Source: an uncultured Armatimonadota bacterium (GTDB lineage Bacteria > Armatimonadota > Fimbriimonadia > Fimbriimonadales > Fimbriimonadaceae). From it: DNA of 64,000 nucleotides. The notes beneath the pieces are model-generated. The model was not told the origin of the DNA. It saw only the letters and a program-made list of their open reading frames with translations, and ran no database searches. The DNA is taken from contig CAIYLG010000008.1 in assembly GCA_903927025.1 (NCBI GenBank), positions 62,001 through 126,000 on the forward strand. The letters are read 5' to 3'. Below are positions 1 to 64,000 of the stretch, piece after piece (position 1 is the first letter of the stretch; the number at the start of each line of letters is the position of its first letter). The translations under genes were made by a program, and so were the position numbers.

Positions 1-1
1 G

Positions 2-172
2 ATGAAGTTCTATGTTCGGGAGATCATGAAGGTGACCAAAAACCTTCAGGCAAACAAAGTGACCATCCTCCAGGGTCTTGACGAGCCACTGATTGGGGAG
101 CGAAGCTGTCTCGTTGAAGATCCAGACGGATACGCCATCCTTCTTGCTGAGCCGGTCGAAACTCTCAACTAG
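2..172 (+). CDS. VOC-family (glyoxalase-like) protein, C-terminal fragment
   Basis: The reading frame is open from the left edge to a TAG stop and gives 56 residues ending in a C-terminal motif of the form GERSCLVEDPDGYAILLAE. The 'D-P-D-G-Y-x-I-x-L-x-E' ending is the last beta-strand of vicinal oxygen chelate folds (glyoxalase I, bleomycin-resistance and ring-cleavage dioxygenase relatives), where the final Glu is usually a metal ligand. The gene starts outside the window, so its substrate cannot be judged. It is below the length of the ORF track and was found by reading the frame. Convergent with the paiB-like gene downstream. Confidence 0.7.
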   Translation: MKFYVREIMKVTKNLQANKVTILQGLDEPLIGERSCLVEDPDGYAILLAEPVETLN

Positions 173-207
173 GGCTTGATCAGATTGTCAGGATTGTCGG
201 CCCTCAC

Positions 208-816
208 TTATTCCCCAAGCATAAGTTTGCCCATGCGGATCTCATCCTCAATCGTCGACTTTGAATAATGCTCGGCGACCGCCAGCCGGTCTTCATCCGA
301 CTTGTTTCGATTCAATTTGGCCTTCCCTTCCAACCGCTCCACCTTCATTTGGAACGCGACAATTCCCGGCATCAGCCGGCGGTAATAATTCGGGTCTGTG
401 CTTTCTGGCTGCTTCTCGGGCAGCGAGGGATCAAAATAGGAAACGATGCGCTGAAGGTGCGCCAGAACCAGTTCCTCATCATTAACGACCTCGACAGCAC
501 CATACGCATGAATGGCCACGTAATTCCAAGTCGGAACATTCGGACTTGTCACGTAGAGCGAGGGAGAAACATAGCCGTGAGGTCCGCTAAAAACCATCAT
601 CGCTTCCGACAAACCATCAAATGCCCTCCACTGCTTGTTCTGCCGCGCCAGGTGCCCGCAAAGGATCATCGGTGATGTTGACTCCAGAAGGATGGGGAGG
701 TGTGTTGCCTCCATATGACCGTCTAGGGTCGTCACGAGCATGGCAAATGGGTTCTCGAGGATCTGCTGAAACACCAGCTCGGGATCATCGATCTTGTGGG
801 CATTGGGAATGTACAT
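208..816 (-). CDS. PaiB-like FMN-binding negative transcriptional regulator
   Basis: A 202-aa protein of the PaiB family (FMN-binding split-barrel fold, described in Bacillus as a negative regulator of sporulation and protease genes). The family pattern is visible: the start MYIPNAHKIDDPE, the region MLVTTLDGHMEATHLPILLE, then PHGYVSPSLY and VPTWNYVAIHAYG, and a C-terminal EGKAKLNRNKSDEDR. The track ORF begins 54 codons upstream, but that extension is Arg-rich and non-homologous, so I start at the ATG giving MYIPNAHK. It lies 20 bp downstream of a small Cys-rich gene on the same strand. The family assignment is solid; whether it regulates transcription or acts as a flavoenzyme is open. Confidence 0.82.
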   Translation of the reverse strand: MYIPNAHKIDDPELVFQQILENPFAMLVTTLDGHMEATHLPILLESTSPMILCGHLARQNKQWRAFDGLSEAMMVFSGPHGYVSPSLYVTSPNVPTWNYVAIHAYGAVEVVNDEELVLAHLQRIVSYFDPSLPEKQPESTDPNYYRRLMPGIVAFQMKVERLEGKAKLNRNKSDEDRLAVAEHYSKSTIEDEIRMGKLMLGE

Positions 817-836
817 GCGAAGGAATTTCGGAATGG

Positions 837-1052
837 TCAAACAGAGGGGACGTCTTTGTCTATTGAGGCCTTCGGAAGATCTTGGCGACGGGTTCCTGCG
901 AGTCGCTCTCGATAGTCGTTGAACACGCAAATGGACCTTAGGCCAAACATTTGTGACACGGTTACCGCAGACTCCCAATCTTGTGGGTTCACTTTTCCGT
1001 CCTTACATCGCTTGGCTTTCAAATCATATAAAGCGCAGTCTCGGCAGTACAC
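837..1052 (-). CDS. Small Cys-rich conserved-looking protein of unknown function
   Basis: The frame encodes CGSVYCRDCALYDLKAKRC followed by a KVNPQDWESAVTVSQMFGL segment and a final SICVFNDYRERL. The Cys spacing (C-x4-C-x2-C-x10-C) could bind a metal or form disulfides. The composition looks like real protein, not antisense shadow, and it sits just ahead of the paiB-like gene in the same direction. The start is uncertain. I chose a GTG preceded by AGAGG, which gives 71 aa and avoids overlap with the divergent secreted-protein gene; a TTG at 1157 would give 106 aa but overlaps that gene's signal peptide. I do not recognise a named family. Confidence 0.5.
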   Translation of the reverse strand: MYCRDCALYDLKAKRCKDGKVNPQDWESAVTVSQMFGLRSICVFNDYRERLAGTRRQDLPKASIDKDVPSV

Positions 1053-1079
1053 TGACCCACACCTCTTAAGGAATCTTGG

Positions 1080-2102
1080 ATGATTTTCGCGACGCTGATC
1101 CTCGGTATAGCCCTTCAGGCCAAAGCGGCGGACAAGACTTCTGTCCAATACTACCAAGGCCAGTTCTCAGTTAGCGAACTTGGTCAGACCACCCGATTTC
1201 CATTGACGGAGGATGCGCCGTCCCTCCCTAAGGTCGCCGCCTTCCGAAGAAACGATATATTCGCGGTATGGGACGAGCGTGGACTCACCGTTCGCAATGG
1301 CGAAAAGGCTGTGAGCTCTCGCCTCCCTGATATCGCTCTGTCGCCAAAAGTATTTTCTCGCGAAGAGATCACGAGGACCGTACGAAGGATTCGAAACGGG
1401 GAGTGCCTCAAAACTGCCGCCGCTCTCTCTGGCGCCAAGCGAATAGGCAAAGATGCTTTTTTCCTCTTGAGATGGGAGGATGCCAAGTCCGAACCCTGGG
1501 CCGAGGTTCTTGTTCGCGTAGACCTCAGCGAAGAAAATCCCCAGACCCACCTGGTAGGCAGGTTTGGCGGTCTCTCAATGGCAAGACATGCTGTTGACGA
1601 TAAGCTTCAGCTCCTGCACGGCAAACTAGCGGTCATTGAGCGCAGTGGAGCCACGTGGGGTCTGTCAACCTTTGACCCTTCGACAAAAGAATTTCAAACC
1701 CAGCCAATCGGAGGACAGCTCAGTTGGCTCTCTCTTCTGAACACAACTCAAGCTCTCTTCACCGAAACATCGGCTTATGGAACAAACATCGCTGGCAGAG
1801 TCGATCTTGAAACTGGAACGCGAAAGGTTCTGTATGAAGGGCGGGAGCACCTGCAGTTTGTGGACACCGCAGCCCCAGAGTTGATCCTCGCTGATTCAGG
1901 AACCAAAACCAAAGTGGTCAACGCCAAAACAGGCTCAATACGTATCTTCCCCAGCAATCTACATGCCAAGCGGAGCGATCAGAGGGTCATCCTTTGGACC
2001 GGTGCGGATGAGCCGACCGCGGTTTGGCTTGAGGACCCAGTGGAATGGACGACGCTCGCCACGTGGCGAGCGTCGACAGCAAATAAAGCGATGAATCGCT
2101 AA
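1080..2102 (+). CDS. Secreted hypothetical protein
   Basis: A 340-aa protein with a short signal peptide ([16 protein letters not shown], cleavage likely after AKA). The mature part is rich in beta-strand-like segments with recurrent phrases such as '[18 protein letters not shown]' and '[15 protein letters not shown]', reminiscent of a WD40/TolB-like propeller or periplasmic sensor, but I cannot name a family. The last 17 codons contain a perfect 26-nt palindrome, and the stop overlaps the convergent nitroreductase gene by 4 bp. Function unknown. Confidence 0.7.
2050..2075. repeat. Perfect 26-nt palindrome at a convergent gene junction
   Basis: The arm CGACGCTCGCCAC is followed directly by its reverse complement. 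It lies within the last codons of the secreted-protein gene and just beyond the stop of the convergent nitroreductase gene. Transcribed from either strand it would fold into a strong hairpin. There is no T-tract on either side, so it is not a canonical intrinsic terminator, but it could limit read-through in both directions. Confidence 0.6.
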
Positions 2103-2689
2103 ATAATGGCGCAGGCTTCGTCGAAGTCGAGCCTAGGCCCCCGAGGGAACAGTTTGGCTTCATCTCCATATCCGAGATTGCAGATAAAGTTAACTTTCCA
2201 TTTGCCATCTGGGAAGAACTCTTCGTTAACCTTGGCTGGATCAAAGCCGGACATCGGGCCACAATCAAGGCCGAACGCACGCGCCGCGATCATGAAGTAA
2301 GCACCTTGAAGGGTGCTGTTTCGGAAAGCAGTTTCCTGAGCCAAAGTCTCATTTCCAACAAACCAGGCTCTGGCATCCGCGTGTGGGAACAGTTTCGGGA
2401 GCTTCTCAAAGAACTCAGTGTCGTATGCGATGACGGCCACTACCGGCGCGGTGCGGCTCTTTTCTACGTTGAGTGGTGGCAACGCAGGCACAAGTCTCTC
2501 CTTAGCCTCCGCCGTCTTTAGAAAGAGAACGCGGGCAGGCGAAGAGTTCGCGCTGGTCGGCCCGAACTTAAATGTGTCGTATATCTCGTGAAGCAGTTCG
2601 TCAGTGACAGGCTTCGGAAGCCAGACATTGTGCGTTCTTGCACTCTTAAAAAGGACGTTTAAGACGTTATCGTCAACTTTATTTGCCAT
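2099..2689 (-). CDS. Nitroreductase-family protein, RutE/HadB-like malonic semialdehyde reductase
   Basis: 196 aa, the usual length for RutE (about 196). The sequence follows the family: an N-terminal [22 protein letters not shown], then [16 protein letters not shown] (FMN-phosphate contact region), a central [27 protein letters not shown], and a C-terminal [10 protein letters not shown]. RutE reduces malonic semialdehyde to 3-hydroxypropionate in the Rut pyrimidine pathway, but no other rut genes are nearby, so the natural substrate here is unknown. It is an FMN-dependent, cytoplasmic, probably dimeric enzyme. Confidence 0.85.
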
Positions 2690-2871
2690 TTCCTAGTCAA
2701 TTCCCTTCGATCGAAACCCGCCACAAGGTTGGTCCCGTGAGTACTACGAGACCGTATCCAAATTGGTCGCACCTTCTTGTGGCCTTATAGCATTACGGAG
2801 CACAACCTAGCAGTTTGCAGTGGCGCATCTGTATTTCTGAACCGTCACCTCCCTGGCAGTAAACTGTCGGC

Positions 2872-3888
2872 ATGACATTTTCGGAGATGGTCCAGCCGCT
2901 TATCGAGCGGAAGGACCTGGGGGAAGCGCAGGCCACTGAACTCATGAACTTTCTCATGAGTGGAGAGGCATCTGAAGCCCAAATTGGAGCCGTTCTCTTC
3001 GGGCTCCGAATGAAGGGTTGCACTACCCAAGAGCTCGCCTCATTTGTCCGCGTTCTTCGGGCTAAGGCAGCTGTGATTCAGCACACTCATAAGGATCTTG
3101 TGGACACCTGTGGGACGGGCGGCGGATCGCAGTCCTTTAACATTTCAACGGCAGCAGCGATCATCGCATGTGCTGCTGGCGCCCGAATCGCCAAGCACGG
3201 AAACAGAGCGGTTACCAGTTCCTGCGGCAGTGCAGACGTTTTGGAAAGCCTTGGAGTAAAGATCGGCGGAGACCCCGAGCGACTGGCACACATCCTCGAA
3301 AGCTCGCACATTGTCTTCCTCTTTGCCCAAGCCCACCATCCTGCAATGCGCCATGTCGGCAAGGCACGACGCGACTTGGGCGTGCGAACTGTTTTCAATC
3401 AGCTTGGCCCATTGCTAAATCCTGCCGGCGCTCGACGCCAGCTAATCGGTGTTTACGACGCGGGACTTATGCGCAGCATGGGTGAAGCCCTACGGATTCT
3501 CGACTGCGAGAGGGCTCTGATCGTCCATGGCTGCGACGGACTTGATGAAATTTCGCCTGTCAGTCCCACAGAATATGTGAAAGTTTGGGATGGCAAGGTC
3601 AGTGCCGGTACTCTCCAATTGGATGATTTCGGGCTTAGACCCATCGATCCCTCCGCTCTCAAGCCGGGTGCAACGATTGAGGAAAACGCAGCGATTCTTC
3701 GTGAAGCGATCTCGGACATCGATTCTCCCCGTGCACAAGCCGTGCTGCCAAGCGCTGCTGCCGCTATTTGGATTGCAAACCTAGAGCCCACGCTTGCTGA
3801 TTCAGTCGAACGCGCCAAGTCTGCCATTGCCAGCGGAGCAGCCTACTCCAAGCTTGAGGAGCTTGTAAGGCTCGGGGATGGCGAATGA
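2872..3888 (+). CDS. trpD: Anthranilate phosphoribosyltransferase
   Basis: 338 aa, typical for TrpD. It transfers phosphoribosyl from PRPP to anthranilate, the second step of the tryptophan branch. The PRPP-binding DTCGTGGG motif is at about residues 78-85, the KHGNRAVTSSCGSADVLE loop at about 108-125, and the QLGPLLNPA element follows. The N-terminal helical domain is complete, and the start ATG is the first in frame. Its stop overlaps the trpC start (ATGA), so the two are translationally coupled. trpE/G and trpB/A are not in the window, so the pathway is split on this chromosome. Confidence 0.97.
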   Translation: MTFSEMVQPLIERKDLGEAQATELMNFLMSGEASEAQIGAVLFGLRMKGCTTQELASFVRVLRAKAAVIQHTHKDLVDTCGTGGGSQSFNISTAAAIIACAAGARIAKHGNRAVTSSCGSADVLESLGVKIGGDPERLAHILESSHIVFLFAQAHHPAMRHVGKARRDLGVRTVFNQLGPLLNPAGARRQLIGVYDAGLMRSMGEALRILDCERALIVHGCDGLDEISPVSPTEYVKVWDGKVSAGTLQLDDFGLRPIDPSALKPGATIEENAAILREAISDIDSPRAQAVLPSAAAAIWIANLEPTLADSVERAKSAIASGAAYSKLEELVRLGDGE

Positions 3889-4667
3889 GCGTCCTCACCA
3901 AAATTTTTGACCGTAAGAAGCAGGAGGTTGATGCTGCTAAGACAGCTTTGTCGCTGACAGATGTCAAGGCGATGGCAGCCGATGCTGGCCCAACTCGAGG
4001 TTTTCGAAACGCGCTAGCCACTGCAGACGGACTCGCCTTGATTGCAGAGGTTAAAAAGGCGAGCCCGTCTCAAGGTCTGATCAGGCCCAACTTCAACCCA
4101 ATCGAAGTTGCGATCGCCTACCAGCAGGCGGGCGCACATGCCCTCAGCGTTCTCACCGACCAGGACTTCTTTATGGGTTCGGCTGAAAATCTGAAACTCG
4201 CGAGACTGCACACCACCCTTCCCTGCCTCCGCAAGGACTTCATCAACGACCCGTATCAAGTCTATGAAGCACGAGCATGGGGTGCCGATGCCGTGCTTCT
4301 CATCGTAGCAGCGCTAGAACCTGCAGAAGTATCTGATCTCCAGGCCCTGATTCAGTCGCTGGGGATGGATGCCCTTGTAGAAGTCCACTCTCTCCCAGAA
4401 GCCGAAGTCGCAATCGAGTTGAAGTGCCCACTCATCGGCGTGAACAATAGGGACCTAAGCAATTTCAAAACGTCACTTGGAGTGTCCGAAGAACTGCTTC
4501 CCCTAGTCACGACTTCAGGGGCAATTGGAGTAAGCGAGAGCGCACTCGAGTCGTTTAAAGATCTTGAAAGAGTGCGGACGGCAGGGGCGAAGGCGGTACT
4601 GATTGGCACCAGCTTCTGCTCCTCTCCGGACATTGAGTCCAAAGTCAGAGAGGTGATGCACTGGTAA
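3885..4667 (+). CDS. trpC: Indole-3-glycerol phosphate synthase
   Basis: 260 aa (beta/alpha)8-barrel that cyclises CdRP to indole-3-glycerol phosphate. Visible active-site motifs are AEVKKASPS (about 54-62, with the catalytic Lys), CLRKDFI (about 114-120), ALVEVH (about 163-168) and GVNNRDL (about 185-191). It overlaps trpD by 4 bp and the putative trpF start by 7 bp. It is monofunctional, not fused to TrpF as in enteric bacteria. Confidence 0.97.
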   Translation: MSVLTKIFDRKKQEVDAAKTALSLTDVKAMAADAGPTRGFRNALATADGLALIAEVKKASPSQGLIRPNFNPIEVAIAYQQAGAHALSVLTDQDFFMGSAENLKLARLHTTLPCLRKDFINDPYQVYEARAWGADAVLLIVAALEPAEVSDLQALIQSLGMDALVEVHSLPEAEVAIELKCPLIGVNNRDLSNFKTSLGVSEELLPLVTTSGAIGVSESALESFKDLERVRTAGAKAVLIGTSFCSSPDIESKVREVMHW

Positions 4668-5260
4668 CTCGCGTAAAGATCTGCGGCCTAACGCGGCCCC
4701 AGGATGCCGAACTCGCCATTGAGCTGGGGGCAGATGCCCTCGGTTTTGTCCATGAGCGAAAAAGCCCCCGCTTCATCGGAGACGGGGAGCACAAGTGGAT
4801 TGCCGCGCTTCCCCCCATCCCGATGAAGATCGCTGTGTTCGGGGTGGTGGACCGACCCGTAGCCAAAGGTTTGTTTGACGCCATTCAGGGCGTTGAATGG
4901 GCGGTCTATCCCGAGCCCTCCACAAAGCGGATTCACGTCGTGCGGCCAAGAGAGAATCAGAAGCCGGAGGACATCATGAACGATGTAGTTCCCGCATCGG
5001 CCGTGCTCCTGGACGCCTATTCGCCGGAGGCCTACGGTGGAACCGGCAAACGAGTCAACCTAGCGTTTGCCGCAGAAGTCGTAGCCCGTTCCCACGTACC
5101 GATTATCCTTGCCGGCGGATTGACGCCGGACAACATCGCTGAGATTGTCTCCATCGTGAAACCCTTTGGTGTCGATGTCAGCAGCGGCATCGAAGAAAAG
5201 CCCGGTATCAAGGACCCAATTAAAATGCGGGACTTCATTCAAGCTGTTCGAAACAAATAG
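4661..5260 (+). CDS. trpF: Phosphoribosylanthranilate isomerase with a probable CTG start
   Basis: TrpF performs the Amadori rearrangement of PRA to CdRP. The ORF track starts at 4823, but that protein would lack strand beta-1 and the catalytic Cys. Reading upstream in the same frame gives VTRVKICGLTRPQDAELA, the invariant TrpF N-terminus with Cys in KICG, and an in-frame TGA closes the frame at 4634. No ATG, GTG or TTG exists between that TGA and 4823. The codon CTG at 4661 is preceded by GAGGTGA, a 7-base match to the ribosome-binding consensus at suitable spacing, and overlaps the trpC stop. I infer a CTG start giving 199 aa. DVSSGIE near the C-terminus is the phosphate-binding motif. A sequencing error removing a standard start is the alternative. 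Confidence 0.9.
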   Translation: MVTRVKICGLTRPQDAELAIELGADALGFVHERKSPRFIGDGEHKWIAALPPIPMKIAVFGVVDRPVAKGLFDAIQGVEWAVYPEPSTKRIHVVRPRENQKPEDIMNDVVPASAVLLDAYSPEAYGGTGKRVNLAFAAEVVARSHVPIILAGGLTPDNIAEIVSIVKPFGVDVSSGIEEKPGIKDPIKMRDFIQAVRNK

Positions 5261-5325
5261 CCTGGGCTTGCCACAACCTTGCGGACTAGCCATCCGTAAT
5301 CACCCAAGGTAGTCTCCACACGCTT

Positions 5326-6828
5326 ATGAATGCATCCCAAGAAATCGAGGTCCTGATAAGGGCGAAGTATCCCATTCTCTACATCGTCTCTTGGGAGGAG
5401 AAGCGCGTCGAAGAGGCGCTGCAGAAGGTCTGCACCAACCTCAACCGCACGCTGCATACATGGAGCGTAACTCAGGGAATGAAGCCAGCAGTCAATCGAC
5501 CTGGCGGACAAGTAAGGACGTCGACTCTGCCCGGAGAACTCGAAGCGCTTGCCCTCGTCCATGAGGCGCCAGAGTACACCGTATTCCTCCTTAAGGATTT
5601 TCACCCTTACATGAAGGACTACCGTGTGGTCCGGCTGCTTCGAGATTTGGCCAATCGCCTCCGAGGCCGGGCAGAGACCCTGATCCTCATGGGTCCCTCC
5701 CTAAATCTACCAACTGATTTGGAAAAGGACATCACGGTTGTCGACTTCGAACTCCCAGACGCGGCCGCAATCGAAGCGACACTTGACCGCCTCATCGAAG
5801 CAGTGAAAGGCAACTCCAATGTCGATAGTTCCTTGAAGCCACAGCAGCGAGAGGCACTTGTCAAAAGCGCTCAGGGCCTTACTCAAGACGAAATTGAGTC
5901 TGTTTTTGCCCGTTCGCTTGTAGAGCGCAAAAAATTCGATCTGGACGTGGTTCTTGAAGAGAAGAAGCAGATCATCCGAAAATCTGGAATTCTGGAGTAC
6001 TACGCTCCTGATGCCCAGATCAAGGACGTTGGCGGCCTCGAAGTGCTCAAAGAGTGGCTTGATAAGCGCGGAGACAGCTTCACGGACAAAGCAAGAGAAT
6101 TTGGCATACCCGCGCCTAAAGGCATTCTCCTTTTGGGCGTTCAGGGGTGCGGAAAGTCGCTGGTCGCAAAGGCTGTTGCCGCCCAGTGGAACCTGCCCCT
6201 TCTCAAGCTTGACGTTGGACGCATCTTTGGCTCGCTGGTGGGCCAAAGCGAAGAAAACATACGCACTGCCATTAAGGTCGCCGAATCTGTCGCCCCCTGT
6301 ATCCTCTGGGCGGACGAGCTTGAAAAAGGTTTTGCGGGCGTTAGCGGTGGTGGAGTCAGCGACAGCGGTACCACCGCCCGCGTGTTCTCGACCTTCCTCA
6401 CCTGGATGCAGGAGAAGACTGCCCCGGTTTTCCTAATGGCGACTGCAAATGATGTGAGTTCACTGCCACCAGAAATGTTGCGAAAGGGCCGTTTCGACGA
6501 AATCTTCTTTGTGGACCTTCCCGACACCGATGAGCGGGAGCAGATCTTTGGCATCCACATCAAAAAGAGAAACCGGGACGCCTCTAAGTTCAACCTCAAA
6601 GCGTTGGCAAAGGCTTCTGCAGGATTCAGCGGAGCTGAAATTGAGCAAGCTATCGTGAGCTCACTTTACGCCGCGTATGACGCCAAGCGAGAACTCATGC
6701 AAAAAGATGTGGTGGCAGAAGTTAAGGCACTTGTTCCCCTCAGCGTGATGATGAGAGAAGACATCGAGGAACTCAGAGAGTGGGCCATCCTGCGGACGCG
6801 ACCAGCTTCAAAAAAGAACCCAGCCTAG
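5326..6828 (+). CDS. Ycf46-like AAA ATPase
   Basis: 500 aa. The N-terminal 230 residues (starting with EIEVLIRAKYPILYIVSWEE) and a C-terminal AAA module match the layout of the Ycf46/Slr0374 family known from plastids and cyanobacteria. Walker A is GVQGCGKS (about 271-278) and Walker B is ILWADELE (about 326-333, with Ala instead of the more usual Ile-Asp). The second region of homology RKGRFDEIFFVDLP (about 397-410) carries the arginine finger. Role in the family is poorly known (linked to photosynthesis or CO2 response in cyanobacteria); here it follows the trp genes by 65 bp and may be co-transcribed. Confidence 0.88.
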   Translation: MNASQEIEVLIRAKYPILYIVSWEEKRVEEALQKVCTNLNRTLHTWSVTQGMKPAVNRPGGQVRTSTLPGELEALALVHEAPEYTVFLLKDFHPYMKDYRVVRLLRDLANRLRGRAETLILMGPSLNLPTDLEKDITVVDFELPDAAAIEATLDRLIEAVKGNSNVDSSLKPQQREALVKSAQGLTQDEIESVFARSLVERKKFDLDVVLEEKKQIIRKSGILEYYAPDAQIKDVGGLEVLKEWLDKRGDSFTDKAREFGIPAPKGILLLGVQGCGKSLVAKAVAAQWNLPLLKLDVGRIFGSLVGQSEENIRTAIKVAESVAPCILWADELEKGFAGVSGGGVSDSGTTARVFSTFLTWMQEKTAPVFLMATANDVSSLPPEMLRKGRFDEIFFVDLPDTDEREQIFGIHIKKRNRDASKFNLKALAKASAGFSGAEIEQAIVSSLYAAYDAKRELMQKDVVAEVKALVPLSVMMREDIEELREWAILRTRPASKKNPA

Positions 6829-7001
6829 CCAGCAGGAGTGAGAACTTTCTTGGCGGCGAAGACGCTCGCAACGGCGATGAGAATCGCTAACGGAATCAAA
6901 TTTGCCATGAGCGAAATGAAGGTTCCGACAACGACGGCGCCCGTCAATAGCACGAGCGAATCCATTTGCTCCTGCGCCTGCTTTGGGTCGCGTTTAATCA
7001 T
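6825..7001 (-). CDS. Small membrane protein, 58 aa
   Basis: Too short for the ORF track. Read directly: ATG, then MIKRDPKQAQEQMDSLV, two closely spaced hydrophobic stretches (VLLTGAVVVGTFISLMA and LIPLAILIAVASVFAA) and a short basic tail ending in AAKKVLTPAG. The frame overlaps the convergent AAA ATPase stop by 3 bp, a common packing style in this window. The charge pattern suggests a two-helix hairpin inner-membrane protein. No family recognised; no clear ribosome-binding site, so moderate confidence. Confidence 0.55.
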   Translation of the reverse strand: MIKRDPKQAQEQMDSLVLLTGAVVVGTFISLMANLIPLAILIAVASVFAAKKVLTPAG

Positions 7002-7115
7002 GTGTTAATGATCCGCCGCGATCAATCTGTGAACAAGTCGCCTGTTTGTGGGACCCGAAAAGCTGCGATCTGAATCCATTCTGATCTAGCCGATCTGAAC
7101 CCGACGGGAATGAGC

Positions 7116-7153
7116 CCAGCCGAGCCCGAGTCTTAACGACCCGGGCGGGCTGG
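7116..7153 (-). terminator. Hairpin downstream of the repeat-protein gene
   Basis: On the minus strand CCAGCC...CCCGGGTC pairs with GACTCGGG...GGCTGG around a short GTTAA loop, starting 15 nt after the stop of the repeat-protein gene. The stem is long and GC-rich but interrupted by a small internal bulge and followed by only a weak T run, so it may be a weak terminator. Confidence 0.4.
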
Positions 7154-7167
7154 AATGGATCCTCTGC

Positions 7168-9210
7168 TTACGGAAGCAGATTGATAACGATGCTGGCAGT
7201 CAACCCGCTCACAGCAGTGATCTTGACGTGACGTGTGAACCGCGTCCTTTGTGTCATGACGTAGAAGTTCACGGTCATGGACCCGGTTGGAACCACGACC
7301 TGAGGTGGGGCCGAGGCGTACGACGAGTTGGAAGACAGCGTAATCAACGTGCCGCCATCAGGCGCAGGCGCATTCAATGTTGCCGTAACAAGAACGAGCA
7401 TGCCTCCGATGATGTTGGTCTGTGTCGCTGTAAGACTGGCAACTCCAAGTGGCTGCACCGTAAATGAAGTGGTTTGAGATCCTCCAGCGAACGTTCCGGT
7501 CAAAGTGACCTGTGTCACTGACTGAACCGAACCAGTGGAGATCGAGAAAGTCGCGCTCGTTGCGCCAGAAGGAACTGTGACCGAACTTGGGACAACGACT
7601 GCGCTGTTACTGGAAGTCAGCGTGATGGTTATTCCGCTTTGCGGTGCCGGTCTGATGAGATTGACGGTGCCAGTTGAAGAGTTACCGCCAAGAAGCGCAC
7701 TTGGATTCGCAGTAATCGAGCGAAGATACTGGAAACCCGCCATGTCAAACGCGCAAACCCTCGTTTGGCCGTTGTAGGTTGCAGTTAGAACCGCAGAGAC
7801 ATTCGCCCCAATTGGAGTGGTGGCAATGTTAAAAGTTGCGGTGGAGCTACCAGCCGGAACGGTAACCGTAGCAGGCACAGTTGCGACTAAGCTGCTTGAA
7901 CTCACAGAAACGACGATGCCACCCGCTGGAGCGGTGCCACTTAGAGTGATCGTGCCAGTCGAAGGGTTTCCACCTTCAACGGACCCAGGTACAGCGTCGA
8001 TTGAGTGCAGCTGTGCCGGATAGACCGAAACGATTGCTGCCTCTGAAGTGGATCCTACGGCGGCCGCCACCCAAACCCAACCTCCATTCAAAACAGTGAC
8101 TTGCGTCGCAACTGCGGTTGTATTTACCGGAAAGGTCGCGCTCACTTGACCGGCTGGAACTGTAACGACTGCAGGAACGATCACCGTGCTGCCGTTTGAC
8201 GAAAGCGATACAGAGGTGCTGCTGACCTGAGGTGAGCTCAACGTCACGGTTCCCGTGGCGTTGCTGCCGCCAAAGATTCCTGGGGGAGAAACCGAGACCT
8301 TCAGCCCTAGGCCGCCCAAAGGCATGAGGAAGATCACGCCGACCTGCGTCCCGCCGTCCGCGGCAAAGATGTTAACCGGAGTCACTGAACTCACGATCGA
8401 GGTGGTCACCGCAAAGCTTGCGCTATTGGAACCAAGGGGAATCGTAATACTGGCCGGGACCGTTGCTGCTGCTGGGCCGACTCCTGAAACATTGCTAGTG
8501 CTAAGGCTAACCACTTCGCCGGCTGTAGCCGTGACATAATGGTCCACCTGAACACTAGCGGTCGTTGAGTTCCCTCCAACGACGTAAGTTGAGGTGAGCT
8601 GAACGTTGAAAACACTTGCGACGTAAGCTCCAATGCTCAGGTTTGCCGTGAACGTGTTGCTGCCATCGGCAGCATCAATGGCAACTGTCTGCGATGATGC
8701 ACTCGGATCCGTCCAAACTGGGAATGAGGCTGAACTCGCTCCAACCGGAACGGTGATCCTTGGCGGTACTGCCGCAAATCTGCTATTCGATCCAAGCGTT
8801 ACCGCATAGCCACCAGCTGTGGCGGGAGCAGACAAGGCTACTGTGCCAACAAGACTAGAGCCACCCATAATCGATCCAGTGCTCAAGGTCAGTCCACTTA
8901 GTGATGGAGTAACCAATGGCAAACCAGAACCCTTTGAATGACCGTATCCAACGAGCCCAAACGCGGAGTTTGGTTGGGCAGCACCCATGGTGGACACTGA
9001 ACCTTTGATGAGGGAGGTAGTGCTAATCGCACTATTCGAGCCTCTTTGAACATCGGGGGGATCCAGAAATTTCGGAGGTCCAGAGGAAAAGTGAGCGCTG
9101 CGTATGCTTTCTTCCGCAGAGGGTGGTTGAACGGTAAATTGGCCCGCCAAAGCTAGCGAACTTACTGTGATTCCAACGAAAATCAAGCAGTTAGAAAAGT
9201 GAATCTTCAT
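7168..9210 (-). CDS. Secreted protein with six tandem beta-sandwich repeats
   Basis: 680 aa from the ATG that gives the signal peptide MKIHFSNCLIFVGITVSSLALA; the start is preceded by AAGGAAACTCC, a plausible ribosome-binding site. The longer track start adds 46 non-homologous residues. After a roughly 90-residue unique stretch, six repeats of about 85-95 aa follow. Each opens with a GG-x-S-x-GTV-like turn, contains VSLSSNS-like strands and closes with VPAGSSTATF-like strands, typical of Ig/cadherin-like surface domains. There is no sortase, PEP-CTERM or porin-type C-terminal sorting signal that I can see. The repeats match, in order, those of the next gene upstream. Possible cell-surface or matrix protein; ligand unknown. 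Confidence 0.8.
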   Translation of the reverse strand: MKIHFSNCLIFVGITVSSLALAGQFTVQPPSAEESIRSAHFSSGPPKFLDPPDVQRGSNSAISTTSLIKGSVSTMGAAQPNSAFGLVGYGHSKGSGLPLVTPSLSGLTLSTGSIMGGSSLVGTVALSAPATAGGYAVTLGSNSRFAAVPPRITVPVGASSASFPVWTDPSASSQTVAIDAADGSNTFTANLSIGAYVASVFNVQLTSTYVVGGNSTTASVQVDHYVTATAGEVVSLSTSNVSGVGPAAATVPASITIPLGSNSASFAVTTSIVSSVTPVNIFAADGGTQVGVIFLMPLGGLGLKVSVSPPGIFGGSNATGTVTLSSPQVSSTSVSLSSNGSTVIVPAVVTVPAGQVSATFPVNTTAVATQVTVLNGGWVWVAAAVGSTSEAAIVSVYPAQLHSIDAVPGSVEGGNPSTGTITLSGTAPAGGIVVSVSSSSLVATVPATVTVPAGSSTATFNIATTPIGANVSAVLTATYNGQTRVCAFDMAGFQYLRSITANPSALLGGNSSTGTVNLIRPAPQSGITITLTSSNSAVVVPSSVTVPSGATSATFSISTGSVQSVTQVTLTGTFAGGSQTTSFTVQPLGVASLTATQTNIIGGMLVLVTATLNAPAPDGGTLITLSSNSSYASAPPQVVVPTGSMTVNFYVMTQRTRFTRHVKITAVSGLTASIVINLLP

Positions 9211-9484
9211 GGAGTTTCCTTGCCGCATCATCGGCGTGACTCTTATCTCAACTCGTGAGATCGACCTTCTAGGCTTCCAACATGGCCACACCGGGATGAT
9301 GTGGTCGTTCGGGATGCCCCAATGGCAGGTACACCGACTAGGGGGCAAATCATGCCCAACCGTCAGATATGCACAGTGGAAAGGTCGCGAGATGGGACCA
9401 TGGCCCGATTGCTAATGTTCCGAGTAAAGGCTGAAACTCGTCTTCAGAACGGTCAACCGGAATGAAGGGCGGCAACAAAACACT

Positions 9485-9516
9485 AAAAAGTCGTCGCCCA
9501 GAAGATGGGCGACGAC
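9485..9516 (-). terminator. Intrinsic terminator after the GloVer-repeat gene
   Basis: On the minus strand a perfect 11-bp stem GTCGTCGCCCA / TGGGCGACGAC with a 5-nt loop is followed by TTTTT, 23 nt after the stop codon of the 1053-aa protein. This separates it from the paralogous gene downstream. Confidence 0.9.
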
Positions 9517-9539
9517 AATCTCTCTTTAGTACAGATCGC

Positions 9540-12500
9540 TTAAGGCAACAGCTTCAATGTGAAATGAATCGTTTGCACAAGGACACCGGTAATGGTCACC
9601 GATTTCGCAGCCCTCACAGAATTCGTCGTCACCGTAAACCTTGCGCTGCTCGCTCCCTCTGGAATCAGAACAGTGCTCGGGACTGTCGCGAACGAGGTGT
9701 TTGAAGACGAAAGCGGCACCAAGATGCCACCCACGGGCGCCGGCTGATTGAGTGTCGCGGTCACTGTTACAAGCTGCCCGCCTACCACCGAGGTGGTCCC
9801 ACTCAACCCAATCAGACTAGGTGACGAAATGATGAATGCGCACGATTTGGAAACCGCTCCGAGACTGGCAGTCAAGGTTGCATGCACGGCAGAGCTCACC
9901 GGCGCTGTCGTAATCCCAAAGGTAGCTGTCACAGAACCGGCCGGAATCAGTACCGTGGACGGAACCATCGCACTCACACTGTTTGAGCTCAGGTTCACCG
10001 TGACGCCGCCCGACGGCGCAGGTCCCGTCAGTCCTACGGTTCCTGTTGATGTCGAACCACCAACCACCGTGCCAGGATTTGCCACGATCGAGTGAAGCAA
10101 TACCGACACGCCGATATTGAAGCTGCACGTCTTGGTTACGGTGCTATAGATTGCAGAAAGGGTCGCGGTTACGGCGGATGACGTCGTGGCTGTAGAAATG
10201 CTAAAAGTGGCAGTCGAACTTCCTGCAGGAATCGTAACCGTTGCCGGAAGCGTCACCAGTCCGCTATTCGAACTGAGCGAAACCGAAATTCCACCAGCAG
10301 GAGCGGTACCGCTGATGCCGACAGTCCCAGTAGCTGATCCTCCACCCGTTACTGACCCCGGTGAAGCTGAGATAAAGTGAAGTTGCGCGGGATAAATCGA
10401 AATCGGTATTGCCTGAGAGCTCGCGCCCGTAGAGGCTGCGATCCAAATCCAACCGCCATTTAACACCGAAGTCGAACCAGAAATGGCTGATGTGCTCACT
10501 GGGAACGTCGTGCTAGTTTGCCCTGCCGGGACCGTCACACTTGCCGGTACCGTCACTCCGCTGTTGTTTGAGGACAGCGAAACAATCGTGTCCACAGTCT
10601 GCGCAGTGTTCAGTCTCACGGTTCCAGCAGCACTGTTGCCACCAAAGATTCCCTGAGGCGCCACGGTAAGCCCAAGACCCAGGCCGCCAGACGGCATCAC
10701 CATCAGTAGTCCTTCTTGCGTGGCCCCGTCCGTTGCCAAGATATTTACACCTGTAACTGAGCTCACGCTTGAGGTCGTCACCGTAAAGGAGGCACTGTTG
10801 GCACCAAATGGGATGGTTATCGAAGAAGGGACAGAGGCCGCTGCCGGCGTGCTGCCATCGGCATTGCTTGCGCTGAGGGCGACTACTTCCCCTCCGGCGG
10901 AGGTTACGTAATGATCGACCTGTATCGACCCCGTCACGGTTCCGCCACCGACTACAAACGTAGATGGGAACTGGACAACAAATACGCTTGGGGTGTACGC
11001 AGTGAGCGTAAGATTTGACATAAAAGTGGTGATAGAGTCAGAAGCACTCAAAGTTATGGCTTGAGTCGACGAGCATGGGTCGGTCCAGACTGGGAACGAT
11101 GCCGTCGTGGCACCTGCAGGAACCGTAATGCCGGGCGGCACTACCGCGAATCGGCTGTTTGAAGCCAGGCTGATTGAATACCCTCCCGGACGCGCAGGCG
11201 AGGTCAGGCTAACCGTGCCAATTAGGCTCCCTCCGCCCATTGCGGAATTTGTGCTGAGGGTGATCCCAGCGAGTGCAGGGGGAGCGGGCACCTGAATCCA
11301 AATCGTTCCGTCGCTAACGGATCCGCCGCTTGCCGCAACCCCATAAAGCGCTCCGCTTGCATCCAGAGCGATATTGCCGCCAGCCCCACTCCCATCTGCA
11401 TTTCCAGAGAAGCTATACAGAACCGAGTAGCTGCCCCCGGCACTGTATTCCCAAAGTGTGCCGTTGGCACCAGTACCACCTGCCGACGTTGTACCAAAGA
11501 GGTTTCCGCTTGGATCAACAGCGACGGACCCGACTGAATAGTTGCCGTCGGTGTCTGGTGCAAAGCTGTAGAGCGCGTTGAACGCCCCAGCCGCCGTTTT
11601 CTGCCAAATGGTCCCACTGCTGTTTGCACCTCCAACAGATGTGGTCCCAAATACATTGCCACTGGCATCGATCGAAATCCCGCCATAAGGCGTTGAACCA
11701 TCCGTTCCACCACTGAAAGAATAGAGATTGGTAAAGCCGCCGGTAGTGAGCTTCCAAACCGTTCCACAGTCGGAATCGCCACCCGCGGAGGCTGTTCCAT
11801 ACAGGTTTCCAGAAACGTCGACCGCCACGCCTCCATACGGAAAGCCGCCGTCAGATCCGTCCGTGAACGAGTAGAGGGTGGAGAACGTTCCCCCCGTCGT
11901 CACCTGCCAAACGGTACCGCTATTGCCAGATCCACCCGAATACGTGGTTCCGTATAGGTTCCCACTCGAGTCAAGCGCAACGCCGCCGTACGGATTTCCA
12001 CCGTCTGCATTGCCGCTGAAGCCGTATAGCAAGTTGAAGGCACCAAGGGTGGTTACCTGCCAAATCGTCCCTCCGCCACCCGTACCGCCTGAGTTTGTCG
12101 TTCCGTACAGGTTCCCCAATCCGTCAAGCGCAATACCTCCCGTCGGGTTGCCACCGTCGTCATTTCCCGTAAAGCTGTACAAAACACTGAACGACCCGCT
12201 TGCGCTCAGTTCCCAAATAGCTCCATAGCCGTATGTTCCACCCTGGTTGGCCGTTCCATAGATATTGCCGCTACCGTCAATTGCAACTCCACCCACCGGT
12301 AGATTCCCATCGACATCGCCAGTGAAAGAAAAGGGACTGTAGAATCCTGCGCTGCCAACCACCGTTAACCCAGCAGTTTGTGATCCCATTGAGGCGCTCA
12401 CTGCCGTAACCGAGGAGGGAGTCGCGAACGACACCGTGGACGTTGTCAATGTGAAGGAAGCCGTTTTGGAATAAGGGGCCACCATCACGGTGGCAGGAAT

Positions 12501-12701
12501 TGAGAGGCCAGTTCCGGTTGCAGACAGTGAATAAGAGTCTCCAGTTCCACCCGAAGCGGAGGATTCCAAAATGGTGCCGGTCACCGAGGTTCCGCCGACA
12601 ACTTGCGTGGTGTTCAGCGTGAGGCTAAAAGAATTCGCACTTGCTGGCGAAGCCAAGAAGAGCCCAAATAGGGCACAAAAAGTAAGTAAGCAAAGCTTCA
12701 T
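9540..12701 (-). CDS. Secreted GloVer-repeat protein with tandem beta-sandwich repeats
   Basis: 1053 aa with signal peptide MKLCLLTFCALFGLFLASPASA. One beta-sandwich repeat (about 25-115) comes first. Seven repeats of about 48 aa follow (about 120-465), of the kind YSFSGNADGGNPYGGVALD...GNLYGTT, the TIGR03803 GloVer (Gloeobacter/Verrucomicrobia) signature; seven copies suggests a seven-bladed propeller. Six more beta-sandwich repeats then run to the C-terminus. The last six correspond one-to-one with the six repeats of the neighbouring 680-aa protein, down to deviant features such as VDHYVT in the second and GGWIWIA between the third and fourth. A ribosome-binding site AGGGAAA precedes the ATG. 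Role unknown; probably extracellular. Confidence 0.85.
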   Translation of the reverse strand: MKLCLLTFCALFGLFLASPASANSFSLTLNTTQVVGGTSVTGTILESSASGGTGDSYSLSATGTGLSIPATVMVAPYSKTASFTLTTSTVSFATPSSVTAVSASMGSQTAGLTVVGSAGFYSPFSFTGDVDGNLPVGGVAIDGSGNIYGTANQGGTYGYGAIWELSASGSFSVLYSFTGNDDGGNPTGGIALDGLGNLYGTTNSGGTGGGGTIWQVTTLGAFNLLYGFSGNADGGNPYGGVALDSSGNLYGTTYSGGSGNSGTVWQVTTGGTFSTLYSFTDGSDGGFPYGGVAVDVSGNLYGTASAGGDSDCGTVWKLTTGGFTNLYSFSGGTDGSTPYGGISIDASGNVFGTTSVGGANSSGTIWQKTAAGAFNALYSFAPDTDGNYSVGSVAVDPSGNLFGTTSAGGTGANGTLWEYSAGGSYSVLYSFSGNADGSGAGGNIALDASGALYGVAASGGSVSDGTIWIQVPAPPALAGITLSTNSAMGGGSLIGTVSLTSPARPGGYSISLASNSRFAVVPPGITVPAGATTASFPVWTDPCSSTQAITLSASDSITTFMSNLTLTAYTPSVFVVQFPSTFVVGGGTVTGSIQVDHYVTSAGGEVVALSASNADGSTPAAASVPSSITIPFGANSASFTVTTSSVSSVTGVNILATDGATQEGLLMVMPSGGLGLGLTVAPQGIFGGNSAAGTVRLNTAQTVDTIVSLSSNNSGVTVPASVTVPAGQTSTTFPVSTSAISGSTSVLNGGWIWIAASTGASSQAIPISIYPAQLHFISASPGSVTGGGSATGTVGISGTAPAGGISVSLSSNSGLVTLPATVTIPAGSSTATFSISTATTSSAVTATLSAIYSTVTKTCSFNIGVSVLLHSIVANPGTVVGGSTSTGTVGLTGPAPSGGVTVNLSSNSVSAMVPSTVLIPAGSVTATFGITTAPVSSAVHATLTASLGAVSKSCAFIISSPSLIGLSGTTSVVGGQLVTVTATLNQPAPVGGILVPLSSSNTSFATVPSTVLIPEGASSARFTVTTNSVRAAKSVTITGVLVQTIHFTLKLLP

Positions 12702-12753
12702 TGCGTTTCCCTGTCGCAGACGCCGCGCAACTCACGGACGTAACTTGCTAATG

Positions 12754-12782
12754 ATCATAACGTGATCGCCTCAGGAGGTCAT
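12754..12782 (-). promoter_or_regulatory. Possible sigma70-type promoter for the GloVer-repeat gene
   Basis: On the minus strand ATGACC (4 of 6 to the -35 consensus) and TATGAT (5 of 6 to the -10) are separated by 17 bp, with the start codon about 50 nt downstream. Sequence match only. Confidence 0.35.
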
Positions 12783-12886
12783 ATCAAAATTCAAATGCCA
12801 GCAAGACTTACAGCCATTTAAGCCTAATGGTCCTGGCACTTATTCAAATTCTCATCGGGAACTGCACGAGAATTCTCGACCCTATT

Positions 12887-12928
12887 AAAAAGCTGGGCCC
12901 GCTCTAACGGGGGTAGTTAGGAGCGGGC
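12887..12928 (-). terminator. Intrinsic terminator after the 230-aa secreted-protein gene
   Basis: On the minus strand GCCCGCTC and GAGCGGGC form an 8-bp stem around a 16-nt loop, followed by CCAGC and TTTTT, about 100 nt past the stop. The rest of the 12702-13025 gap holds only this and the promoter-like elements of the gene downstream. Confidence 0.7.
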
Positions 12929-13025
12929 TTGGAGGGTTATTGAGGATTGGACTTGCGTCATCTAATCTAACGCGCGAGGTCCCAAACCGGTTCCATCGAA
13001 ATCGAAAGATTCCCTTTGATTCCTC

Positions 13026-13718
13026 TTACTGAATCAAGATTTGAGACAGCTCGCCAGAAATGGAACCGGCTCCAGACATCGGCACATTAATCCACTTCGC
13101 GTTAAGCTTCACCGTACTGCCGTCTTCTTTAGAAAGCCAAACCGTGCCCTCTGTCGAGCCGCCTGCGGCATCGGCCTCCTTGATCGTGAACTTCACCCTC
13201 CACGACGGGATCGAGCCGATTTTCTCGTCGCCAAGCAGAGAGTAGGTCGCTTTAGCGGCAACCGCGCCAGTAGCCTTATCTTCCTTAAACTCGTATTCCC
13301 ATTTGTCACCAGTCTGCACGGGCTTTTCCGGCATCACGAATACACTGAGGTTTGCAGCTCGCATCAGGCTGTCATCCGTATGATCGCCGTCAATTTTGAT
13401 GACGACCCCTCGAGGAGAATACGTCGTTGTTGTTGCTGGTGGGGCCGAATCTGCGGGAGCAGCGGTCCCATTGATCTTCATCTCTGAGACTTCCTCCTTC
13501 ACTTGGAAAGCACCTGAATCCTCAACTTTAATGATCTGCCGAGCGGCAATCGCCGAGAAATCAAGCTCCATCCCCTTGAAGTTCAACTTGGCGGTCTGCT
13601 TGTATTTTTTGAATTCACTCAGCTTGGGCACGAGCTTTAGCGTGAATGTGTCCAAAGCGCCGTGAACACCAGCAACAAGGGAGAGGGCACAAAGAAAAAT
13701 CGGAAGCTTAGATCTCAT
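13026..13718 (-). CDS. Secreted hypothetical protein
   Basis: 230 aa with signal peptide MRSKLPIFLCALSLVAGVHG. The mature part alternates beta-strand-like segments (AKLNFKGMELDFSAIAARQII, QTGDKWEYEFKEDKA, WRVKFTIKEADAAGGSTEGTVWLS) in the manner of small lipocalin-like or DUF6263-like periplasmic domains. The family link is a guess from pattern only. It follows the ABC exporter with a 58-bp gap on the opposite side of its start, and has its own terminator. Confidence 0.65.
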   Translation of the reverse strand: MRSKLPIFLCALSLVAGVHGALDTFTLKLVPKLSEFKKYKQTAKLNFKGMELDFSAIAARQIIKVEDSGAFQVKEEVSEMKINGTAAPADSAPPATTTTYSPRGVVIKIDGDHTDDSLMRAANLSVFVMPEKPVQTGDKWEYEFKEDKATGAVAAKATYSLLGDEKIGSIPSWRVKFTIKEADAAGGSTEGTVWLSKEDGSTVKLNAKWINVPMSGAGSISGELSQILIQ

Positions 13719-13776
13719 GGTTCGGTTTTCGATACTGTCCGAATCTTACGTCATCACCACGATCAATTGACGCGAA

Positions 13777-15492
13777 TCAATCTCCATACTGAGCCCGGTG
13801 CAGTCTCATATACGGTCCGCCTGCCGCGACCAAATCCTTGTGACGTCCCTGCTCGGCAATCCCAGATTCATCGACCACGATGATTCGGTCGGCGTTCTGA
13901 ATCGTGGCCAAACGGTGCGCTATCACTAAAGTAGTTCTCCCAACCGATAGTTCCCCAAGTGACTCCTGAATAGCTCGTTCTGTCTCCGTATCAAGGGCAG
14001 AGGTCGCCTCGTCTAGGATCAGGATTGGAGGATTCTTCAGGAAGATCCTCGCAATTGCCATCCTCTGCTTTTGCCCTCCTGAGAGCTTCACCCCACGTTC
14101 GCCAACAACTGTCTCCAGACCCTCAGGGAGAGACTCGACAAAGGGTTCGAGCCGCGCCCTCCGCGCCGCCTCCAAAATCTCGACCTCGCTAGCCCCAAGT
14201 CTTCCGTAGGCAATATTCTCGCGAATGGTCCCACCAAAGAGAAACACATCTTGCTGGACGATACCGATCTGACGCCGAAGACTTTCTATCTTCAAGTCTC
14301 GAATATCGATATCATCAATCGTAATCTTTCCACCCAAAACGTCATAAAAGCGAGGAAGGAGCGAGCAGATAGTTGTCTTTCCTGCCCCGCTAGGTCCAAC
14401 AAACGCGACGGTCTCACCAGCTTGGATAGACAGACTTACTTTGTTCAAAACCAGTCGATCGGGCGAATAGCCGAAACAGACGCTGTCGTACTGAATCGAA
14501 CCCTTCAGCGTGGCTATATCCACCGCATCCGGGCTGTCGGCGATGTCAGGTTCCGTGTCCAGAAGCTCGATGTAGCGCCGAAAACCGGCAATCCCCTTCG
14601 GATAGGTCTCCAGTACAGCGTTGATCTTTTCAACCGGTCGAAAGAAGACGTTGACCAACAGAAGAAAGCCTGTAAATCCGCCAATCGTGAGTTGCTTGTG
14701 CACCACAAAATAGGCGCCTACGATCATAACGAAGAGCTGGACGATCCGCATCGTCATATAGCTCAGGGACATGCTACGAGACATGAGGCGATACGCGTCC
14801 AGCTTGGTTTCGCGATACCTGTTGTTGTCCAAGGCAAAGAGCGCTCTCTCATGATCTTCATTGGCGAATGCCTTGACAACCCGAATGCCGCCAACATTCT
14901 CTTCGATTCGAGCGTTGAAGTCTCCAACTCGCCCAAAGAGCGATCGCCACGTGCGGGTCATTGCGCTGCCGTAGCGCGTCGAAATGAAAGTCATCGGCGG
15001 AACAACAAGTCCGGTAATCAGAGCCAGCTTTGAATTCAGCGTAAACATCAGGGCAAACGAGCCCAGAAAGGTCATAACGGCAACTAAAGCATCTTCGGGA
15101 CCGTGGTGAGCCACCTCACCCACATCCTCCAAATCCTTCGTAACACGCCCGACAAGATGTCCCGTTTTCTGGTTGTCGAAGAAACTGAACGAAAGCTTTT
15201 GGAGATGGTCGAAAATCTTTCGCCGCATCTCGGTTTCGATGGCAATCCCCAAGACGTGGCCCCAATAGTTCATGAAGTACTGCAAGCAGGTGTTGACGAG
15301 GTACACGCCAAGCAGAACTGCACATCCACCCAAGATCAGCCCCCAATTTTGTTGAGGAAGCATCTGATCGATAAACGCGTGGACGGCGAGGGGGAACGCA
15401 AGCTCAAGGCACCCAGAGACCACGGCACAGAAAATGTCCATGCCGAACAGCCTCGTGTGAGGTTTGTAATATTGAAAGAACCTGCGAATCAT
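13777..15492 (-). CDS. ABC exporter, fused permease and ATPase (MsbA/LmrA type)
   Basis: 571 aa. An N-terminal six-helix exporter domain (about 1-310, containing the coupling-loop pattern SFFDNQKTGHLVGRVTKD) is followed by an ATPase domain. Walker A GPSGAGKTT is at about 366-374, the signature LSGGQKQRMAIAR and Walker B ILILDEATSALD come about 110-135 residues later, and the H-loop is in LVIAHRLAT. I start at the ATG giving MIRRFFQYYKP. Half-transporters of this type work as homodimers and move lipids, drugs or peptides; the substrate is not evident from neighbours. Confidence 0.92.
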   Translation of the reverse strand: MIRRFFQYYKPHTRLFGMDIFCAVVSGCLELAFPLAVHAFIDQMLPQQNWGLILGGCAVLLGVYLVNTCLQYFMNYWGHVLGIAIETEMRRKIFDHLQKLSFSFFDNQKTGHLVGRVTKDLEDVGEVAHHGPEDALVAVMTFLGSFALMFTLNSKLALITGLVVPPMTFISTRYGSAMTRTWRSLFGRVGDFNARIEENVGGIRVVKAFANEDHERALFALDNNRYRETKLDAYRLMSRSMSLSYMTMRIVQLFVMIVGAYFVVHKQLTIGGFTGFLLLVNVFFRPVEKINAVLETYPKGIAGFRRYIELLDTEPDIADSPDAVDIATLKGSIQYDSVCFGYSPDRLVLNKVSLSIQAGETVAFVGPSGAGKTTICSLLPRFYDVLGGKITIDDIDIRDLKIESLRRQIGIVQQDVFLFGGTIRENIAYGRLGASEVEILEAARRARLEPFVESLPEGLETVVGERGVKLSGGQKQRMAIARIFLKNPPILILDEATSALDTETERAIQESLGELSVGRTTLVIAHRLATIQNADRIIVVDESGIAEQGRHKDLVAAGGPYMRLHRAQYGD

Positions 15493-15539
15493 AAATACGA
15501 ATCTCAGCCACTTGCTACGCGAGCAGGGGCACAAACGTT

Positions 15540-15573
15540 GGTGGGTTCAGCCGCAACTGCGGCTGAACCCACC
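15540..15573. repeat. Perfect 14-bp inverted repeat between thrS and the ABC exporter
   Basis: GGTGGGTTCAGCCG and its exact complement flank a 6-nt loop, in the 98-bp gap just after the thrS stop. It could form a terminator-like hairpin on either strand, but only a TTATAG-type tail follows, so function as an intrinsic terminator is uncertain. Confidence 0.6.
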
Positions 15574-15590
15574 TTATAGAGCAACAACCG

Positions 15591-17390
15591 CTATCGAAGC
15601 GGTGCAACTTTTTCGAGGAAGGCTTCCAGCGACATTGCGCCCAAGTCTCCATCTTCTCGGCTTCGTACACCCACAGTGCCCTGCTCAATATCTCTGTCGC
15701 CGAGGACGAGCATGAACGGCACCTTTTGGAGCTGACTCTCTCGGATTTTCTTGCCGAGCGTCTCTCGTCGATCATCCAGCGAAACGCGAATTCCGTGAAC
15801 GTCCCGGAGCTTCTCCTTGAGTGCAACCGCAGCCTCGACGTGTCGATCCGAAATCGGCAGAATCGCTACCTGCACGGGAGACAACCAGTAGGGGAACGCG
15901 CCCGCATACTGCTCCGTCAACAATCCGATCATTCTCTCAAGCGAGCCAAACGGCGCACGGTGAATCATGATCGGGCGATGGGGCTTGCTGTCCTCACCGG
16001 TATATTCCAGTTCAAACCGCTCAGGCAGGTTGTAGTCCACCTGCACCGTGCCCATCTGCCAGTCTCGTCCTAGGGCGTCCTTAATGATTAGGTCAAGCTT
16101 CGGGCCATAGAACGCAGCGTCTCCCGGAGACAGTTCGTAGTCCAGCCCAATCGTCTTGCAAGCCTCTTCGATGGCTGCCGTAGCCGCCGTCCAGTTGTCG
16201 TCGTGACCGATATACTTGCTGCTCGCAGGGTCCTTGGTGCCTACGCGTGCTCGATAATCCTTGAGGCCCAGCCGATTGAGGACTGCCTTCATCAAGTCGA
16301 CGACGCCAATGAACTCGCTGAGCAACTGATCTGGACGAACGAATAGGTGAGCGTCATCCTGAGTGAAGCCCCTCGCACGAAGAATTCCCGTGACCTCGCC
16401 GCTCTGCTCGTATCGGTGAACAGTTCCAAACTCGGCGTACCGAATCGGCAGATCACGATAGGACCGCATCTGAGCCTGATAGATCTCGATGTGGAACGGG
16501 CAGTTCATCGGCTTGAGGATGTAGGTTTCCTTCTCGTCATCCTCCATGAAAGGGAACATCTTGTCTTTGTACGTAATGACGTGACCAGACTTTTCATAGA
16601 GCCGAATGCTGGCAATCTGCGGGGTAATCACTGGCTCATACCCGCGCTTGAGCTGCTCTTCCTTGAGGAAGGACACCATCGTGTCGCGAAGCGTCGCTCC
16701 CTTGGGCAGCCACAGCGGCAGGCCAGGTCCCACTCGCGGCGAGAACATGAACAGCCCTAGTTCACGGCCAAGAATTCGGTGATCCCGTCGCTTGGCTTCT
16801 TCAAGGTTGTGAAGGTGTGTTTCAAGCTCCTCCGCCGATTCAAAAGCTGTTCCGTAGATGCGCGTGAGCTGCTTATTCTTGGAGTCTCCTCGCCAGTACG
16901 CACCGGCGATGGACATGAGCTTGAAGTGCTTGATCTCCTTTGTCGTGTCCACATGGGGGCCGCGGCAGAGGTCAATGAAGCGATGGAGCGTTCCTGCCCG
17001 ATCGGTCCTCTGCTGATCATAGAAACTCACTTCCTCGCCTTCTGGCACGGCTTCCAGCAGCTGGAGCTTGTACTCCGCCACTTCTGGTCCCTGGCCGAGT
17101 GTCGTCTCTTCCAGAATCTTGCTTCGCGCTTCCTCTCGGTTCGAGGCGACAAGTCGAATGATTCGCTGGTCCAATTTGGCCAGTTCCTTCATCTTCGACT
17201 CGATCTTCGTCAGGTCCTCTTCGCGAATCGGGGTCGGTGCCTCGACGTCGTAGTAAAAGCCGTTCTCAATCGGGGGACCAATCGCGAGCTTGATTCCGGG
17301 GTAGAGCTCGGTGAGAGCCTGCGCCATTAAGTGGGCGGCGGAATGCCGGAGACGATATAAATAGCTTTCTTCGTAACTAGGTGCTGCCAT
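15591..17390 (-). CDS. thrS: Threonyl-tRNA synthetase lacking the TGS domain
   Basis: 599 aa class II synthetase. The second-domain editing motif HSAAH is at residues 16-20, and the zinc/active-site elements include MNCPFHIEIY. Motif 2 is the HRYEQSGEVTGILRARGFTQDDAHLF region and motif 3 HRAPFGSLERMIG; a C-terminal anticodon-binding domain runs from about 490. Most bacterial ThrS proteins (about 640 aa) begin with an extra TGS domain; here the frame is closed by a stop 14 codons upstream of the ATG, so the short form is genuine. TGS-less ThrS is known in cyanobacteria. No T-box leader is visible upstream. Confidence 0.96.
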   Translation of the reverse strand: MAAPSYEESYLYRLRHSAAHLMAQALTELYPGIKLAIGPPIENGFYYDVEAPTPIREEDLTKIESKMKELAKLDQRIIRLVASNREEARSKILEETTLGQGPEVAEYKLQLLEAVPEGEEVSFYDQQRTDRAGTLHRFIDLCRGPHVDTTKEIKHFKLMSIAGAYWRGDSKNKQLTRIYGTAFESAEELETHLHNLEEAKRRDHRILGRELGLFMFSPRVGPGLPLWLPKGATLRDTMVSFLKEEQLKRGYEPVITPQIASIRLYEKSGHVITYKDKMFPFMEDDEKETYILKPMNCPFHIEIYQAQMRSYRDLPIRYAEFGTVHRYEQSGEVTGILRARGFTQDDAHLFVRPDQLLSEFIGVVDLMKAVLNRLGLKDYRARVGTKDPASSKYIGHDDNWTAATAAIEEACKTIGLDYELSPGDAAFYGPKLDLIIKDALGRDWQMGTVQVDYNLPERFELEYTGEDSKPHRPIMIHRAPFGSLERMIGLLTEQYAGAFPYWLSPVQVAILPISDRHVEAAVALKEKLRDVHGIRVSLDDRRETLGKKIRESQLQKVPFMLVLGDRDIEQGTVGVRSREDGDLGAMSLEAFLEKVAPLR

Positions 17391-17528
17391 AGGTAAAACC
17401 TCCCATACAAAGGGATCAAGTTGTCGAGTGAATTATACTTCCTCGAACAAAACCGCCTGACGCGAAGTCTAGGTGAGTAGATTCGTCGACGAATCAGAGA
17501 ATTTGTCGATCCAGGAGCTCCAAAACAG

Positions 17529-18377
17529 TTGTCGATCCTCGCATTTCTGGCTGCAGCAACCATCCAACAGGCTGGTCAACCCTTCGTGGATCCGAATACC
17601 GCAGAATTCTTGGGGGGCACAAATCAGCTCACGGCCAACCAGCTCCTTTTCTTAAATCTCACAGGCTCAGTTTCATACAAGGGGCGGACGGTGCCCATCG
17701 TCACCAATGTTTACTGGAATGCCTCCATGGGCGGTGCCAACGGAACCGTTCTAACGCAACAGGTCGAGGTGGAATCCTGGTCAAACGGAGCCCTGGTAAG
17801 GCGAATTACCGGAGACGGCAACACCCTGTACAGCTACGATTTGATCGCTAGAACCTACTCTGCGACATCCTACGGCAACGCTTCGCTGACACGTCCCAAC
17901 CTCTATCTCAACGCGCTGCTGAACGATTTGGACCACAGCGTCAAGGGTTACGATGCATACCTGGTGAAGATGCTTCGGCAAATCTATCTACCACCTGTCG
18001 ACGCAACCGGCGCAGCAGTCTTCATTTCTTGGATGCCTACCGCCGTCTCATATCAACTTCAGGGCGCAACAGTGGACCCTGTGAATCGCCAGGTCGGCTA
18101 CACCCCAACTCCCACTGAAAGCTTCTACATGTACAACGGCAGCCCAAAGCGAACGATCGTTTTCGACATGATTGCAGGCTCAAACAACCAGCCCGATAGC
18201 CTCCAGTCTGTCTACTTCAATCAGTTTGAAAACATTGGTGGTCAGCCGCGAATCACCCAGTGGCAAATGAGGCCCTACACGGGACAGGTTTTCAATCCGA
18301 CTTTGTTCCAGCCGTACACCGGAACACAGTTGCGAGGATGGAAGATGGTTGTCTCCGCAACACCGTACTCCGGCTAA
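17529..18377 (+). CDS. Hypothetical protein with possible signal peptide
   Basis: 282 aa from a TTG start preceded by CCAGGAGC at good distance. The first residues (MSILAFLAAATIQQAGQ) look like a weak signal peptide. The body reads like a beta-rich protein (LTGSVSYKGRTVPIVTNVYWN, GDGNTLYSYDLIARTYSATSYG, ITQWQMRPYTGQVFNPTLFQP). No recognisable family. Convergent with the next gene, overlapping it by 4 bp. Confidence 0.65.
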   Translation: MSILAFLAAATIQQAGQPFVDPNTAEFLGGTNQLTANQLLFLNLTGSVSYKGRTVPIVTNVYWNASMGGANGTVLTQQVEVESWSNGALVRRITGDGNTLYSYDLIARTYSATSYGNASLTRPNLYLNALLNDLDHSVKGYDAYLVKMLRQIYLPPVDATGAAVFISWMPTAVSYQLQGATVDPVNRQVGYTPTPTESFYMYNGSPKRTIVFDMIAGSNNQPDSLQSVYFNQFENIGGQPRITQWQMRPYTGQVFNPTLFQPYTGTQLRGWKMVVSATPYSG

Positions 18378-18805
18378 AGCCGGGCCAAGAATCGGTCCCA
18401 GGCCTCTTCTGTCGGAAGTCCGATCATCAGAGGATCGAAAAGGCCTTCTCGGACGATACCGGCAAACGAGCGCTCAGGTCTGTCTGGCAAAATGAGCGAC
18501 TCCCATTCCTGGTTTGCAGCACCCACATAGGTGCTGGACCAACGACTTTTCGGGGTCACGGCTTCCACAAAGGGGATATGGGCTGCATCCACAAGAAAAA
18601 GAGTTCTGATATGGATCTCTGCGTCAGCTTCTGAAATCAGGCGACTCCAAATTCCAAGTTCAACTTGAGCGCGGGGATCAAACCCACCGATTAAGATGTC
18701 GCCGTCATGAAGTTCAAGTACTTCGCCGCTCAAACTCGCTGCGACGGTTGGGGGAATGGGTTTCGAATCCGGCTCCCACGTGTCAAATTTCGCTCTCCAC
18801 AGCAC
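18374..18805 (-). CDS. Hypothetical protein downstream of a thioredoxin lipoprotein
   Basis: 143 aa, starting at GTG directly after the TAG of the thioredoxin-like gene, so almost certainly co-translated with it. The sequence (LHDGDILIGGFDPRAQVELGIWSRL, HIRTLFLVDAAHIPFVEAV) has no signal peptide and no family I recognise. Coupling suggests a role with the thiol oxidoreductase, but this is inference. Confidence 0.6.
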   Translation of the reverse strand: MLWRAKFDTWEPDSKPIPPTVAASLSGEVLELHDGDILIGGFDPRAQVELGIWSRLISEADAEIHIRTLFLVDAAHIPFVEAVTPKSRWSSTYVGAANQEWESLILPDRPERSFAGIVREGLFDPLMIGLPTEEAWDRFLARL

Positions 18806-19309
18806 CTACAGGAGCGCCTGCGCCACTGCGGCGTCAAGCTCCGCATCTCCACCGGCGTCGTATCCGATGCTTGAGTACAGAACCTTTCCATCCTTTCCAA
18901 CGACGATCGTCGTTGGAAGACCAGTGATGCCGAAGGCGCGGGACATCTTCCGATCCTCGTCCAAGAACATCGGCAACTGGGCGTTCTGTTCGGCTCGGAA
19001 CTTTGCAACGGTAGCCAGATCATCGGTCGTCACCGCCATCACAACGAGTCCACGATCCTTGTTGTCCTTCCAAAGCTTTTCAATGTGGGGTAGCTCCTCG
19101 CGGCATGGCGGACACCACGTTGCCCAGAAGTCAATCAGAACGGCACGCCCGTTGTAGCTGGCCGAGTCAATCCTCAACACCGGGTCCTTAATCGATGCCA
19201 CCGCAAACCCAGGCATCTTGTCTCCGGCTGCCACCCCGGGTTCCCTTCCCACACAGCCGCTCAGTAACACTGCCACGGTCGGGATCAGGATCTGCCACAG
19301 TTTCGCCAT
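18806..19309 (-). CDS. TlpA/ResA-like thioredoxin lipoprotein
   Basis: 167 aa. The N-terminus MAKLWQILIPTVAVLLSGC carries a lipobox (LSGC), predicting a lipid-anchored periplasmic protein. The thioredoxin fold has the active site FWATWCPPC at about 72-80 and the cis-Pro loop GLPTTIVVGKDG. Such proteins reduce or exchange thiols in cytochrome c maturation or periplasmic protein repair; no ccm genes are in the window, so the partner is unknown. Confidence 0.9.
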   Translation of the reverse strand: MAKLWQILIPTVAVLLSGCVGREPGVAAGDKMPGFAVASIKDPVLRIDSASYNGRAVLIDFWATWCPPCREELPHIEKLWKDNKDRGLVVMAVTTDDLATVAKFRAEQNAQLPMFLDEDRKMSRAFGITGLPTTIVVGKDGKVLYSSIGYDAGGDAELDAAVAQALL

Positions 19310-19317
19310 AACTTATC

Positions 19318-20070
19318 TTAGCTAAGAACTCCCCTCTTTAAGGACGCCAGCTCCCGGAAGTCTGAATGAGGTTGCATCTCAGTGATCACAACTACATCGC
19401 CTCGCTTGGAAAGCATGTGAGCCACAGCTCCTTCCATAGAGGCCAAGATTCTGTACTCCTCACCGCGGATCTGAATCGCACAGCAGTCGTCCAGGCCAAT
19501 TCCGATCCCAGATTCAGTTCGCATCATTGCTGAAAACTCTTTGATTCGAAAGCTCTCTCGACTCGTGTGGGGGCAAGCGACAAGGTCTACGATGCCAAGG
19601 CAATCCAATCGAGCCGTCAGCAACCCGGGGATTTGCTCGTACTGGGGCCAGTCGCTGTTGCCAACCCGAAACCAGCAGATAGCTCCAGCACTGAGTCCAC
19701 CCGCCGGACGCCCAGAATGCAGGTAGCTTCGAATCGCAAGGTCAAAGCCAATCTTTCGCCAGTGGCCCATCATCGCCTTCGTATTGCCGCCGCCCACATA
19801 GACTACGTCCGCCCATTCAAGCTTTGGTTGGTAGACGTCGCTCGAGGCGTCCGACCCAAGTAGTCTCAGTACGTCGACATCACAATCCAGACGATCTTCA
19901 AACTCGGTGCGGATACAGTCTGCGTACTCTTCGCTGTCCATCGACGCAGTCGGAACGAACAACAGTTTTGGGCGAGACCGGCCAGTCAGAGAAACCAGTT
20001 CTCGGTCAATTGAGAGCGTTTCTCCGGACTCAACACTTCCCCCGCCAATGGCAATAATATTCGGTCCCAC
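19318..20070 (-). CDS. Peptidase E-like (S51, cyanophycinase-type) protein
   Basis: 250 aa. Family features: an N-terminal IIAIGGGSVESGE, KLLFVPTASMD, then YVGGGNT and the nucleophile elbow GLSAGAICW with the catalytic Ser at about 127, followed by a CPHTS segment where the catalytic His is expected. Peptidase E cleaves Asp-X dipeptides; relatives degrade cyanophycin. Start is GTG (second codon GGA), which lies inside a strong hairpin (see that entry). Confidence 0.85.
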   Translation of the reverse strand: MGPNIIAIGGGSVESGETLSIDRELVSLTGRSRPKLLFVPTASMDSEEYADCIRTEFEDRLDCDVDVLRLLGSDASSDVYQPKLEWADVVYVGGGNTKAMMGHWRKIGFDLAIRSYLHSGRPAGGLSAGAICWFRVGNSDWPQYEQIPGLLTARLDCLGIVDLVACPHTSRESFRIKEFSAMMRTESGIGIGLDDCCAIQIRGEEYRILASMEGAVAHMLSKRGDVVVITEMQPHSDFRELASLKRGVLS

Positions 20071-20093
20071 GATCCATTTTGGACCGTGGGACC
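20063..20093 (-). promoter_or_regulatory. Hairpin covering the start codon of the peptidase E-like gene
   Basis: GGTCCCACG and CGTGGGACC, extended by TCC/GGA after one mismatch, form a stem of about 12 pairs with a 5-nt loop. The gene's GTG start sits in the downstream arm on the minus-strand transcript, and AGAGG lies just upstream of the hairpin. It could either terminate transcription from the upstream pseudopilin gene or limit translation of this one; no T-tract follows. Confidence 0.5.
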
Positions 20094-20122
20094 TCTGAGT
20101 GTCTTATGAAGGTTGCCAGAAA

Positions 20123-21004
20123 TTACGGAGTCGTCGGATTCTTTCGCCAGTCGTTGTCGTTATAGGAACGCCAAGTCTGGTTGATGTTTCTCCACTTTGC
20201 GTGGAAATCTGCATAGGCGATGTTAACGCCACCCTGTACGTCAAGGAACCCACCGCCGACGCCGCTGGGACTGGTGCCAGAGTTGTAAAGCACCTTCTTA
20301 TCGCCGTGGCGTGGCCACAGACGGGACTGGAGTGCGCTCGCATTGACGATTGCCCCACTGGTGGTAACGTTGCCTGCCGTGTCGTCGAACGCCCAAGGCT
20401 GAGGATACAGACCTCCACGCGATGGTGAGCCATCGGCACGGGCTGCGTCAGCAAGAAGAATGAAGTTCGCGGGAGCGGCAAGGCTTGTCGAGGTGGATTC
20501 CTCGTTAAACCCAAAGTCGGGGTTCGCCGCATACCAAGCCTGCTTGCTGGCACCAGGCAGGTTCTTTTCATTGCTGTTGCTGCCGTAATCCACGGTCCAC
20601 CACTGCTTGGTGGTGGCAACTGGCCACGCTGGAGAATCTGGATCCTTCCAAACTCCGCCCACATTTGAAGTCGCGGTGGGAAGTGAATTGCCCGACTTAA
20701 TGTAGGAGCCCAGCTTGAACCGAATCGGATACGGCTCAACCTGGCTAGCATCGGTTGCCGTGGTGTAGTTGGGTGAGGTTCGCTCCGTGACACTGTTCGG
20801 AAAAGTGTCGTCCACGTCTGCAACATACAGCGCATAGCCGAGGCCAAGCTGCTTTACGTTGGACAACGCAACCGACTTCTTAGCTGCATCCTTAGCCTGA
20901 GCGAAAACAGGGAACAAGATGGCCGCCAGGATCGCGATGATCGCAATGACCACCAGCAGCTCGATGAGCGTAAACGCTCTTTGGGTTGATTTTGAATCGA
21001 TCAT
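20123..21004 (-). CDS. Pseudopilin of the DUF1559-like, H-X9-DG class
   Basis: 293 aa. The N-terminus has a short charged leader, [10 protein letters not shown] and a 20-residue hydrophobic helix ([20 protein letters not shown]), the prepilin peptidase substrate; residue -1 is Ala where Gly is usual. The C-terminal [12 protein letters not shown] is a variant of the H-X9-DG element of this class, common in Planctomycetes, Verrucomicrobia and Armatimonadota. Such proteins are often present in many copies per genome and are thought to be processed by PilD; exact role unknown. A 590-bp gap lies upstream. Confidence 0.85.
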
Positions 21005-21594
21005 AACAAGTGCTCAATAGAAGAGTTCAATGCTATGATACGGCGAATTTCGCCTATAGACCATTTAATCAACTAATTAAATCATCTATCTATTCCTTTA
21101 AGTCGCCACGACAAGGTTTCACATTCGATCATTCGCCTTAAGGGGGCAAATTCTTTTTGAAAATTGACGTCTCAAAATTGGAACACTGGCTTCAGCCGAC
21201 TTGCCGACCGAGGCTTCAGCCCGGGGAAATGACTCGAAATCACCAACCATTTGGCTTTCGGGATATGCAATTTGAACCAAGTCGACTCCTCCACTGCTCG
21301 CGGTGGCCCTAGCTTTACAGAACTACGCCGGGGATCGGGTTCCAGCGAGAATTGCTGACCCACCGGGAAACCGTTTACTGTCGGCATGGTCAGAGCCCAC
21401 ATGCGCCTTGAAACAACCTTTTAGCACAAGGTCAATGCGAAGGGAGAGGAGCAGCCAGCCCTCCTTTGTTCAAGAAAGTGTTTGCCAGGGCTCAAGTCAC
21501 GAACGACCACACCTCGCCGCCGCACTGCACCCCCACCACGAACCCGTTATTGTGCGGGAACAAGACTCCTCCCAAGGGTATCCTGCTTAGCTTA

Positions 21595-23055
21595 GTGTCT
21601 ACTGCTTCCGAAGCGATCGATGACGCTGGCTTCGCTCCCAAAGAAAACGCTGTATCCGTAGTCTGGAAGCTCGCTTGGCCGGCTGTAGCCTTGAACTCGC
21701 TCCAGGTGATCAATCAACTCCTGGATCGCGGCTTCATTGGTCACCTTCCTGCAGCAGCGCTGACCGCACACGGTGGGGCCATCAACGTGATGTTCCTCAT
21801 GTTCTCGTTGGCGATGGCAGTCGCAACCGGAGCGACCGCCCTGGTCAGCCGAGCATTTGGCGCAGAGAACCCAGCCGAGTACCGCCTTGCGAGCGACCAA
21901 TCCATCCGCATCGCCATCCTGAGCGGGTTCATCATGGCTGGGCTGACTGCTCTGACCGCCTCTGCCGCCGCACACGTCGTGCTGCCGGCGGATGACAAGG
22001 AATCCATTCACTTGATGACGAGGTTTGTCCTTGTCTATTCCACGTGCTTGCCGCCGATCTATGCCATCCAGTCTCTGGCAGGCTCGCTGAGGGGCATTGG
22101 CGATACCAAGAGCCCTATGTATATTTCAGGACTTCAGATCCTGATTCACATGACGCTCAACTGCCTGCTGATCTTCCCGACTCGGCATGTTCAGCTATTC
22201 GGCTCAGGTGCGGTTCTAGTTTTGCCGGGCGCCGGGCTCGGCCTTGTCGGTGCGGCAACTTCCCTTTCGATTAGCGCCTGGATCTCCGCGACGATCTATA
22301 TGATCTTCCTCAAGCGAACGCCGCTTGGGGGAGTGAGTGGCTTCCGACTTCCAGAGGTGCATTGGTTCTCGCGCGTCATGAAGATCGCCGTACCGGCGGC
22401 GCTTATGGCAACTCTGAGAGTGCTGAGTCTTACGGTTTTCACGATCATCCTTGCGATGGTTCCAGGCGCTTCGGTGGCGATCGGCTCCATGAGCACCGGG
22501 TTTGCTATTGAGTCCGTGATGTTCATGCCATCGTTCGGACTCTCCGTCGCAGCCGGCGCATTGGTTGGGCAGAGCCTAGGTATGAGAAGGCCAGACCGTG
22601 CCGAAAGGCTGGGCTGGATCGCTGCACATCACGGTGCCATGGTCACCCTCACCCTTGCAGTCATTATCTTTTTGGGCGCCCACAATATTGCCACCGTGCT
22701 CCTCGGAGATAAGCCGGAGATGATTGCCGAGTCCGTGCGACTCATTCGCTATCTCTGCACAACCGAGGCGCTATTCGCCTATGGAATGGTGATCTTCGGG
22801 GCGATGCAAGGCGCTGGAGATACAACACGGCCAATGTGGGTTTCGATCTTCGCGCTCTGGGGAGTTCGGGTGCCGGTCGCCTTTATTCTCGCTCTGCCTT
22901 CCGGATTCCACGTCACACCTTGGCTCACTGTTCCAATTGGAATGGGACTTGGCGCGAATGGTGCATGGATTGCCATGGCGGCGACACAGGGCCTTCAGGG
23001 AGTGCTGGCGCTCATCTTGTTCAAGCAGGGTGCCTGGAAAACGAAGAAGGTTTAA
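21595..23055 (+). CDS. MATE-family multidrug efflux transporter
   Basis: About 486 aa from the GTG giving VSTASEAIDD. The track start at 21466 (TTG) adds 43 residues of unlikely composition, so the exact start is uncertain. Around twelve hydrophobic helices are visible, in two similar halves, with MATE landmarks ALNSLQVINQLLDRGFIGHLP near the start, GATALVSRAFGA and AAGALVGQSLG, the paired Gln-Gly turns after helices 2 and 8. It exports cationic drugs or metabolites with Na+ or H+. It overlaps the convergent folP by 35 bp. Confidence 0.9.
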   Translation: MSTASEAIDDAGFAPKENAVSVVWKLAWPAVALNSLQVINQLLDRGFIGHLPAAALTAHGGAINVMFLMFSLAMAVATGATALVSRAFGAENPAEYRLASDQSIRIAILSGFIMAGLTALTASAAAHVVLPADDKESIHLMTRFVLVYSTCLPPIYAIQSLAGSLRGIGDTKSPMYISGLQILIHMTLNCLLIFPTRHVQLFGSGAVLVLPGAGLGLVGAATSLSISAWISATIYMIFLKRTPLGGVSGFRLPEVHWFSRVMKIAVPAALMATLRVLSLTVFTIILAMVPGASVAIGSMSTGFAIESVMFMPSFGLSVAAGALVGQSLGMRRPDRAERLGWIAAHHGAMVTLTLAVIIFLGAHNIATVLLGDKPEMIAESVRLIRYLCTTEALFAYGMVIFGAMQGAGDTTRPMWVSIFALWGVRVPVAFILALPSGFHVTPWLTVPIGMGLGANGAWIAMAATQGLQGVLALILFKQGAWKTKKV

Positions 23056-23854
23056 GGATAGCCGCGGCAACGTCAATAGCCTGCCTTGCTTCCCATACAT
23101 CGTGAGCCCTCACGACTCGAACCCCGGCGGCTTGTGCCAATACCTGCGCGGCTAGCGTTCCCGGCAGTCGGCGATCCACCGAAGCCCCCCCTGCGTAGAG
23201 TCCAATTGAGCTTTTGCGACTGACTCCAATGAGGACGGGAAAGCCAGTGGCGACAAACTTATCCAAGCCATGAAGTAGAGCTAGGTTATGAACCGGAGTC
23301 TTACCGAATCCGATTCCCGGGTCGATCCAAACTTGGTCTCGCGCAATTCCCATGCGCGTTGCCATCTCAGCCTGCCCCAAAAGGTAGGACAGGACCTCGT
23401 GTTCCACATCAACATAAGATGGTTTCGCCTGCATCGTCTGCGGTGCGCCCTGCATATGCATAACGCAAATCGCGGCTTGGCCCGCGGCGCAAACTTCGAG
23501 CATCTCAGGCTCAGAGAGGCCCGAGACATCATTGATCACATGAGCGCCCGCATCCAAAGCTTGCTTTGCAACACCCGCTCGGCGGGTATCCACTGAAATC
23601 TTCGCCCCAGCACGTACAAGCCGCTCGACAACCGGGATCACACGACGGAGTTCTTCATCATTCGACACAGGTTCCGCTCCTGGTCGGGTGGATTCACCAC
23701 CAATATCCAGCAGATCTGCCCCCTCGTCAAGCATCCTCAAACCAGCAGAAACGGCGTCATCTTCTAGGAAGTTGACGCCGTTTTCACTAAACGAATCGGG
23801 GGTGACGTTCAAGATTCCCATCAACGCAGGTCGATCGATGGGAAGGTCAAACAA
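23021..23854 (-). CDS. folP: Dihydropteroate synthase
   Basis: 277 aa TIM-barrel enzyme that condenses p-aminobenzoate with hydroxymethyl-dihydropterin diphosphate. Motifs: MGILNVTPDSFSENG (about 12-26, first pterin loop), LLDIGGESTRPGA (about 48-60, second loop), INDVSG, IDPGIGFGKT (about 168-177) and GVSRKS. It follows aspartate kinase by 2 bp and completes a four-gene minus-strand cluster. Confidence 0.96.
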   Translation of the reverse strand: MFDLPIDRPALMGILNVTPDSFSENGVNFLEDDAVSAGLRMLDEGADLLDIGGESTRPGAEPVSNDEELRRVIPVVERLVRAGAKISVDTRRAGVAKQALDAGAHVINDVSGLSEPEMLEVCAAGQAAICVMHMQGAPQTMQAKPSYVDVEHEVLSYLLGQAEMATRMGIARDQVWIDPGIGFGKTPVHNLALLHGLDKFVATGFPVLIGVSRKSSIGLYAGGASVDRRLPGTLAAQVLAQAAGVRVVRAHDVWEARQAIDVAAAILKPSSFSRHPA

Positions 23855-23856
23855 GC

Positions 23857-25209
23857 TTAACGAACCTCAGCGAGATGGAACCGATCGTGCAGAAGTTTCA
23901 CCGCTCGATTGGTATCTGCCTCGGGCACCAGAACGGAGAGCGAGTAGTCGCTGTCGGTCGTCTGAAGCACCGTCACCTGGCCGTTGGTCATCGTGGTGAG
24001 CACGTCAAGGAACAGACCCGGGGTCTGCATATACTCGTGTCCAACCAGCGACACCATCGTGCATCCTTCTGTGAGTTGAGCTGGTACCCGCTTGACTTCA
24101 CCGAAGCTCTCCAGCAATGACGCCTGAGTCTCAACTTCTTTGGAGGCATGCTGGCCAATTTGAATCAGATAGATTCGCTTTTCTTCACCGGCAACTGGGA
24201 TCACCAGGCCGTCGAGGACGTTCTCTACAGTCGGATACTGCGACCTTGGCACGGCAAATCCGGTACTGCTCGGGCTCAAGTTGAGCATGAACAGGCTGAT
24301 TCCATACTTTGCCATGGTCTGGTAGATGCGGCTCTCCAACATCACTCGGTCCGCATCATTGGCGCATCCCAAGTCGAATTGAAGATAAACCAACTTTCCA
24401 GTGTGAGTCACACCAGTGACGCGGCGACCTGGGAATCTCTCCCTTCCAACAATCTCAGTTCCCTCGTCGTCAGTGAAGGTGTTCTTTACCCACAGGGGAA
24501 TCCCGTAGTTCATCGCGATTTCTGCCGCGCGAGGATGAACCACTTTAGCCCCGAGGTGAGCAATTTCCGCGACCTCGTCGTAAGTCACCTTGCGAAGAGT
24601 CGGCGCTTCCTTAACTGCATCAGGGTCGGCGGTTTTGACACCGTCCACGTCCGTATAAATTTCAACGGCTTCGGCCTTTAGTGCGGCACCAATCGCCGCA
24701 CCAGTCGTGTCAGATCCACCACGTCCCAGCGTGGTCAGTTCACCGCCAGGAGCACCCTGAACCGGCGCAAATACTCCTTGGAAGCCGCAGACGACGGGGA
24801 TTTTCCCTTCATCAAGGCACCGTTGAATGCTGCTTGGGTTGATGGAAACAATACGGGCATCTCCGTAGACTCCGTCCGTTCGGATTCCAGCCTGTCCGCC
24901 TCGGAACGTTTGAGCGCTGTGGCCCAGCGTTTTGAGAGTGTGAGAGAAGATGACCGCGGAAAGGATTTCTCCGCACGCAAGCAATAGGTCCAACTCGCGA
25001 GAATCGGGTTCCACTGTGGGATCGATTTCGCGCAAAACGTTGATGAGAGTATCCGTCGCGTAGGGCGCGCCCTTTCGACCGATGGCGCTGACAACAACCA
25101 CCGGGCTGTACCCCTGCTCTTTTGCAGAGATCACACGCAAGGCCGATGTGAGGCGCGATTCCGGCTTGCCGACGCTCGTGCCGCCAAATTTCATCACCTT
25201 AATTCGCAT
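23857..25209 (-). CDS. dapG: Aspartate kinase (DapG-like)
   Basis: 450 aa. The kinase domain starts KVMKFGGTS (5-13), has VVVVSAIGRKGAPYATDTL as in the Bacillus DapG/LysC type, LTTLGRGGSDTTG (about 155-168) and TDVDGVKTADP. Two ACT domains follow (from about 290), with FAVPRSQYPTVENVLDG and the QTTDSDYSLSVLV region, the sites where lysine or threonine bind in relatives. It catalyses the first step of the Lys/Thr/Met pathway. The start overlaps the ACT-only gene upstream by 11 bp, indicating coupled expression. Confidence 0.93.
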   Translation of the reverse strand: MRIKVMKFGGTSVGKPESRLTSALRVISAKEQGYSPVVVVSAIGRKGAPYATDTLINVLREIDPTVEPDSRELDLLLACGEILSAVIFSHTLKTLGHSAQTFRGGQAGIRTDGVYGDARIVSINPSSIQRCLDEGKIPVVCGFQGVFAPVQGAPGGELTTLGRGGSDTTGAAIGAALKAEAVEIYTDVDGVKTADPDAVKEAPTLRKVTYDEVAEIAHLGAKVVHPRAAEIAMNYGIPLWVKNTFTDDEGTEIVGRERFPGRRVTGVTHTGKLVYLQFDLGCANDADRVMLESRIYQTMAKYGISLFMLNLSPSSTGFAVPRSQYPTVENVLDGLVIPVAGEEKRIYLIQIGQHASKEVETQASLLESFGEVKRVPAQLTEGCTMVSLVGHEYMQTPGLFLDVLTTMTNGQVTVLQTTDSDYSLSVLVPEADTNRAVKLLHDRFHLAEVR

Positions 25210-25714
25210 CGCTGGCCTCCGTTTCGGGCTGAGCTTCGCGAGCAGCTGCCGTCACCGCAATTAGGGAGGCGAGCCTCTCGCCATCTTCCTTTTGAACCAC
25301 CATCAACATCCGGTCGTGCATATCTCCCACGTGGTCGATTCGAATTCCGTTCGTGATCGCGGTATTCACGATTCCCGCAATCATGCCTTCTTCATCTCGA
25401 ATGCTCACGGCGTGCACCAGCACGATGCTTCGATCGTGCCGCACGGAAAAATGGATTCCCAAGGGTTCGATGGCACCAGCCAATTTATCGGCAACAGGCT
25501 CAGGAACCACAAAAGACATTCCAGAAGGAGTCAGCTTTAGGAAGTCGATGCTGATGCCCACCGCCGCAACGGCAGCGAGAACCTTTAATCGCTCCCCCAT
25601 GACGTTGACAGGGATGCGGGAAACGTGCACCTGGGCAAATCCGTGTCGAACTTCGACACGGCTGACTCCACGCTTCTTTTCAAATTCAGTTTCTGCAACA
25701 AAACCGGTGGACAC
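25199..25714 (-). CDS. Stand-alone protein with two ACT domains, aspartate-kinase regulatory type
   Basis: 171 aa. GISIDFLKLTPSGMSFVVP (about 53-71) is the conserved ACT core found in aspartate kinase regulatory halves (compare GISLFMLNLSPSSTGFAVP in the neighbouring kinase), and a second ACT-like repeat follows (IVNTAITNGIRIDHVGD). There is no kinase domain. Start GTG lies directly after the TAA of the aldo/keto reductase gene, and the stop overlaps the aspartate kinase. I infer a regulatory beta-like subunit that binds the kinase or senses an amino acid independently. Confidence 0.8.
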   Translation of the reverse strand: MSTGFVAETEFEKKRGVSRVEVRHGFAQVHVSRIPVNVMGERLKVLAAVAAVGISIDFLKLTPSGMSFVVPEPVADKLAGAIEPLGIHFSVRHDRSIVLVHAVSIRDEEGMIAGIVNTAITNGIRIDHVGDMHDRMLMVVQKEDGERLASLIAVTAAAREAQPETEASDAN

Positions 25715-26671
25715 TTACGACTCACCCTCCAAAATCTTCTCTGCCTCTTCCCAAACCGAGGCGTCGAATTTAAGACCGCTTGCCTTCACGTTGGTTTCAA
25801 CTTGGGCGGCGCTGGTGGCGCCAATGATCACACTGCTGACCTGTTTCTGACGCAGGCACCAAGCCAGCGCAAACTCGGCGAGGCCGGCACCGTGTTGCTC
25901 AGCGAAGTCTTTCAGGTTCTGAACTCGGGTCAGCGTGCTGTCTTCCATGACTCGAGCCATGAACATGTTGGAGTTGGTGTCGGCGGCACGTGTTCCTGCA
26001 GGGGCTGGCTGACCTGGCTTGTACTTGCCAGTAAGAACACCCTGTGCCAGAGGAGAAAACACAACGTTGCCGAGACCAAACTTCTCGCAGGCCTGAATCA
26101 CACCGCTCTCGATGCTTTTGTTCAGCATGTTGTACTGGGGCTGGTTGCTGACGGGAGGATTGGTGTTCAACTCCTTCGTGGTGTGCACCAAGTCTGTAAT
26201 TTGTTGCGCACTCCACTCGCTGACTCCCCAATACAGCACCTTTCCTGCCTTGACGAGGTCATCAATCGCGCGGGCCGTTTCGTCCAGATCCGTCTCGGAA
26301 TCAAAGCGGTGAAACTGCATCAGGTCGATGTAGTCCAGTTGAAGCCGCTTCAGCGAGTTGTGAACGGATTCGAAAATATGCTTTCGCCCGAGTCCGCGAT
26401 CATTGGGGCGGTCGCTCATCGGGAAGTAGCACTTCGTTGCAATAACCAGTTCCTCCCGCTTGAGTTCCTTTATCGCTTTGCCTAAGGAAAGCTCCGCTTC
26501 ACCGCGGTTGTACACGTCTGCCGTGTCAAAGAAGTTGACGCCAAGATCGAACGATTTCTTAATGATGTCGGACGTCGTTGAGTCGTCGATCGATTTGCCG
26601 TGGGTTAGCCAGCCTCCGACCGAAACTTCGCTTACCTTGACATTGAATCGTCCCAGCTTTCGATAGTTCAC
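25715..26671 (-). CDS. Aldo/keto reductase, potassium-channel beta-subunit-like group
   Basis: 318 aa TIM-barrel oxidoreductase using NADPH. The catalytic residues are visible: D and Y in FFDTADVYNRGEAE (about 47-60), K in ATKCYFPM, and H in LMQFHRFD. GVSEWSAQQI, NQPQYNMLN and the C-terminal VIIGATS cofactor pocket all fit. Substrate cannot be deduced; leads the aspartate kinase-folP cluster. Confidence 0.93.
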   Translation of the reverse strand: MNYRKLGRFNVKVSEVSVGGWLTHGKSIDDSTTSDIIKKSFDLGVNFFDTADVYNRGEAELSLGKAIKELKREELVIATKCYFPMSDRPNDRGLGRKHIFESVHNSLKRLQLDYIDLMQFHRFDSETDLDETARAIDDLVKAGKVLYWGVSEWSAQQITDLVHTTKELNTNPPVSNQPQYNMLNKSIESGVIQACEKFGLGNVVFSPLAQGVLTGKYKPGQPAPAGTRAADTNSNMFMARVMEDSTLTRVQNLKDFAEQHGAGLAEFALAWCLRQKQVSSVIIGATSAAQVETNVKASGLKFDASVWEEAEKILEGES

Positions 26672-26733
26672 CCTAAGAGGGTACCCCCGCAGGTTCAGTT
26701 CCCTCGTTTGGGAGCCACTCTCTCGGTTCCTAC

Positions 26734-28671
26734 TTACAGAATCTTGAACAAGATCCCATGCTTGAACCCCTTGTCTGGAGCAATGAGATGCTGAGCCACC
26801 GCGTCAGAAAGAAGCACCATCCATTTGTCCTGCCAGTTCTCTAGCATCGCCTTACGTTCTGTGTCCGAAAACGGCACTGGATCCCCGCTTAGACCCATCG
26901 CGGCAACCCACTTCTTGACGAAGCCAGCATCTTTCACCACGCCACTTGTGCTGATATAGATGTGAGTAAAGCCAAGCTTTTTCATCGCATCAGAATATTC
27001 CGCACCCGTGTTGAGGCTGTCGTACGGAATAATCTGCGAGTGTGGAGGATTGGCCCAGACGTACGGCACGTCAAGGAACGAGCCAAACACTTCGTCGTAG
27101 AGGGCGACTTTGCCATTTTGGACTTCCTTGTTGATAGCCTGGCTGGCTTCATAGAACGCCACAGTTTGAGTCTGATAGTCCTCAAGCGAAACCTTTCCGA
27201 ATGCAGCTTGGCTCTGCACTTGGAACCGTTGATCGTAAACTAGATAGAGCGAATAGGCAGCCTGAATACCGATAACAGCCGCGAGCGCGGCGCCGGCCTT
27301 CAGGCGCTTGATCGCACCGCCTCCCAAAACGGCAAGAGGAACGCAAAGCGGTACCACATAGCGACTTTGTTGACTCAAGAAGAACCACATCAACATGCTG
27401 ACTAGCGCCACACCGAGTACAGCACCTTCAAAGGCGCCTGCTGCCCCAGAGATGGCCCACAGAAGTGCGATCGCCAAGACCGCACATCCAATAGCTCCAA
27501 GGGGTGTTCCGTTCCCCTTCTCCTCTTGGGGATTCACATATCGACCAGGCTGATAGGCGAGTCCTAAAATCGCGTTGCCGAGTTCGGTTGGCTTGTGCCG
27601 TGTCTCAACCGTGCCCGCACCAAAGTTCTGTTGCTCGTTGCGATAGGCATCTGCACGTCGCTGATCCCAGTTCTTGCCGCCCAGTTTCTCAAAGAAGAAC
27701 GGATAGACGGGATTTCCGGTTAGAATCGCCGTCTTGAGGTACCAGGGCCCCGCGATGGCCATCGCAACAAGCCCAACGAGTACGGCCGACTTAAACCCTT
27801 CCCCTGCCTGCTTTCGGAGACCGAGTACGACCACCAAAATCACGCCCACGATGGCGATCGTCTGAAGTCCGGTGTACTTGGTGCCAGCCGCAAAACCCAA
27901 GCAGATCGCCGACAGCCACAGGCTCGAGCGATCCTCCCGAGTTGACACAAACCGTGCCGCATACAAAATCCCGAGTCCAGCAAACAGGCCGTGCGGAACA
28001 TCAATGTAGCCAGTGCCGCTTTCCCACAAAACGACAGGCACGGTCGCAAACGCCAGTGCAGACCACCACCCAGCTAAGTCGCCATATTTGGACCGGCCGA
28101 ACCCAAACAGTGCAATCAATCCAAAAATGAAAAACGCGAGCGTAAAGGCCTTGGCTCCACTCGGCCCGCCCCAAGTTAGCCCCCACAGGAATAGGTCCTC
28201 GACCGTGAATGGGAAATTGCTGTGATGGATGTATGGGATGTACTGAATCTGCCCAGCCTGCATCCAGAGCTTTGGGACCGCAAGGTGATACGCCAGCGTG
28301 TCCCAGTCAAGGGTGTCGCTCGGCGCGAGCACACCAACCAAGGCAAAGAAGACGCCAATTCCAATCGCGAGGGGAAAAAGGAGAGCCATTCCGACTGGCT
28401 TGGCAACCTTGAACTTGCCGGCGGAAAAGCTCTGGACAACAGGCATAAAGCCAGCAACCGCGATAAGGCCAACCACCGCCAGCCCCCATTTGAATCCGCC
28501 CGGGATCAATCCAATAAAAAGTGTGAGGAGCCCTAGAGCCCCAAGACCCACCAATCCATGCAGCCCAGTCGCCTCGGCGCCGTCTAAGTCCTTGGTAAGT
28601 CGGCTCAGCAAAAACTGACCCACCCCCATCGCGCCTATCGCGAACAGAAAGGTGATCAGCACTCCAGCCAT
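26734..28671 (-). CDS. Multi-pass membrane protein, GT-C (family 39-like) glycosyltransferase candidate
   Basis: 645 aa from the ATG giving MAGVLITFLFAIGAMG; the track start is 56 codons too far upstream, within the rpsR promoter region. Roughly twelve hydrophobic helices. The first large loop has APSDTLDWDTLAYHLAVPKLWMQ, which resembles the Asp-containing loop of dolichyl-phosphate-mannose protein mannosyltransferase-like enzymes, and a polar C-terminal domain follows. Such enzymes use polyprenyl-phosphate sugars to decorate lipids or proteins. Family level only. Confidence 0.7.
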   Translation of the reverse strand: MAGVLITFLFAIGAMGVGQFLLSRLTKDLDGAEATGLHGLVGLGALGLLTLFIGLIPGGFKWGLAVVGLIAVAGFMPVVQSFSAGKFKVAKPVGMALLFPLAIGIGVFFALVGVLAPSDTLDWDTLAYHLAVPKLWMQAGQIQYIPYIHHSNFPFTVEDLFLWGLTWGGPSGAKAFTLAFFIFGLIALFGFGRSKYGDLAGWWSALAFATVPVVLWESGTGYIDVPHGLFAGLGILYAARFVSTREDRSSLWLSAICLGFAAGTKYTGLQTIAIVGVILVVVLGLRKQAGEGFKSAVLVGLVAMAIAGPWYLKTAILTGNPVYPFFFEKLGGKNWDQRRADAYRNEQQNFGAGTVETRHKPTELGNAILGLAYQPGRYVNPQEEKGNGTPLGAIGCAVLAIALLWAISGAAGAFEGAVLGVALVSMLMWFFLSQQSRYVVPLCVPLAVLGGGAIKRLKAGAALAAVIGIQAAYSLYLVYDQRFQVQSQAAFGKVSLEDYQTQTVAFYEASQAINKEVQNGKVALYDEVFGSFLDVPYVWANPPHSQIIPYDSLNTGAEYSDAMKKLGFTHIYISTSGVVKDAGFVKKWVAAMGLSGDPVPFSDTERKAMLENWQDKWMVLLSDAVAQHLIAPDKGFKHGILFKIL

Positions 28672-28727
28672 GGGTGCATTATGGCAAACACGGCGGCAAC
28701 CCGATGAAAGAGGCTGCAATCCTGTGC

Positions 28728-28733
28728 TATACT
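28728..28733 (+). promoter_or_regulatory. Possible -10 element of the rpsR promoter
   Basis: TATACT lies 47 nt before the rpsR ATG in the 109-bp gap between divergent genes. No good -35 is seen at the expected distance. The leader also holds a short GGCGA/TCGCC hairpin. Confidence 0.3.
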
Positions 28734-28780
28734 TGCCAGTCGGCGAGAGAAATCGCCCGCCCCCAAGTTTTGGAATAGAG

Positions 28781-29206
28781 ATGAGCGAAGAGACACAGAG
28801 ACCGCAGCGCGCAGATAACGGCAACGACCGACTTGCCATTCCCCGCGCAGATAAAGACGCCGCCGAAGGCGGTCAGCGCCTGCGAGGCAAGCGACGACGC
28901 AAAGTCAGCTACCTCACAGCCAATAAGATTTATTACGTCGACTACAAGGAAGTAAATATCCTGCGACGCTTCCTGAATGATCGAGGCAAGATCCTGCCAA
29001 GCCGACAGAGTGGAAACACCGCCGGCCAGCAGCGAATGATCTCCGAGGCCATTCGACGAGCTCGTGAGATGGCCCTCCTCCCATTCGCCGTTCAGGAAAT
29101 GGGTTCGGACCGACGAGAGTTTGGCGCACGCCGCGAGCGATACGCTCCGCGAAACAACGACCAGCAGCAGTCAGCTCCAGCTCAGGCACCAGCCGACAAA
29201 GAGTAG
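28781..29206 (+). CDS. rpsR: 30S ribosomal protein S18 with extended tails
   Basis: 141 aa. The S18 core is unmistakable: KVSYLTANKIYYVDYKEVNILRRFL, then LPSRQSGNTAGQQRMISEAIRRAREMALLPF. It binds 16S rRNA next to S6 on the small-subunit platform. Most bacterial S18 are 75-90 aa; here about 40 residues of charged N-terminal tail and about 35 of Gln/Ala/Arg-rich C-terminal tail are added, both of low complexity. The ATG at MSEETQRP follows the leader, whereas the track ORF starts 43 codons too early. rpsF, ssb and rplI, usual neighbours, are absent; the gene is alone with its own terminator. Confidence 0.96.
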   Translation: MSEETQRPQRADNGNDRLAIPRADKDAAEGGQRLRGKRRRKVSYLTANKIYYVDYKEVNILRRFLNDRGKILPSRQSGNTAGQQRMISEAIRRAREMALLPFAVQEMGSDRREFGARRERYAPRNNDQQQSAPAQAPADKE

Positions 29207-29220
29207 TCTCAACTGAATTG

Positions 29221-29258
29221 AAAAGGGTCCATCCGATTTTCGGATGGACCCTTTTTTT
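29221..29258 (+). terminator. Intrinsic terminator of rpsR
   Basis: A perfect stem AGGGTCCATCCGA / TCGGATGGACCCT with a 3-nt loop followed by seven T, 15 nt after the rpsR stop. Confidence 0.95.
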
Positions 29259-29280
29259 GCATCAAGATGCTCCGGACATC

Positions 29281-29475
29281 CCAAAAGGGCAGCGTCAGCG
29301 TAGCCGAGGCTGGTCGCCTCTGCGGCTAACTTCGTTCCGCATTGGCCCCAACCGGCCAAAATCCCAAAGGGATTGCTTCCGCGTAGCGAAGGTTTGCCGC
29401 TCCTGCGGCTAACCTGGAATCACACCAACGGCCGCGGCCCAAATCCCAAAGGGGTTGCTTACGCACGCGGCCATC
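29281..29475. repeat. About 83-bp imperfect direct repeats, non-coding
   Basis: Between the rpsR terminator and the kdsD stop, GCGTAGC...CTGCGGCTAAC...ATCCCAAAGGGATTGCTT recurs with a period of about 83 bp (GCGTAGC at 29298 and 29381; ATCCCAAAGG at 29361 and 29443). Each unit contains short inverted repeats such as GCCGAGG/CCTCTGCGGC. No open frame of quality runs through it. Confidence 0.65.
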
Positions 29476-29510
29476 CTAGCTAACTCGGGCCCATGGCGTT
29501 TCGCGACCCG

Positions 29511-30497
29511 CTACCCTGACGTTTCTTCACGACCCGCAAGCGGCTTAACCTGGCGCAACAGATCCTTAAGCGTCAGCACTCCGATCACGCGGCCATCCTC
29601 AACAACCGGAAAGTCACCAGCCTTACGTTCCATCTTTCTGAAGCGTGCTAGGGCTTGATCGGCCGGCAAATCCGGCTCGATCGTATATGCCTTGGTATTC
29701 ATAAACGACTGCGCCTTAGCATGGAGACCATCCGGGTGGTTGACGATATAGCGTCGCAAGTCCCCGTCGCTGATGAGGCCCAGAAGATGCTGGTCTTCAT
29801 TGACGATACAGGCCGCACCCACCGGCGCTGAGGAAATGGCTGCCATCACTTCCAACACATCCGCCTCTGGTCCCACAACCGCGATCTCCTCGTAAGGAAC
29901 CATGAGGGACCTCACCGGAGTCAGCTGCTTGCCCAAGGAACCCTTTGGATGCCGTTCGTGGAAATCCTTGGGGGTAAATCCGCGCCTGTCCATAACGCAA
30001 ATGGCCAGTGCATCACTCAGCGCCAACATAACAGTCGTGCTGGTGGTAGGTGCAAGCTTATGGGAACACGCCTCCTTCGTCACGTGAGTGTTGAGACTAA
30101 TGGCAGACTGCTTCGCTGCTGTGCTCTCCGGATTGCCGGTGATAAGGATCACCTTTGCGCCAAGGAGGTGAATCGGTTCAAACAGGTGAAGAATCTCGTC
30201 TGTCTCACCGCTATGGCTGTACATCAGCACGATATCGTCTCCCGTCACCATACCGAGGTCTCCATGGACCGCCTCAGCGGCATGAAGGAAAAGACTGGGA
30301 GTGCCGGTGCTGCTTAGGGTTGCCGCCATCTTCTTAGCGATATGGCCAGACTTGCCCACGCCACAGGTAACCACTCGACCGACGCACTCAAAAATGAGGT
30401 TTACCGCTTGATCAAAGGAATCATCTAGCTGGTCGGCACAAGCCGTGATGGCCGCCGACTCCATTGCCAGCACCCTGCGTCCCGTTTCAATGCTCAT
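29511..30497 (-). CDS. kdsD: Arabinose-5-phosphate isomerase (KpsF/GutQ family)
   Basis: 328 aa from the ATG giving MSIETGRRVLAMESAAI; the longer track start overlaps the upstream gene. An N-terminal SIS domain has GVGKSGHIAKKMAATLSSTGTPSLFLHAAEAVHGDLGM and MYSHSGETDE. The central KEACSHKLAPTTSTT is the family's active-site segment, with the HERHPKGSLGK landmark after it. Two CBS domains follow. It converts ribulose-5-P to arabinose-5-P for Kdo synthesis, implying lipopolysaccharide and an outer membrane. Confidence 0.93.
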   Translation of the reverse strand: MSIETGRRVLAMESAAITACADQLDDSFDQAVNLIFECVGRVVTCGVGKSGHIAKKMAATLSSTGTPSLFLHAAEAVHGDLGMVTGDDIVLMYSHSGETDEILHLFEPIHLLGAKVILITGNPESTAAKQSAISLNTHVTKEACSHKLAPTTSTTVMLALSDALAICVMDRRGFTPKDFHERHPKGSLGKQLTPVRSLMVPYEEIAVVGPEADVLEVMAAISSAPVGAACIVNEDQHLLGLISDGDLRRYIVNHPDGLHAKAQSFMNTKAYTIEPDLPADQALARFRKMERKAGDFPVVEDGRVIGVLTLKDLLRQVKPLAGREETSG

Positions 30498-30511
30498 GCT
30501 TGGCAACGATT

Positions 30512-31450
30512 CTACCGCTTGCCCAGAATCGTCTTTCCAAACAGCGAACTGAGCCATTCGACCGACATCTTTGCCGTCTCGTTGCGAGAGTCAATCAGAG
30601 GGTTTGTCTCCACTAAATCCACCCCAACCAGCCGATATGGGCAGTCCTGCAGCGCCAGCGCCTCACAGATGAGTTCGGCTGTCAGATGCGCCTCTCGATA
30701 CGTTAAGCCGCCTCGTACATCGGTTCCGGTTCCAGGTGCCACCTTGGGGTCAACGGCATCGACATCAAACGAGACCCACAGGTTTTTCACCCCGCACTCG
30801 CAATACCACTCATCAATCTGGGCGATCATTTCTTCAACGCCACTACGGTCGATGTGGTGCATCGTGACCGGAAAGCCAGCGAGACGAGACCTTTCTGCAG
30901 GGTCCACGTCCCTAAGCCCAAACCAAGCTGTCGACTTAAGGTCAAGTCGATATTCGGGGCCAAGAGCGTTCAGAAAATCCTGCCACTCCGAGTCGGGCAT
31001 TCCTTCCGTTTCGCTGGGCATTCCTGCGAGCGCAGCCAATGGCATCCCGTGCAGTGCCCCGGTGTCGGATGTTCCAGGAGTGTTGATATCGGCGTGAGCA
31101 TCAATCCAAAGCACTCCAAGGTCTCCCTCAAAGTGCTGAAGCGCCGCACTGATGCCACCCGCCACAATAGTGTGCTCGCCGCCGAGGACCACCGGAATGC
31201 GCCCCTCTCGAAGACTCTCAAGGGCCATCCCTCGCAGCTGGGACACACACCTGAGCATGGGCCTAAAATTCTTAAGTCCCCCTTCTTCTGTGCACTCAGG
31301 CAACGCCTGAACATCCCCGCAGTCGACCACGTTCAGGTCGAGCGCTTCTAGCGCTTCAACAAGCCCTGCAAGCCGAATCGCGGCAGGGCCCAACCGACTG
31401 CCGAGCCTTCTGCCGCACAGATCAAAGGGTGCACCAATGACGTCAATCAC
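30512..31450 (-). CDS. rocF: Arginase/ureohydrolase family protein
   Basis: 312 aa from the GTG giving VIDVIGAPFD; the track extends 8 codons further to another GTG. Metal-binding motifs of arginases are intact: GGEHTIVAGG, WIDAHADINTP, SFDVDAVDP, and GTGTDVRGGLTYRE near the C-terminus. It hydrolyses arginine to ornithine and urea with two Mn ions, assuming the guanidino substrate is arginine; agmatinase-like specificity is less likely from the NTP and length. Divergent from pdxT with a 48-bp gap. Confidence 0.88.
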   Translation of the reverse strand: MIDVIGAPFDLCGRRLGSRLGPAAIRLAGLVEALEALDLNVVDCGDVQALPECTEEGGLKNFRPMLRCVSQLRGMALESLREGRIPVVLGGEHTIVAGGISAALQHFEGDLGVLWIDAHADINTPGTSDTGALHGMPLAALAGMPSETEGMPDSEWQDFLNALGPEYRLDLKSTAWFGLRDVDPAERSRLAGFPVTMHHIDRSGVEEMIAQIDEWYCECGVKNLWVSFDVDAVDPKVAPGTGTDVRGGLTYREAHLTAELICEALALQDCPYRLVGVDLVETNPLIDSRNETAKMSVEWLSSLFGKTILGKR

Positions 31451-31498
31451 GGCCCAGTGTAACCCACTTGCCACTTGGTCGCGGTACCCTCTTTACTC

Positions 31499-32062
31499 AT
31501 GCAAGTTGGCGTCGTCGCGATCCAGGGAGATTTTCAGAAGCATATTGATGCCTTGCAGAGTTGCCGAGAGGGAATCGTGGCAAAGGAAGTCCGGACACCG
31601 GAGGACCTCGCCCAGGTAGAAAGGCTGATCCTGCCAGGCGGAGAAAGCACCACGGTGGGCCTTCTCATGCAGCGCTACGGCCTCGGGGATGCAATTAAGA
31701 AAGCAGCCGACGAAGATATGCCGATTTGGGGCACCTGCATGGGAATGATTCTCATGGCAAGCCGAGTATCCGGTCGCGCCCAGTACACCCTCGACCTACT
31801 GAATATCGAGGTCACAAGAAATGCTTTTGGCGCCCAGGTTCACAGCTTTGAGGATGCCGTTGAGGTCACAGGCTTAGACCAGCCGGTCCTCGGCGTATTC
31901 ATCCGAGCTCCTATCGTCAGCCAAGTCGAAGCTCCGGCAGAGATCTTTGCCCAGTACATGGGAAAGGTCGTCGGTGTGCGGCAAGGAAAGCGGCTGGGAA
32001 CCTCCTTCCATCCTGAACTGACCGACGACCTCCAGCTCCACGAATACTTTCTGAAGCTCTAG
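31499..32062 (+). CDS. pdxT: Pyridoxal 5'-phosphate synthase glutaminase subunit
   Basis: 187 aa class I glutaminase, MQVGVVAIQGDFQKHIDAL at the start. The LPGGESTT oxyanion region, the nucleophile in GTCMGM (Cys at about 80), HSFEDAVEVTG and the catalytic HPE near the C-terminus are all present. It feeds ammonia to PdxS in the DXP-independent B6 pathway. No pdxS lies next to it, which is unusual for the pair. I start at ATG rather than the track's earlier GTG-type start because the family begins here. Confidence 0.95.
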   Translation: MQVGVVAIQGDFQKHIDALQSCREGIVAKEVRTPEDLAQVERLILPGGESTTVGLLMQRYGLGDAIKKAADEDMPIWGTCMGMILMASRVSGRAQYTLDLLNIEVTRNAFGAQVHSFEDAVEVTGLDQPVLGVFIRAPIVSQVEAPAEIFAQYMGKVVGVRQGKRLGTSFHPELTDDLQLHEYFLKL

Positions 32063-32068
32063 ACAGAC

Positions 32069-33121
32069 TTAATCGCTTTGCTCGAGGCGCTTCCCGTTGA
32101 GCAACACTTCATCTTTAATGAGTGGAAGGAGCGCATCAATCGGCACAAACAGCACTCCGTTCTTGTCTAGCAGAGGTCTGGGAAGCTCAATGTTCTTTCC
32201 GTCCAGCCTGGCATCCTTGGACCCGATGAGAAGCCGGATATTCAGGTCAGCACCGTCTACATAAACCGTCCCGTTCGGGCGTCGGTCCACGTCGAGACCA
32301 AACTGCCTGGCTGCAGGATCAAGCGGCACCATCAGGTTTTTCCCTACGCGGTAAGGAAGCGCATCGTCTGGAAACTCCATCAACTTGTCGTGGAAGCTGA
32401 GACGGATGTTGTAGCGATTTTCAAGTTCAATGATGCCTCGCTGACGAACCGGATCACTCATTCGTCGGTCAAGTCGGCTGTTGACCTCCAATCTGGAAGG
32501 CGGCGCTGAAGGCCCCGACTGAATCGTGACTGACTCGTTAATTAGAGCCCCGATTCTCTCTCCCTGTTTGACCACCAGGTTGGTGTCCCTGTCCCGGTCA
32601 TTCTGAGCTGCAATTGACCCAACGATGGTTCCAAGAATCGTCCCCGTGATCCGTCGATGGAAGATTGAGCCAACGATGAATCCTCCCACCGCCCCACCAA
32701 TGACATCGCTTTGCTGCTTTCGAACATCCTGCTTGGCAACCATACGGCCGTCCCCATCTCGTGTGAGATACCGATTATCTAAAGGCAACGGTGAGGCATC
32801 CAATAACACTCGGGTGTGATCTGGAAGGATGATATGGTGAAATCTCAAATCCATGCTGGAGGAGCGGTTTCCTCGGGCAACGTGGATTCTTTCGATCGTT
32901 CCCTCTAGCTCGGTTCCCTTTGGAACGAGATCCGTGTCCCGGACTTTTACGAAGAATGTGTCGCCAGGGCGATTCTCCTTGAGCGTGAGGCTAGATTCAA
33001 ACTCGACAGGCAGAATCATGTCTCGCCGAAGTGTAAGGGTGTCCGCTGATGCGACCAAGGGGAGAATGCCAAACAAGGCAAAACCAGCTACGTTCCGTGC
33101 AATCGAAAAGGCGTTACGCAT
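32069..33121 (-). CDS. Secreted protein with copper amine oxidase N-terminal-like stalk domain
   Basis: 350 aa with signal peptide MRNAFSIARNVAGFALFGILPLVASA. A middle Gly-rich stretch GGAVGGFIVGSIFHRRITGTILGTIVGSIAA resembles a glycine-zipper outer-membrane insertion (about 140-170). The C-terminus carries stalk-type repeats (LMVPLDPAARQFGLDV...TVYVDGADLNIRL; LFVPIDALLPLI...VLLNGKRL), typical of Cu_amine_oxidN1 modules in envelope proteins. It ends the aroK-ribD operon, 55 bp after ribD. Role unknown. Confidence 0.75.
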   Translation of the reverse strand: MRNAFSIARNVAGFALFGILPLVASADTLTLRRDMILPVEFESSLTLKENRPGDTFFVKVRDTDLVPKGTELEGTIERIHVARGNRSSSMDLRFHHIILPDHTRVLLDASPLPLDNRYLTRDGDGRMVAKQDVRKQQSDVIGGAVGGFIVGSIFHRRITGTILGTIVGSIAAQNDRDRDTNLVVKQGERIGALINESVTIQSGPSAPPSRLEVNSRLDRRMSDPVRQRGIIELENRYNIRLSFHDKLMEFPDDALPYRVGKNLMVPLDPAARQFGLDVDRRPNGTVYVDGADLNIRLLIGSKDARLDGKNIELPRPLLDKNGVLFVPIDALLPLIKDEVLLNGKRLEQSD

Positions 33122-33176
33122 TTATCAATCCTCTCAAAGAGTTCTATCTCTTCGTACGCCAATTGAGTTTCCAAAT

Positions 33177-34211
33177 TCAGGGTCTCAGCGAGATCTGAAT
33201 GTCACCTTGGAGCCTTCTAACGCGGGTGACTGAGAGTGAAGGGGCGTCCGTGATCGAAGCCAGACCAGGAAGTTCGGCCCAATTGGGACCCGCCCCCAGG
33301 ACCTTCGCCCCTAAAAACAGTTCAACCTTGTCGAACAGTCGCGCCTTAAGGAACTGACTCAGGGTCAGAGCGCCACCCTCTACCAACACACCGTTGATTC
33401 CCTGTTCGAACAATGCCGCCGCAAGCTCGTGGACATCAAAGCCCTCTGAACCGTATGCGACACCTAGATGACCGCGAGTGAGGTGAATCGTCGGTGCCGA
33501 AGCATCGAAGACCTTCCAATGGGATCCCAATTTGCCCAGTGGATCCAGAACGATGCGAACCGGTTGATTCTTCACACCCGGTATGCGTGCGGTCAGTTGA
33601 GGGTCATCCATTTCCACCGTTCGCCGTCCTACGAGAACAGCACCACAAAGTGCCCTCAGTCGATGCCCTTCACGGCGCGCAGCTGGCCCGGTGATCCACT
33701 TGCTTTCCCCATTGGGAAGGGCGGTGCGTCCATCAAGGCTTGAAGCAGCCTTCAGCACGATGTGGGGCCGTCGCTTCTCCATCGCCAGCAGGAACTGTGT
33801 ATTCGCTGCCGCCGCCTCGTCCTGAAGGACACCTGATTCAACCTCTATTCCCGCCGCACGGAGCTTATCTAGTCCTCCCATCGCCTTCGGGTTGGGATCC
33901 AAACACGCGACGACCACTCGGCGAACCCCCGCATGAATGAGGGCATCGGCACAGGGAGGTGTTCGACCAAAGTGAGTGCACGGCTCCAGCGTCACGTAGG
34001 CAGCCGCACCTCGTGCAGCCTCCCCAGCGACCTTGAGTGCCTCAGCTTCTGCATGAAGTCCACCGGCGAAGTGGTGGTACCCCTCACCGACAATTTGATC
34101 CCCCTGGCATATGACGCAGCCTACATGGGGGTTGGGAGCGGGAAAGCCTCGGCGAGAAATTTCAATCGCCCGACGCATGAACCGAGCGTCAAGATTGCGA
34201 TCAGCTGCCAT
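33177..34211 (-). CDS. ribD: Riboflavin biosynthesis deaminase/reductase
   Basis: 344 aa from the ATG giving MAADRNLDARFMRRAI. The deaminase half has NPHVGCVI, the zinc ligands in HAEAEAL and LEPCTHFGRTPPC; the reductase half starts around 150 with KAASSLDGRTALPNGESKWITG and has VLVGRRTVEMDDPQLTAR. It carries out deamination and side-chain reduction of the pyrimidine intermediate. It overlaps the preceding membrane-protein gene by 11 bp. ribE, ribB/A and ribH are not nearby and no FMN riboswitch is visible. Confidence 0.96.
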   Translation of the reverse strand: MAADRNLDARFMRRAIEISRRGFPAPNPHVGCVICQGDQIVGEGYHHFAGGLHAEAEALKVAGEAARGAAAYVTLEPCTHFGRTPPCADALIHAGVRRVVVACLDPNPKAMGGLDKLRAAGIEVESGVLQDEAAAANTQFLLAMEKRRPHIVLKAASSLDGRTALPNGESKWITGPAARREGHRLRALCGAVLVGRRTVEMDDPQLTARIPGVKNQPVRIVLDPLGKLGSHWKVFDASAPTIHLTRGHLGVAYGSEGFDVHELAAALFEQGINGVLVEGGALTLSQFLKARLFDKVELFLGAKVLGAGPNWAELPGLASITDAPSLSVTRVRRLQGDIQISLRP

Positions 34212-34512
34212 CTGGCTTCTCGGCTGTGCGCTTCTGATCGGCGATAGCACCTTCAATCATCGCCTGCATATTCTGCATTGCTCGATCTCGATACTCCTGA
34301 TTGGCAATTCGAACCAGCTTAATCGCCCCCACTCCTGCCCCGACGAGGGTGACGATGAGCACCGTGGTAAACGCAAGCGCCCTTTGACTGTAATGGAGCG
34401 CTTCAATCCGCTTAACAGGCTTGTGTGGCAACGGACCAACAATCACCGATCGCCCTACCATGAGTGCCAATGCCCCGAAAAGCATCGCTGTCGTGAAAAG
34501 CCTCAGCCACAT
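34201..34512 (-). CDS. Small membrane protein, function unknown
   Basis: 103 aa with two hydrophobic helices (LFTTAMLFGALALMVGRSVIVG and LAFTTVLIVTLVGAGVGAIKLV) and a charged helical C-terminus. It overlaps rpe by 10 bp upstream and ribD by 11 bp downstream, so it is expressed with them. No family recognised. Confidence 0.75.
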   Translation of the reverse strand: MWLRLFTTAMLFGALALMVGRSVIVGPLPHKPVKRIEALHYSQRALAFTTVLIVTLVGAGVGAIKLVRIANQEYRDRAMQNMQAMIEGAIADQKRTAEKPDGS

Positions 34513-35147
34513 AGCCTCACCAGTTCCTGAGTCGCCTCAGCAAGATTTACCGCACGGGCAAGGTGGCTGCCCACCACGAAAACGTTGGCTCCTGCCGCTC
34601 GCGCTTCTGGCAGCGTCTTTGGATCAATTCCGCCGTCCACTTCAATGAGCACATCGGGCCTAATCTCACGGATCCGGGCTGTCTTCTTCAGAGCAGATCG
34701 GATAAAGGACTGTCCGCCCCAGCCAGGATTAACGGTCATGACCAGCACGATATCCACCATGTCCAAAACCGGCTCGATGGCTTCGACCGGAGTCCCTGGG
34801 TTGATCGCAATTCCCGCCTCGACTCCCATGGACTTCAGTGTTTGAATGAGCCGATGGCTGTGAATCGTTGCTTCTGCGTGAAAAATAATTCGCGTGCACC
34901 CTGCAGCCGCAAAAGGTTCGAACTGCCTCTCAGGTGTCTCCACCATCAAGTGCGCCTCGTAGACCGCGTTCGCGGCCGATTTAAGTGCCTTCACATACGA
35001 GTCACCAAAGGTGATCGGAGGCACGAACTGTCCGTCCATCACGTCTAAGTGGACGATATCTGCTCCGTTCGAAACTAAGGTCGAGACCGACTCACGAAGA
35101 TTCGTGAGATCAAAAGACAGAATGGATGGGGCGAGGTGGCAGTTCAA
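34503..35147 (-). CDS. rpe: Ribulose-phosphate 3-epimerase
   Basis: 214 aa with the family signature LAPSILSFDLTNL, DIVHLDVMDGQFVPPITFG (metal-binding His-Asp pair), a second His in YEAHLMVETPE, MTVNPGWGGQSFI and EVDGGIDP. TTG start overlaps the stop of the kinase gene. It interconverts ribulose-5-P and xylulose-5-P in the pentose phosphate pathway. Confidence 0.96.
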   Translation of the reverse strand: MNCHLAPSILSFDLTNLRESVSTLVSNGADIVHLDVMDGQFVPPITFGDSYVKALKSAANAVYEAHLMVETPERQFEPFAAAGCTRIIFHAEATIHSHRLIQTLKSMGVEAGIAINPGTPVEAIEPVLDMVDIVLVMTVNPGWGGQSFIRSALKKTARIREIRPDVLIEVDGGIDPKTLPEARAAGANVFVVGSHLARAVNLAEATQELVRLCG

Positions 35148-36961
35148 TTCCCGGCTCCTGTGGTGTCTGTACTTTCTGGGTGAATTGATTCGTCCGTTGA
35201 AGCCTGTCCCTGCGTGTCCGTATCCACTGATTTCACAAGAGTCCCGTCGTAATAGATGTTGAATGTAGCCTGCTGCTTCTTGCCGCGTGCCGTCACGTTG
35301 AAGGTGTCGCCAGGTTTGTGGGCAACTTCGTAGACCGTCTTGACTCCACTTTCGTCCAGCATATCGATCTTGACTCTGGCTGGATGAGTCAGGGTGCTGA
35401 GATCAAAGTGAAGGCGGTAGGTATAGCCATCCTTTTCACCAACCACGGTTGTGTCGTCGTCCGGCCCTTTGCTAACGATCAGGCGGATGATAGACTGCCG
35501 TTCCACTAAAGTGCGCGCACCAGGTTCTGACCGAACGATGCTGCCGGGAGGGACCTTTGAGTCCGTAACCGTCGCGGTTGCATTCGAAATATCCAGATTC
35601 AGGGTGGCAAGCAGCGCTTTAGCCTTATCTACTGTGAGCCCGGAAAGATCTGGCACCGCTACGTATCGAGAGCCAGAACTGACCACAACCGAGACCTGTC
35701 CCCCCTCCCGGATTTTTTGGCCAGGTTCTGGATCAACATCAAGAATGCTGTCCTGCGGAAGCTTGTCACTAGACTGATGCCTGGAAATTCTTATGGTGAG
35801 TTTGCTTTGACTCAGCAGGTTTTTCGCTTCGGCAATGTTCAGCGTCTGAATCTTTGGCACCGTGACCCAAACCGGCTTGCTCAGGTTCTGGATGATCCAC
35901 ATCCCCATCACCACGAGGCACAGGGTTCCGCCGAAGGTGAACAAGATCCACATCCAAATCGGCACATCCCGCTCTCTTGCCTCCGAGTCTTTCCCTTTCT
36001 TCTTCTTCTTGGAGGCTTCACGAATCGCAGACATTCGCGGTGCGACGGGCTGAGGACGCCCAGCAGGACCTTTCCCAGTCTTGGTGGGTCCAGGATCAAC
36101 CGGCTCCGGCGAAAGCGGCCAGGAGAGCGATCGCCCGAACCTCAGCGCATCCTGAAGGATTCGAAGGTCGGCCAGCATCTCGCTCGCATTGCCATACCGA
36201 TACCTGGGGTCTTTGGACATCGCCTTCTTCACAATCTCATCTAAGACCACGGGCACTGCTAGGCTGACCGCACGTAGGCTTGGAGTTTGGGACGTTGAGT
36301 GCTGCATCGCCATCGCGATCGCTGTCTCTGCTTGATAGGGCGACCTGCCCACAATCAGCTCGTACAGCAGCACACCCACCGCGTAGACGTCGGATGCTGT
36401 GCTCGGCATCGCACCGGCGCTCACTTCTGGTGCGAGATAAGGCGCCATTCCCGGAAGCACAACCATGCCAGCGGTAGAACTTGCTGAATACGCCTCCCAT
36501 ATTCCTGTCAACTGGATGCGAACGTCTCCATCCGCCATCACCGCCATGTTCTGAGGGTTGAGATCACCGTGAACCAATCCCGTGCGGTGGATAGAATCCA
36601 GCGCATGAAGGATGCTGATAGCGGTACCGACAGACACTGGGATCGAGAACGGCGCAAGCTTTTTGATGCGATCCGCCAAACTTGGACCTCGAGTAAGGTC
36701 TCCTAGAATGAATGGAGTTGATTCATCCGACTCAAGGCTCAGTAGCCGCTCAATGTTCGCGCTTTGGATGACGCTGTACTTCTGAACCGTTTGCGACAGT
36801 CGATCAATAAAGGCCCCCTCGGATGAGAACGGCAGCTTGATCACACGAATTGAGAGGTCGCGGCCCTGGATCCGATCTCGAGCCGAATATGTTGAAAAGA
36901 TGGGGCCGTCCTGAAGGAGCCCGACTAGCTCATAGCGAGCCTTCAGCAGGCGCCCTATCAC
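35144..36961 (-). CDS. PASTA-domain Ser/Thr kinase-like membrane protein, probable pseudokinase
   Basis: 605 aa with the architecture of PknB/StkP kinases: cytoplasmic kinase fold (about 1-275), a Lys-rich linker, one membrane helix (about 335-359) and two PASTA repeats (about 365-430 and 433-498) outside, plus a beta-rich tail. The catalytic features are partly lost. Lys42 (IRVIKL) and the HGDLNPQN loop (131-138, with Asp133 and Asn138) remain, but the Gly-rich loop is degenerate (LLQDGPIFST) and the DFG Asp position reads LTG (151-153). So phosphotransfer is doubtful; it may sense peptidoglycan fragments. It overlaps rpe and the small membrane gene by a few bp. Confidence 0.85.
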   Translation of the reverse strand: MIGRLLKARYELVGLLQDGPIFSTYSARDRIQGRDLSIRVIKLPFSSEGAFIDRLSQTVQKYSVIQSANIERLLSLESDESTPFILGDLTRGPSLADRIKKLAPFSIPVSVGTAISILHALDSIHRTGLVHGDLNPQNMAVMADGDVRIQLTGIWEAYSASSTAGMVVLPGMAPYLAPEVSAGAMPSTASDVYAVGVLLYELIVGRSPYQAETAIAMAMQHSTSQTPSLRAVSLAVPVVLDEIVKKAMSKDPRYRYGNASEMLADLRILQDALRFGRSLSWPLSPEPVDPGPTKTGKGPAGRPQPVAPRMSAIREASKKKKKGKDSEARERDVPIWMWILFTFGGTLCLVVMGMWIIQNLSKPVWVTVPKIQTLNIAEAKNLLSQSKLTIRISRHQSSDKLPQDSILDVDPEPGQKIREGGQVSVVVSSGSRYVAVPDLSGLTVDKAKALLATLNLDISNATATVTDSKVPPGSIVRSEPGARTLVERQSIIRLIVSKGPDDDTTVVGEKDGYTYRLHFDLSTLTHPARVKIDMLDESGVKTVYEVAHKPGDTFNVTARGKKQQATFNIYYDGTLVKSVDTDTQGQASTDESIHPESTDTTGAGN

Positions 36962-37167
36962 TGTTCATCCGCCCCTGGTTCTCGGACGAGTGCACAGAGG
37001 ACAGAGAGTACAAGGACCCCTAGTGCAATCCACTGAGTTTGGGGGCAATCCACCTTTTTGGCGTATGCCTCAGTGGACCCAGACATTACAGCCGCCTGGC
37101 TGGCACCGTACCCGCCCACTAGGAGAACCAGCACGACCAGAGAAAGGATTGGTCGAAGGTTCTTCAT
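36958..37167 (-). CDS. Small membrane protein, function unknown
   Basis: 69 aa: signal-like helix (SLVVLVLLVGGYGASQAA), short polar loop with YAKKVDCPQTQW, second helix (IALGVLVLSVLCALV) and an acidic tail. ATGA overlap with the kinase gene downstream and 4-bp overlap with aroB upstream, so it is part of the operon. No family recognised. Confidence 0.7.
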   Translation of the reverse strand: MKNLRPILSLVVLVLLVGGYGASQAAVMSGSTEAYAKKVDCPQTQWIALGVLVLSVLCALVREPGADEQ

Positions 37168-38186
37168 GATTCTCGCAGGGCCATCCGAATGCTTTCTTCA
37201 GATACGCCTTCTATAAGTTTACAATGTCCGATCTCCGTCAACAAACTGAAAGATAATTTCCCATCAAGAGACTTCTTATCGCCGTACATTGCCGCGATCA
37301 GGGCATCTTCCGATCTTAGGCCAACGTCGGTAACCGGGAGTCCCTGGCAAACAAGAAGCTTTTGAATTTGGTCGGCAGTGCCTTCCTTCGTCAACCCAAG
37401 TCGCTCGCCAAGTCTGGCTTCCACAACCATCCCAACACTAATCGCCTCACCATGCAGCATCTTCCCGTACCCTGAGAAGTGCTCAAGGGCGTGGCCAACG
37501 GTATGTCCGAAATTCAGAATTGCTCTGAGACCCAAAGTTTCGTATTCGTCCTGCTGAACGACTTCTGCCTTAAGAGCAATGCACCGCCCCACCACAGAGA
37601 GGAGGTTGGGGTGAGCTGTGTGGAGTCGATCTGCACTCAAGAGATCTACAAGGGCGGCATCCATGATGAAGCCGTACTTCCACACTTCCGCCATCCCGTT
37701 CATAAATTGGCGCTCAGGCAGCCTGTTCAGCAGGTTTACGTCAATCGTCACCCCGCAAGGTGGATAAAATGCGCCGGCCAAGTTCTTTCCCTCGGGCAGG
37801 TCAATGCCTACCTTTCCGCCAACTGAGGAATCCACCTGTGACAACAGGGTAGTCGGAATTTGGTAGAAAGGCACCCCGCGCATGTAAGCAGAGGCGGCAA
37901 AGCCGACGAGGTCTCCGACAACACCACCACCGACGGCGCAAATCATTGTCTTACGGGATGCCCGCGTTGAAGCGAGCCAAGACAGAATCTGACCAAACAC
38001 CTCTAGGCTCTTACTTGTTTCACCAGGAGGTATTACATAGACGTGGCAAAATCTAACTAGCGAATCGACGGCGTTCGCGACGTTCTCGTCGGTGACGATG
38101 CGCACGTCTGAAGGAAGCGCCTGAAAACACTCCTCTAGGCTCTCAAATCGGACCTCGTACTCGCCGTTTCTATGCTGAATTTGCAT
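37164..38186 (-). CDS. aroB: 3-Dehydroquinate synthase
   Basis: 340 aa. NAD/metal-site motifs are visible: CAVGGGVVGDLVGFAASAYMRG (about 83-104), IPTTLLSQVDSSVGGKVGIDLP, KNLAGAFYPP, and the zinc ligands in NFGHTVGHALEH and LHGEAISVGM. It is the second step of the shikimate pathway. Start overlaps aroK by 17 bp. Confidence 0.96.
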   Translation of the reverse strand: MQIQHRNGEYEVRFESLEECFQALPSDVRIVTDENVANAVDSLVRFCHVYVIPPGETSKSLEVFGQILSWLASTRASRKTMICAVGGGVVGDLVGFAASAYMRGVPFYQIPTTLLSQVDSSVGGKVGIDLPEGKNLAGAFYPPCGVTIDVNLLNRLPERQFMNGMAEVWKYGFIMDAALVDLLSADRLHTAHPNLLSVVGRCIALKAEVVQQDEYETLGLRAILNFGHTVGHALEHFSGYGKMLHGEAISVGMVVEARLGERLGLTKEGTADQIQKLLVCQGLPVTDVGLRSEDALIAAMYGDKKSLDGKLSFSLLTEIGHCKLIEGVSEESIRMALRES

Positions 38187-38700
38187 GGGACTCGTACTCC
38201 ATAATGGCTGATAGCACCAAATCAGCTCCGTTGGACAGGTCGATCTCGTCTACTGAAACTCTTATGTCCGCCTGCCGATATAGGTGAAGCCTGCTGTCTA
38301 GAATCTCTTTTGTGCGTTCTTCCCAGTTCTCCGTTTGAAGCAAGGGACGCTTCTTCTTACTGACGGATAGCCTTTCGATGAGGGTCTCGATACTTGCGTC
38401 TAGGAAGATCGTCAATCCAAGTCTTTTGAATTCCTCCCAGTTATCCTCCCGAAGGATGATGCCTCCACCAGTGGATACAACAGATGGGCCGGGTTCAATC
38501 GACTTCAAAAGGTTGGACTCATGGTCCCGGAAAGCCACTTCACCATAGATCTGGAAGATCTGAGAGATGGGCCTCCCCAACCGCTGCTGAAGCATAGCAT
38601 CGGTGTCGAGAAAGTCGCGGCCAGAAGCTTCGGACAGCGATCGGCCGATTGAAGACTTTCCGGCCCCCATCATTCCAATCAAAATCCAGCAGCGATTCAT
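38170..38700 (-). CDS. aroK: Shikimate kinase
   Basis: 176 aa from the ATG giving MNRCWILIGMMGAGKSSIG, where GMMGAGKSS is the P-loop. Also present: DFLDTDAMLQQRLG, the shikimate-binding FRDHESNLLK and STGGGIILRE. The fifth shikimate step. It is the first gene after pilQ, separated by 62 bp with a hairpin. Confidence 0.95.
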   Translation of the reverse strand: MNRCWILIGMMGAGKSSIGRSLSEASGRDFLDTDAMLQQRLGRPISQIFQIYGEVAFRDHESNLLKSIEPGPSVVSTGGGIILREDNWEEFKRLGLTIFLDASIETLIERLSVSKKKRPLLQTENWEERTKEILDSRLHLYRQADIRVSVDEIDLSNGADLVLSAIMEYESHANSA

Positions 38701-38706
38701 AACAAA

Positions 38707-38736
38707 GGGTGGCGAGATTATTGTATCTCGCCACCC
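38707..38736 (-). terminator. Hairpin between pilQ and aroK
   Basis: An 11-bp perfect stem GGGTGGCGAGA / TCTCGCCACCC with an 8-nt loop, followed on the minus strand by CTTTGTT and then the aroK ATG. It could be a partial terminator that lowers aroK expression relative to the pil genes, or end the pil transcript. Confidence 0.5.
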
Positions 38737-38762
38737 CAAGGGTTTATTGAGGATTTGCCCGA

Positions 38763-40415
38763 CTAGGGTCCGCCGGTGCTCGTGGTTTCGTCGTCTACGA
38801 TCGTAGGTGTCACAAAGATCAGCAACTCACTGTTGGTCTTAGCCTTAGACGTAAGTCTAAAGAACTGACCAATAATCGGCAACTCACCAAGAACTGGAAC
38901 CTTGTTCTGAGAGTCAGTTTCGTTCTTCTGATTGAGACCACCAAGAACAATGGTGTCACCATTCTTGACTCGTGCTACAACCTGAATGTTTTGGTTAGCG
39001 ACATTTGGAATCTGCTGACCGTCCGGTCCAGTTGAGAATCCTACAAAGCTCGTGACCTGAGGATTCAGAGCCACCGTGATCGTATTGTCCTCATTAATTC
39101 GAGGAGAAACTGCCAATCCGGTAGTTGCCGTCAGAAAGTATTCGTTCGGGGTGCTAACCACCGTTCCGTTCGAAACAGTCTGAGTGTTGTAGAAAATCGT
39201 CGTTTGAATCGTACTCGTGATACTTGCGTACTGATTGTTCAACGTTCGGATAATTGGAGAAGAAACAACCTTTCCTGTACCTTCTGACAGCGACGTTCTT
39301 AGCCTCATTGAGACGTTGCCAGTCGCATAATTAAAGAATACCGGATCAGCAGTGTTGACGAAGGTTCCTGGAGTTGATCCCGCGAACATTGTGCCTCTCT
39401 GATAGAGGAACTCAGCCCCAAAGTCTTTGCTTACATTGTCAGTAGTCGTGATGAACTCGACTTTGATTTCAACCTGACGAGGAGCCACATCGAAAAGGCT
39501 GATATAGGTCTGAAGTTGGTTGATATCGTCTTCGTTACCTCGAACGACAATGCTGTTGTCAGTCGGGTCGTAAGAGATGAAGTCAATGCTTTCTCCGACA
39601 AGACCCTGTCCGCCTGCGAGATTGACGTTGCCGCCACCCTGGCCGCCTTGACCACCCTGACCGCCGCCGCCACCAAGGCCGCCGCCACCGCCGCCGCCTT
39701 GGAGACCACCGCCGCCGCCGCCGCCACGTCCGCCGCCACCGCCGCCGCCGAATCCTTGTGAAGCGCCTTCGCCTGGCAACTGAATATCAGAGCCAGACTC
39801 TGCAGTCTTTAGGAAAGGCTGTGGAGAAGCCTGCACTGGGCTGAAAGTTCCAGCACCTGTTTGAAGGATATTTGGTCCTTGAGCGTTGCCAAAAACCTTT
39901 TCTCGGTCGATGTCCGTGCCCATCCTAGCGAACTTCTGAAGATCCTTAAAGCTTCTCGTCCCATCAGTCGCGATGCCGTAAAGCACCATGTCGTAGATAT
40001 CCCGAGCACCAGCCTTCATGACCTTGATTTTCTTCAGAGTCTTAGGCGTCTTGCTAGTTGGTGCAACGGGCGGCAATTCCACGACTGGTTTCACATGCGT
40101 GATGATATAAACCCCGTTTTCATCACGCTTGAAATATGCCCCCGCTGCCTGACAGATGTAGCGAACTGCATCTTCAGGTGTGACGCTGTCCAACTTCAGG
40201 GTGACCCTCTGATAGGGCTCCGAACTTGGCTGAATGACGAATTGGATCCCTGTTCGCTGGAACAGGGTATTCGTCGCAACCATCATATCGGCATCCTTCA
40301 GATTCAGGTCAACCCTGACGTCAGATGACTGCTGTGCCATGGCAACCGAAAGCGGCGCCGCAATGATCCCCGTGAACAAAGCCACGAGACCCAATTTCGC
40401 CCAGCTTTTACGCAT
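38763..40415 (-). CDS. pilQ: Type IV pilus secretin
   Basis: About 550 aa from the ATG giving MRKSWAKLGLVALF, with signal peptide ending in SVAMA; two upstream starts (ATG at 40427, TTG at 40439) are possible. An STN/N0-like domain (DVRVDLNLKDADMMVATNTLFQRTG) is followed by an N1-like region, then a glycine-rich linker (about residues 205-260), then an N-domain with ISYDPTDNSIVVRG. The secretin core ends in NGDTIVLGGLNQKN...KVPVLGELPIIGQFFR...ELLIFVTPTIV. The latter is the diagnostic secretin signature. It forms the outer-membrane ring through which the pilus emerges. Shorter than the Pseudomonas protein (714 aa); no AMIN domains. Confidence 0.92.
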   Translation of the reverse strand: MRKSWAKLGLVALFTGIIAAPLSVAMAQQSSDVRVDLNLKDADMMVATNTLFQRTGIQFVIQPSSEPYQRVTLKLDSVTPEDAVRYICQAAGAYFKRDENGVYIITHVKPVVELPPVAPTSKTPKTLKKIKVMKAGARDIYDMVLYGIATDGTRSFKDLQKFARMGTDIDREKVFGNAQGPNILQTGAGTFSPVQASPQPFLKTAESGSDIQLPGEGASQGFGGGGGGGRGGGGGGGLQGGGGGGGLGGGGGQGGQGGQGGGNVNLAGGQGLVGESIDFISYDPTDNSIVVRGNEDDINQLQTYISLFDVAPRQVEIKVEFITTTDNVSKDFGAEFLYQRGTMFAGSTPGTFVNTADPVFFNYATGNVSMRLRTSLSEGTGKVVSSPIIRTLNNQYASITSTIQTTIFYNTQTVSNGTVVSTPNEYFLTATTGLAVSPRINEDNTITVALNPQVTSFVGFSTGPDGQQIPNVANQNIQVVARVKNGDTIVLGGLNQKNETDSQNKVPVLGELPIIGQFFRLTSKAKTNSELLIFVTPTIVDDETTSTGGP

Positions 40416-40463
40416 TTCTTTCCTCATAAACCCTCTCAACCCCTTACCGAACTACGCGATACC

Positions 40464-41150
40464 TTATCGGCCGCCCATGCCGCCGCCGCCGCCGGCACCA
40501 CCGCCGAAGCCGCCGCCGCCACCCATGCCGCCGCCGCCCATACCGCCGCCGCCCATGCCGCCGCCGCCCATGCCACCCATGCCGCCGCCGCCGCCCATGC
40601 CGCCGCCGCCCATACCGCCACCGCCGCTGCCACCGGAACTACCGGTTCGGCTCACGGTGCTGCGCTCTGGCGCTGACAAAGTGTAGTTCTGGCTACCGCC
40701 CTTGCTACCGATCATCGCAGCAATGAATGCCGGATCAGCGGAGCGGATCTTGATGCGTCGAATAATCAGGTTGGAACCCGTGTTGACCTTAGTCTCTGGG
40801 GTGCCAGCCGTCGGCGCAGTGGTATCAACCTTCTTGATAATCTCGAAGACACCAGCTTCAACACGATAGGTCGCATCGACCTGTCGAAGTACATTCTGGA
40901 GAGCCACCTCAAAAGTGACGTTCTTCAGGCTTACAGTAACCGGTCCCTGAACTTCAGGGGCGATTGAGTAAGAAACGTTGACGTTCTTGAACAGCGCTCG
41001 GAGCGCTTCTCGAACATCGGCCTGTTCCAGCTCAAGAGAAGGGATCTGCTTCTGCGAGATATCCTCTTGGGCTGAGGCAAGCGTTGGCATCGCAGTCAGC
41101 AAGAACATGCTGAATGCAACGCTCATGGCGAGCTTCATGGTTGTTTTCAT
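40464..41150 (-). CDS. STN-domain secreted protein with Gly/Met repeat tail
   Basis: 228 aa with a signal peptide (MKTTMKLAMSVAFSMFLLTAMPTLASA). The mature N-terminus has a short secretin/TonB N-terminal-type domain (IPSLELEQADVREALRALFKNVNVSYSIAPEVQGPVTVSLKNVTFEVALQNVL, about 37-90). From about residue 165 it turns into repeats of GMGGGG type. It lies between pilP and pilQ in the same operon. It looks like a detached secretin N0 module, plausibly packing on the PilQ ring; the tail is unlike any PilQ partner I know. Confidence 0.75.
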   Translation of the reverse strand: MKTTMKLAMSVAFSMFLLTAMPTLASAQEDISQKQIPSLELEQADVREALRALFKNVNVSYSIAPEVQGPVTVSLKNVTFEVALQNVLRQVDATYRVEAGVFEIIKKVDTTAPTAGTPETKVNTGSNLIIRRIKIRSADPAFIAAMIGSKGGSQNYTLSAPERSTVSRTGSSGGSGGGGMGGGGMGGGGGMGGMGGGGMGGGGMGGGGMGGGGGFGGGAGGGGGMGGR

Positions 41151-41225
41151 ACGTTAACCTCCAATCCTTCAGAAGATCGAACTTCCCTAGTGTGTTGTCG
41201 ATTGTACATTTTTTTATTTCCGATA

Positions 41226-41963
41226 CTAGCCAGCACCGGTATTTCCGCTGTTGCCACCTGCTGCACCTGGTCGTGGACCTCTTCGGCCCGCACCCGGCGC
41301 TGCTGGAGCACCTCCACCAAAACCTGTGGCTGTTGTCATCCCTCCGGGAGGGCTCTCAAGCCGGACTGAAATTGTATGGGGGCCGATATTGCCGTCTCGG
41401 TGAAGAATGGCTCGGTCCTCGTTGATGGACACAACCGTCCACTCGGTATTCGGAATTTTCATTCCGGGTCGAATGATGGTCGTCGCCTGGCCAGTGCCCA
41501 TATCAATAAGAGCTAAGACGGAATCACCGATGATAATTCCAGCAAGTCTTCGATATGGCTGTGGTTCCTGCTGCTCGACGTCCTTGGTCTCCTCAACAGG
41601 CGGCTCGTACTGGTTGGTAAATCCACCCAGTGTGCCAAGCACTCGCTCAACATTCTGCTTCTTATCGAAGGAAGCTTCTTCCGCTGTCAGCTGGAATGGG
41701 TCTCCCCGATGTCCGAAGCGAGAGGATGCCGCGACCAAGGCCTTGTAAGGCTTGGTATCCGTCGATACGTCCACCGGCAGACCTGCGTCAACGCCCACCG
41801 GAGTGTACGTAACGGATGCCGTTGACGAGGAACTGTCCTGAGCCGAAGCTCCGGCACCGGCACCAGCTGAAGAGGAGCCACCTCCACCACAACCTACCAG
41901 CACGCCCAGAACGGACGCGAGGGCAACCAATCGAACTGACTTCTTCAACATTGGATATCTCAT
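41226..41963 (-). CDS. pilP: PilP-like pilus lipoprotein
   Basis: 245 aa from the ATG giving MRYPMLKKSVRLVALASVLGVLVGC, with lipobox LVGC (a second ATG at 41951 is also possible). A central region reads YRRLAGIIIGDSVLALIDMGTGQATTIIRPGMKIPNTEWTVVSI, matching the PilP homology domain that links PilN/PilO to PilQ (IDMxGxxxxVRPGxKI pattern). The tail is Gly/Pro/Ala rich. Identified by motif plus position; sequence similarity is modest. Confidence 0.75.
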   Translation of the reverse strand: MRYPMLKKSVRLVALASVLGVLVGCGGGGSSSAGAGAGASAQDSSSSTASVTYTPVGVDAGLPVDVSTDTKPYKALVAASSRFGHRGDPFQLTAEEASFDKKQNVERVLGTLGGFTNQYEPPVEETKDVEQQEPQPYRRLAGIIIGDSVLALIDMGTGQATTIIRPGMKIPNTEWTVVSINEDRAILHRDGNIGPHTISVRLESPPGGMTTATGFGGGAPAAPGAGRRGPRPGAAGGNSGNTGAG

Positions 41964-42001
41964 GTTACGTACCTGAAGAAACTGTTGTTGCCTAGGCAAC
42001 A

Positions 42002-42784
42002 CTAGCCTCCGCCTCCGCCAGCACCTGCTCGTGGACCCTTTCTTCCGCCTCCGCCTGGAGCAGACGGCGCACCGCCACCGGCACCAGAATCAGCTGCGGC
42101 TCCTTCCGGAACGCTTGGAGCGATGCTCTTCGAACGAATGAAGCCGACGACCGTGAGGTTGTAGGTTCCTGTCAAAAATGGGGAGGTGCCGTCAATTCTA
42201 AGACCGTCCGTAACTGCCAAATAGTTTGGCATCGACTTGTAAGCCCGAACATTATCAAGAATCTGCTTATAGGTGCCCTGTACCGTGATCGTTCCGAAGT
42301 CAAAGATCACGACCGGAAACTTGAGCGCTGGGTAGTTGTAAAACGACGCCAGAATCTGATTAACCGGTAGGTTGGCGTCCAGTAGTTGAACCTGCGGAGC
42401 AGTAACCACCTTCACACCGCCCTTCTTAAGCTGGGCGTTGACTGCGCGCTGAACGCTGTCACGATATTTGGGGGTGTCCACCGCAAGCTGCCAGGCGTTA
42501 ACCGAAAGATCGATTCCGCCACGCTTAAGGTCCATCGGAGGAGTGCGCGTCTCAACGATCTGCTTCCAGGCCTTAGCCTTTTCATCGATCATCGACTTAG
42601 CCTTCTCAAACCGCTTCTTGGCTTGAGGCATTTTCGCGGCTTCCTCATCGTTGGCCGTCTTGCTGTCCTTCAGCATCCCAACTTCCTTCATGTTGGGCAT
42701 ATAGCTGTAGAAGAATCCCCACGTGGTCGTGGCGATGAAGACCATGATTCCGAACATTAAAATTGCAAACTTACCTAGCTTCAT
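42002..42784 (-). CDS. pilO: PilO-like pilus alignment protein
   Basis: 260 aa: a short cytoplasmic start, one helix (FAILMFGIMVFIATTTWGFFYS, about 6-27), a coiled-coil-prone segment rich in Lys/Glu (DEEAAKMPQAKKRFEKAKS), and a ferredoxin-like periplasmic domain including FDFGTITVQGTYKQILDNVRAY. PilO pairs with PilN in the inner membrane. The last 35 residues are Gly/Ala/Pro rich. Called by position and topology. Confidence 0.75.
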   Translation of the reverse strand: MKLGKFAILMFGIMVFIATTTWGFFYSYMPNMKEVGMLKDSKTANDEEAAKMPQAKKRFEKAKSMIDEKAKAWKQIVETRTPPMDLKRGGIDLSVNAWQLAVDTPKYRDSVQRAVNAQLKKGGVKVVTAPQVQLLDANLPVNQILASFYNYPALKFPVVIFDFGTITVQGTYKQILDNVRAYKSMPNYLAVTDGLRIDGTSPFLTGTYNLTVVGFIRSKSIAPSVPEGAAADSGAGGGAPSAPGGGGRKGPRAGAGGGGG

Positions 42785-42796
42785 ATTCAGAATCCC

Positions 42797-43732
42797 CTAC
42801 TCGGAGTCGTCTCCGCCCTTGCCCTTCTTCTTACCGGTTCCCGAAGGGGCCGAGTCCTCTGGCGGCGTACCGCCTGCCCCACGGGCTGAACCGCCGGCTC
42901 CAGGAGGAGGGCCAGCCATTCCAGATCCTGGGGGAGGACCGGTTGGTGCCGTTGAGCTGGAAGTTCCACCGCCCGCACTAAGCGTCTGGCGGGGCTCAGG
43001 GACCTGAAGATCCTTCTTGATCGTAAGAACAACGGTGATCAGCGAGGACTCGGGCATTGCACCCTTCGTGTTCTCGGTACCGCTTCCGAAGTTCCCCTCG
43101 CCGGTGAAGCCACCTGGCTGAGGTTGAGACTGGAAGTAAGCCAGCCGTAAAAGCTTGTCATCCGGAATCGGCGCCTCATCCTGGCGACGAGGTCGACCTT
43201 GAGTATCGACGGAGTTGATGCTAGGCACAATTTGTCGACGGTCGATAAAACCAGACCTCGAAATCGAAATCAGGTTCTTGTAGCGCGAGAACGCGAGCAT
43301 GAGGTCCGCGTACTGCTGGAACGTATCAATCGTTCCAACCAGCGTCACATTGGCATTCTCTCCTGCCGAGGTAGCCGAGAGGCTATTGATTCGGAAGAAC
43401 GATGGAATGTACGGCTTGATCTCTTCGTACATGTCCGGATAAACGTCGTTGTGCTTGATCATCGCATCGGCGAGCATTGCGTTGCGGATCAGGTCAACAG
43501 ACTTCTCACTGGCAAGAATCGTATCTGCATCAGCCGACTTCTGATAAGCCTTCTGCGCAGGATCAATCGATTCGGCCTGCTGAGTCTTGGCCTCATCAAG
43601 CGCCTTCTGCGATGATACCGACAGGAAACCGCCGATACCCACACCTGCGAGCGCGATAAGAACGGAGAAGATAACAGCCGATTTGGCCTGCTTCCCCTTG
43701 GAAACTGTTGTTGGCAGTAGGTTTAGCTTCAT
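42797..43732 (-). CDS. pilN: PilN-like pilus alignment protein
   Basis: 311 aa. The N-terminus MKLNLLPTTVSKGKQ is the INLLP-type cytoplasmic peptide by which PilN binds PilM, followed by one helix (SAVIFSVLIALAGVGIGGFLS) and a periplasmic domain; VTLVGTIDTFQQYADLMLAFSRYKN is the expected ferredoxin-like motif. The C-terminal 60 residues are Pro/Gly/Ala rich and end in a charged GKKKGKGGDDSE. Confidence 0.82.
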   Translation of the reverse strand: MKLNLLPTTVSKGKQAKSAVIFSVLIALAGVGIGGFLSVSSQKALDEAKTQQAESIDPAQKAYQKSADADTILASEKSVDLIRNAMLADAMIKHNDVYPDMYEEIKPYIPSFFRINSLSATSAGENANVTLVGTIDTFQQYADLMLAFSRYKNLISISRSGFIDRRQIVPSINSVDTQGRPRRQDEAPIPDDKLLRLAYFQSQPQPGGFTGEGNFGSGTENTKGAMPESSLITVVLTIKKDLQVPEPRQTLSAGGGTSSSTAPTGPPPGSGMAGPPPGAGGSARGAGGTPPEDSAPSGTGKKKGKGGDDSE

Positions 43733-43738
43733 GCGTCT

Positions 43739-45001
43739 CTAGTCGAAAAAGATATGGAGGCCGTTTCCTACGGCAACCGCGAATTCCTGCTTGTGCTCAT
43801 CGACAAAGCCTTGAGCGACTTTGCGTGCATTTACATTGAGACGGCGCAGGGGGTCATAAGCGTCACACTCGACACCCAGCGATTTGCTCAAATAGGGGGC
43901 CAAGCCTCCCAGCTTCGCTCCGCCGCCGCACAATTCAACGGCATCGATATCACCACCGCGACTGCGGTAGTAGTCAATCGATCGACGAACTTCCGAGAGG
44001 AACTCGTCAAGGATTGGAGCAATGGCGTTATAAATTTGGGTTGATTCCGAGTTATCGGTCTGTGCCGGTGTCTGGTCTGCTACAGCAGCCGCCGCTTCAG
44101 TTTCCGCTACCGTCGCCATAGGCTCGTCAAACGGGGAGAACGCAGCCGGCTCTTCAGCAACGGGAGGCGCGTCGTCCGCAAACGGATTGTAGGCCTGGAA
44201 GTTGGAAGTTGCGCCGATATCCCCGAATGGATCCTGAAGCGCTACTTCTGCAGCCCAATCAGGAATGATGCACTTGGTGCACTTCATCACTTCGGCTTCT
44301 TCGATGCTCACCGAGAAGGAGTCGGCGATCGCCTTTGTGAACAGCTCGCCACCCACTGGAACTTGTCTTGGCATCAGGAGCCTGTCGCCGTGATAGATGT
44401 TGATAGAAGTCGTCTTGTGACCAATATCCACGATGCAGCTGGTTTTGCCGCCAAGGATATCGTCGTAGCTCTTGTGAATGGAGCGAGCGAGGCTCAGCGG
44501 CTCCACATCAATCGCAGAAGTCGTTCGGCCAGCCTTCTTGATGCATGCCAGCACGGTATCAATCGCGCTCTGAGGCGAAATCGCCATCACGACATCCATG
44601 TTCGGCGAGTTGGGGTCATCCCCGCCCAGCGGCTTATAGTCGCTGAGAATTGTGCTCTCCGCAAACGGAATGTTCCGGTTGATTTCCCACTGCATGTGAT
44701 CCTTGAGTTCCGTCGGATTCATTTTCGGAACTTCAAGCGTTCGCACAAGCACGCTGGCCTGACCGGCGATGGAAACAACCACCGACGAGCCTGAGGCTCC
44801 GCTTGAGGAAATAACCTGCTTGAGGGCAGACCCTACGGCATCGCTGTTGTAAACACCCGTGTGATCCACCGCACCTTCCGGCGTGGCGATGATCCCGAGT
44901 GCGGTTACAACCGGCTCTTTGCCTTGGGAACGGATTTCACAAATCTTAATCGATTGACTGCCGATATCAACGCCGAGCACGCTACTTAGCTTTTTGGCCA
45001 T
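43739..45001 (-). CDS. pilM: Type IV pilus actin-like ATPase
   Basis: 420 aa from the ATG giving MAKKLSSVLGVDIG; the track start lies 14 codons upstream, beyond the predicted transcription start region. Actin-fold motifs: VLGVDIGSQSIKI (phosphate 1), SCIVDIGHKTTSINI (phosphate 2), ELCGGGAKLGGL (adenosine). PilM docks the PilN N-terminus on the cytoplasmic side. An acidic, Pro/Ala-rich insert of about 70 residues (around 235-310, with QAYNPFADDAPPVAEE) interrupts the usual fold between the second phosphate loop and the helix before the adenosine site. Confidence 0.93.
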   Translation of the reverse strand: MAKKLSSVLGVDIGSQSIKICEIRSQGKEPVVTALGIIATPEGAVDHTGVYNSDAVGSALKQVISSSGASGSSVVVSIAGQASVLVRTLEVPKMNPTELKDHMQWEINRNIPFAESTILSDYKPLGGDDPNSPNMDVVMAISPQSAIDTVLACIKKAGRTTSAIDVEPLSLARSIHKSYDDILGGKTSCIVDIGHKTTSINIYHGDRLLMPRQVPVGGELFTKAIADSFSVSIEEAEVMKCTKCIIPDWAAEVALQDPFGDIGATSNFQAYNPFADDAPPVAEEPAAFSPFDEPMATVAETEAAAAVADQTPAQTDNSESTQIYNAIAPILDEFLSEVRRSIDYYRSRGGDIDAVELCGGGAKLGGLAPYLSKSLGVECDAYDPLRRLNVNARKVAQGFVDEHKQEFAVAVGNGLHIFFD

Positions 45002-45038
45002 CAGGTAACTATCCTTTCCCTTCCCATCCTGGGACCCC

Positions 45039-45068
45039 ATCATATCATTGGGCTCCAGATACTGTCAA
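45039..45068 (-). promoter_or_regulatory. Sigma70-type promoter of the pil operon
   Basis: On the minus strand TTGACA (perfect -35 consensus) and TATGAT (one mismatch to the -10) are separated by 18 bp, with the predicted start of transcription about 30 nt ahead of the pilM ATG. This also supports the internal pilM ATG over the longer track start. Confidence 0.75.
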
Positions 45069-45464
45069 CACACAGGAGGCCCTGCGTGACACCCTGAAAT
45101 GACGTATCTAGTCGCCATTTCAGTTCACCACCAATTCCCCTTACGGACAGTAACTGAACCCAATCACTGCTGAAAGACCAACCTTGCCTGAAAAGGAGCC
45201 GCAAAGGGCTCCAAATGGCATTGTTGGCAACATCTGCCAGCACGCGCGAAGAGTCTACGCCATAACGGTTCCCTGATGTTTGACTCAGGGACATAAGCCC
45301 GCAAGTTCCCAGCAAGAATTCGGAATTGTAAATTGATTCATAGCCAGGAAACCAATAGGATTACTGGGATACATGCCCGATGGGTTGAGCTCATTGAGGG
45401 TGGCAGTGCCAATCGTGTTTCAGGATGAGGAATTAAAATCGATAACTCAATATGTCAGCACGAA

Positions 45465-45758
45465 TCCGGGGAGTGCGCGCTACAGCACGCCTGCGGCCTT
45501 GACTTCTAGTCAAGGTCCTTATGCCAAGAACCCTCAGGCTTGCCAACCGCCCCTGTGCTGAAGCCCAGGGGCAGGCGTGCTGAAAGCCCGCGCTCCTTTA
45601 GCGAGCACCTATCCGGGGAGTGCGGGCTTCAGCACGCTTGCGGCCTGGACTTTCAGCCCAGGTCCCTGTGCCATGAACGTTCAGCCTTGCCAACCAACCC
45701 TGTGCTGAAACTCGGGGTGCAGACGTGCTGAAGCCCGTACTCCTTTACATGCCACAAG
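45465..45758. repeat. Two tandem copies of a 147-bp palindromic unit
   Basis: Copy 1 begins at 45465 and copy 2 at 45612, both with TCCGGGGAGTGCG, and run in register over 147 bp. Each unit begins with GGAGTGCGSGCTTCAGCACGC-like sequence and ends with its inverted complement (GCGTGCTGAARGCCCGYRCTCC), so each could fold into one long structure. Internal smaller inverted repeats differ between copies by compensating changes (CTTGACTTCTAGTCAAGG versus CTGGACTTTCAGCCCAGG). It lies in the 815-bp gap between the pil promoter and the giant-protein operon's terminator; no convincing gene is seen there. Confidence 0.75.
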
Positions 45759-45759
45759 C

Positions 45760-45796
45760 AAAAAAGCCGCAACCAGCCGTTGAAGCTGGTTGCGGC
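45760..45796 (-). terminator. Intrinsic terminator of the giant-protein operon
   Basis: On the minus strand a perfect 12-bp stem GCCGCAACCAGC / GCTGGTTGCGGC with a 7-nt loop is followed by TTTTTT, 20 nt past the stop of the 2329-aa protein. Confidence 0.95.
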
Positions 45797-45816
45797 GTGG
45801 AGGGGATTAGCCTTCC

Positions 45817-48800
45817 CTACTGCTGAATCGGGACTGGGCTCCACTGGGGCGAGATCGTCTCGAAGAACACGTTGGGGGTACCGGCTCGAGAGCTGCTCCA
45901 GAAGAGCCAGATCAGCGGCGGCCTTCTTGAGGAGGCCGCGAGGAAGGAGTAGGGGTCAAGGAACGCCGTCAGGTCGGACTCCGTGACGGTGCCGTCGATC
46001 GGGATCTGCACTTCAGACGACTCGCTGACAAGACCAACCTTCAGCGTCACGTTCACGAAGGTGGTTGTGTTGTCCTCCTTGAGCGCCGTGTACCGAACGT
46101 TGATGGTGTTGTCTTCGTCGAGGCCGGTGAAGTAGATCCTTCCATTGGCCGGATCCAGTTCGTAGGCGCTGTTGGCGCGAGTGGATCCACTGAGAATCAA
46201 GTTAACCGGGTTGCCCAAGTTGTCCGTTGCGATTCTCGCTGGGAGCTGGATACCGAACCGAGCGGTGGTGATGTACGGCCGACCAGGAGTGCTTGGGCTG
46301 TCTGCACCACGGTTGTAGGTGAATACCAGCCTGTCGTTGGTGATGTCGTCTCCCAGCACTGCAAACGCGCCGCTTGGTCGATGCCAAGGAGCTGCGTTGC
46401 TGATCTGGCGGTGATCGTACATCACAGTCGCCTTGGCGTATCCTGCGCCGCCACCAGCAGAGACTCGAAGGAATCTCGGAGTGTAGGTCAGCAAGATCTG
46501 CGCACTGGAGCTAGGAGTCGTCGTTGCGAACCTCACCGTTCCCAGCGTGGTGTCAAAGTAAACCTTGCCGCCCAGCAGAGTCTGGAAGCTGATGATGCCT
46601 GTCTGGCGATCATAAGTCTCAGATCCGGCCACTAGGAGCGAGGTGGTGACGCCGTTGAGGGTCTGCGCAAGCACGATCTGCTTCGCTGGATCCCATTGCA
46701 TACCGAGCGCACGGTATTCGCCGGATTGTCCGGAGGCAACCAAGATCTCATTGTCCTGCTCGGCAAAGTCCACAAATGCGCTTTGGTCGCTAGCGGGATT
46801 GTCGATCGACAGTCCATTTGCATCCACCACCGCAAAGTTCGAGGAGGACAGCTTCATGTGTCCCAGATAAACCTCTGGGTTGGCATGACCTTCAACCTGA
46901 CCGGTGAACGTGAGGTCCACCACACTATCGCCCGGCTTGAAGATGTTGCCCACGCCGTTGTAGACGCGGCCACTCGCAGACACTCCGGTCACAGACTGGA
47001 ATCCATTGCCGAATGGCAGCGCAACCGAAGGGCCGAACTTGGTTCCATCGAAGTACGAGTAGTACACATTGGACGTGCCTGCCGCAGTCGCCGGATAGAA
47101 CACCAGCGCTCCGGAAGCTGTCTGGACCACCGCTGGCTTGCCCTTCACGCTCTGCGTGTCGGTCAACAGTCCAATCGGCTGGGGCGGCGTTCCAACGGTT
47201 CCACCGCTACTCGGCGTCACCTTTGTGATGAAGATCGCCGATTCGCCGATGCGACCACCAGAAACGCTCTTCTGAGCCGATCCGGTGAACACCATGAACA
47301 TGTCGGAGAAGTAGGAAGACGCGGCGAACGGATTGGTGAGACCACCAGTCGGGAACGCTGGGTTGCCGAACTTCACTGTCGAACCGATTACGGATTCTCC
47401 GGTCTGGCTGCTGAACAGAACGTCCGGTGCCTGAGTGGGGTATCCCGCCGCGCCCTGGTTGAACCACTGCGTGTTGGATCCTGGCAGGAAGTTGTTCAAG
47501 TCCGAGATCGGCGAGAACGGATCAGCGCTGCCCGTCACTCCGAAGCTGCCAAACTTAGCTCCGTTGTTGAGGTTGCCGAAGTACAGGCGGTACGAACCGA
47601 GGTCCGTTGTCAACGCTGGAGCCGTTGGGGTCCAGTTTGGACGATCCGACGAGAACGCGACGATCAGGCCGCCATTTGGATCTCTTACCATCGCCGGCTG
47701 AATGTTGCTATAAGACAGCGGGTTCGCCGCGGAGGCAGGAGCCAGATTGTCCAGCATCGATGCGGTGTAAGGCGTAGGCGATGTGGTCAGCTGCGATTCT
47801 CGAATGTTGAAGTTCAATGTGAACGTTGGGTCGGAATAGGTTTCCGGTGCACCGTTGAACATCGACCAGATCTCCGAGTTGTTCGCATCCTCAAAGACGC
47901 GCATGATCTGAGAGTACGGGCCCACCGGCATACCGATGGGTATCGAAACACCCACCCGAGGAGCAACCGGCGGATAAAGAAGCGTACCGGCGCCGCCCGC
48001 GCCTTGAGTCTTGTTGAGAACGTCTGGCAACGGAATGCTGGTACCAGAAGGAATAAATGTTCCCGTGGTTCCCAGGTTCGCATTCGCACGACGTACCATG
48101 TTGGCGGTGAGCTGAGGAGGAGACACGTCCGTGACTCGGCCCTTCTGGAACGCAACCTGTTGGCCGATAGGCGCAACCGGTGCGAACGTGGTGTCGATGT
48201 CGCTCCAGAGGTCCAGGAATCCGTCCAGATACCCAAGCGTATCGTTGGACGCGGAGTAGATGCCCCACGGCGTTGGGTTCGCGTTGATCGTCGGCGGATT
48301 GCCGTACGGCAACTGAGATCCCTTCGCGACTCGAACGTTGAGCAAATTGACGTTTCCTTGGTTCAGCACCGTGAACGGCTGGAAGAGTCCTGAGTAGTTG
48401 CCAGCCCATGGCTCGAAGATTCCGGCGCCGTTGCTGGCTCCAGTTGGGTCATAGGCCTGGGTTCCCGTTGCCTTGCCTGGGCGAAGCGGCGAGTAGCCGG
48501 TTCCCTCTGCAAGCGTTCCAAGATTGACCGTCGGCGTTGAAACCGATATCTTCTCGTCGACATCAACCGAAGTCATCAGGTTGAAGCCTCGATACGCTTC
48601 CTGAGGAGTGCCGTCCAACAGTCCGTTGCCGTTGCTGTCCACAAAGGCTCGGACACGGCCGAAGTAGCCTTGAGGAAGCAGCGAGCCAGCCGAGTTCGGC
48701 ACCAGGGCACCACCGAGAGATACTTGACCGTTGGTATTTGCTGGCTGGAACTTCGGCACGTTGATTGTCATGTTGAACAGCGTCGGCTGGAACACTCGAG

Positions 48801-51800
48801 TTGTCGGCGAGTCTCCTAGCTGCATCTGTCTCAGCTGACCGGTTCCCGGATCCTTAACCATCGGCGGGATCAGGCTGACCGGATTGAACCGTGGATTGGC
48901 CGGAGTTCCGTTCGGATCCTTGACAACCTGAATCTGGGTCGTTTGGATGTCCGGATAGTCAAGGCTGGTATTCGGATAGTTATCCGGATAGTCCTCGAAA
49001 TTCGCATAGTAAAGCGGGTTCAACGGCTTATAAATCGCCTGTCTGCCACCCTGCCAGGCAAGGTTCTTGACATCGACGCGCACCTCGCCGAGACCGGTGC
49101 CATCCGGCACCATCAAACCCATCATGCTGCGGTCAATGACGTAGACCGGGGCGATGATTGAGGTTCCGTGATTAGCGATACCTGCCGAGGTTCCCAACAG
49201 CTGTGTGACCTTGCTCGGCTCTGCCAAAAGACCGGCGTTAATCGCGGGACTTCCGTTGACCAGGTTCTCTGGGTTGGAAGGCGAGTTGGACAGTCCGATC
49301 GACAGAATGTCCGTTCCAGGCAATCCGTTGTTGGACGGGTCAGGCATCGACAGCGCAATCGGGTTGGCCACGTAGTACGGCTGTCTTGCGTTGCCATTAC
49401 GCTGATTCTGAGCGACGGTCTGCTGGGCACCAAAGGTGTTTAGCGAACTGGTTGATAGAGACACTGTGATCGTTCCCGATCCAGGCGGCAGCGACTGGTT
49501 GCCGCCCGACTGAAATGGGAAGGCCAAAACTGCATAGCCATCCAGCAGCGTCTGGTTTGCCGTGATTGGGTCAGTGAACAGAGGCGGGTTGGTGCTGTGG
49601 TTCACATCCGTGAACTGCCGCGCCTCGACCGAGATCGACCGAATCGTCTTTCCGCCGGAACTGAAACTGACGTTGACGATGGGAGGAGGCACCGGATTGC
49701 CCTTTGTATCCGTCGTCGCAAACGGGAAGTCGTGCACGAGCAGGTAAACAGTCTCACCCCATTCGAAAGCCAAAGGCTTTCTAACGAATTTATACGTGGG
49801 ACTGAGAGCCTGCAGGTACGTTAGGTTTTGCCCAGTCGGCAACCTCAAAAGGTTGTAGCCCGCTTGAGTGACGAGGTCGACCTGCGTCAACCTCCAAGCG
49901 TCGCCTGCAGGGTTGTTTTCAGAAATGCCCTCACTACCGGGGGCGTTGCCGAGGCTGCCGCTTCCCGCCGTGTTGCTGAAAGCATAGAGGAAGCCACCCT
50001 GATCCGCACCGTACATCCAGTTATTGGAAATCGCCATGTTGGCGACCACCGGCCCAGGAAGGTTCGTTCGGAACCAAGCTTGACGTGTCCCATCGAGGTT
50101 TGAGGTGAGAGGATCCGCGAACAGAGCTTCGAACCGATTGTCAGGAGTTGGAATCGTGATGACTGGCGAAAGTCCGAGGGCGCCACTGGTCTGATAGACC
50201 TGCATTTTTGTAAACGAGATGCCAGCCTGGCTGCCCACGTTGAGTTCGTTAGTCGGATTCCACGGGATCGGGGTTGCCGTCGAGCTGCTTGCAAAGGCTC
50301 CTGTGACCGCATCAAAGCAGTAAACATATCCGTTCTGATTGAGAACGTAAACGAAGCCGTCAGCGTTGGTGTACGTCGCATTGACCTTATCCTGCTCGAC
50401 CACCGCAGGGCTGGACGTGAAGGACAAAGTCGGAACCGCTAAAGTCGCTAGGGTAATGGCATCGGTGATGTTTCCACCAGCATAGGTCCAGAACGGGCCG
50501 GATGCGGTGGAGGCGTTGTTCACCTTCATGCAATAGAACACACCATTGGAGTCATCGGCAGTGTTCTGGTTGGTTCCGAAGTACAGGTAGGCACTGCCGT
50601 TGAACTCGGCATAGACCGGAGTCATTGTGATGGCACCGATCGTCTGGCTGTTCTTAGCCGGGTACTGCCAAATTTCGTTGGTAGTGTGCGCTCCCGCATT
50701 TCCAATCGCGTTCAGAGCGTACATTCGCCCATTGACGGAAGGAGCGTAAATTGTTGGAATGTTTCCTGGAGCCCCGTAGGCCACGGATCCTTGGAACGGG
50801 CCGAGGTTGCCGTTGGCGCCTGGCGACGCCGGATAGGTCCAGACTCGCTTGGTCGTTCCAATTCCAGTGCTCATCACCGGCGCGGCAGCGTTACCATCCA
50901 TGTCGATGCAGTACACGCGACCGTTCGTGCTTCCAATGTAGAGATAGCTGTTCGGATTTCCGCTTGAGTCCGCTGGAATACCAGGCGTCTGAACGACCAC
51001 ACCCGAGCTAAAGCCGAACCCAGTCGGCATTTCCGAGCTAGCGTCTGCAACCGCGTTCGGGTCGGTGTCGGTAGCGCCTAGGGTGCTTGGATAGCTCCAA
51101 TATTCTGTCGTCGTCCCGTCGGCGTTGCCAGCGGAGTCGAGGCAGTGAATCACACCGTTCTCGTCTGCCACAACCACGACCTGGGTGAATACATCCTTTC
51201 CGAGGGTGTGGTTATAGACCCAGCAGTTTGCCATCACCGGCGTTGAAGTAATCGCCTGGTTCTGCTCACCAACGAAGATCACCTCGTCCGCGTAAACCTT
51301 CTTGCCTACATCGTTACCGGTGACCGCATTGTACGAGACGTTGGTGACCATCACAGACAGAGGCGAAGTCGTCTGAGTGTTGGAGAATCGTCGGTCTCCA
51401 ATCTTGACCCAACCGCCAGCAACAGTCTGGTCAACGAAATACGGATGTTGCACGCCATTCTCGGTGATCACATACTGCACTCCCGCTCCATAGGTGTGGG
51501 TCGCGTCATTGCCTGGAACGTAGGCGTAAATTTGGTACGTGCCGGTATTGAGCAAGGGCGGCGCGTAGGTGACGGCATCCGTAAATCCGTAGACGAACGT
51601 GGTTGGATCCTGAGCACCTGGAGTGCCAAGAACGTCGTACTCCGCCGTGTTCGTACCCTTCTTGGGCAGAGTTGGATCCGTGACCCATGTGTTGTTCGGG
51701 CTGGAATTTGAAAGGGATACATCCCAGACAACAGCATTCGCCGAACTCTCTGTGGGCGAGTAGTTCCACGTTGGAGTCGGGCTCGCGTTTGGATAGGAGC

Positions 51801-52806
51801 TAACGACCCCAGTAATTAGAGTCGTGAAGGCGCTTCGCGATCCACTCGCTGCGACCACTCCTCCAGAAGAGAACTGATTGAGGGCAGCGACAACTCGGGG
51901 GCTGTCGATGGTATTCACCGTTCCATCTGGATTGACGAGCCGAGACGAAACTGGGCTCGCGTTGTAGAAGCCGTTCGTCGGCACGCACATTGCGGCGTCG
52001 GCATACACCAGCTGGGAAGTTTTGCCTGTGGAACCGTAAGGAATGGTGTTGTACAGCGTGATCTTAATTGGATTGATCCCGTCGTACGGATACACCATGT
52101 TGGTCGAGAAACCACCATTTCCTAGGCGAATGAACCCGCCACCAGAGGCGTAGGTATCGATCGTCTCAAAGACGGTCGATCCTGCTGAGGTACTGATCGA
52201 GTAGGTGAAGTATCGTTGTGGATACTGGGTCGCTGGGTTGGCTGACTGATTAACCTGGGGACCAACCGGTACCCAGACATATAGAGCATAGAGATTAGGC
52301 CCCGTAGTCGGAGTGAACGTCCAAGTTGCCGATGCCGTTGCCTTTGTGGCAGGGGTCTCGTTTGGAAAAAACTGGGGGTTATCCATCGGAACAGTCGTCG
52401 ACGTAAGATACGCCGGTGCTCGCTCGCTGGAATTTGTGTTCGAAACTGGTTCTAAGTACGGCTCTGCCGCATCCTGGTTGTTCTGATTCAGTGCGAACGG
52501 ATCAGCGTTCCAAGTAGCACCGGAAAACGAAAACGTCCCTATCGTGTTTACGGGATAGGCGGGATACACCGAAGGGTCATCGGTGTTGTCAACGAGGAGG
52601 CTATTCACGTACTTGCTGTCCGGGCTGTTCGGCGTGAACCAGTTCAGGTAGGTGAACCCTGGGCCAGCGTCCGCGTTATAGCCGGTTCGGCTGGAGTACC
52701 CCTTGAGGGCGGGCCAGTCGTCAACCTGCGCGCTCGCGACGCTGCTGATCAGCATCGTTCCTGCAAGCGCCAGTAGGGGGAGCAGAATGCTCTTTCTGGT
52801 TGCCAT
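45817..52806 (-). CDS. Giant secreted protein with golvesin-like and PQQ-propeller-like repeats
   Basis: 2329 aa from the ATG giving MATRKSILLPLLALAGTMLISSVASA (signal peptide); an ATG 9 codons upstream overlaps the previous stop as ATGA and may be used instead. Two segments in the first 520 residues (TYQIYAYVPGNDATHTYGAG..., FIRLGNGGF/WVKIGDRRF) resemble golvesin/Xly carbohydrate-binding-like domains. From about 540 to 1010 repeats of the LYIGSTNGRVYCIDMDGN type suggest a PQQ-like beta-propeller. A long C-terminal part (about 1100-2330) contains many Asn/Ser/Gly-rich beta-like stretches with no family I can name. Last gene of the operon; probably surface-exposed or pilus-tip located. Confidence 0.85.
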   Translation of the reverse strand: MATRKSILLPLLALAGTMLISSVASAQVDDWPALKGYSSRTGYNADAGPGFTYLNWFTPNSPDSKYVNSLLVDNTDDPSVYPAYPVNTIGTFSFSGATWNADPFALNQNNQDAAEPYLEPVSNTNSSERAPAYLTSTTVPMDNPQFFPNETPATKATASATWTFTPTTGPNLYALYVWVPVGPQVNQSANPATQYPQRYFTYSISTSAGSTVFETIDTYASGGGFIRLGNGGFSTNMVYPYDGINPIKITLYNTIPYGSTGKTSQLVYADAAMCVPTNGFYNASPVSSRLVNPDGTVNTIDSPRVVAALNQFSSGGVVAASGSRSAFTTLITGVVSSYPNASPTPTWNYSPTESSANAVVWDVSLSNSSPNNTWVTDPTLPKKGTNTAEYDVLGTPGAQDPTTFVYGFTDAVTYAPPLLNTGTYQIYAYVPGNDATHTYGAGVQYVITENGVQHPYFVDQTVAGGWVKIGDRRFSNTQTTSPLSVMVTNVSYNAVTGNDVGKKVYADEVIFVGEQNQAITSTPVMANCWVYNHTLGKDVFTQVVVVADENGVIHCLDSAGNADGTTTEYWSYPSTLGATDTDPNAVADASSEMPTGFGFSSGVVVQTPGIPADSSGNPNSYLYIGSTNGRVYCIDMDGNAAAPVMSTGIGTTKRVWTYPASPGANGNLGPFQGSVAYGAPGNIPTIYAPSVNGRMYALNAIGNAGAHTTNEIWQYPAKNSQTIGAITMTPVYAEFNGSAYLYFGTNQNTADDSNGVFYCMKVNNASTASGPFWTYAGGNITDAITLATLAVPTLSFTSSPAVVEQDKVNATYTNADGFVYVLNQNGYVYCFDAVTGAFASSSTATPIPWNPTNELNVGSQAGISFTKMQVYQTSGALGLSPVITIPTPDNRFEALFADPLTSNLDGTRQAWFRTNLPGPVVANMAISNNWMYGADQGGFLYAFSNTAGSGSLGNAPGSEGISENNPAGDAWRLTQVDLVTQAGYNLLRLPTGQNLTYLQALSPTYKFVRKPLAFEWGETVYLLVHDFPFATTDTKGNPVPPPIVNVSFSSGGKTIRSISVEARQFTDVNHSTNPPLFTDPITANQTLLDGYAVLAFPFQSGGNQSLPPGSGTITVSLSTSSLNTFGAQQTVAQNQRNGNARQPYYVANPIALSMPDPSNNGLPGTDILSIGLSNSPSNPENLVNGSPAINAGLLAEPSKVTQLLGTSAGIANHGTSIIAPVYVIDRSMMGLMVPDGTGLGEVRVDVKNLAWQGGRQAIYKPLNPLYYANFEDYPDNYPNTSLDYPDIQTTQIQVVKDPNGTPANPRFNPVSLIPPMVKDPGTGQLRQMQLGDSPTTRVFQPTLFNMTINVPKFQPANTNGQVSLGGALVPNSAGSLLPQGYFGRVRAFVDSNGNGLLDGTPQEAYRGFNLMTSVDVDEKISVSTPTVNLGTLAEGTGYSPLRPGKATGTQAYDPTGASNGAGIFEPWAGNYSGLFQPFTVLNQGNVNLLNVRVAKGSQLPYGNPPTINANPTPWGIYSASNDTLGYLDGFLDLWSDIDTTFAPVAPIGQQVAFQKGRVTDVSPPQLTANMVRRANANLGTTGTFIPSGTSIPLPDVLNKTQGAGGAGTLLYPPVAPRVGVSIPIGMPVGPYSQIMRVFEDANNSEIWSMFNGAPETYSDPTFTLNFNIRESQLTTSPTPYTASMLDNLAPASAANPLSYSNIQPAMVRDPNGGLIVAFSSDRPNWTPTAPALTTDLGSYRLYFGNLNNGAKFGSFGVTGSADPFSPISDLNNFLPGSNTQWFNQGAAGYPTQAPDVLFSSQTGESVIGSTVKFGNPAFPTGGLTNPFAASSYFSDMFMVFTGSAQKSVSGGRIGESAIFITKVTPSSGGTVGTPPQPIGLLTDTQSVKGKPAVVQTASGALVFYPATAAGTSNVYYSYFDGTKFGPSVALPFGNGFQSVTGVSASGRVYNGVGNIFKPGDSVVDLTFTGQVEGHANPEVYLGHMKLSSSNFAVVDANGLSIDNPASDQSAFVDFAEQDNEILVASGQSGEYRALGMQWDPAKQIVLAQTLNGVTTSLLVAGSETYDRQTGIISFQTLLGGKVYFDTTLGTVRFATTTPSSSAQILLTYTPRFLRVSAGGGAGYAKATVMYDHRQISNAAPWHRPSGAFAVLGDDITNDRLVFTYNRGADSPSTPGRPYITTARFGIQLPARIATDNLGNPVNLILSGSTRANSAYELDPANGRIYFTGLDEDNTINVRYTALKEDNTTTFVNVTLKVGLVSESSEVQIPIDGTVTESDLTAFLDPYSFLAASSRRPPLIWLFWSSSRAGTPNVFFETISPQWSPVPIQQ

Positions 52807-52829
52807 AGATCTCACCAAAATGTTTTCTT

Positions 52830-55800
52830 TCATCGTCGATCAGCAAAAACGGGAAGTACCAGGCCTCGGAACGCTGTCGAGCCTGCTGTTCGCAGGTCAA
52901 GCGTCACGCTCTTGGAGTTGAATCCGAGATTCAGCAGCGAGAAGTTGGCGGAGTTAATCGTGCCATCCACTTGCATGACTTCTCCCGAGAAAGGACTGTT
53001 CCCAACCGTGGCTCCGTAATAGCCGTTGACAATAAGGACCTCGCCGGAATCCAGCCTTCTTGCAAAAACGGCCCGGAGGTCCTTTGCGTTGGTGCCAGAA
53101 GGGACTAGGTTGAGGCCGACGGGAGTCTGGAAGATGTTTCGATAAACCTCGTTGGGCATCATCCAGTCCACGCCGAGAGATTGAGACGCGCCCTGAGTTG
53201 GGTCGTACTGCACTTCGTAGACGCCAGTGCCGTCTGCGACCATGATCGCAATCATCGTGGTTGAGGAACTAGCACCCAGTTGGAGGACCTTGGCAGTCAC
53301 CGAGGTGAGGCCGTTCAGCCGATGGGCACCGCCTTTTCGGCGTACCGCAACCTGAGCGCCGTAAGTCGTGGACGTGTCAACAAGGTTGTCGAACGTGCCC
53401 GAATTAGGATCCCAGAACTGGGTCGCAGAGACGTCGGGGGTCGCGATTTCATTGAATACCGCCGCTCCGGCTGGGTTCAGAGGATCGTAGATCACGATGC
53501 CTCCGGTTCCATTGAGCGACTCGGCTGGGGCCGTTGGCGACGGCGAATCTAGGCCTGCGCCCACTCGGGTGGGAAGCGTGCCATTGATTCCGCAAACGTA
53601 CACATAGTGTCCGCCGCTAGGTCCATTGCCGGGCATGAGAACTCGAGAGACGCTGCTGTAGGCATACTGGCGACCCGAGACCGAAGCCGGGCTGTGCCAA
53701 AGGAGCACACCAACCTGAGGAGCGCCAGCAACGGTGACCGGCTGGCCGACCTGCTGGGTGTTCGGGTTGTAGTAGAAGCGATCGATGACTTCCACCAGTC
53801 GCTTGTTGCCCGTATCGGCAACAAGGTAGTGCTGCCAAAACTCATAGTTACTGATCTCGTTATCGCCAATCGAGACCGATGCCGCACCACCTGCAACGTT
53901 GACCACCGTGGTGTAGTACAGGGCGTCTCGCGGGCCGCTGAGCACGAGCGTTTCGCCAGGAGCGTAGCCACCAGGGGTAAACGTGGGGTCAAGCTGGAAT
54001 CCAGTGATGGATCTCTGCTCGACGCCGTTCTTATCCATTGTCGCCACCCGGTTCGCACCGGCATCGGCAAACAGAATCGTGGACTCCCCAAGCTTATAAG
54101 CCTTCGTCGGACGGATGAGCGGCTTGGTCACACCTGCGGTGTTGATGGCGCTCTGACCTGCACTCGTCGTGCTGCTTGTGGACCAGATCGGATTGCCGCT
54201 GGGGTCCATTTCAAGGATACGGCCCTCGTCGCAGATAAGGAAGTTGGACTTGGCAAACGTGTATAGCCCGGTATCGCCCCAGGCGGCCAGTGCGCCATCT
54301 CCGCCAATCGCACCATACGCGCTTGTCGAAGTCGCGCTGAGCACAGTCTGATTGAGCTTGACTTTGAAGTCCTCAAAACTCGTCGCCGCCGAAATCTGGG
54401 GCCAGACCACGTTGGGGTCAGCCGTGAACGGAGCGGTCGAGTCGATGGTCCATAGCTGATTCAGCCAAGGTTGAGCCGCTAACGGGTGAAGCTGAGCCGC
54501 AGGTATCTGCGCGTTCACACCGTACATGAGACCGGTGAAGCCAGGAATACCGCCACTGTATGCGCCGTTCAGAACGCTATACAGGTACGAATCCACTCCA
54601 ATGAAGACAGAGTTTCCAGTAACCAGCGGAGTGCCGCCGCCCGGGTAAGCGCCGTCAATAACGTGGAACCACTGAACAGGGTTCCATACCGAGCCGCCAA
54701 CCGTGTCAGGGTAGACCAACCGGTCAGGCGTTCCCGTCTGCCGGATGATCACGGGCTGGCTCAGGCTGATACAGTTGGTGATCTGCCCCTTCGTGGTATC
54801 CGCCAGAGTTGGGAACGTGAGAATTCCCGTCGCGGCGTCATAGCTATAGAAGCCAGAACCCAAGACCGACTGCGACTCCGGAGCGGAGGTGATGCTGCTC
54901 TTGGCAAAATCAGACTGGATGACCTGGAAGCCATCCGTCAGTGAACCCACGTTAATAGTCGCCGTTTGAGGCTCCGCATTGAGCGCCATCAAGATCGTCG
55001 CTGGAATCGAGTTGATCGGAGCACCTGATGAGGTCGCCTTCTTCGCGGCGACGGTGATGAACACCTGACCGTTTCGAATCGCAGGCCCACCGCGAATCTC
55101 AAAGTTGGACAGCGCCGGGTTGCCCAGGAACATTGGAGCAAATTGCTGAACGATCGAGTCATGGTCCGACATCACTGCCGGCACTGTGACTTCAGTGGTC
55201 TGGTTCAGAATCGTGTTGTACTGGCCGTACAGCTCATACCGCATGATGCAGTTGAAGGAGCCAAAGCCCTGTTCACGGAAGCCATAGAGGCTAGCCCCAG
55301 GTCCGCCCGAAATCTTCTGCGTGCCGGAAGGCGCGGTTGAGTGAACCACGTAAGCGGTGCCCTGTGGTGAAAGTGCGACTGCGCCATTGATCACACGATC
55401 TGGCGTCATGGGCGTGTCAGGGAGGACCACGTGTCCACGCTCGACTTGGCTCAGCGCTCCCGCGGTGCTGTCTCCCCAGTCAATTGTGTAGTCCAGGCGG
55501 AAACCAGAGACGGTTGCCGGTAGGCCGGTAACGCCAGTCTTGAAGGCAAAGCTCAGAATGCCGCTTCCCAAGTTCTGGGGAGGCACATTGCTGAAGTAAT
55601 TGGACATTTGAGCGTCAGTCCAAGGAGTTCCACTTGAATCCAAAACCGTGAGCTTTACCGCGCGGCTGCCCGTACCGGTATAGATCGGAAGGCTTCCGTG
55701 GAGGCTGGCACGCGTGGTGACCTGCAGAGCGGAAGACCCTGTGGTACCCGGAAGCGGGTCAACCTGGCTGGGGACTTCTCCGCGTGAACCGATCCAGATG

Positions 55801-57602
55801 CTGGAGAAACCTGCGGCGGCGTATGTCGAACCGTTCGGAGCGAACGGGACATACAGCACCTTGTCCAGGCCACCCGAGTTGTCATAGATCGGGATATATC
55901 CAACTGTCGGTCCATAAGAGAACTCAGGGAAATTGACTGTGGAGTTGTTGCCACCGATCACGAACGCTCCGTTGGTGCTGGAGGAGTAGCCCTGAGTGGT
56001 ATTGGAAACGTACTGGCCATGCTGAAGGTCAACAGCCCAGATCCGTCCTGACTTCTGCCCGTTCACCGTCTGGTTGTCGCAGATGTAGGCAACACCCTCA
56101 TGAACGGTCGGTGCAAGCGGCAAACCCGTTAGCGAAAGATCCTGATCCGATGCACCTGATGGTGGCGCAATCGGAGTCGTCTGCTGTGGTGTGCTGAGCA
56201 GCGCTCCCGTGTTCGGATCGCGGGGCATCAAGTTGAAAATGTGGAGGGTGCCTGTAGCGTCCACCACAAGAACTTCATCCTGAGGCGTGCCAGCTGCGCT
56301 GCCTGGAACTTCAGCGCAAACGGGAGGACTCAGGGGCCCGGGAAGCTGACTGCTCTCCCAAATCTCATCGTATGGCTTGCCAACACTGTAATCCTGAAGC
56401 CCATCATCGGGGTTGCCATCCTCGTCAATATCCGTAATCGGGTTGGCATCAAACACCTTAACTTGGCCGTTTGTGGTGACGACGAGGAGACCCTTATAAA
56501 GGGTAGGAGTGTTGTTGCTCACACCCGCGGCGGTGAGGTTGGCAGCGATGTTCGAGTCGGCGATATTGGATCGCTGCAGGAGAGGCGGATTCAAGTCAAT
56601 CGCGCTGCTGCTCACTTTCCGGCTGCTGGAACCCTGCTGGCGAGATTCGCGAAGCATGCCCACCATATTTACGGCCAGTTTGGCGGCGACGAGGCCATCG
56701 GCAGCGAGGAACGGATCCAAGCCAACAAAGCCTGTATTGAAAACATAGCTTCCGGTAAGCGAAGAGCGGTTCAGCGCAAGCGGCGAGCCGTTCGACGTCA
56801 CAGCGACGACGCCTTCTCCGATTCGACCAACCATCATGTTCGGCTGAGAACCTACGAAGCTCACACCCTGAAGGAGGTTAAAGTCGTTGAGAGTGCCGCC
56901 GCCAAGATTCGTCATCGTCAGCGTCGGGCTGGTTAAGATGTTGGAGCCGCCTCGGTTCAACAGATACACGTCCGACGAATTCAGGGCGTGAATCGAATTC
57001 ATCAGCGAGTTCGTAAAGTCGGTTTGGTAAAGCCCTCCGCCGCTAATGATGTTGAACGGGAACGGGAAGCTGTTGAATAGGTCGAGTCCAGGGGAACTGC
57101 TGATGCTGGAACCGTCTATCCAAAGCACACCGCCGCCATCCACAAACCTTCGCAGGCGGTTCTGCTGAAGCGGAGAAAGCTGAGCCAGATATCGCGGCGA
57201 CATCATCAAGAAGTCGTAGTTGGCCAGTTGAGTATCGGAGGTCTGGCTAAGGATGACTTCCCAGTAAGCCGCATTGCGCTTCGAGATCGGTGTCCCGACT
57301 GCTGGCGTATTGGAGGGGTCAATCTGGAGCCATCGAGTCTGAATCGATGGGGTTACCCTTGAGGGCGCAAACGGATTGTAGAAATTCCAACCCGCTGGCT
57401 TCACAGTGGTCGCCGAATCCAAGTTATACAGCGCGTAAGGCGCATAGTCCACCGGCACACCGGCGAGACTCGGCTTGGAAGAGTCGAGAATCACGATGCC
57501 CGCCCGGATATTTTGGGCGCGCTGAGCGAATGTCTGGGGTCCCGCTAACGCAGAAGCCGCGGTTGCGGCGAGCGCGACAAGACCGATCAGGCGACCAAGC
57601 AT
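52830..57602 (-). CDS. Giant secreted protein with propeller-like repeats
   Basis: 1590 aa from the ATG giving MLGRLIGLVALAATAASALA (signal peptide), 1 bp after the stop of the PilX-like gene; the track start lies 25 codons upstream. An N-terminal segment (YLAQLSPLQQNRLRRFVDGGGVLWIDGS, about 165-195) looks like a DUF4159/DUF4350-type glutamine-amidotransferase-like fold. Then come strand-rich repeats with PQQ-like phrases (LYKGLLVVTTNGQVKVFDANP, GVAYICDNQTVNGQKSGRIWAVDLQHG). It ends in a stretch without a visible anchor. Overlaps the next giant gene by 4 bp if that uses its upstream start. I infer a PilY1-like role by position, not by sequence. Confidence 0.82.
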   Translation of the reverse strand: MLGRLIGLVALAATAASALAGPQTFAQRAQNIRAGIVILDSSKPSLAGVPVDYAPYALYNLDSATTVKPAGWNFYNPFAPSRVTPSIQTRWLQIDPSNTPAVGTPISKRNAAYWEVILSQTSDTQLANYDFLMMSPRYLAQLSPLQQNRLRRFVDGGGVLWIDGSSISSSPGLDLFNSFPFPFNIISGGGLYQTDFTNSLMNSIHALNSSDVYLLNRGGSNILTSPTLTMTNLGGGTLNDFNLLQGVSFVGSQPNMMVGRIGEGVVAVTSNGSPLALNRSSLTGSYVFNTGFVGLDPFLAADGLVAAKLAVNMVGMLRESRQQGSSSRKVSSSAIDLNPPLLQRSNIADSNIAANLTAAGVSNNTPTLYKGLLVVTTNGQVKVFDANPITDIDEDGNPDDGLQDYSVGKPYDEIWESSQLPGPLSPPVCAEVPGSAAGTPQDEVLVVDATGTLHIFNLMPRDPNTGALLSTPQQTTPIAPPSGASDQDLSLTGLPLAPTVHEGVAYICDNQTVNGQKSGRIWAVDLQHGQYVSNTTQGYSSSTNGAFVIGGNNSTVNFPEFSYGPTVGYIPIYDNSGGLDKVLYVPFAPNGSTYAAAGFSSIWIGSRGEVPSQVDPLPGTTGSSALQVTTRASLHGSLPIYTGTGSRAVKLTVLDSSGTPWTDAQMSNYFSNVPPQNLGSGILSFAFKTGVTGLPATVSGFRLDYTIDWGDSTAGALSQVERGHVVLPDTPMTPDRVINGAVALSPQGTAYVVHSTAPSGTQKISGGPGASLYGFREQGFGSFNCIMRYELYGQYNTILNQTTEVTVPAVMSDHDSIVQQFAPMFLGNPALSNFEIRGGPAIRNGQVFITVAAKKATSSGAPINSIPATILMALNAEPQTATINVGSLTDGFQVIQSDFAKSSITSAPESQSVLGSGFYSYDAATGILTFPTLADTTKGQITNCISLSQPVIIRQTGTPDRLVYPDTVGGSVWNPVQWFHVIDGAYPGGGTPLVTGNSVFIGVDSYLYSVLNGAYSGGIPGFTGLMYGVNAQIPAAQLHPLAAQPWLNQLWTIDSTAPFTADPNVVWPQISAATSFEDFKVKLNQTVLSATSTSAYGAIGGDGALAAWGDTGLYTFAKSNFLICDEGRILEMDPSGNPIWSTSSTTSAGQSAINTAGVTKPLIRPTKAYKLGESTILFADAGANRVATMDKNGVEQRSITGFQLDPTFTPGGYAPGETLVLSGPRDALYYTTVVNVAGGAASVSIGDNEISNYEFWQHYLVADTGNKRLVEVIDRFYYNPNTQQVGQPVTVAGAPQVGVLLWHSPASVSGRQYAYSSVSRVLMPGNGPSGGHYVYVCGINGTLPTRVGAGLDSPSPTAPAESLNGTGGIVIYDPLNPAGAAVFNEIATPDVSATQFWDPNSGTFDNLVDTSTTYGAQVAVRRKGGAHRLNGLTSVTAKVLQLGASSSTTMIAIMVADGTGVYEVQYDPTQGASQSLGVDWMMPNEVYRNIFQTPVGLNLVPSGTNAKDLRAVFARRLDSGEVLIVNGYYGATVGNSPFSGEVMQVDGTINSANFSLLNLGFNSKSVTLDLRTAGSTAFRGLVLPVFADRR

Positions 57603-57603
57603 C

Positions 57604-60600
57604 TTAATGCACCTCTCCAAAGTAGGCAAGAACAGGGCTGACTGGCAGCCTCGGTAGAGGCGGCAGCGGCCGTCCATAAGAATCAGTTCGAATCAGGGTT
57701 GAGGTGCTGTTGTCCGTCACAAATCCGCTGGATCGTGCCGTGGACAGCGCCGGGTCGTAAGTGATGATCAGGTTCGGGACGATGCTGCCCGAGTTTGCGT
57801 TGACCGTGTATCCAGCCGGAACGTGTGATCCAGGGATCACGAATCCAGTGGCGGCAAAGTCGCCGGGAATCCATCCCCACTTCTTCATCCACTCCGCCTG
57901 AACCGAGGCGGGAGGTGGCATGTTCTCACTGACCGCACCGGAAATCACAACTCGTACATCGAGCGGTTCGCCGTAGAACGGCATCACCGGGGAAGCGCCA
58001 AAGTTCTCAAGACGAATCGCGTCGCGCTCCGGCTTGGTTCCCGCGCTGGCAATATAGGCGGAACGAGTGTCGTTTGGATCTGGATTGAACCAAGGCCCAG
58101 GAATCACGAAGAAGGAACCCTCTTCGGCGTACATGGAAGCCTGAATCTGAATATCGTGGGGCGCCAGAGCGAGCCGACCGACCATGTAGGTGTTGGTCGG
58201 GACGCTGTCCAGTTGAATCGGCCGAACCAGAAGCTCGTTCAATCCCTGGGTAAACAGGCTATAGGTGCCAGTGTTGCCCGAGGCTACGATGCTTTGGCCA
58301 TCCGAAGAAACTGTTGCCGTGCTTGAGTCGATCAGGGGGAACGATGTCTGCTCGAAGAGCGAGTACCTCTGGTAGGTTTCCTCACCGAGTCCATATTCCG
58401 GAATCGTCGTGGTCACGCCAGGGATAAAGGCAGAGGCCGCATTATCGGTTCTGGCGAACATGTACTGCGTGCTGCCACCCGCACCGTAGTTGAGATCCCA
58501 AGTAAAGAACGTATTGTTCGCGGCACCGTTGGCCATCGTGTGAGCAATCAGCACGCTGGTAGGGATCTTGGTGGAGGAACTGCCGTACTCCGCGTAATCA
58601 AACTCGTAGGGTCGAGTCGTGCTCGGGTTGTTCGCTGTCGCCGTCGGTCCGTTCGGGTCTCGGGCAAAGTCAAAGTCGAACGCGATCGGGTTGTTTGGGT
58701 CTGCCTGAATCGCGTTGAATCCGTTTGAATTCGGCGCGTCGGCAAACGGGGTGATCGCCTGGTTGGGAGCTGGCGCCACGAACTGAGTCGTATTGACGGC
58801 AACGTAATCCTTGGCCATCAGCATCATCATCGACTTCGAAGGTCGCGTAATCATCTGGCCCAGGGAATAGCCTTCGCCAACCTGGAGTCCGTTGGAACGG
58901 ATTCCCTTGAGGATGCTTCCTTCCACATAGATGGTTGCATTGGAAACGAGGGTGATCTGAACATCGGTGGGGATGATTCCCTTCACTCGTGCGTTGCCAG
59001 CGAAGTAGATCACTCCGTTGAATACGGGGCCCTTATCAAAATCCGTTGGGCCAAGGTTGGCGCTGATATTGATCGGGTTGGTGGGGTTGCCGACGCTGGA
59101 AGGCGTGAACGAGTTTACGATATGGCGCTGTCCATCGGTGCCTAGACCGATGCGGTAGCGAATGAACGGGTTGCCTGTATCGGTGCCATCAGCATAGTGC
59201 CAGTTCTTTTCAGCCTGTGGCACATTGGCCATAGATGACCGCTGAATGGTAAATCCGTCATCGAGGCCCTCGAACAGCGAACCCATAGGGACATAAAGGT
59301 AGCCCTGCCAACCGGAGTTCATTTCTCCGTTGTTGGGGTTCAGCCAGTCGTAGATGAGCGATACCTGGGTGCCTGTGTTCTGTCGTCCCGCTTCGTCGGA
59401 AGGGGTCTGCACATCGGACGGATTGTAGACATAGACGCCGGCGCCGTGTCCGTAGAGGCCCGTATTGCCGTTCCCAATTTGGACTCCGCTACCAGCCGAC
59501 ATTAAAACGTATCGGTTCTCGCCGGTATCGGGGTCGGTGAGCTCCATCGAAGGAACACCCTTGCCACCTACGCCGCGTGGGATGCCGTTGAGGTCAGGCT
59601 GGCCGTTGCCATCTCGGAAAACTCCACCGATCGTATTGAACAGACCACTCTGCGAATCCAGGCTGAGGCTTCCACCTTCGCTTAGGGTTCTCAGCTGCGC
59701 TGCGTTCCAAGTACCGTCAGGAAGGATGTCTCGAAGAACGATGTTTAGCTGACCGCCGTTGTAGTTCAGAGAGCCGTTGGGCTGGTCACCCTTTACAGAG
59801 CCAGCAACGTCGAACTGATCGCCCAGATAGCGATTGATGTCTAGCACAACGTTTCCATGGATCACCACCGAAGCGTTGGAGAACATTGAACCGCCGGTCT
59901 CAATCTGTCCAGCTGGCGATGGAATCGCGCCGACGTTGTACATCGCCTGAGTTCCGCCCAACTGATAAGTGAGTCCAGTGGAGGAGTTGAGTGCAAATGA
60001 GCTTGACGAAACCGTCGAGTTTCCGTAAATCGCGCCCAGTTCGGCAGGAACACCGATGTCAGCAGCTCGAGTGACGTTGTACTTGTTCGAGATGAAGCGA
60101 GCGGACTCAATGATTCCGATCGAAACAAAGGCCCGGTTCACCTGAGAGAACGGATACTTAGATTCGGACTGCTTCATCTGCCCAAGCGCCGTCCGGAAGC
60201 TTGGCTCGTCCAAGAAGTTCTGGAACTGGATCGGGTTGGCTGTGTTCTGGGTGGTCGGGTCATTGATGCTGACCAGTCCTTCGCGTCCAACCGACTCAAT
60301 GATAATGTAATTGCGCGCGAGGCCAGGCTGGCGGAGTGGGCCAACGGGGCTGTTGCTGAAAATATTGGCGTCGCTAGGTGCGTATCGCACTCGAACGAGC
60401 GATCTTCCGTTGAGGTACTGCACTCGGAAGAAGGGACCGAGTCCATCAGGTCCGCCCAGATCGATCTGCAAAGAACCAGGAACGAACGGCAGACTTTGGC
60501 CACCGCTTGTCTTTGCGGCTGGACGCAGATAATAAAGGTCCGGGTCCGAGGAGGCATTGGTGGTTCCCAGGAAAGTCTGCGTACCGCGCCAGTCTGCACC

Positions 60601-60834
60601 AAGCTGGCTCGCTAGAAGCTGAGCGTGAGCGTAGCGGATACCCGCCTCTGAGAGGTCGTTAGCCGCCGACCGGTTGCCCATGTTGTAGGACGTCTTCGAG
60701 TTCTTGTCGATGATGCCCAAGAACACGATGCCCAAGATGAGCAGGATTCCCAGCACGACAAGGGCGATGATAATCGTCTGCCCGCGCTGTCGCATTCTGC
60801 TGGCCATCGAAGTCGTTGGTTTCATGTTCATCAC
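57604..60834 (-). CDS. PilX-like N-anchored large protein
   Basis: 1076 aa. The start MASRMRQRGQTIIIALVVLGILLILGIVFLGIIDKNSKTSYNMGNRSAANDLSEAGIRYAHAQLL (after about 10 residues) has the PilX layout: short basic leader, RGQTIIIALVVLGIL hydrophobic helix and an 'AxxxxxxAGIxYAxxxL' helix with Glu at the expected position. PilX is a minor pilin of about 170-200 aa; here about 1000 residues of beta-rich ectodomain follow. ATGA overlap with the PilW-like gene, and its stop is adjacent to the next gene. Confidence 0.82.
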   Translation of the reverse strand: MMNMKPTTSMASRMRQRGQTIIIALVVLGILLILGIVFLGIIDKNSKTSYNMGNRSAANDLSEAGIRYAHAQLLASQLGADWRGTQTFLGTTNASSDPDLYYLRPAAKTSGGQSLPFVPGSLQIDLGGPDGLGPFFRVQYLNGRSLVRVRYAPSDANIFSNSPVGPLRQPGLARNYIIIESVGREGLVSINDPTTQNTANPIQFQNFLDEPSFRTALGQMKQSESKYPFSQVNRAFVSIGIIESARFISNKYNVTRAADIGVPAELGAIYGNSTVSSSSFALNSSTGLTYQLGGTQAMYNVGAIPSPAGQIETGGSMFSNASVVIHGNVVLDINRYLGDQFDVAGSVKGDQPNGSLNYNGGQLNIVLRDILPDGTWNAAQLRTLSEGGSLSLDSQSGLFNTIGGVFRDGNGQPDLNGIPRGVGGKGVPSMELTDPDTGENRYVLMSAGSGVQIGNGNTGLYGHGAGVYVYNPSDVQTPSDEAGRQNTGTQVSLIYDWLNPNNGEMNSGWQGYLYVPMGSLFEGLDDGFTIQRSSMANVPQAEKNWHYADGTDTGNPFIRYRIGLGTDGQRHIVNSFTPSSVGNPTNPINISANLGPTDFDKGPVFNGVIYFAGNARVKGIIPTDVQITLVSNATIYVEGSILKGIRSNGLQVGEGYSLGQMITRPSKSMMMLMAKDYVAVNTTQFVAPAPNQAITPFADAPNSNGFNAIQADPNNPIAFDFDFARDPNGPTATANNPSTTRPYEFDYAEYGSSSTKIPTSVLIAHTMANGAANNTFFTWDLNYGAGGSTQYMFARTDNAASAFIPGVTTTIPEYGLGEETYQRYSLFEQTSFPLIDSSTATVSSDGQSIVASGNTGTYSLFTQGLNELLVRPIQLDSVPTNTYMVGRLALAPHDIQIQASMYAEEGSFFVIPGPWFNPDPNDTRSAYIASAGTKPERDAIRLENFGASPVMPFYGEPLDVRVVISGAVSENMPPPASVQAEWMKKWGWIPGDFAATGFVIPGSHVPAGYTVNANSGSIVPNLIITYDPALSTARSSGFVTDNSTSTLIRTDSYGRPLPPLPRLPVSPVLAYFGEVH

Positions 60835-63068
60835 CGAATCACGTTCCTCACGCTTGCAGTCGCCTTAACCGTGGCGGTCTGCGGGTTGGGAATATTGGTC
60901 GTCTGCGGATAGTTGCGAATCGTCAGCTGCACCGAGATGAGCTGCCGAGTGTCGTAGTCCACCGCAAACACGTCGCTCGCATTCACTCCAGCCGGCACGT
61001 TTGCACCGCTGCCGTTGAACTGGAAGCGATAGGACACTTGGAACTGGCCGAACGGAATCGGATAGTTCGGATCCGAATTGAGCTTGATGTACCCCTTCTT
61101 GAAGCGAGGCTGAATCAGCGCGCTACAGAAGTTGGTGCCATCGTAAACACCCGGCTTAAATCCGGCGAGCTGCGATGGGGAAAGGCCAAGAAGCGCATAG
61201 TCTGCGGGCTCAGGCTGGTCCGTATAGTTGATTGAATACTGGTTGGGCCCAGGATTGTGCGTCGTTCGCACATACCGAACCGTATTGCCCTGGTTGGGCC
61301 CAGGAAGCTGATCGGGTCCGTAGACCACTTCGCTGCCGGGAACGATCGTGCACTTCGCGAATCCGCTCACTGGACTCAGTGGGCTTGCTGTGCCGTCGCC
61401 GTTCGGCGTGACTCGCAAGTCAATGTGTCGCTCTGGAGTGATGTTTGGAGCGTTGATCGCCACCCAGTTGAACAGTTCATTGATCGTCTGGAAGGCTGGA
61501 TCGTAAAAGTTGCCGTTGATGACGTAAGTGCTGCCGGCGAGAACTCGATTAGGGTCCTGGATCGGCGAATACACCGAAAGCGCGTCAGGGCTCGACAGAA
61601 CGGAAGGCAGGTTCTGAGGGTTGCTGGCGGGAGGAGACTGGCTGGGGTCTCCAACCTCGGAGATATTGAAGCTGGTGACAAGCGCGCCCTTTGCCGTGTT
61701 CATGTCGAACGGAACAAACAGATTGCGAATGTTCTGATTCTCGAGCCAGAGAGACCGATTGTTGGCGGCATTGATCGCCTGGGTGAACGGGTAGAGCCCT
61801 GAATTGGCGCTCACATAGTCATAGGTGAAGATGTCAAAGCATTCTTGACCTGAGTTGTAGTCCGTTTGAGACACGCTTGGGTCGTAGAAGTAGACGCTAT
61901 AACCAGGAGGGGCGCCTGATTTTCCATTCGAAGGGTCGTTTCTTCCAACGAAATACTGGTTAAAGCCGCTTGCACTTCCAGCAGGAGCCCAGCCCTGGGG
62001 CCAAACTCGCGCAATCTGGTTGGTCCACAGTCCGTATTGAGTTCTGTAGACGTCTGGCCCAATCGCCGCACCATTATTGGTTTCCTCACCCTGGCGAGAA
62101 GCTACCTGGCCCATCGCGGGGTCGTTGCTCATGTGGCTCGGGCGGAATTGGATGAGCGGCACGATGAGTGGGGCGTCACCAGAGTAGGTCACCTGGTGAG
62201 AGAACTTATCGTAAACCGGCTGGATCATGTCGTAGCGGTTGATCTCAGTCTGGATGACAGCATGGGTCTGCCAGTTCTGAATGATCGTCTTCTTGTTGGG
62301 ATAGGCGTTATCCCAAAGGAAGAACCGAGGATCGTCAAAGTTTGTGATGACGGTGTCCGTGACCGGGTCTGACAAGAAATAGGTTGGATTGGGTCTCCAT
62401 CGGCTTGATATATCGCCGTTAGAGCCAGTACCAGCTCGGTAGATATAGGGCTGAAATTCGACTCGGTACAGCACGAACAGGTTGTCTCTGGAGCCGCTTC
62501 GGCCCATCAAGATGCCGTCGTACGGGTTGTTGTATGCGTTGAATGGGTCTCTGAGCCCGACAAAATATCGAACCACCGTAGAACCAGGCGCAACCGGCAA
62601 CACAGGCTGACCGCGAGGGGCGAGCAGCGTTGGGTCAATAAATCCGTTATTTGGGTTCTTGTACTGCCCAGGTGACTGGGAGTAGTCGCCCTCTGCCGGC
62701 TTGACGATGTCGAGCTTCACGTAAGGCAGCACGACTTCGATTAGCGTAGGATTGGGATTAGACTGGCTTCCAATCTTGGGGACCTTCACGATGAGCGAGT
62801 TCGCTAGGACCGAAGCGGGGTTGCCGTTAAGCGTCGTGGCAACCACGTTCTGAGTGTTGCGAACCGAAGCGGCATTGCCGATCTCACGTGCGATTCGATC
62901 TGCCACGATCCGAGCGCGATCCTGTGCATCGCTGAACGCCTGGGCGGAGCGTGTGAAGTTGAACGTCTGAAAAACAGGAACAACGATAATCGTGAGGAGG
63001 ACGACCGAAATCGCCATCACGGTTAGAAGCTCAATCAGTGTGAAGCCGCTTTTGGAAAGTCGTCTCAT
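60831..63068 (-). CDS. PilW-like large pseudopilin
   Basis: 745 aa. Canonical prepilin signal MRRLSKSGFTLIELLTVMAISVVLLTIIVVPVF, with Gly at -1 and Glu at +5, followed by the amphipathic helix SAQAFSDAQDRARIVADRIAREIGNA, as in PilW/GspJ (AxxxxxRxxAxRIAREI). The remaining 650 residues, rich in Asn, Pro, Tyr and Gly, have no recognised domain. Both ends overlap neighbours by 4 bp (ATGA). Confidence 0.85.
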   Translation of the reverse strand: MRRLSKSGFTLIELLTVMAISVVLLTIIVVPVFQTFNFTRSAQAFSDAQDRARIVADRIAREIGNAASVRNTQNVVATTLNGNPASVLANSLIVKVPKIGSQSNPNPTLIEVVLPYVKLDIVKPAEGDYSQSPGQYKNPNNGFIDPTLLAPRGQPVLPVAPGSTVVRYFVGLRDPFNAYNNPYDGILMGRSGSRDNLFVLYRVEFQPYIYRAGTGSNGDISSRWRPNPTYFLSDPVTDTVITNFDDPRFFLWDNAYPNKKTIIQNWQTHAVIQTEINRYDMIQPVYDKFSHQVTYSGDAPLIVPLIQFRPSHMSNDPAMGQVASRQGEETNNGAAIGPDVYRTQYGLWTNQIARVWPQGWAPAGSASGFNQYFVGRNDPSNGKSGAPPGYSVYFYDPSVSQTDYNSGQECFDIFTYDYVSANSGLYPFTQAINAANNRSLWLENQNIRNLFVPFDMNTAKGALVTSFNISEVGDPSQSPPASNPQNLPSVLSSPDALSVYSPIQDPNRVLAGSTYVINGNFYDPAFQTINELFNWVAINAPNITPERHIDLRVTPNGDGTASPLSPVSGFAKCTIVPGSEVVYGPDQLPGPNQGNTVRYVRTTHNPGPNQYSINYTDQPEPADYALLGLSPSQLAGFKPGVYDGTNFCSALIQPRFKKGYIKLNSDPNYPIPFGQFQVSYRFQFNGSGANVPAGVNASDVFAVDYDTRQLISVQLTIRNYPQTTNIPNPQTATVKATASVRNVIR

Positions 63069-64000
63069 CGGTTGTTGTCCTCTTTCTGCAGGAACGTCTC
63101 ATTGGTGGACTTTCTCCAGGCCTGTCCCCAGCGATTGAGGCTGGAGAGGTTCTGAGGAGAGTTTCCTGTGAGGAAGAAGTTGGTTGGATTCCAAAGGACC
63201 CGGACCGTCACCGAGGCTCCCTTGACATTCCTGGCACCAAATCCATTCGCAAAACTAATCGATTGCGCGCTAGGGTCAACGCTTGTGAGGTCGACGAACG
63301 GGAGCGCTACCGTGGCGTCATTTCCGCCTGTGACCAAGAAGTCCTGGCCCATGAGGTCGTGGGTGACACCCGATCCGTCCACATAGGTGACTTCGCCGAT
63401 CGTCACCTTTCGGCCGTTGTCTGAATTCGGGAAGTAGATGCGCGTTGCCGAACCGAGGCCGGTCTGGGTGCCACCAATGTAAAACTGACCCACGCTCAGG
63501 TTGGTCGGCGTTGTCGCCACCGAATACTGCGCGGCAGACTTTAGGACCTGAACCGAGAACTCCTGGTTGACCATGTACAGAGCCCGTACCGCTCGGTTGT
63601 CCATCTGAACATTCACCGTCGTTCCGTCTGGCAGCAGGATCACTCCGGTGATGCCGTTGGTCGGATCGTTGTCCAGGTCGTAGAAGGTCACGACTCCGGA
63701 AGACTTGTCGATCGAGATCAGGTTCTGGCTCGGATTGGAAGGATTCACTTCGCAGTAAATTCCACCTGTGTCGAGGTCCATCAGAACGAAGTTGTCGGCC
63801 TTAGGTCCGTTGGCTCCGGAGGTGTCGGTCGTCCCATCCCCTCGCGCTGTTTCCAGCGTCGGGATCGGAGTGTTCGGCAATCCATCAGGTCCGGCGTTGC
63901 CAGCGACCTTGAGTCCGCCAACCGGCAGCTTGTGCTGAGCAAAAACGGCCTGAGGGTTAGCCGAGGAAACTTCGCCTGGCAGAACGCCAATGTCGACTCG
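63065..64000 (-). CDS. Open-ended first visible gene of the minor-pilin operon
   Basis: The frame stays open to the right edge (at least 311 aa); the track's start at 63880 is only an internal TTG. Readable text includes RVDIGVLPGEVSSANPQAVFAQHKLPVGGLKVAG at the edge, then FVLMDLDTGGIYCEVNPS, a run LDNDPTNGITGVILLPDGTTVNVQM, and FLVTGGNDATVALPFVDLTSVDP. No prepilin signal is visible because the start lies outside. By position it could be a PilV/FimU-like pseudopilin with a large body, but the visible part does not prove it. Confidence 0.7.
   Translation of the reverse strand, partial: RVDIGVLPGEVSSANPQAVFAQHKLPVGGLKVAGNAGPDGLPNTPIPTLETARGDGTTDTSGANGPKADNFVLMDLDTGGIYCEVNPSNPSQNLISIDKSSGVVTFYDLDNDPTNGITGVILLPDGTTVNVQMDNRAVRALYMVNQEFSVQVLKSAAQYSVATTPTNLSVGQFYIGGTQTGLGSATRIYFPNSDNGRKVTIGEVTYVDGSGVTHDLMGQDFLVTGGNDATVALPFVDLTSVDPSAQSISFANGFGARNVKGASVTVRVLWNPTNFFLTGNSPQNLSSLNRWGQAWRKSTNETFLQKEDNNR

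Follow-up and report, generated by a model that had tools for sequence, protein, structure and literature searches.

A probable pilus tip module of unusually large minor pilins and propeller proteins in Armatimonadota

Knowledge of the tip complexes of type IV pili (T4P) comes from a small number of Proteobacteria, Myxococcota, and Firmicutes, and the canonical FimU-PilV-PilW-PilX-PilY1 set, as represented by the Pseudomonas proteins, amounts to ~2000 residues. Known PilX and GspK proteins are without the glutamate at position 5 (Glu5) of the mature pilin (PMC7541494), and in PilY1 a motif of the form Dx[DN]xDGxxD sits in a surface loop between two propeller strands (PMC8833165; PMC13190605). 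Large additions to pilins have been described, with a longest pilin of 860 aa in a survey of modular pilins (PMC8179133), and the pilin ComZ of Thermus thermophilus, GspK-like and carrying a large extra domain at the tip, binds DNA (PMC6561018). For the Armatimonadota, we found no paper on minor pilins in the literature. The excerpted description of F. ginsengisoli reports fimbriae in a non-motile organism, from which its authors inferred attachment, and the pilus proteins listed in that excerpt are PilB, C, D, Q, M, and T, the giant proteins discussed below not being named there (PMC4072686).

The stretch analyzed here (the window, 64,000 nucleotides of contig CAIYLG010000008.1 from an uncultured, Fimbriimonas-like Armatimonadota bacterium with a genome of 5.25 Mb) carries on its minus strand a module of five genes, pilV-pilW-pilX-G1-G2, inside a complete type IV pilus locus. 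Reading past the window edge, the locus runs pilB-pilT-pilC-pilD-pilA-like-(pilV-pilW-pilX-G1-G2)-terminator-pilM-N-O-P-Q1-Q2, the pilA-like gene just upstream of pilV encoding a GspG/PilA-like pilin of 321 aa. A sequence-only reading of the window had placed the open reading frames, their sizes, and their overlaps as we find them, with junctions of ATGA (V/W), GTGA (W/X), 1 bp (X/G1), and ATGA (G1/G2). G1 measures 1590 aa from an ATG one base past the pilX stop and 1615 aa as a mechanical open reading frame. The same reading had begun the operon with an open-ended gene, which needs revision, since the run starts at pilB, and pilM through pilQ lie beyond the terminator. Its single strong terminator is borne out at the level of sequence pattern by a 13-bp stem and T6 at 45796-45766; the region holds two such patterns where 1.2 would be expected, and the count alone is therefore not decisive, but the 13-pair stem of this predicted terminator is strong. 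Coordinates are collected in the table.

Table. Features of the pilus locus in the window (positions are those of the window)
Feature	Position	Strand	Remarks
PilV-like giant minor pilin, C-terminal 311 aa in window	63065..64000	-	full 690-aa gene at C8:125065-127137 = window 63065-65137
PilW-like giant minor pilin, 745 aa	60831..63068	-	leader G^FTLIELL; N_methyl match
PilX-like giant minor pilin, 1076 aa	57604..60834	-	leader RG^QTIII without Glu5; beta-rich ectodomain
PilX predicted pilin alpha-1 helix, residues 16-75	60610..60789	-	structure model
G1, predicted secreted, 1590 aa	52830..57602	-	signal sequence, DUF4159-like alpha/beta domain, beta-propellers, NHL-like repeat
G1 residues 391-399, DIDEDGNPD, PilY1-type EF-hand-like motif	56406..56432	-	definition from PMC8833165, PMC13190605
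G2, predicted secreted, 2329-2338 aa	45817..52833	-	signal sequence, golvesin-like domains, PQQ/BamB-type propeller, long conserved C-terminal part
G2 best Golvesin_C stretch, residues 418-489	51367..51582	-	E=6e-7; 13/14 relatives match
G2 PQQ/BamB-type propeller region, residues 636-848	50290..50928	-	Pfam stretch; profile vs BamB E=1e-15
Putative intrinsic terminator at end of pilB...G2 run	45766..45796	-	13-bp stem + T6
pilM	43739..45043	-	PF11104 E=1e-46; TIGR01175 over cut-off
pilN-like	42797..43732	-	position and conservation; HMM search without match
pilO-like	42002..42784	-	position and conservation; HMM search without match
pilP-like	41226..42002	-	position and conservation; weak T2SSC match
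pilQ N-terminal piece (Q1)	40464..41150	-	STN domain
pilQ secretin (Q2)	38763..40439	-	Secretin E=2e-40; TIGR02515 E=1e-44, below cut-off

The machine that surrounds the module is, as judged from its predicted proteins, of the T4aP type. PilB matches PF00437 (E=1e-131) and PF05157 (MshEN, E=1e-18), with the PilB model TIGR02538 as its best, below cut-off; PilT matches TIGR01420 over cut-off (E=2e-151); and the platform PilC, the peptidase PilD, PilM, and the secretin PilQ are all recognized at the locus. The next genes upstream of pilW, which the sequence-only reading had named as a check, turn out to be pilV, the pilA/GspG-like pilin gene, and pilD-C-T-B, and this full type IV pilus context, which lay outside that reader's view, argues strongly for the pilus reading. 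Elsewhere in this genome, at G000:C38, lies a T2SS-like cluster whose G, H, I, and J pseudopilins are of ordinary size, and the large size is therefore specific to the pilus locus. The module does share with the T2SS GspH-I-J-K tip the I-J-K order and an X without Glu5, with a GspK-model match in one X, but the machine here is a T4P machine with PilT and PilM, whereas a T2SS would have GspL and GspM for PilM and PilN and would be without PilT.

The three minor pilins open as prepilins. In alignments of the relatives, Glu5 is invariant in V (leader G^TTLIEILVV) and W, and X keeps Gly(-1), Gly18 being followed by Gln19, and then is without Glu at position 5. The expectation that these leaders would score as prepilins is borne out: N_methyl matches W over cut-off (E=7e-5) and also some V; the best model for V is PilV TIGR02523 (E=6e-6 in the window genome and 2e-8 in one relative, below cut-off, with 26.7 bits for V against a cut-off of 52.2); and one relative's X matches the GspK model (E=4e-4). 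None of the pilins reaches the PilV, PilW, PilX, or GspK equivalog cut-offs, and the window X matches no curated family; V, W, and X are therefore named only “-like.” Complete open reading frames across the relatives measure 503-744 aa for V, 508-803 aa for W, and 741-1115 aa for X, and the surplus per pilin, earlier put at 650-1000 residues, is nearer 450-900. Like the modular pilins PilB and PilC of Streptococcus sanguinis (PMC8179133), these proteins carry a large module on a pilin helix, but here V, W, and X are all large in one conserved set, and X exceeds the extreme of that survey.

What the surplus folds into is less familiar. The ectodomains of V, W, and X match no Pfam domain, and the V and W profiles match solved pilins in the PDB over the helix portion only. 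By eye, and without HMM support, the C-terminal end of W resembles the last strands of PilW/GspJ; the idea that V and W may hold an insertion inside the pilin fold comes from reading the sequence ends in this way, and chimeras of the N- and C-terminal ends, built on that idea, scored by their N-terminal motif alone. Verru_Chthon cassette proteins were considered as relatives and set aside, their match being confined to the prepilin leader. The model of X is confident (pLDDT 87.5, pTM 0.89) and has a 60-residue pilin helix, followed by a beta-rich ectodomain. Searched against the PDB with Foldseek, it returned nothing at E<=0.001; the weak matches, among them glucanase and carbohydrate-binding folds, have low TM-scores and are not interpreted. 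These results bear on the proposal that the giants, like ComZ and PilA2 of Thermus, serve at the tip of a competence pilus as a receptor for DNA. ComZ, itself a GspK-like tip pilin with a large extra domain, binds DNA (PMC6561018), and X would likewise be a pilin of the GspK type whose very large additional domain is proposed to sit at the tip. However, ComZ is a beta-solenoid protein of 554 aa without propeller partners, the X model has no match to ComZ or to any beta-solenoid among the 50 Foldseek matches listed, and a search of PDB sequences with the X profile came back empty, so that we give the DNA-receptor proposal hardly any credence.

G1 is the protein directly 3′ of pilX, and like G2 it begins, in most relatives and as judged by eye, with a Sec-type signal sequence. 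The model of its residues 1-1200 (pLDDT 87.3, pTM 0.89) consists of a DUF4159-like alpha/beta domain at ~30-320 and beta-propellers from ~340, and its Foldseek matches are proteins of one, two, or three propellers (Utp17, Lgl2, DDB1, SF3B3, tetrathionate hydrolase, Rv3035). Global TM-scores are low, and we therefore claim propeller folds without naming a specific relative or number of blades; at that level, G1 as modeled carries beta-propellers, as the sequence-only reading had proposed. That reading had given both giants PQQ and golvesin domains, which stands for G2 and fails for G1, where the DUF4159-like domain, the propellers, and a PilY1-type motif are found instead. DUF4159 scores up to E=1e-8 in relatives, over cut-off in two, and falls below cut-off in the window protein (E=0.003). 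NHL-like repeats lie in the last part of G1 (near 1095-1160). A head of the vWA or DUF4114 kind, as at the N-terminus of PilY1/PilC, was not found in G1; a vWA head had been considered and proved unsupported.

In the G1 model, the PilY1-type motif DIDEDGNPD lies in the first propeller blade, between strands at 380-385 and 413-416, in a loop as assigned by DSSP. In 48 of 53 G1 relatives all four of its key residues align, and Asp399, the last Asp of the motif, is present in all 53, as are Gly401, Asp412, and Trp415. Elsewhere in the module the exact motif is rare (3/58 G2, 2/59 X, 0/59 V), though W has it in 12/60; being generic and often arising, it supports a PilY1-like mode of working, not descent from PilY1. 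The G1 propeller may need calcium, to go by the motif. By family tests, neither G1 nor G2 is a member of the PilY1 family: PF05567 matches neither window protein, and the PilY1 structure 3HX6 is absent among the 50 Foldseek matches listed for G1. Nor was a canonical PilY1 found elsewhere in the phylum, where PF05567 matched 0 of 291 genomes in a search run without a positive control. The propellers, seen in G1 by Foldseek and in G2 by the profile comparison with BamB, showed no PilY1-specific similarity.

For G2, whose relatives span 2084-3471 aa, the propeller is of the BamB kind by the family profile, and PQQ_2 is matched in 12 of 14 relatives, alongside the Golvesin_C matches given in the table. 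Its mature N-terminus looks like the start of a PQQ propeller protein, an indication that the golvesin domains are inserted past the first propeller strand.

The gene neighborhood was examined in 61 genomes, which span many families of the phylum and include the window's own. Wherever a contig or stretch spans them, V-W-X-G1-G2 are consecutive and on one strand; the exceptions to an intact order are two contigs that end early (G052, G058) and one genome with G1 in two frames (G118). Junctions are mostly overlapping or short, and G1 mostly measures ~1340-1760 aa. Because order and sizes are kept in 61 genomes, the five predicted genes are not a chance set of open reading frames. An apparent PilX-G1 fusion in G128 and G141 (open reading frames of ~2450 aa) was rejected: the long frame is that of G1, which in this GC-rich DNA stays open through pilX without being in frame with it, and the X gene is intact in a frame of its own. 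In G163 and G206 the module is intact, and pilB-C-D and pilM-Q are unrecognized within the 40 kb read. Of 291 Armatimonadota genomes, 271 have a match to the X profile (189 of 194 of high quality); G1 was found in 221 of 291 by a single-sequence search and in 94 of 111 by profile, its absence falling mainly in families with weak X matches too (f6, f7, f17, f18, f22). Orthologs thus do co-occur across the phylum, as had been anticipated. Inter-genome distances correlate among the module families (r 0.78-0.91) and with PilB, PilC, PilM, and PilT, as is expected from vertical co-inheritance, so that the correlation by itself is no proof of physical interaction. Among the best 80 of 107 relatives, found in a scan that depends on one peptide pattern, the record titles behind the PilX profile read Armatimonadetes, Fimbriimonadia, Chthonomonadales, or are uninformative, save one Propionibacteriaceae UBA6122, which is probably a mislabel. 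Restriction of the module to the Armatimonadota is likely, not proven.

This conservation also bears on whether G1 and G2 could be exported cargo of a pilus working like a T2SS piston, held briefly by X and ending free or bound to the cell wall on the surface. X is GspK-like and without Glu5, GspK has been proposed to contact T2SS substrates (PMC7541494), and the giants combine apparent Sec signals with enzyme-like or lectin-like folds. But the same genome has its separate T2SS, the cluster encodes the retraction ATPase PilT, and one fixed pair of partners kept phylum-wide would be unusual for cargo; we consider the cargo explanation unlikely.

In its gene order, class III leaders, Glu5 pattern, and T4aP machine, the module agrees with FimU-PilV-PilW-PilX-PilY1 and with PilHIJK-PilC, and likewise a propeller protein with a putative Sec signal and a calcium motif in a propeller loop lies directly 3′ of pilX. 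Working like the minor pilin/PilY1 complex is the best reading of order, leaders, Glu5 pattern, and motif-bearing propeller partner. The differences are of scale and family: pilins of 500-1115 aa against the canonical ~150-250, two propeller proteins of ~1590 and ~2330 aa without a PF05567 match against one PilY1, and in G1 an alpha/beta DUF4159-like head against the vWA or DUF4114 of PilY1/PilC. V, W, X, G1, and G2 together make ~6400 residues and ~690 kDa, about three times the canonical mass. The size is difficult to reconcile with a module that only primes and caps assembly, its large domains serving as non-adhesive spacers or as corks in the periplasm and secretin. A priming role in extension, and that of a cork ending retraction, have indeed been proposed for PilY1/minor pilin complexes (PMC7541494), but golvesin-like domains and very large ectodomains exceed what priming needs, and priming complexes elsewhere are ~1/3 the size; we regard a purely priming and capping role as very unlikely.

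We think it quite probable, then, that the five genes, pilV through G2, specify a complex which primes a T4aP-type pilus and forms its tip. PilD would cleave the leaders of V, W, and X, which are seen as motifs, and the three, held together by their hydrophobic helices, would form an I-J-K-type complex that has X at its top, X being so placed because it is without Glu5, by analogy with PilX/GspK. G1 and G2 would leave by Sec and dock on X, G1 taking the part of PilY1 with its alpha/beta head and a propeller that perhaps needs calcium, and G2 with the large ectodomains forming an adhesive head for polymers or surfaces. This head would prime extension, ride at the pilus tip, and mediate attachment; PilB would drive the pre-built head out through PilQ, PilT would retract it, and the mass of the head could also halt retraction, as proposed for PilY1 complexes. 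In favor of a tip complex are the full machine, the canonical gene order, the Glu5 pattern, the helix of X, the propellers and motif of G1, and the position of G1 adjoining pilX, together with the togetherness of the module in G163 and G206, the correlated distances, the separate T2SS, and the fimbriae of F. ginsengisoli. Against it stand the negative PF05567 result, the absence of 3HX6 from the Foldseek matches listed, the missed equivalog cut-offs, a generic motif (12/60 W), and a tip of ~700 kDa that is hard to picture passing a secretin. The original proposal of PilW- and PilX-like pilins with propeller giants as a pilus tip module is thus supported; its tip location, function, and calcium binding are what we infer. 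A bolder version, which we hold as possible though doubtful, is that the DUF4159-propeller protein G1 replaced PilY1 independently or diverged past recognition and that G2 and three pilins with new ectodomain folds form a ~700-kDa head passing, or assembled beyond, the secretin. If this is true, such a head would require a form of tip export beyond those described for model pili.

The best reading of the Armatimonadota module is thus a priming and tip complex of the minor pilin/PilY1 kind in a form specific to the phylum, in which five unusually large proteins probably form the pilus tip in place of small pilins and a single PilY1. V, W, and X include the largest minor pilins that we found described, the survey extreme being the 860 aa cited above (PMC8179133). 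A phylum-wide alternative tip without a detected PilY1 member is a natural test of what is essential to a tip, be it the Glu5-less pilin, the calcium propeller, or the order of docking, and it gives a proposed role to large hypothetical proteins of a phylum little studied experimentally. The most interesting consequence is a testable question, namely how a tip some three times the canonical size is built and moved through a secretin.

Around the proposed tip module (giant PilV-, PilW- and PilX-like minor pilins, V, W and X, followed by the secreted propeller giants G1 and G2), PilQ is encoded in two pieces, an STN-domain protein with a tail rich in Gly and Met and a secretin with a Gly-rich linker, and this arrangement was found again in most of the clusters read. 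At the annotated start of pilM lies a sigma-70-like site (11 of 12 matches); the true start is probably further in, and pilM probably has its own promoter. The candidate PilY1-type calcium motif, Dx[DN]xDGxxD, is also present in 12 of 60 PilW-like proteins.

Features of the source genome
Feature	Location	Content
Sigma-70-like site	window 45039-45068	
Two-piece PilQ	window 38763-41150	228-aa STN-domain protein; 558-aa secretin
T2SS-like cluster	L193:7108-18814 = G000:C38:53108-64814	gspE, F, G, H, I, J, probable K, L, M, N, D; genes other than E, F, D and pilins named from position

Two relatives, G163 (L049/L050) and G206 (L061/L062), carry the set from the pilA-like pilin through V-W-X-G1-G2 with no recognised pilB-C-D or pilM-Q adjoining. 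In the single-contig genome G118 (L090), two frames make up G1, by either frameshift or decay, and the cassette is otherwise intact. The PilX giant is also present in a record titled Propionibacteriaceae UBA6122 (L183), probably a mislabelled Armatimonadota genome.

Apart from the pilus locus, the source genome holds a T2SS-like cluster whose G-J pseudopilins are of ordinary size. Genome-wide, the prepilin N_methyl motif has 84 matches, many in proteins of about 300 aa, a count comparable with the 79 PulG-type genes reported for F. ginsengisoli (PMC4072686).
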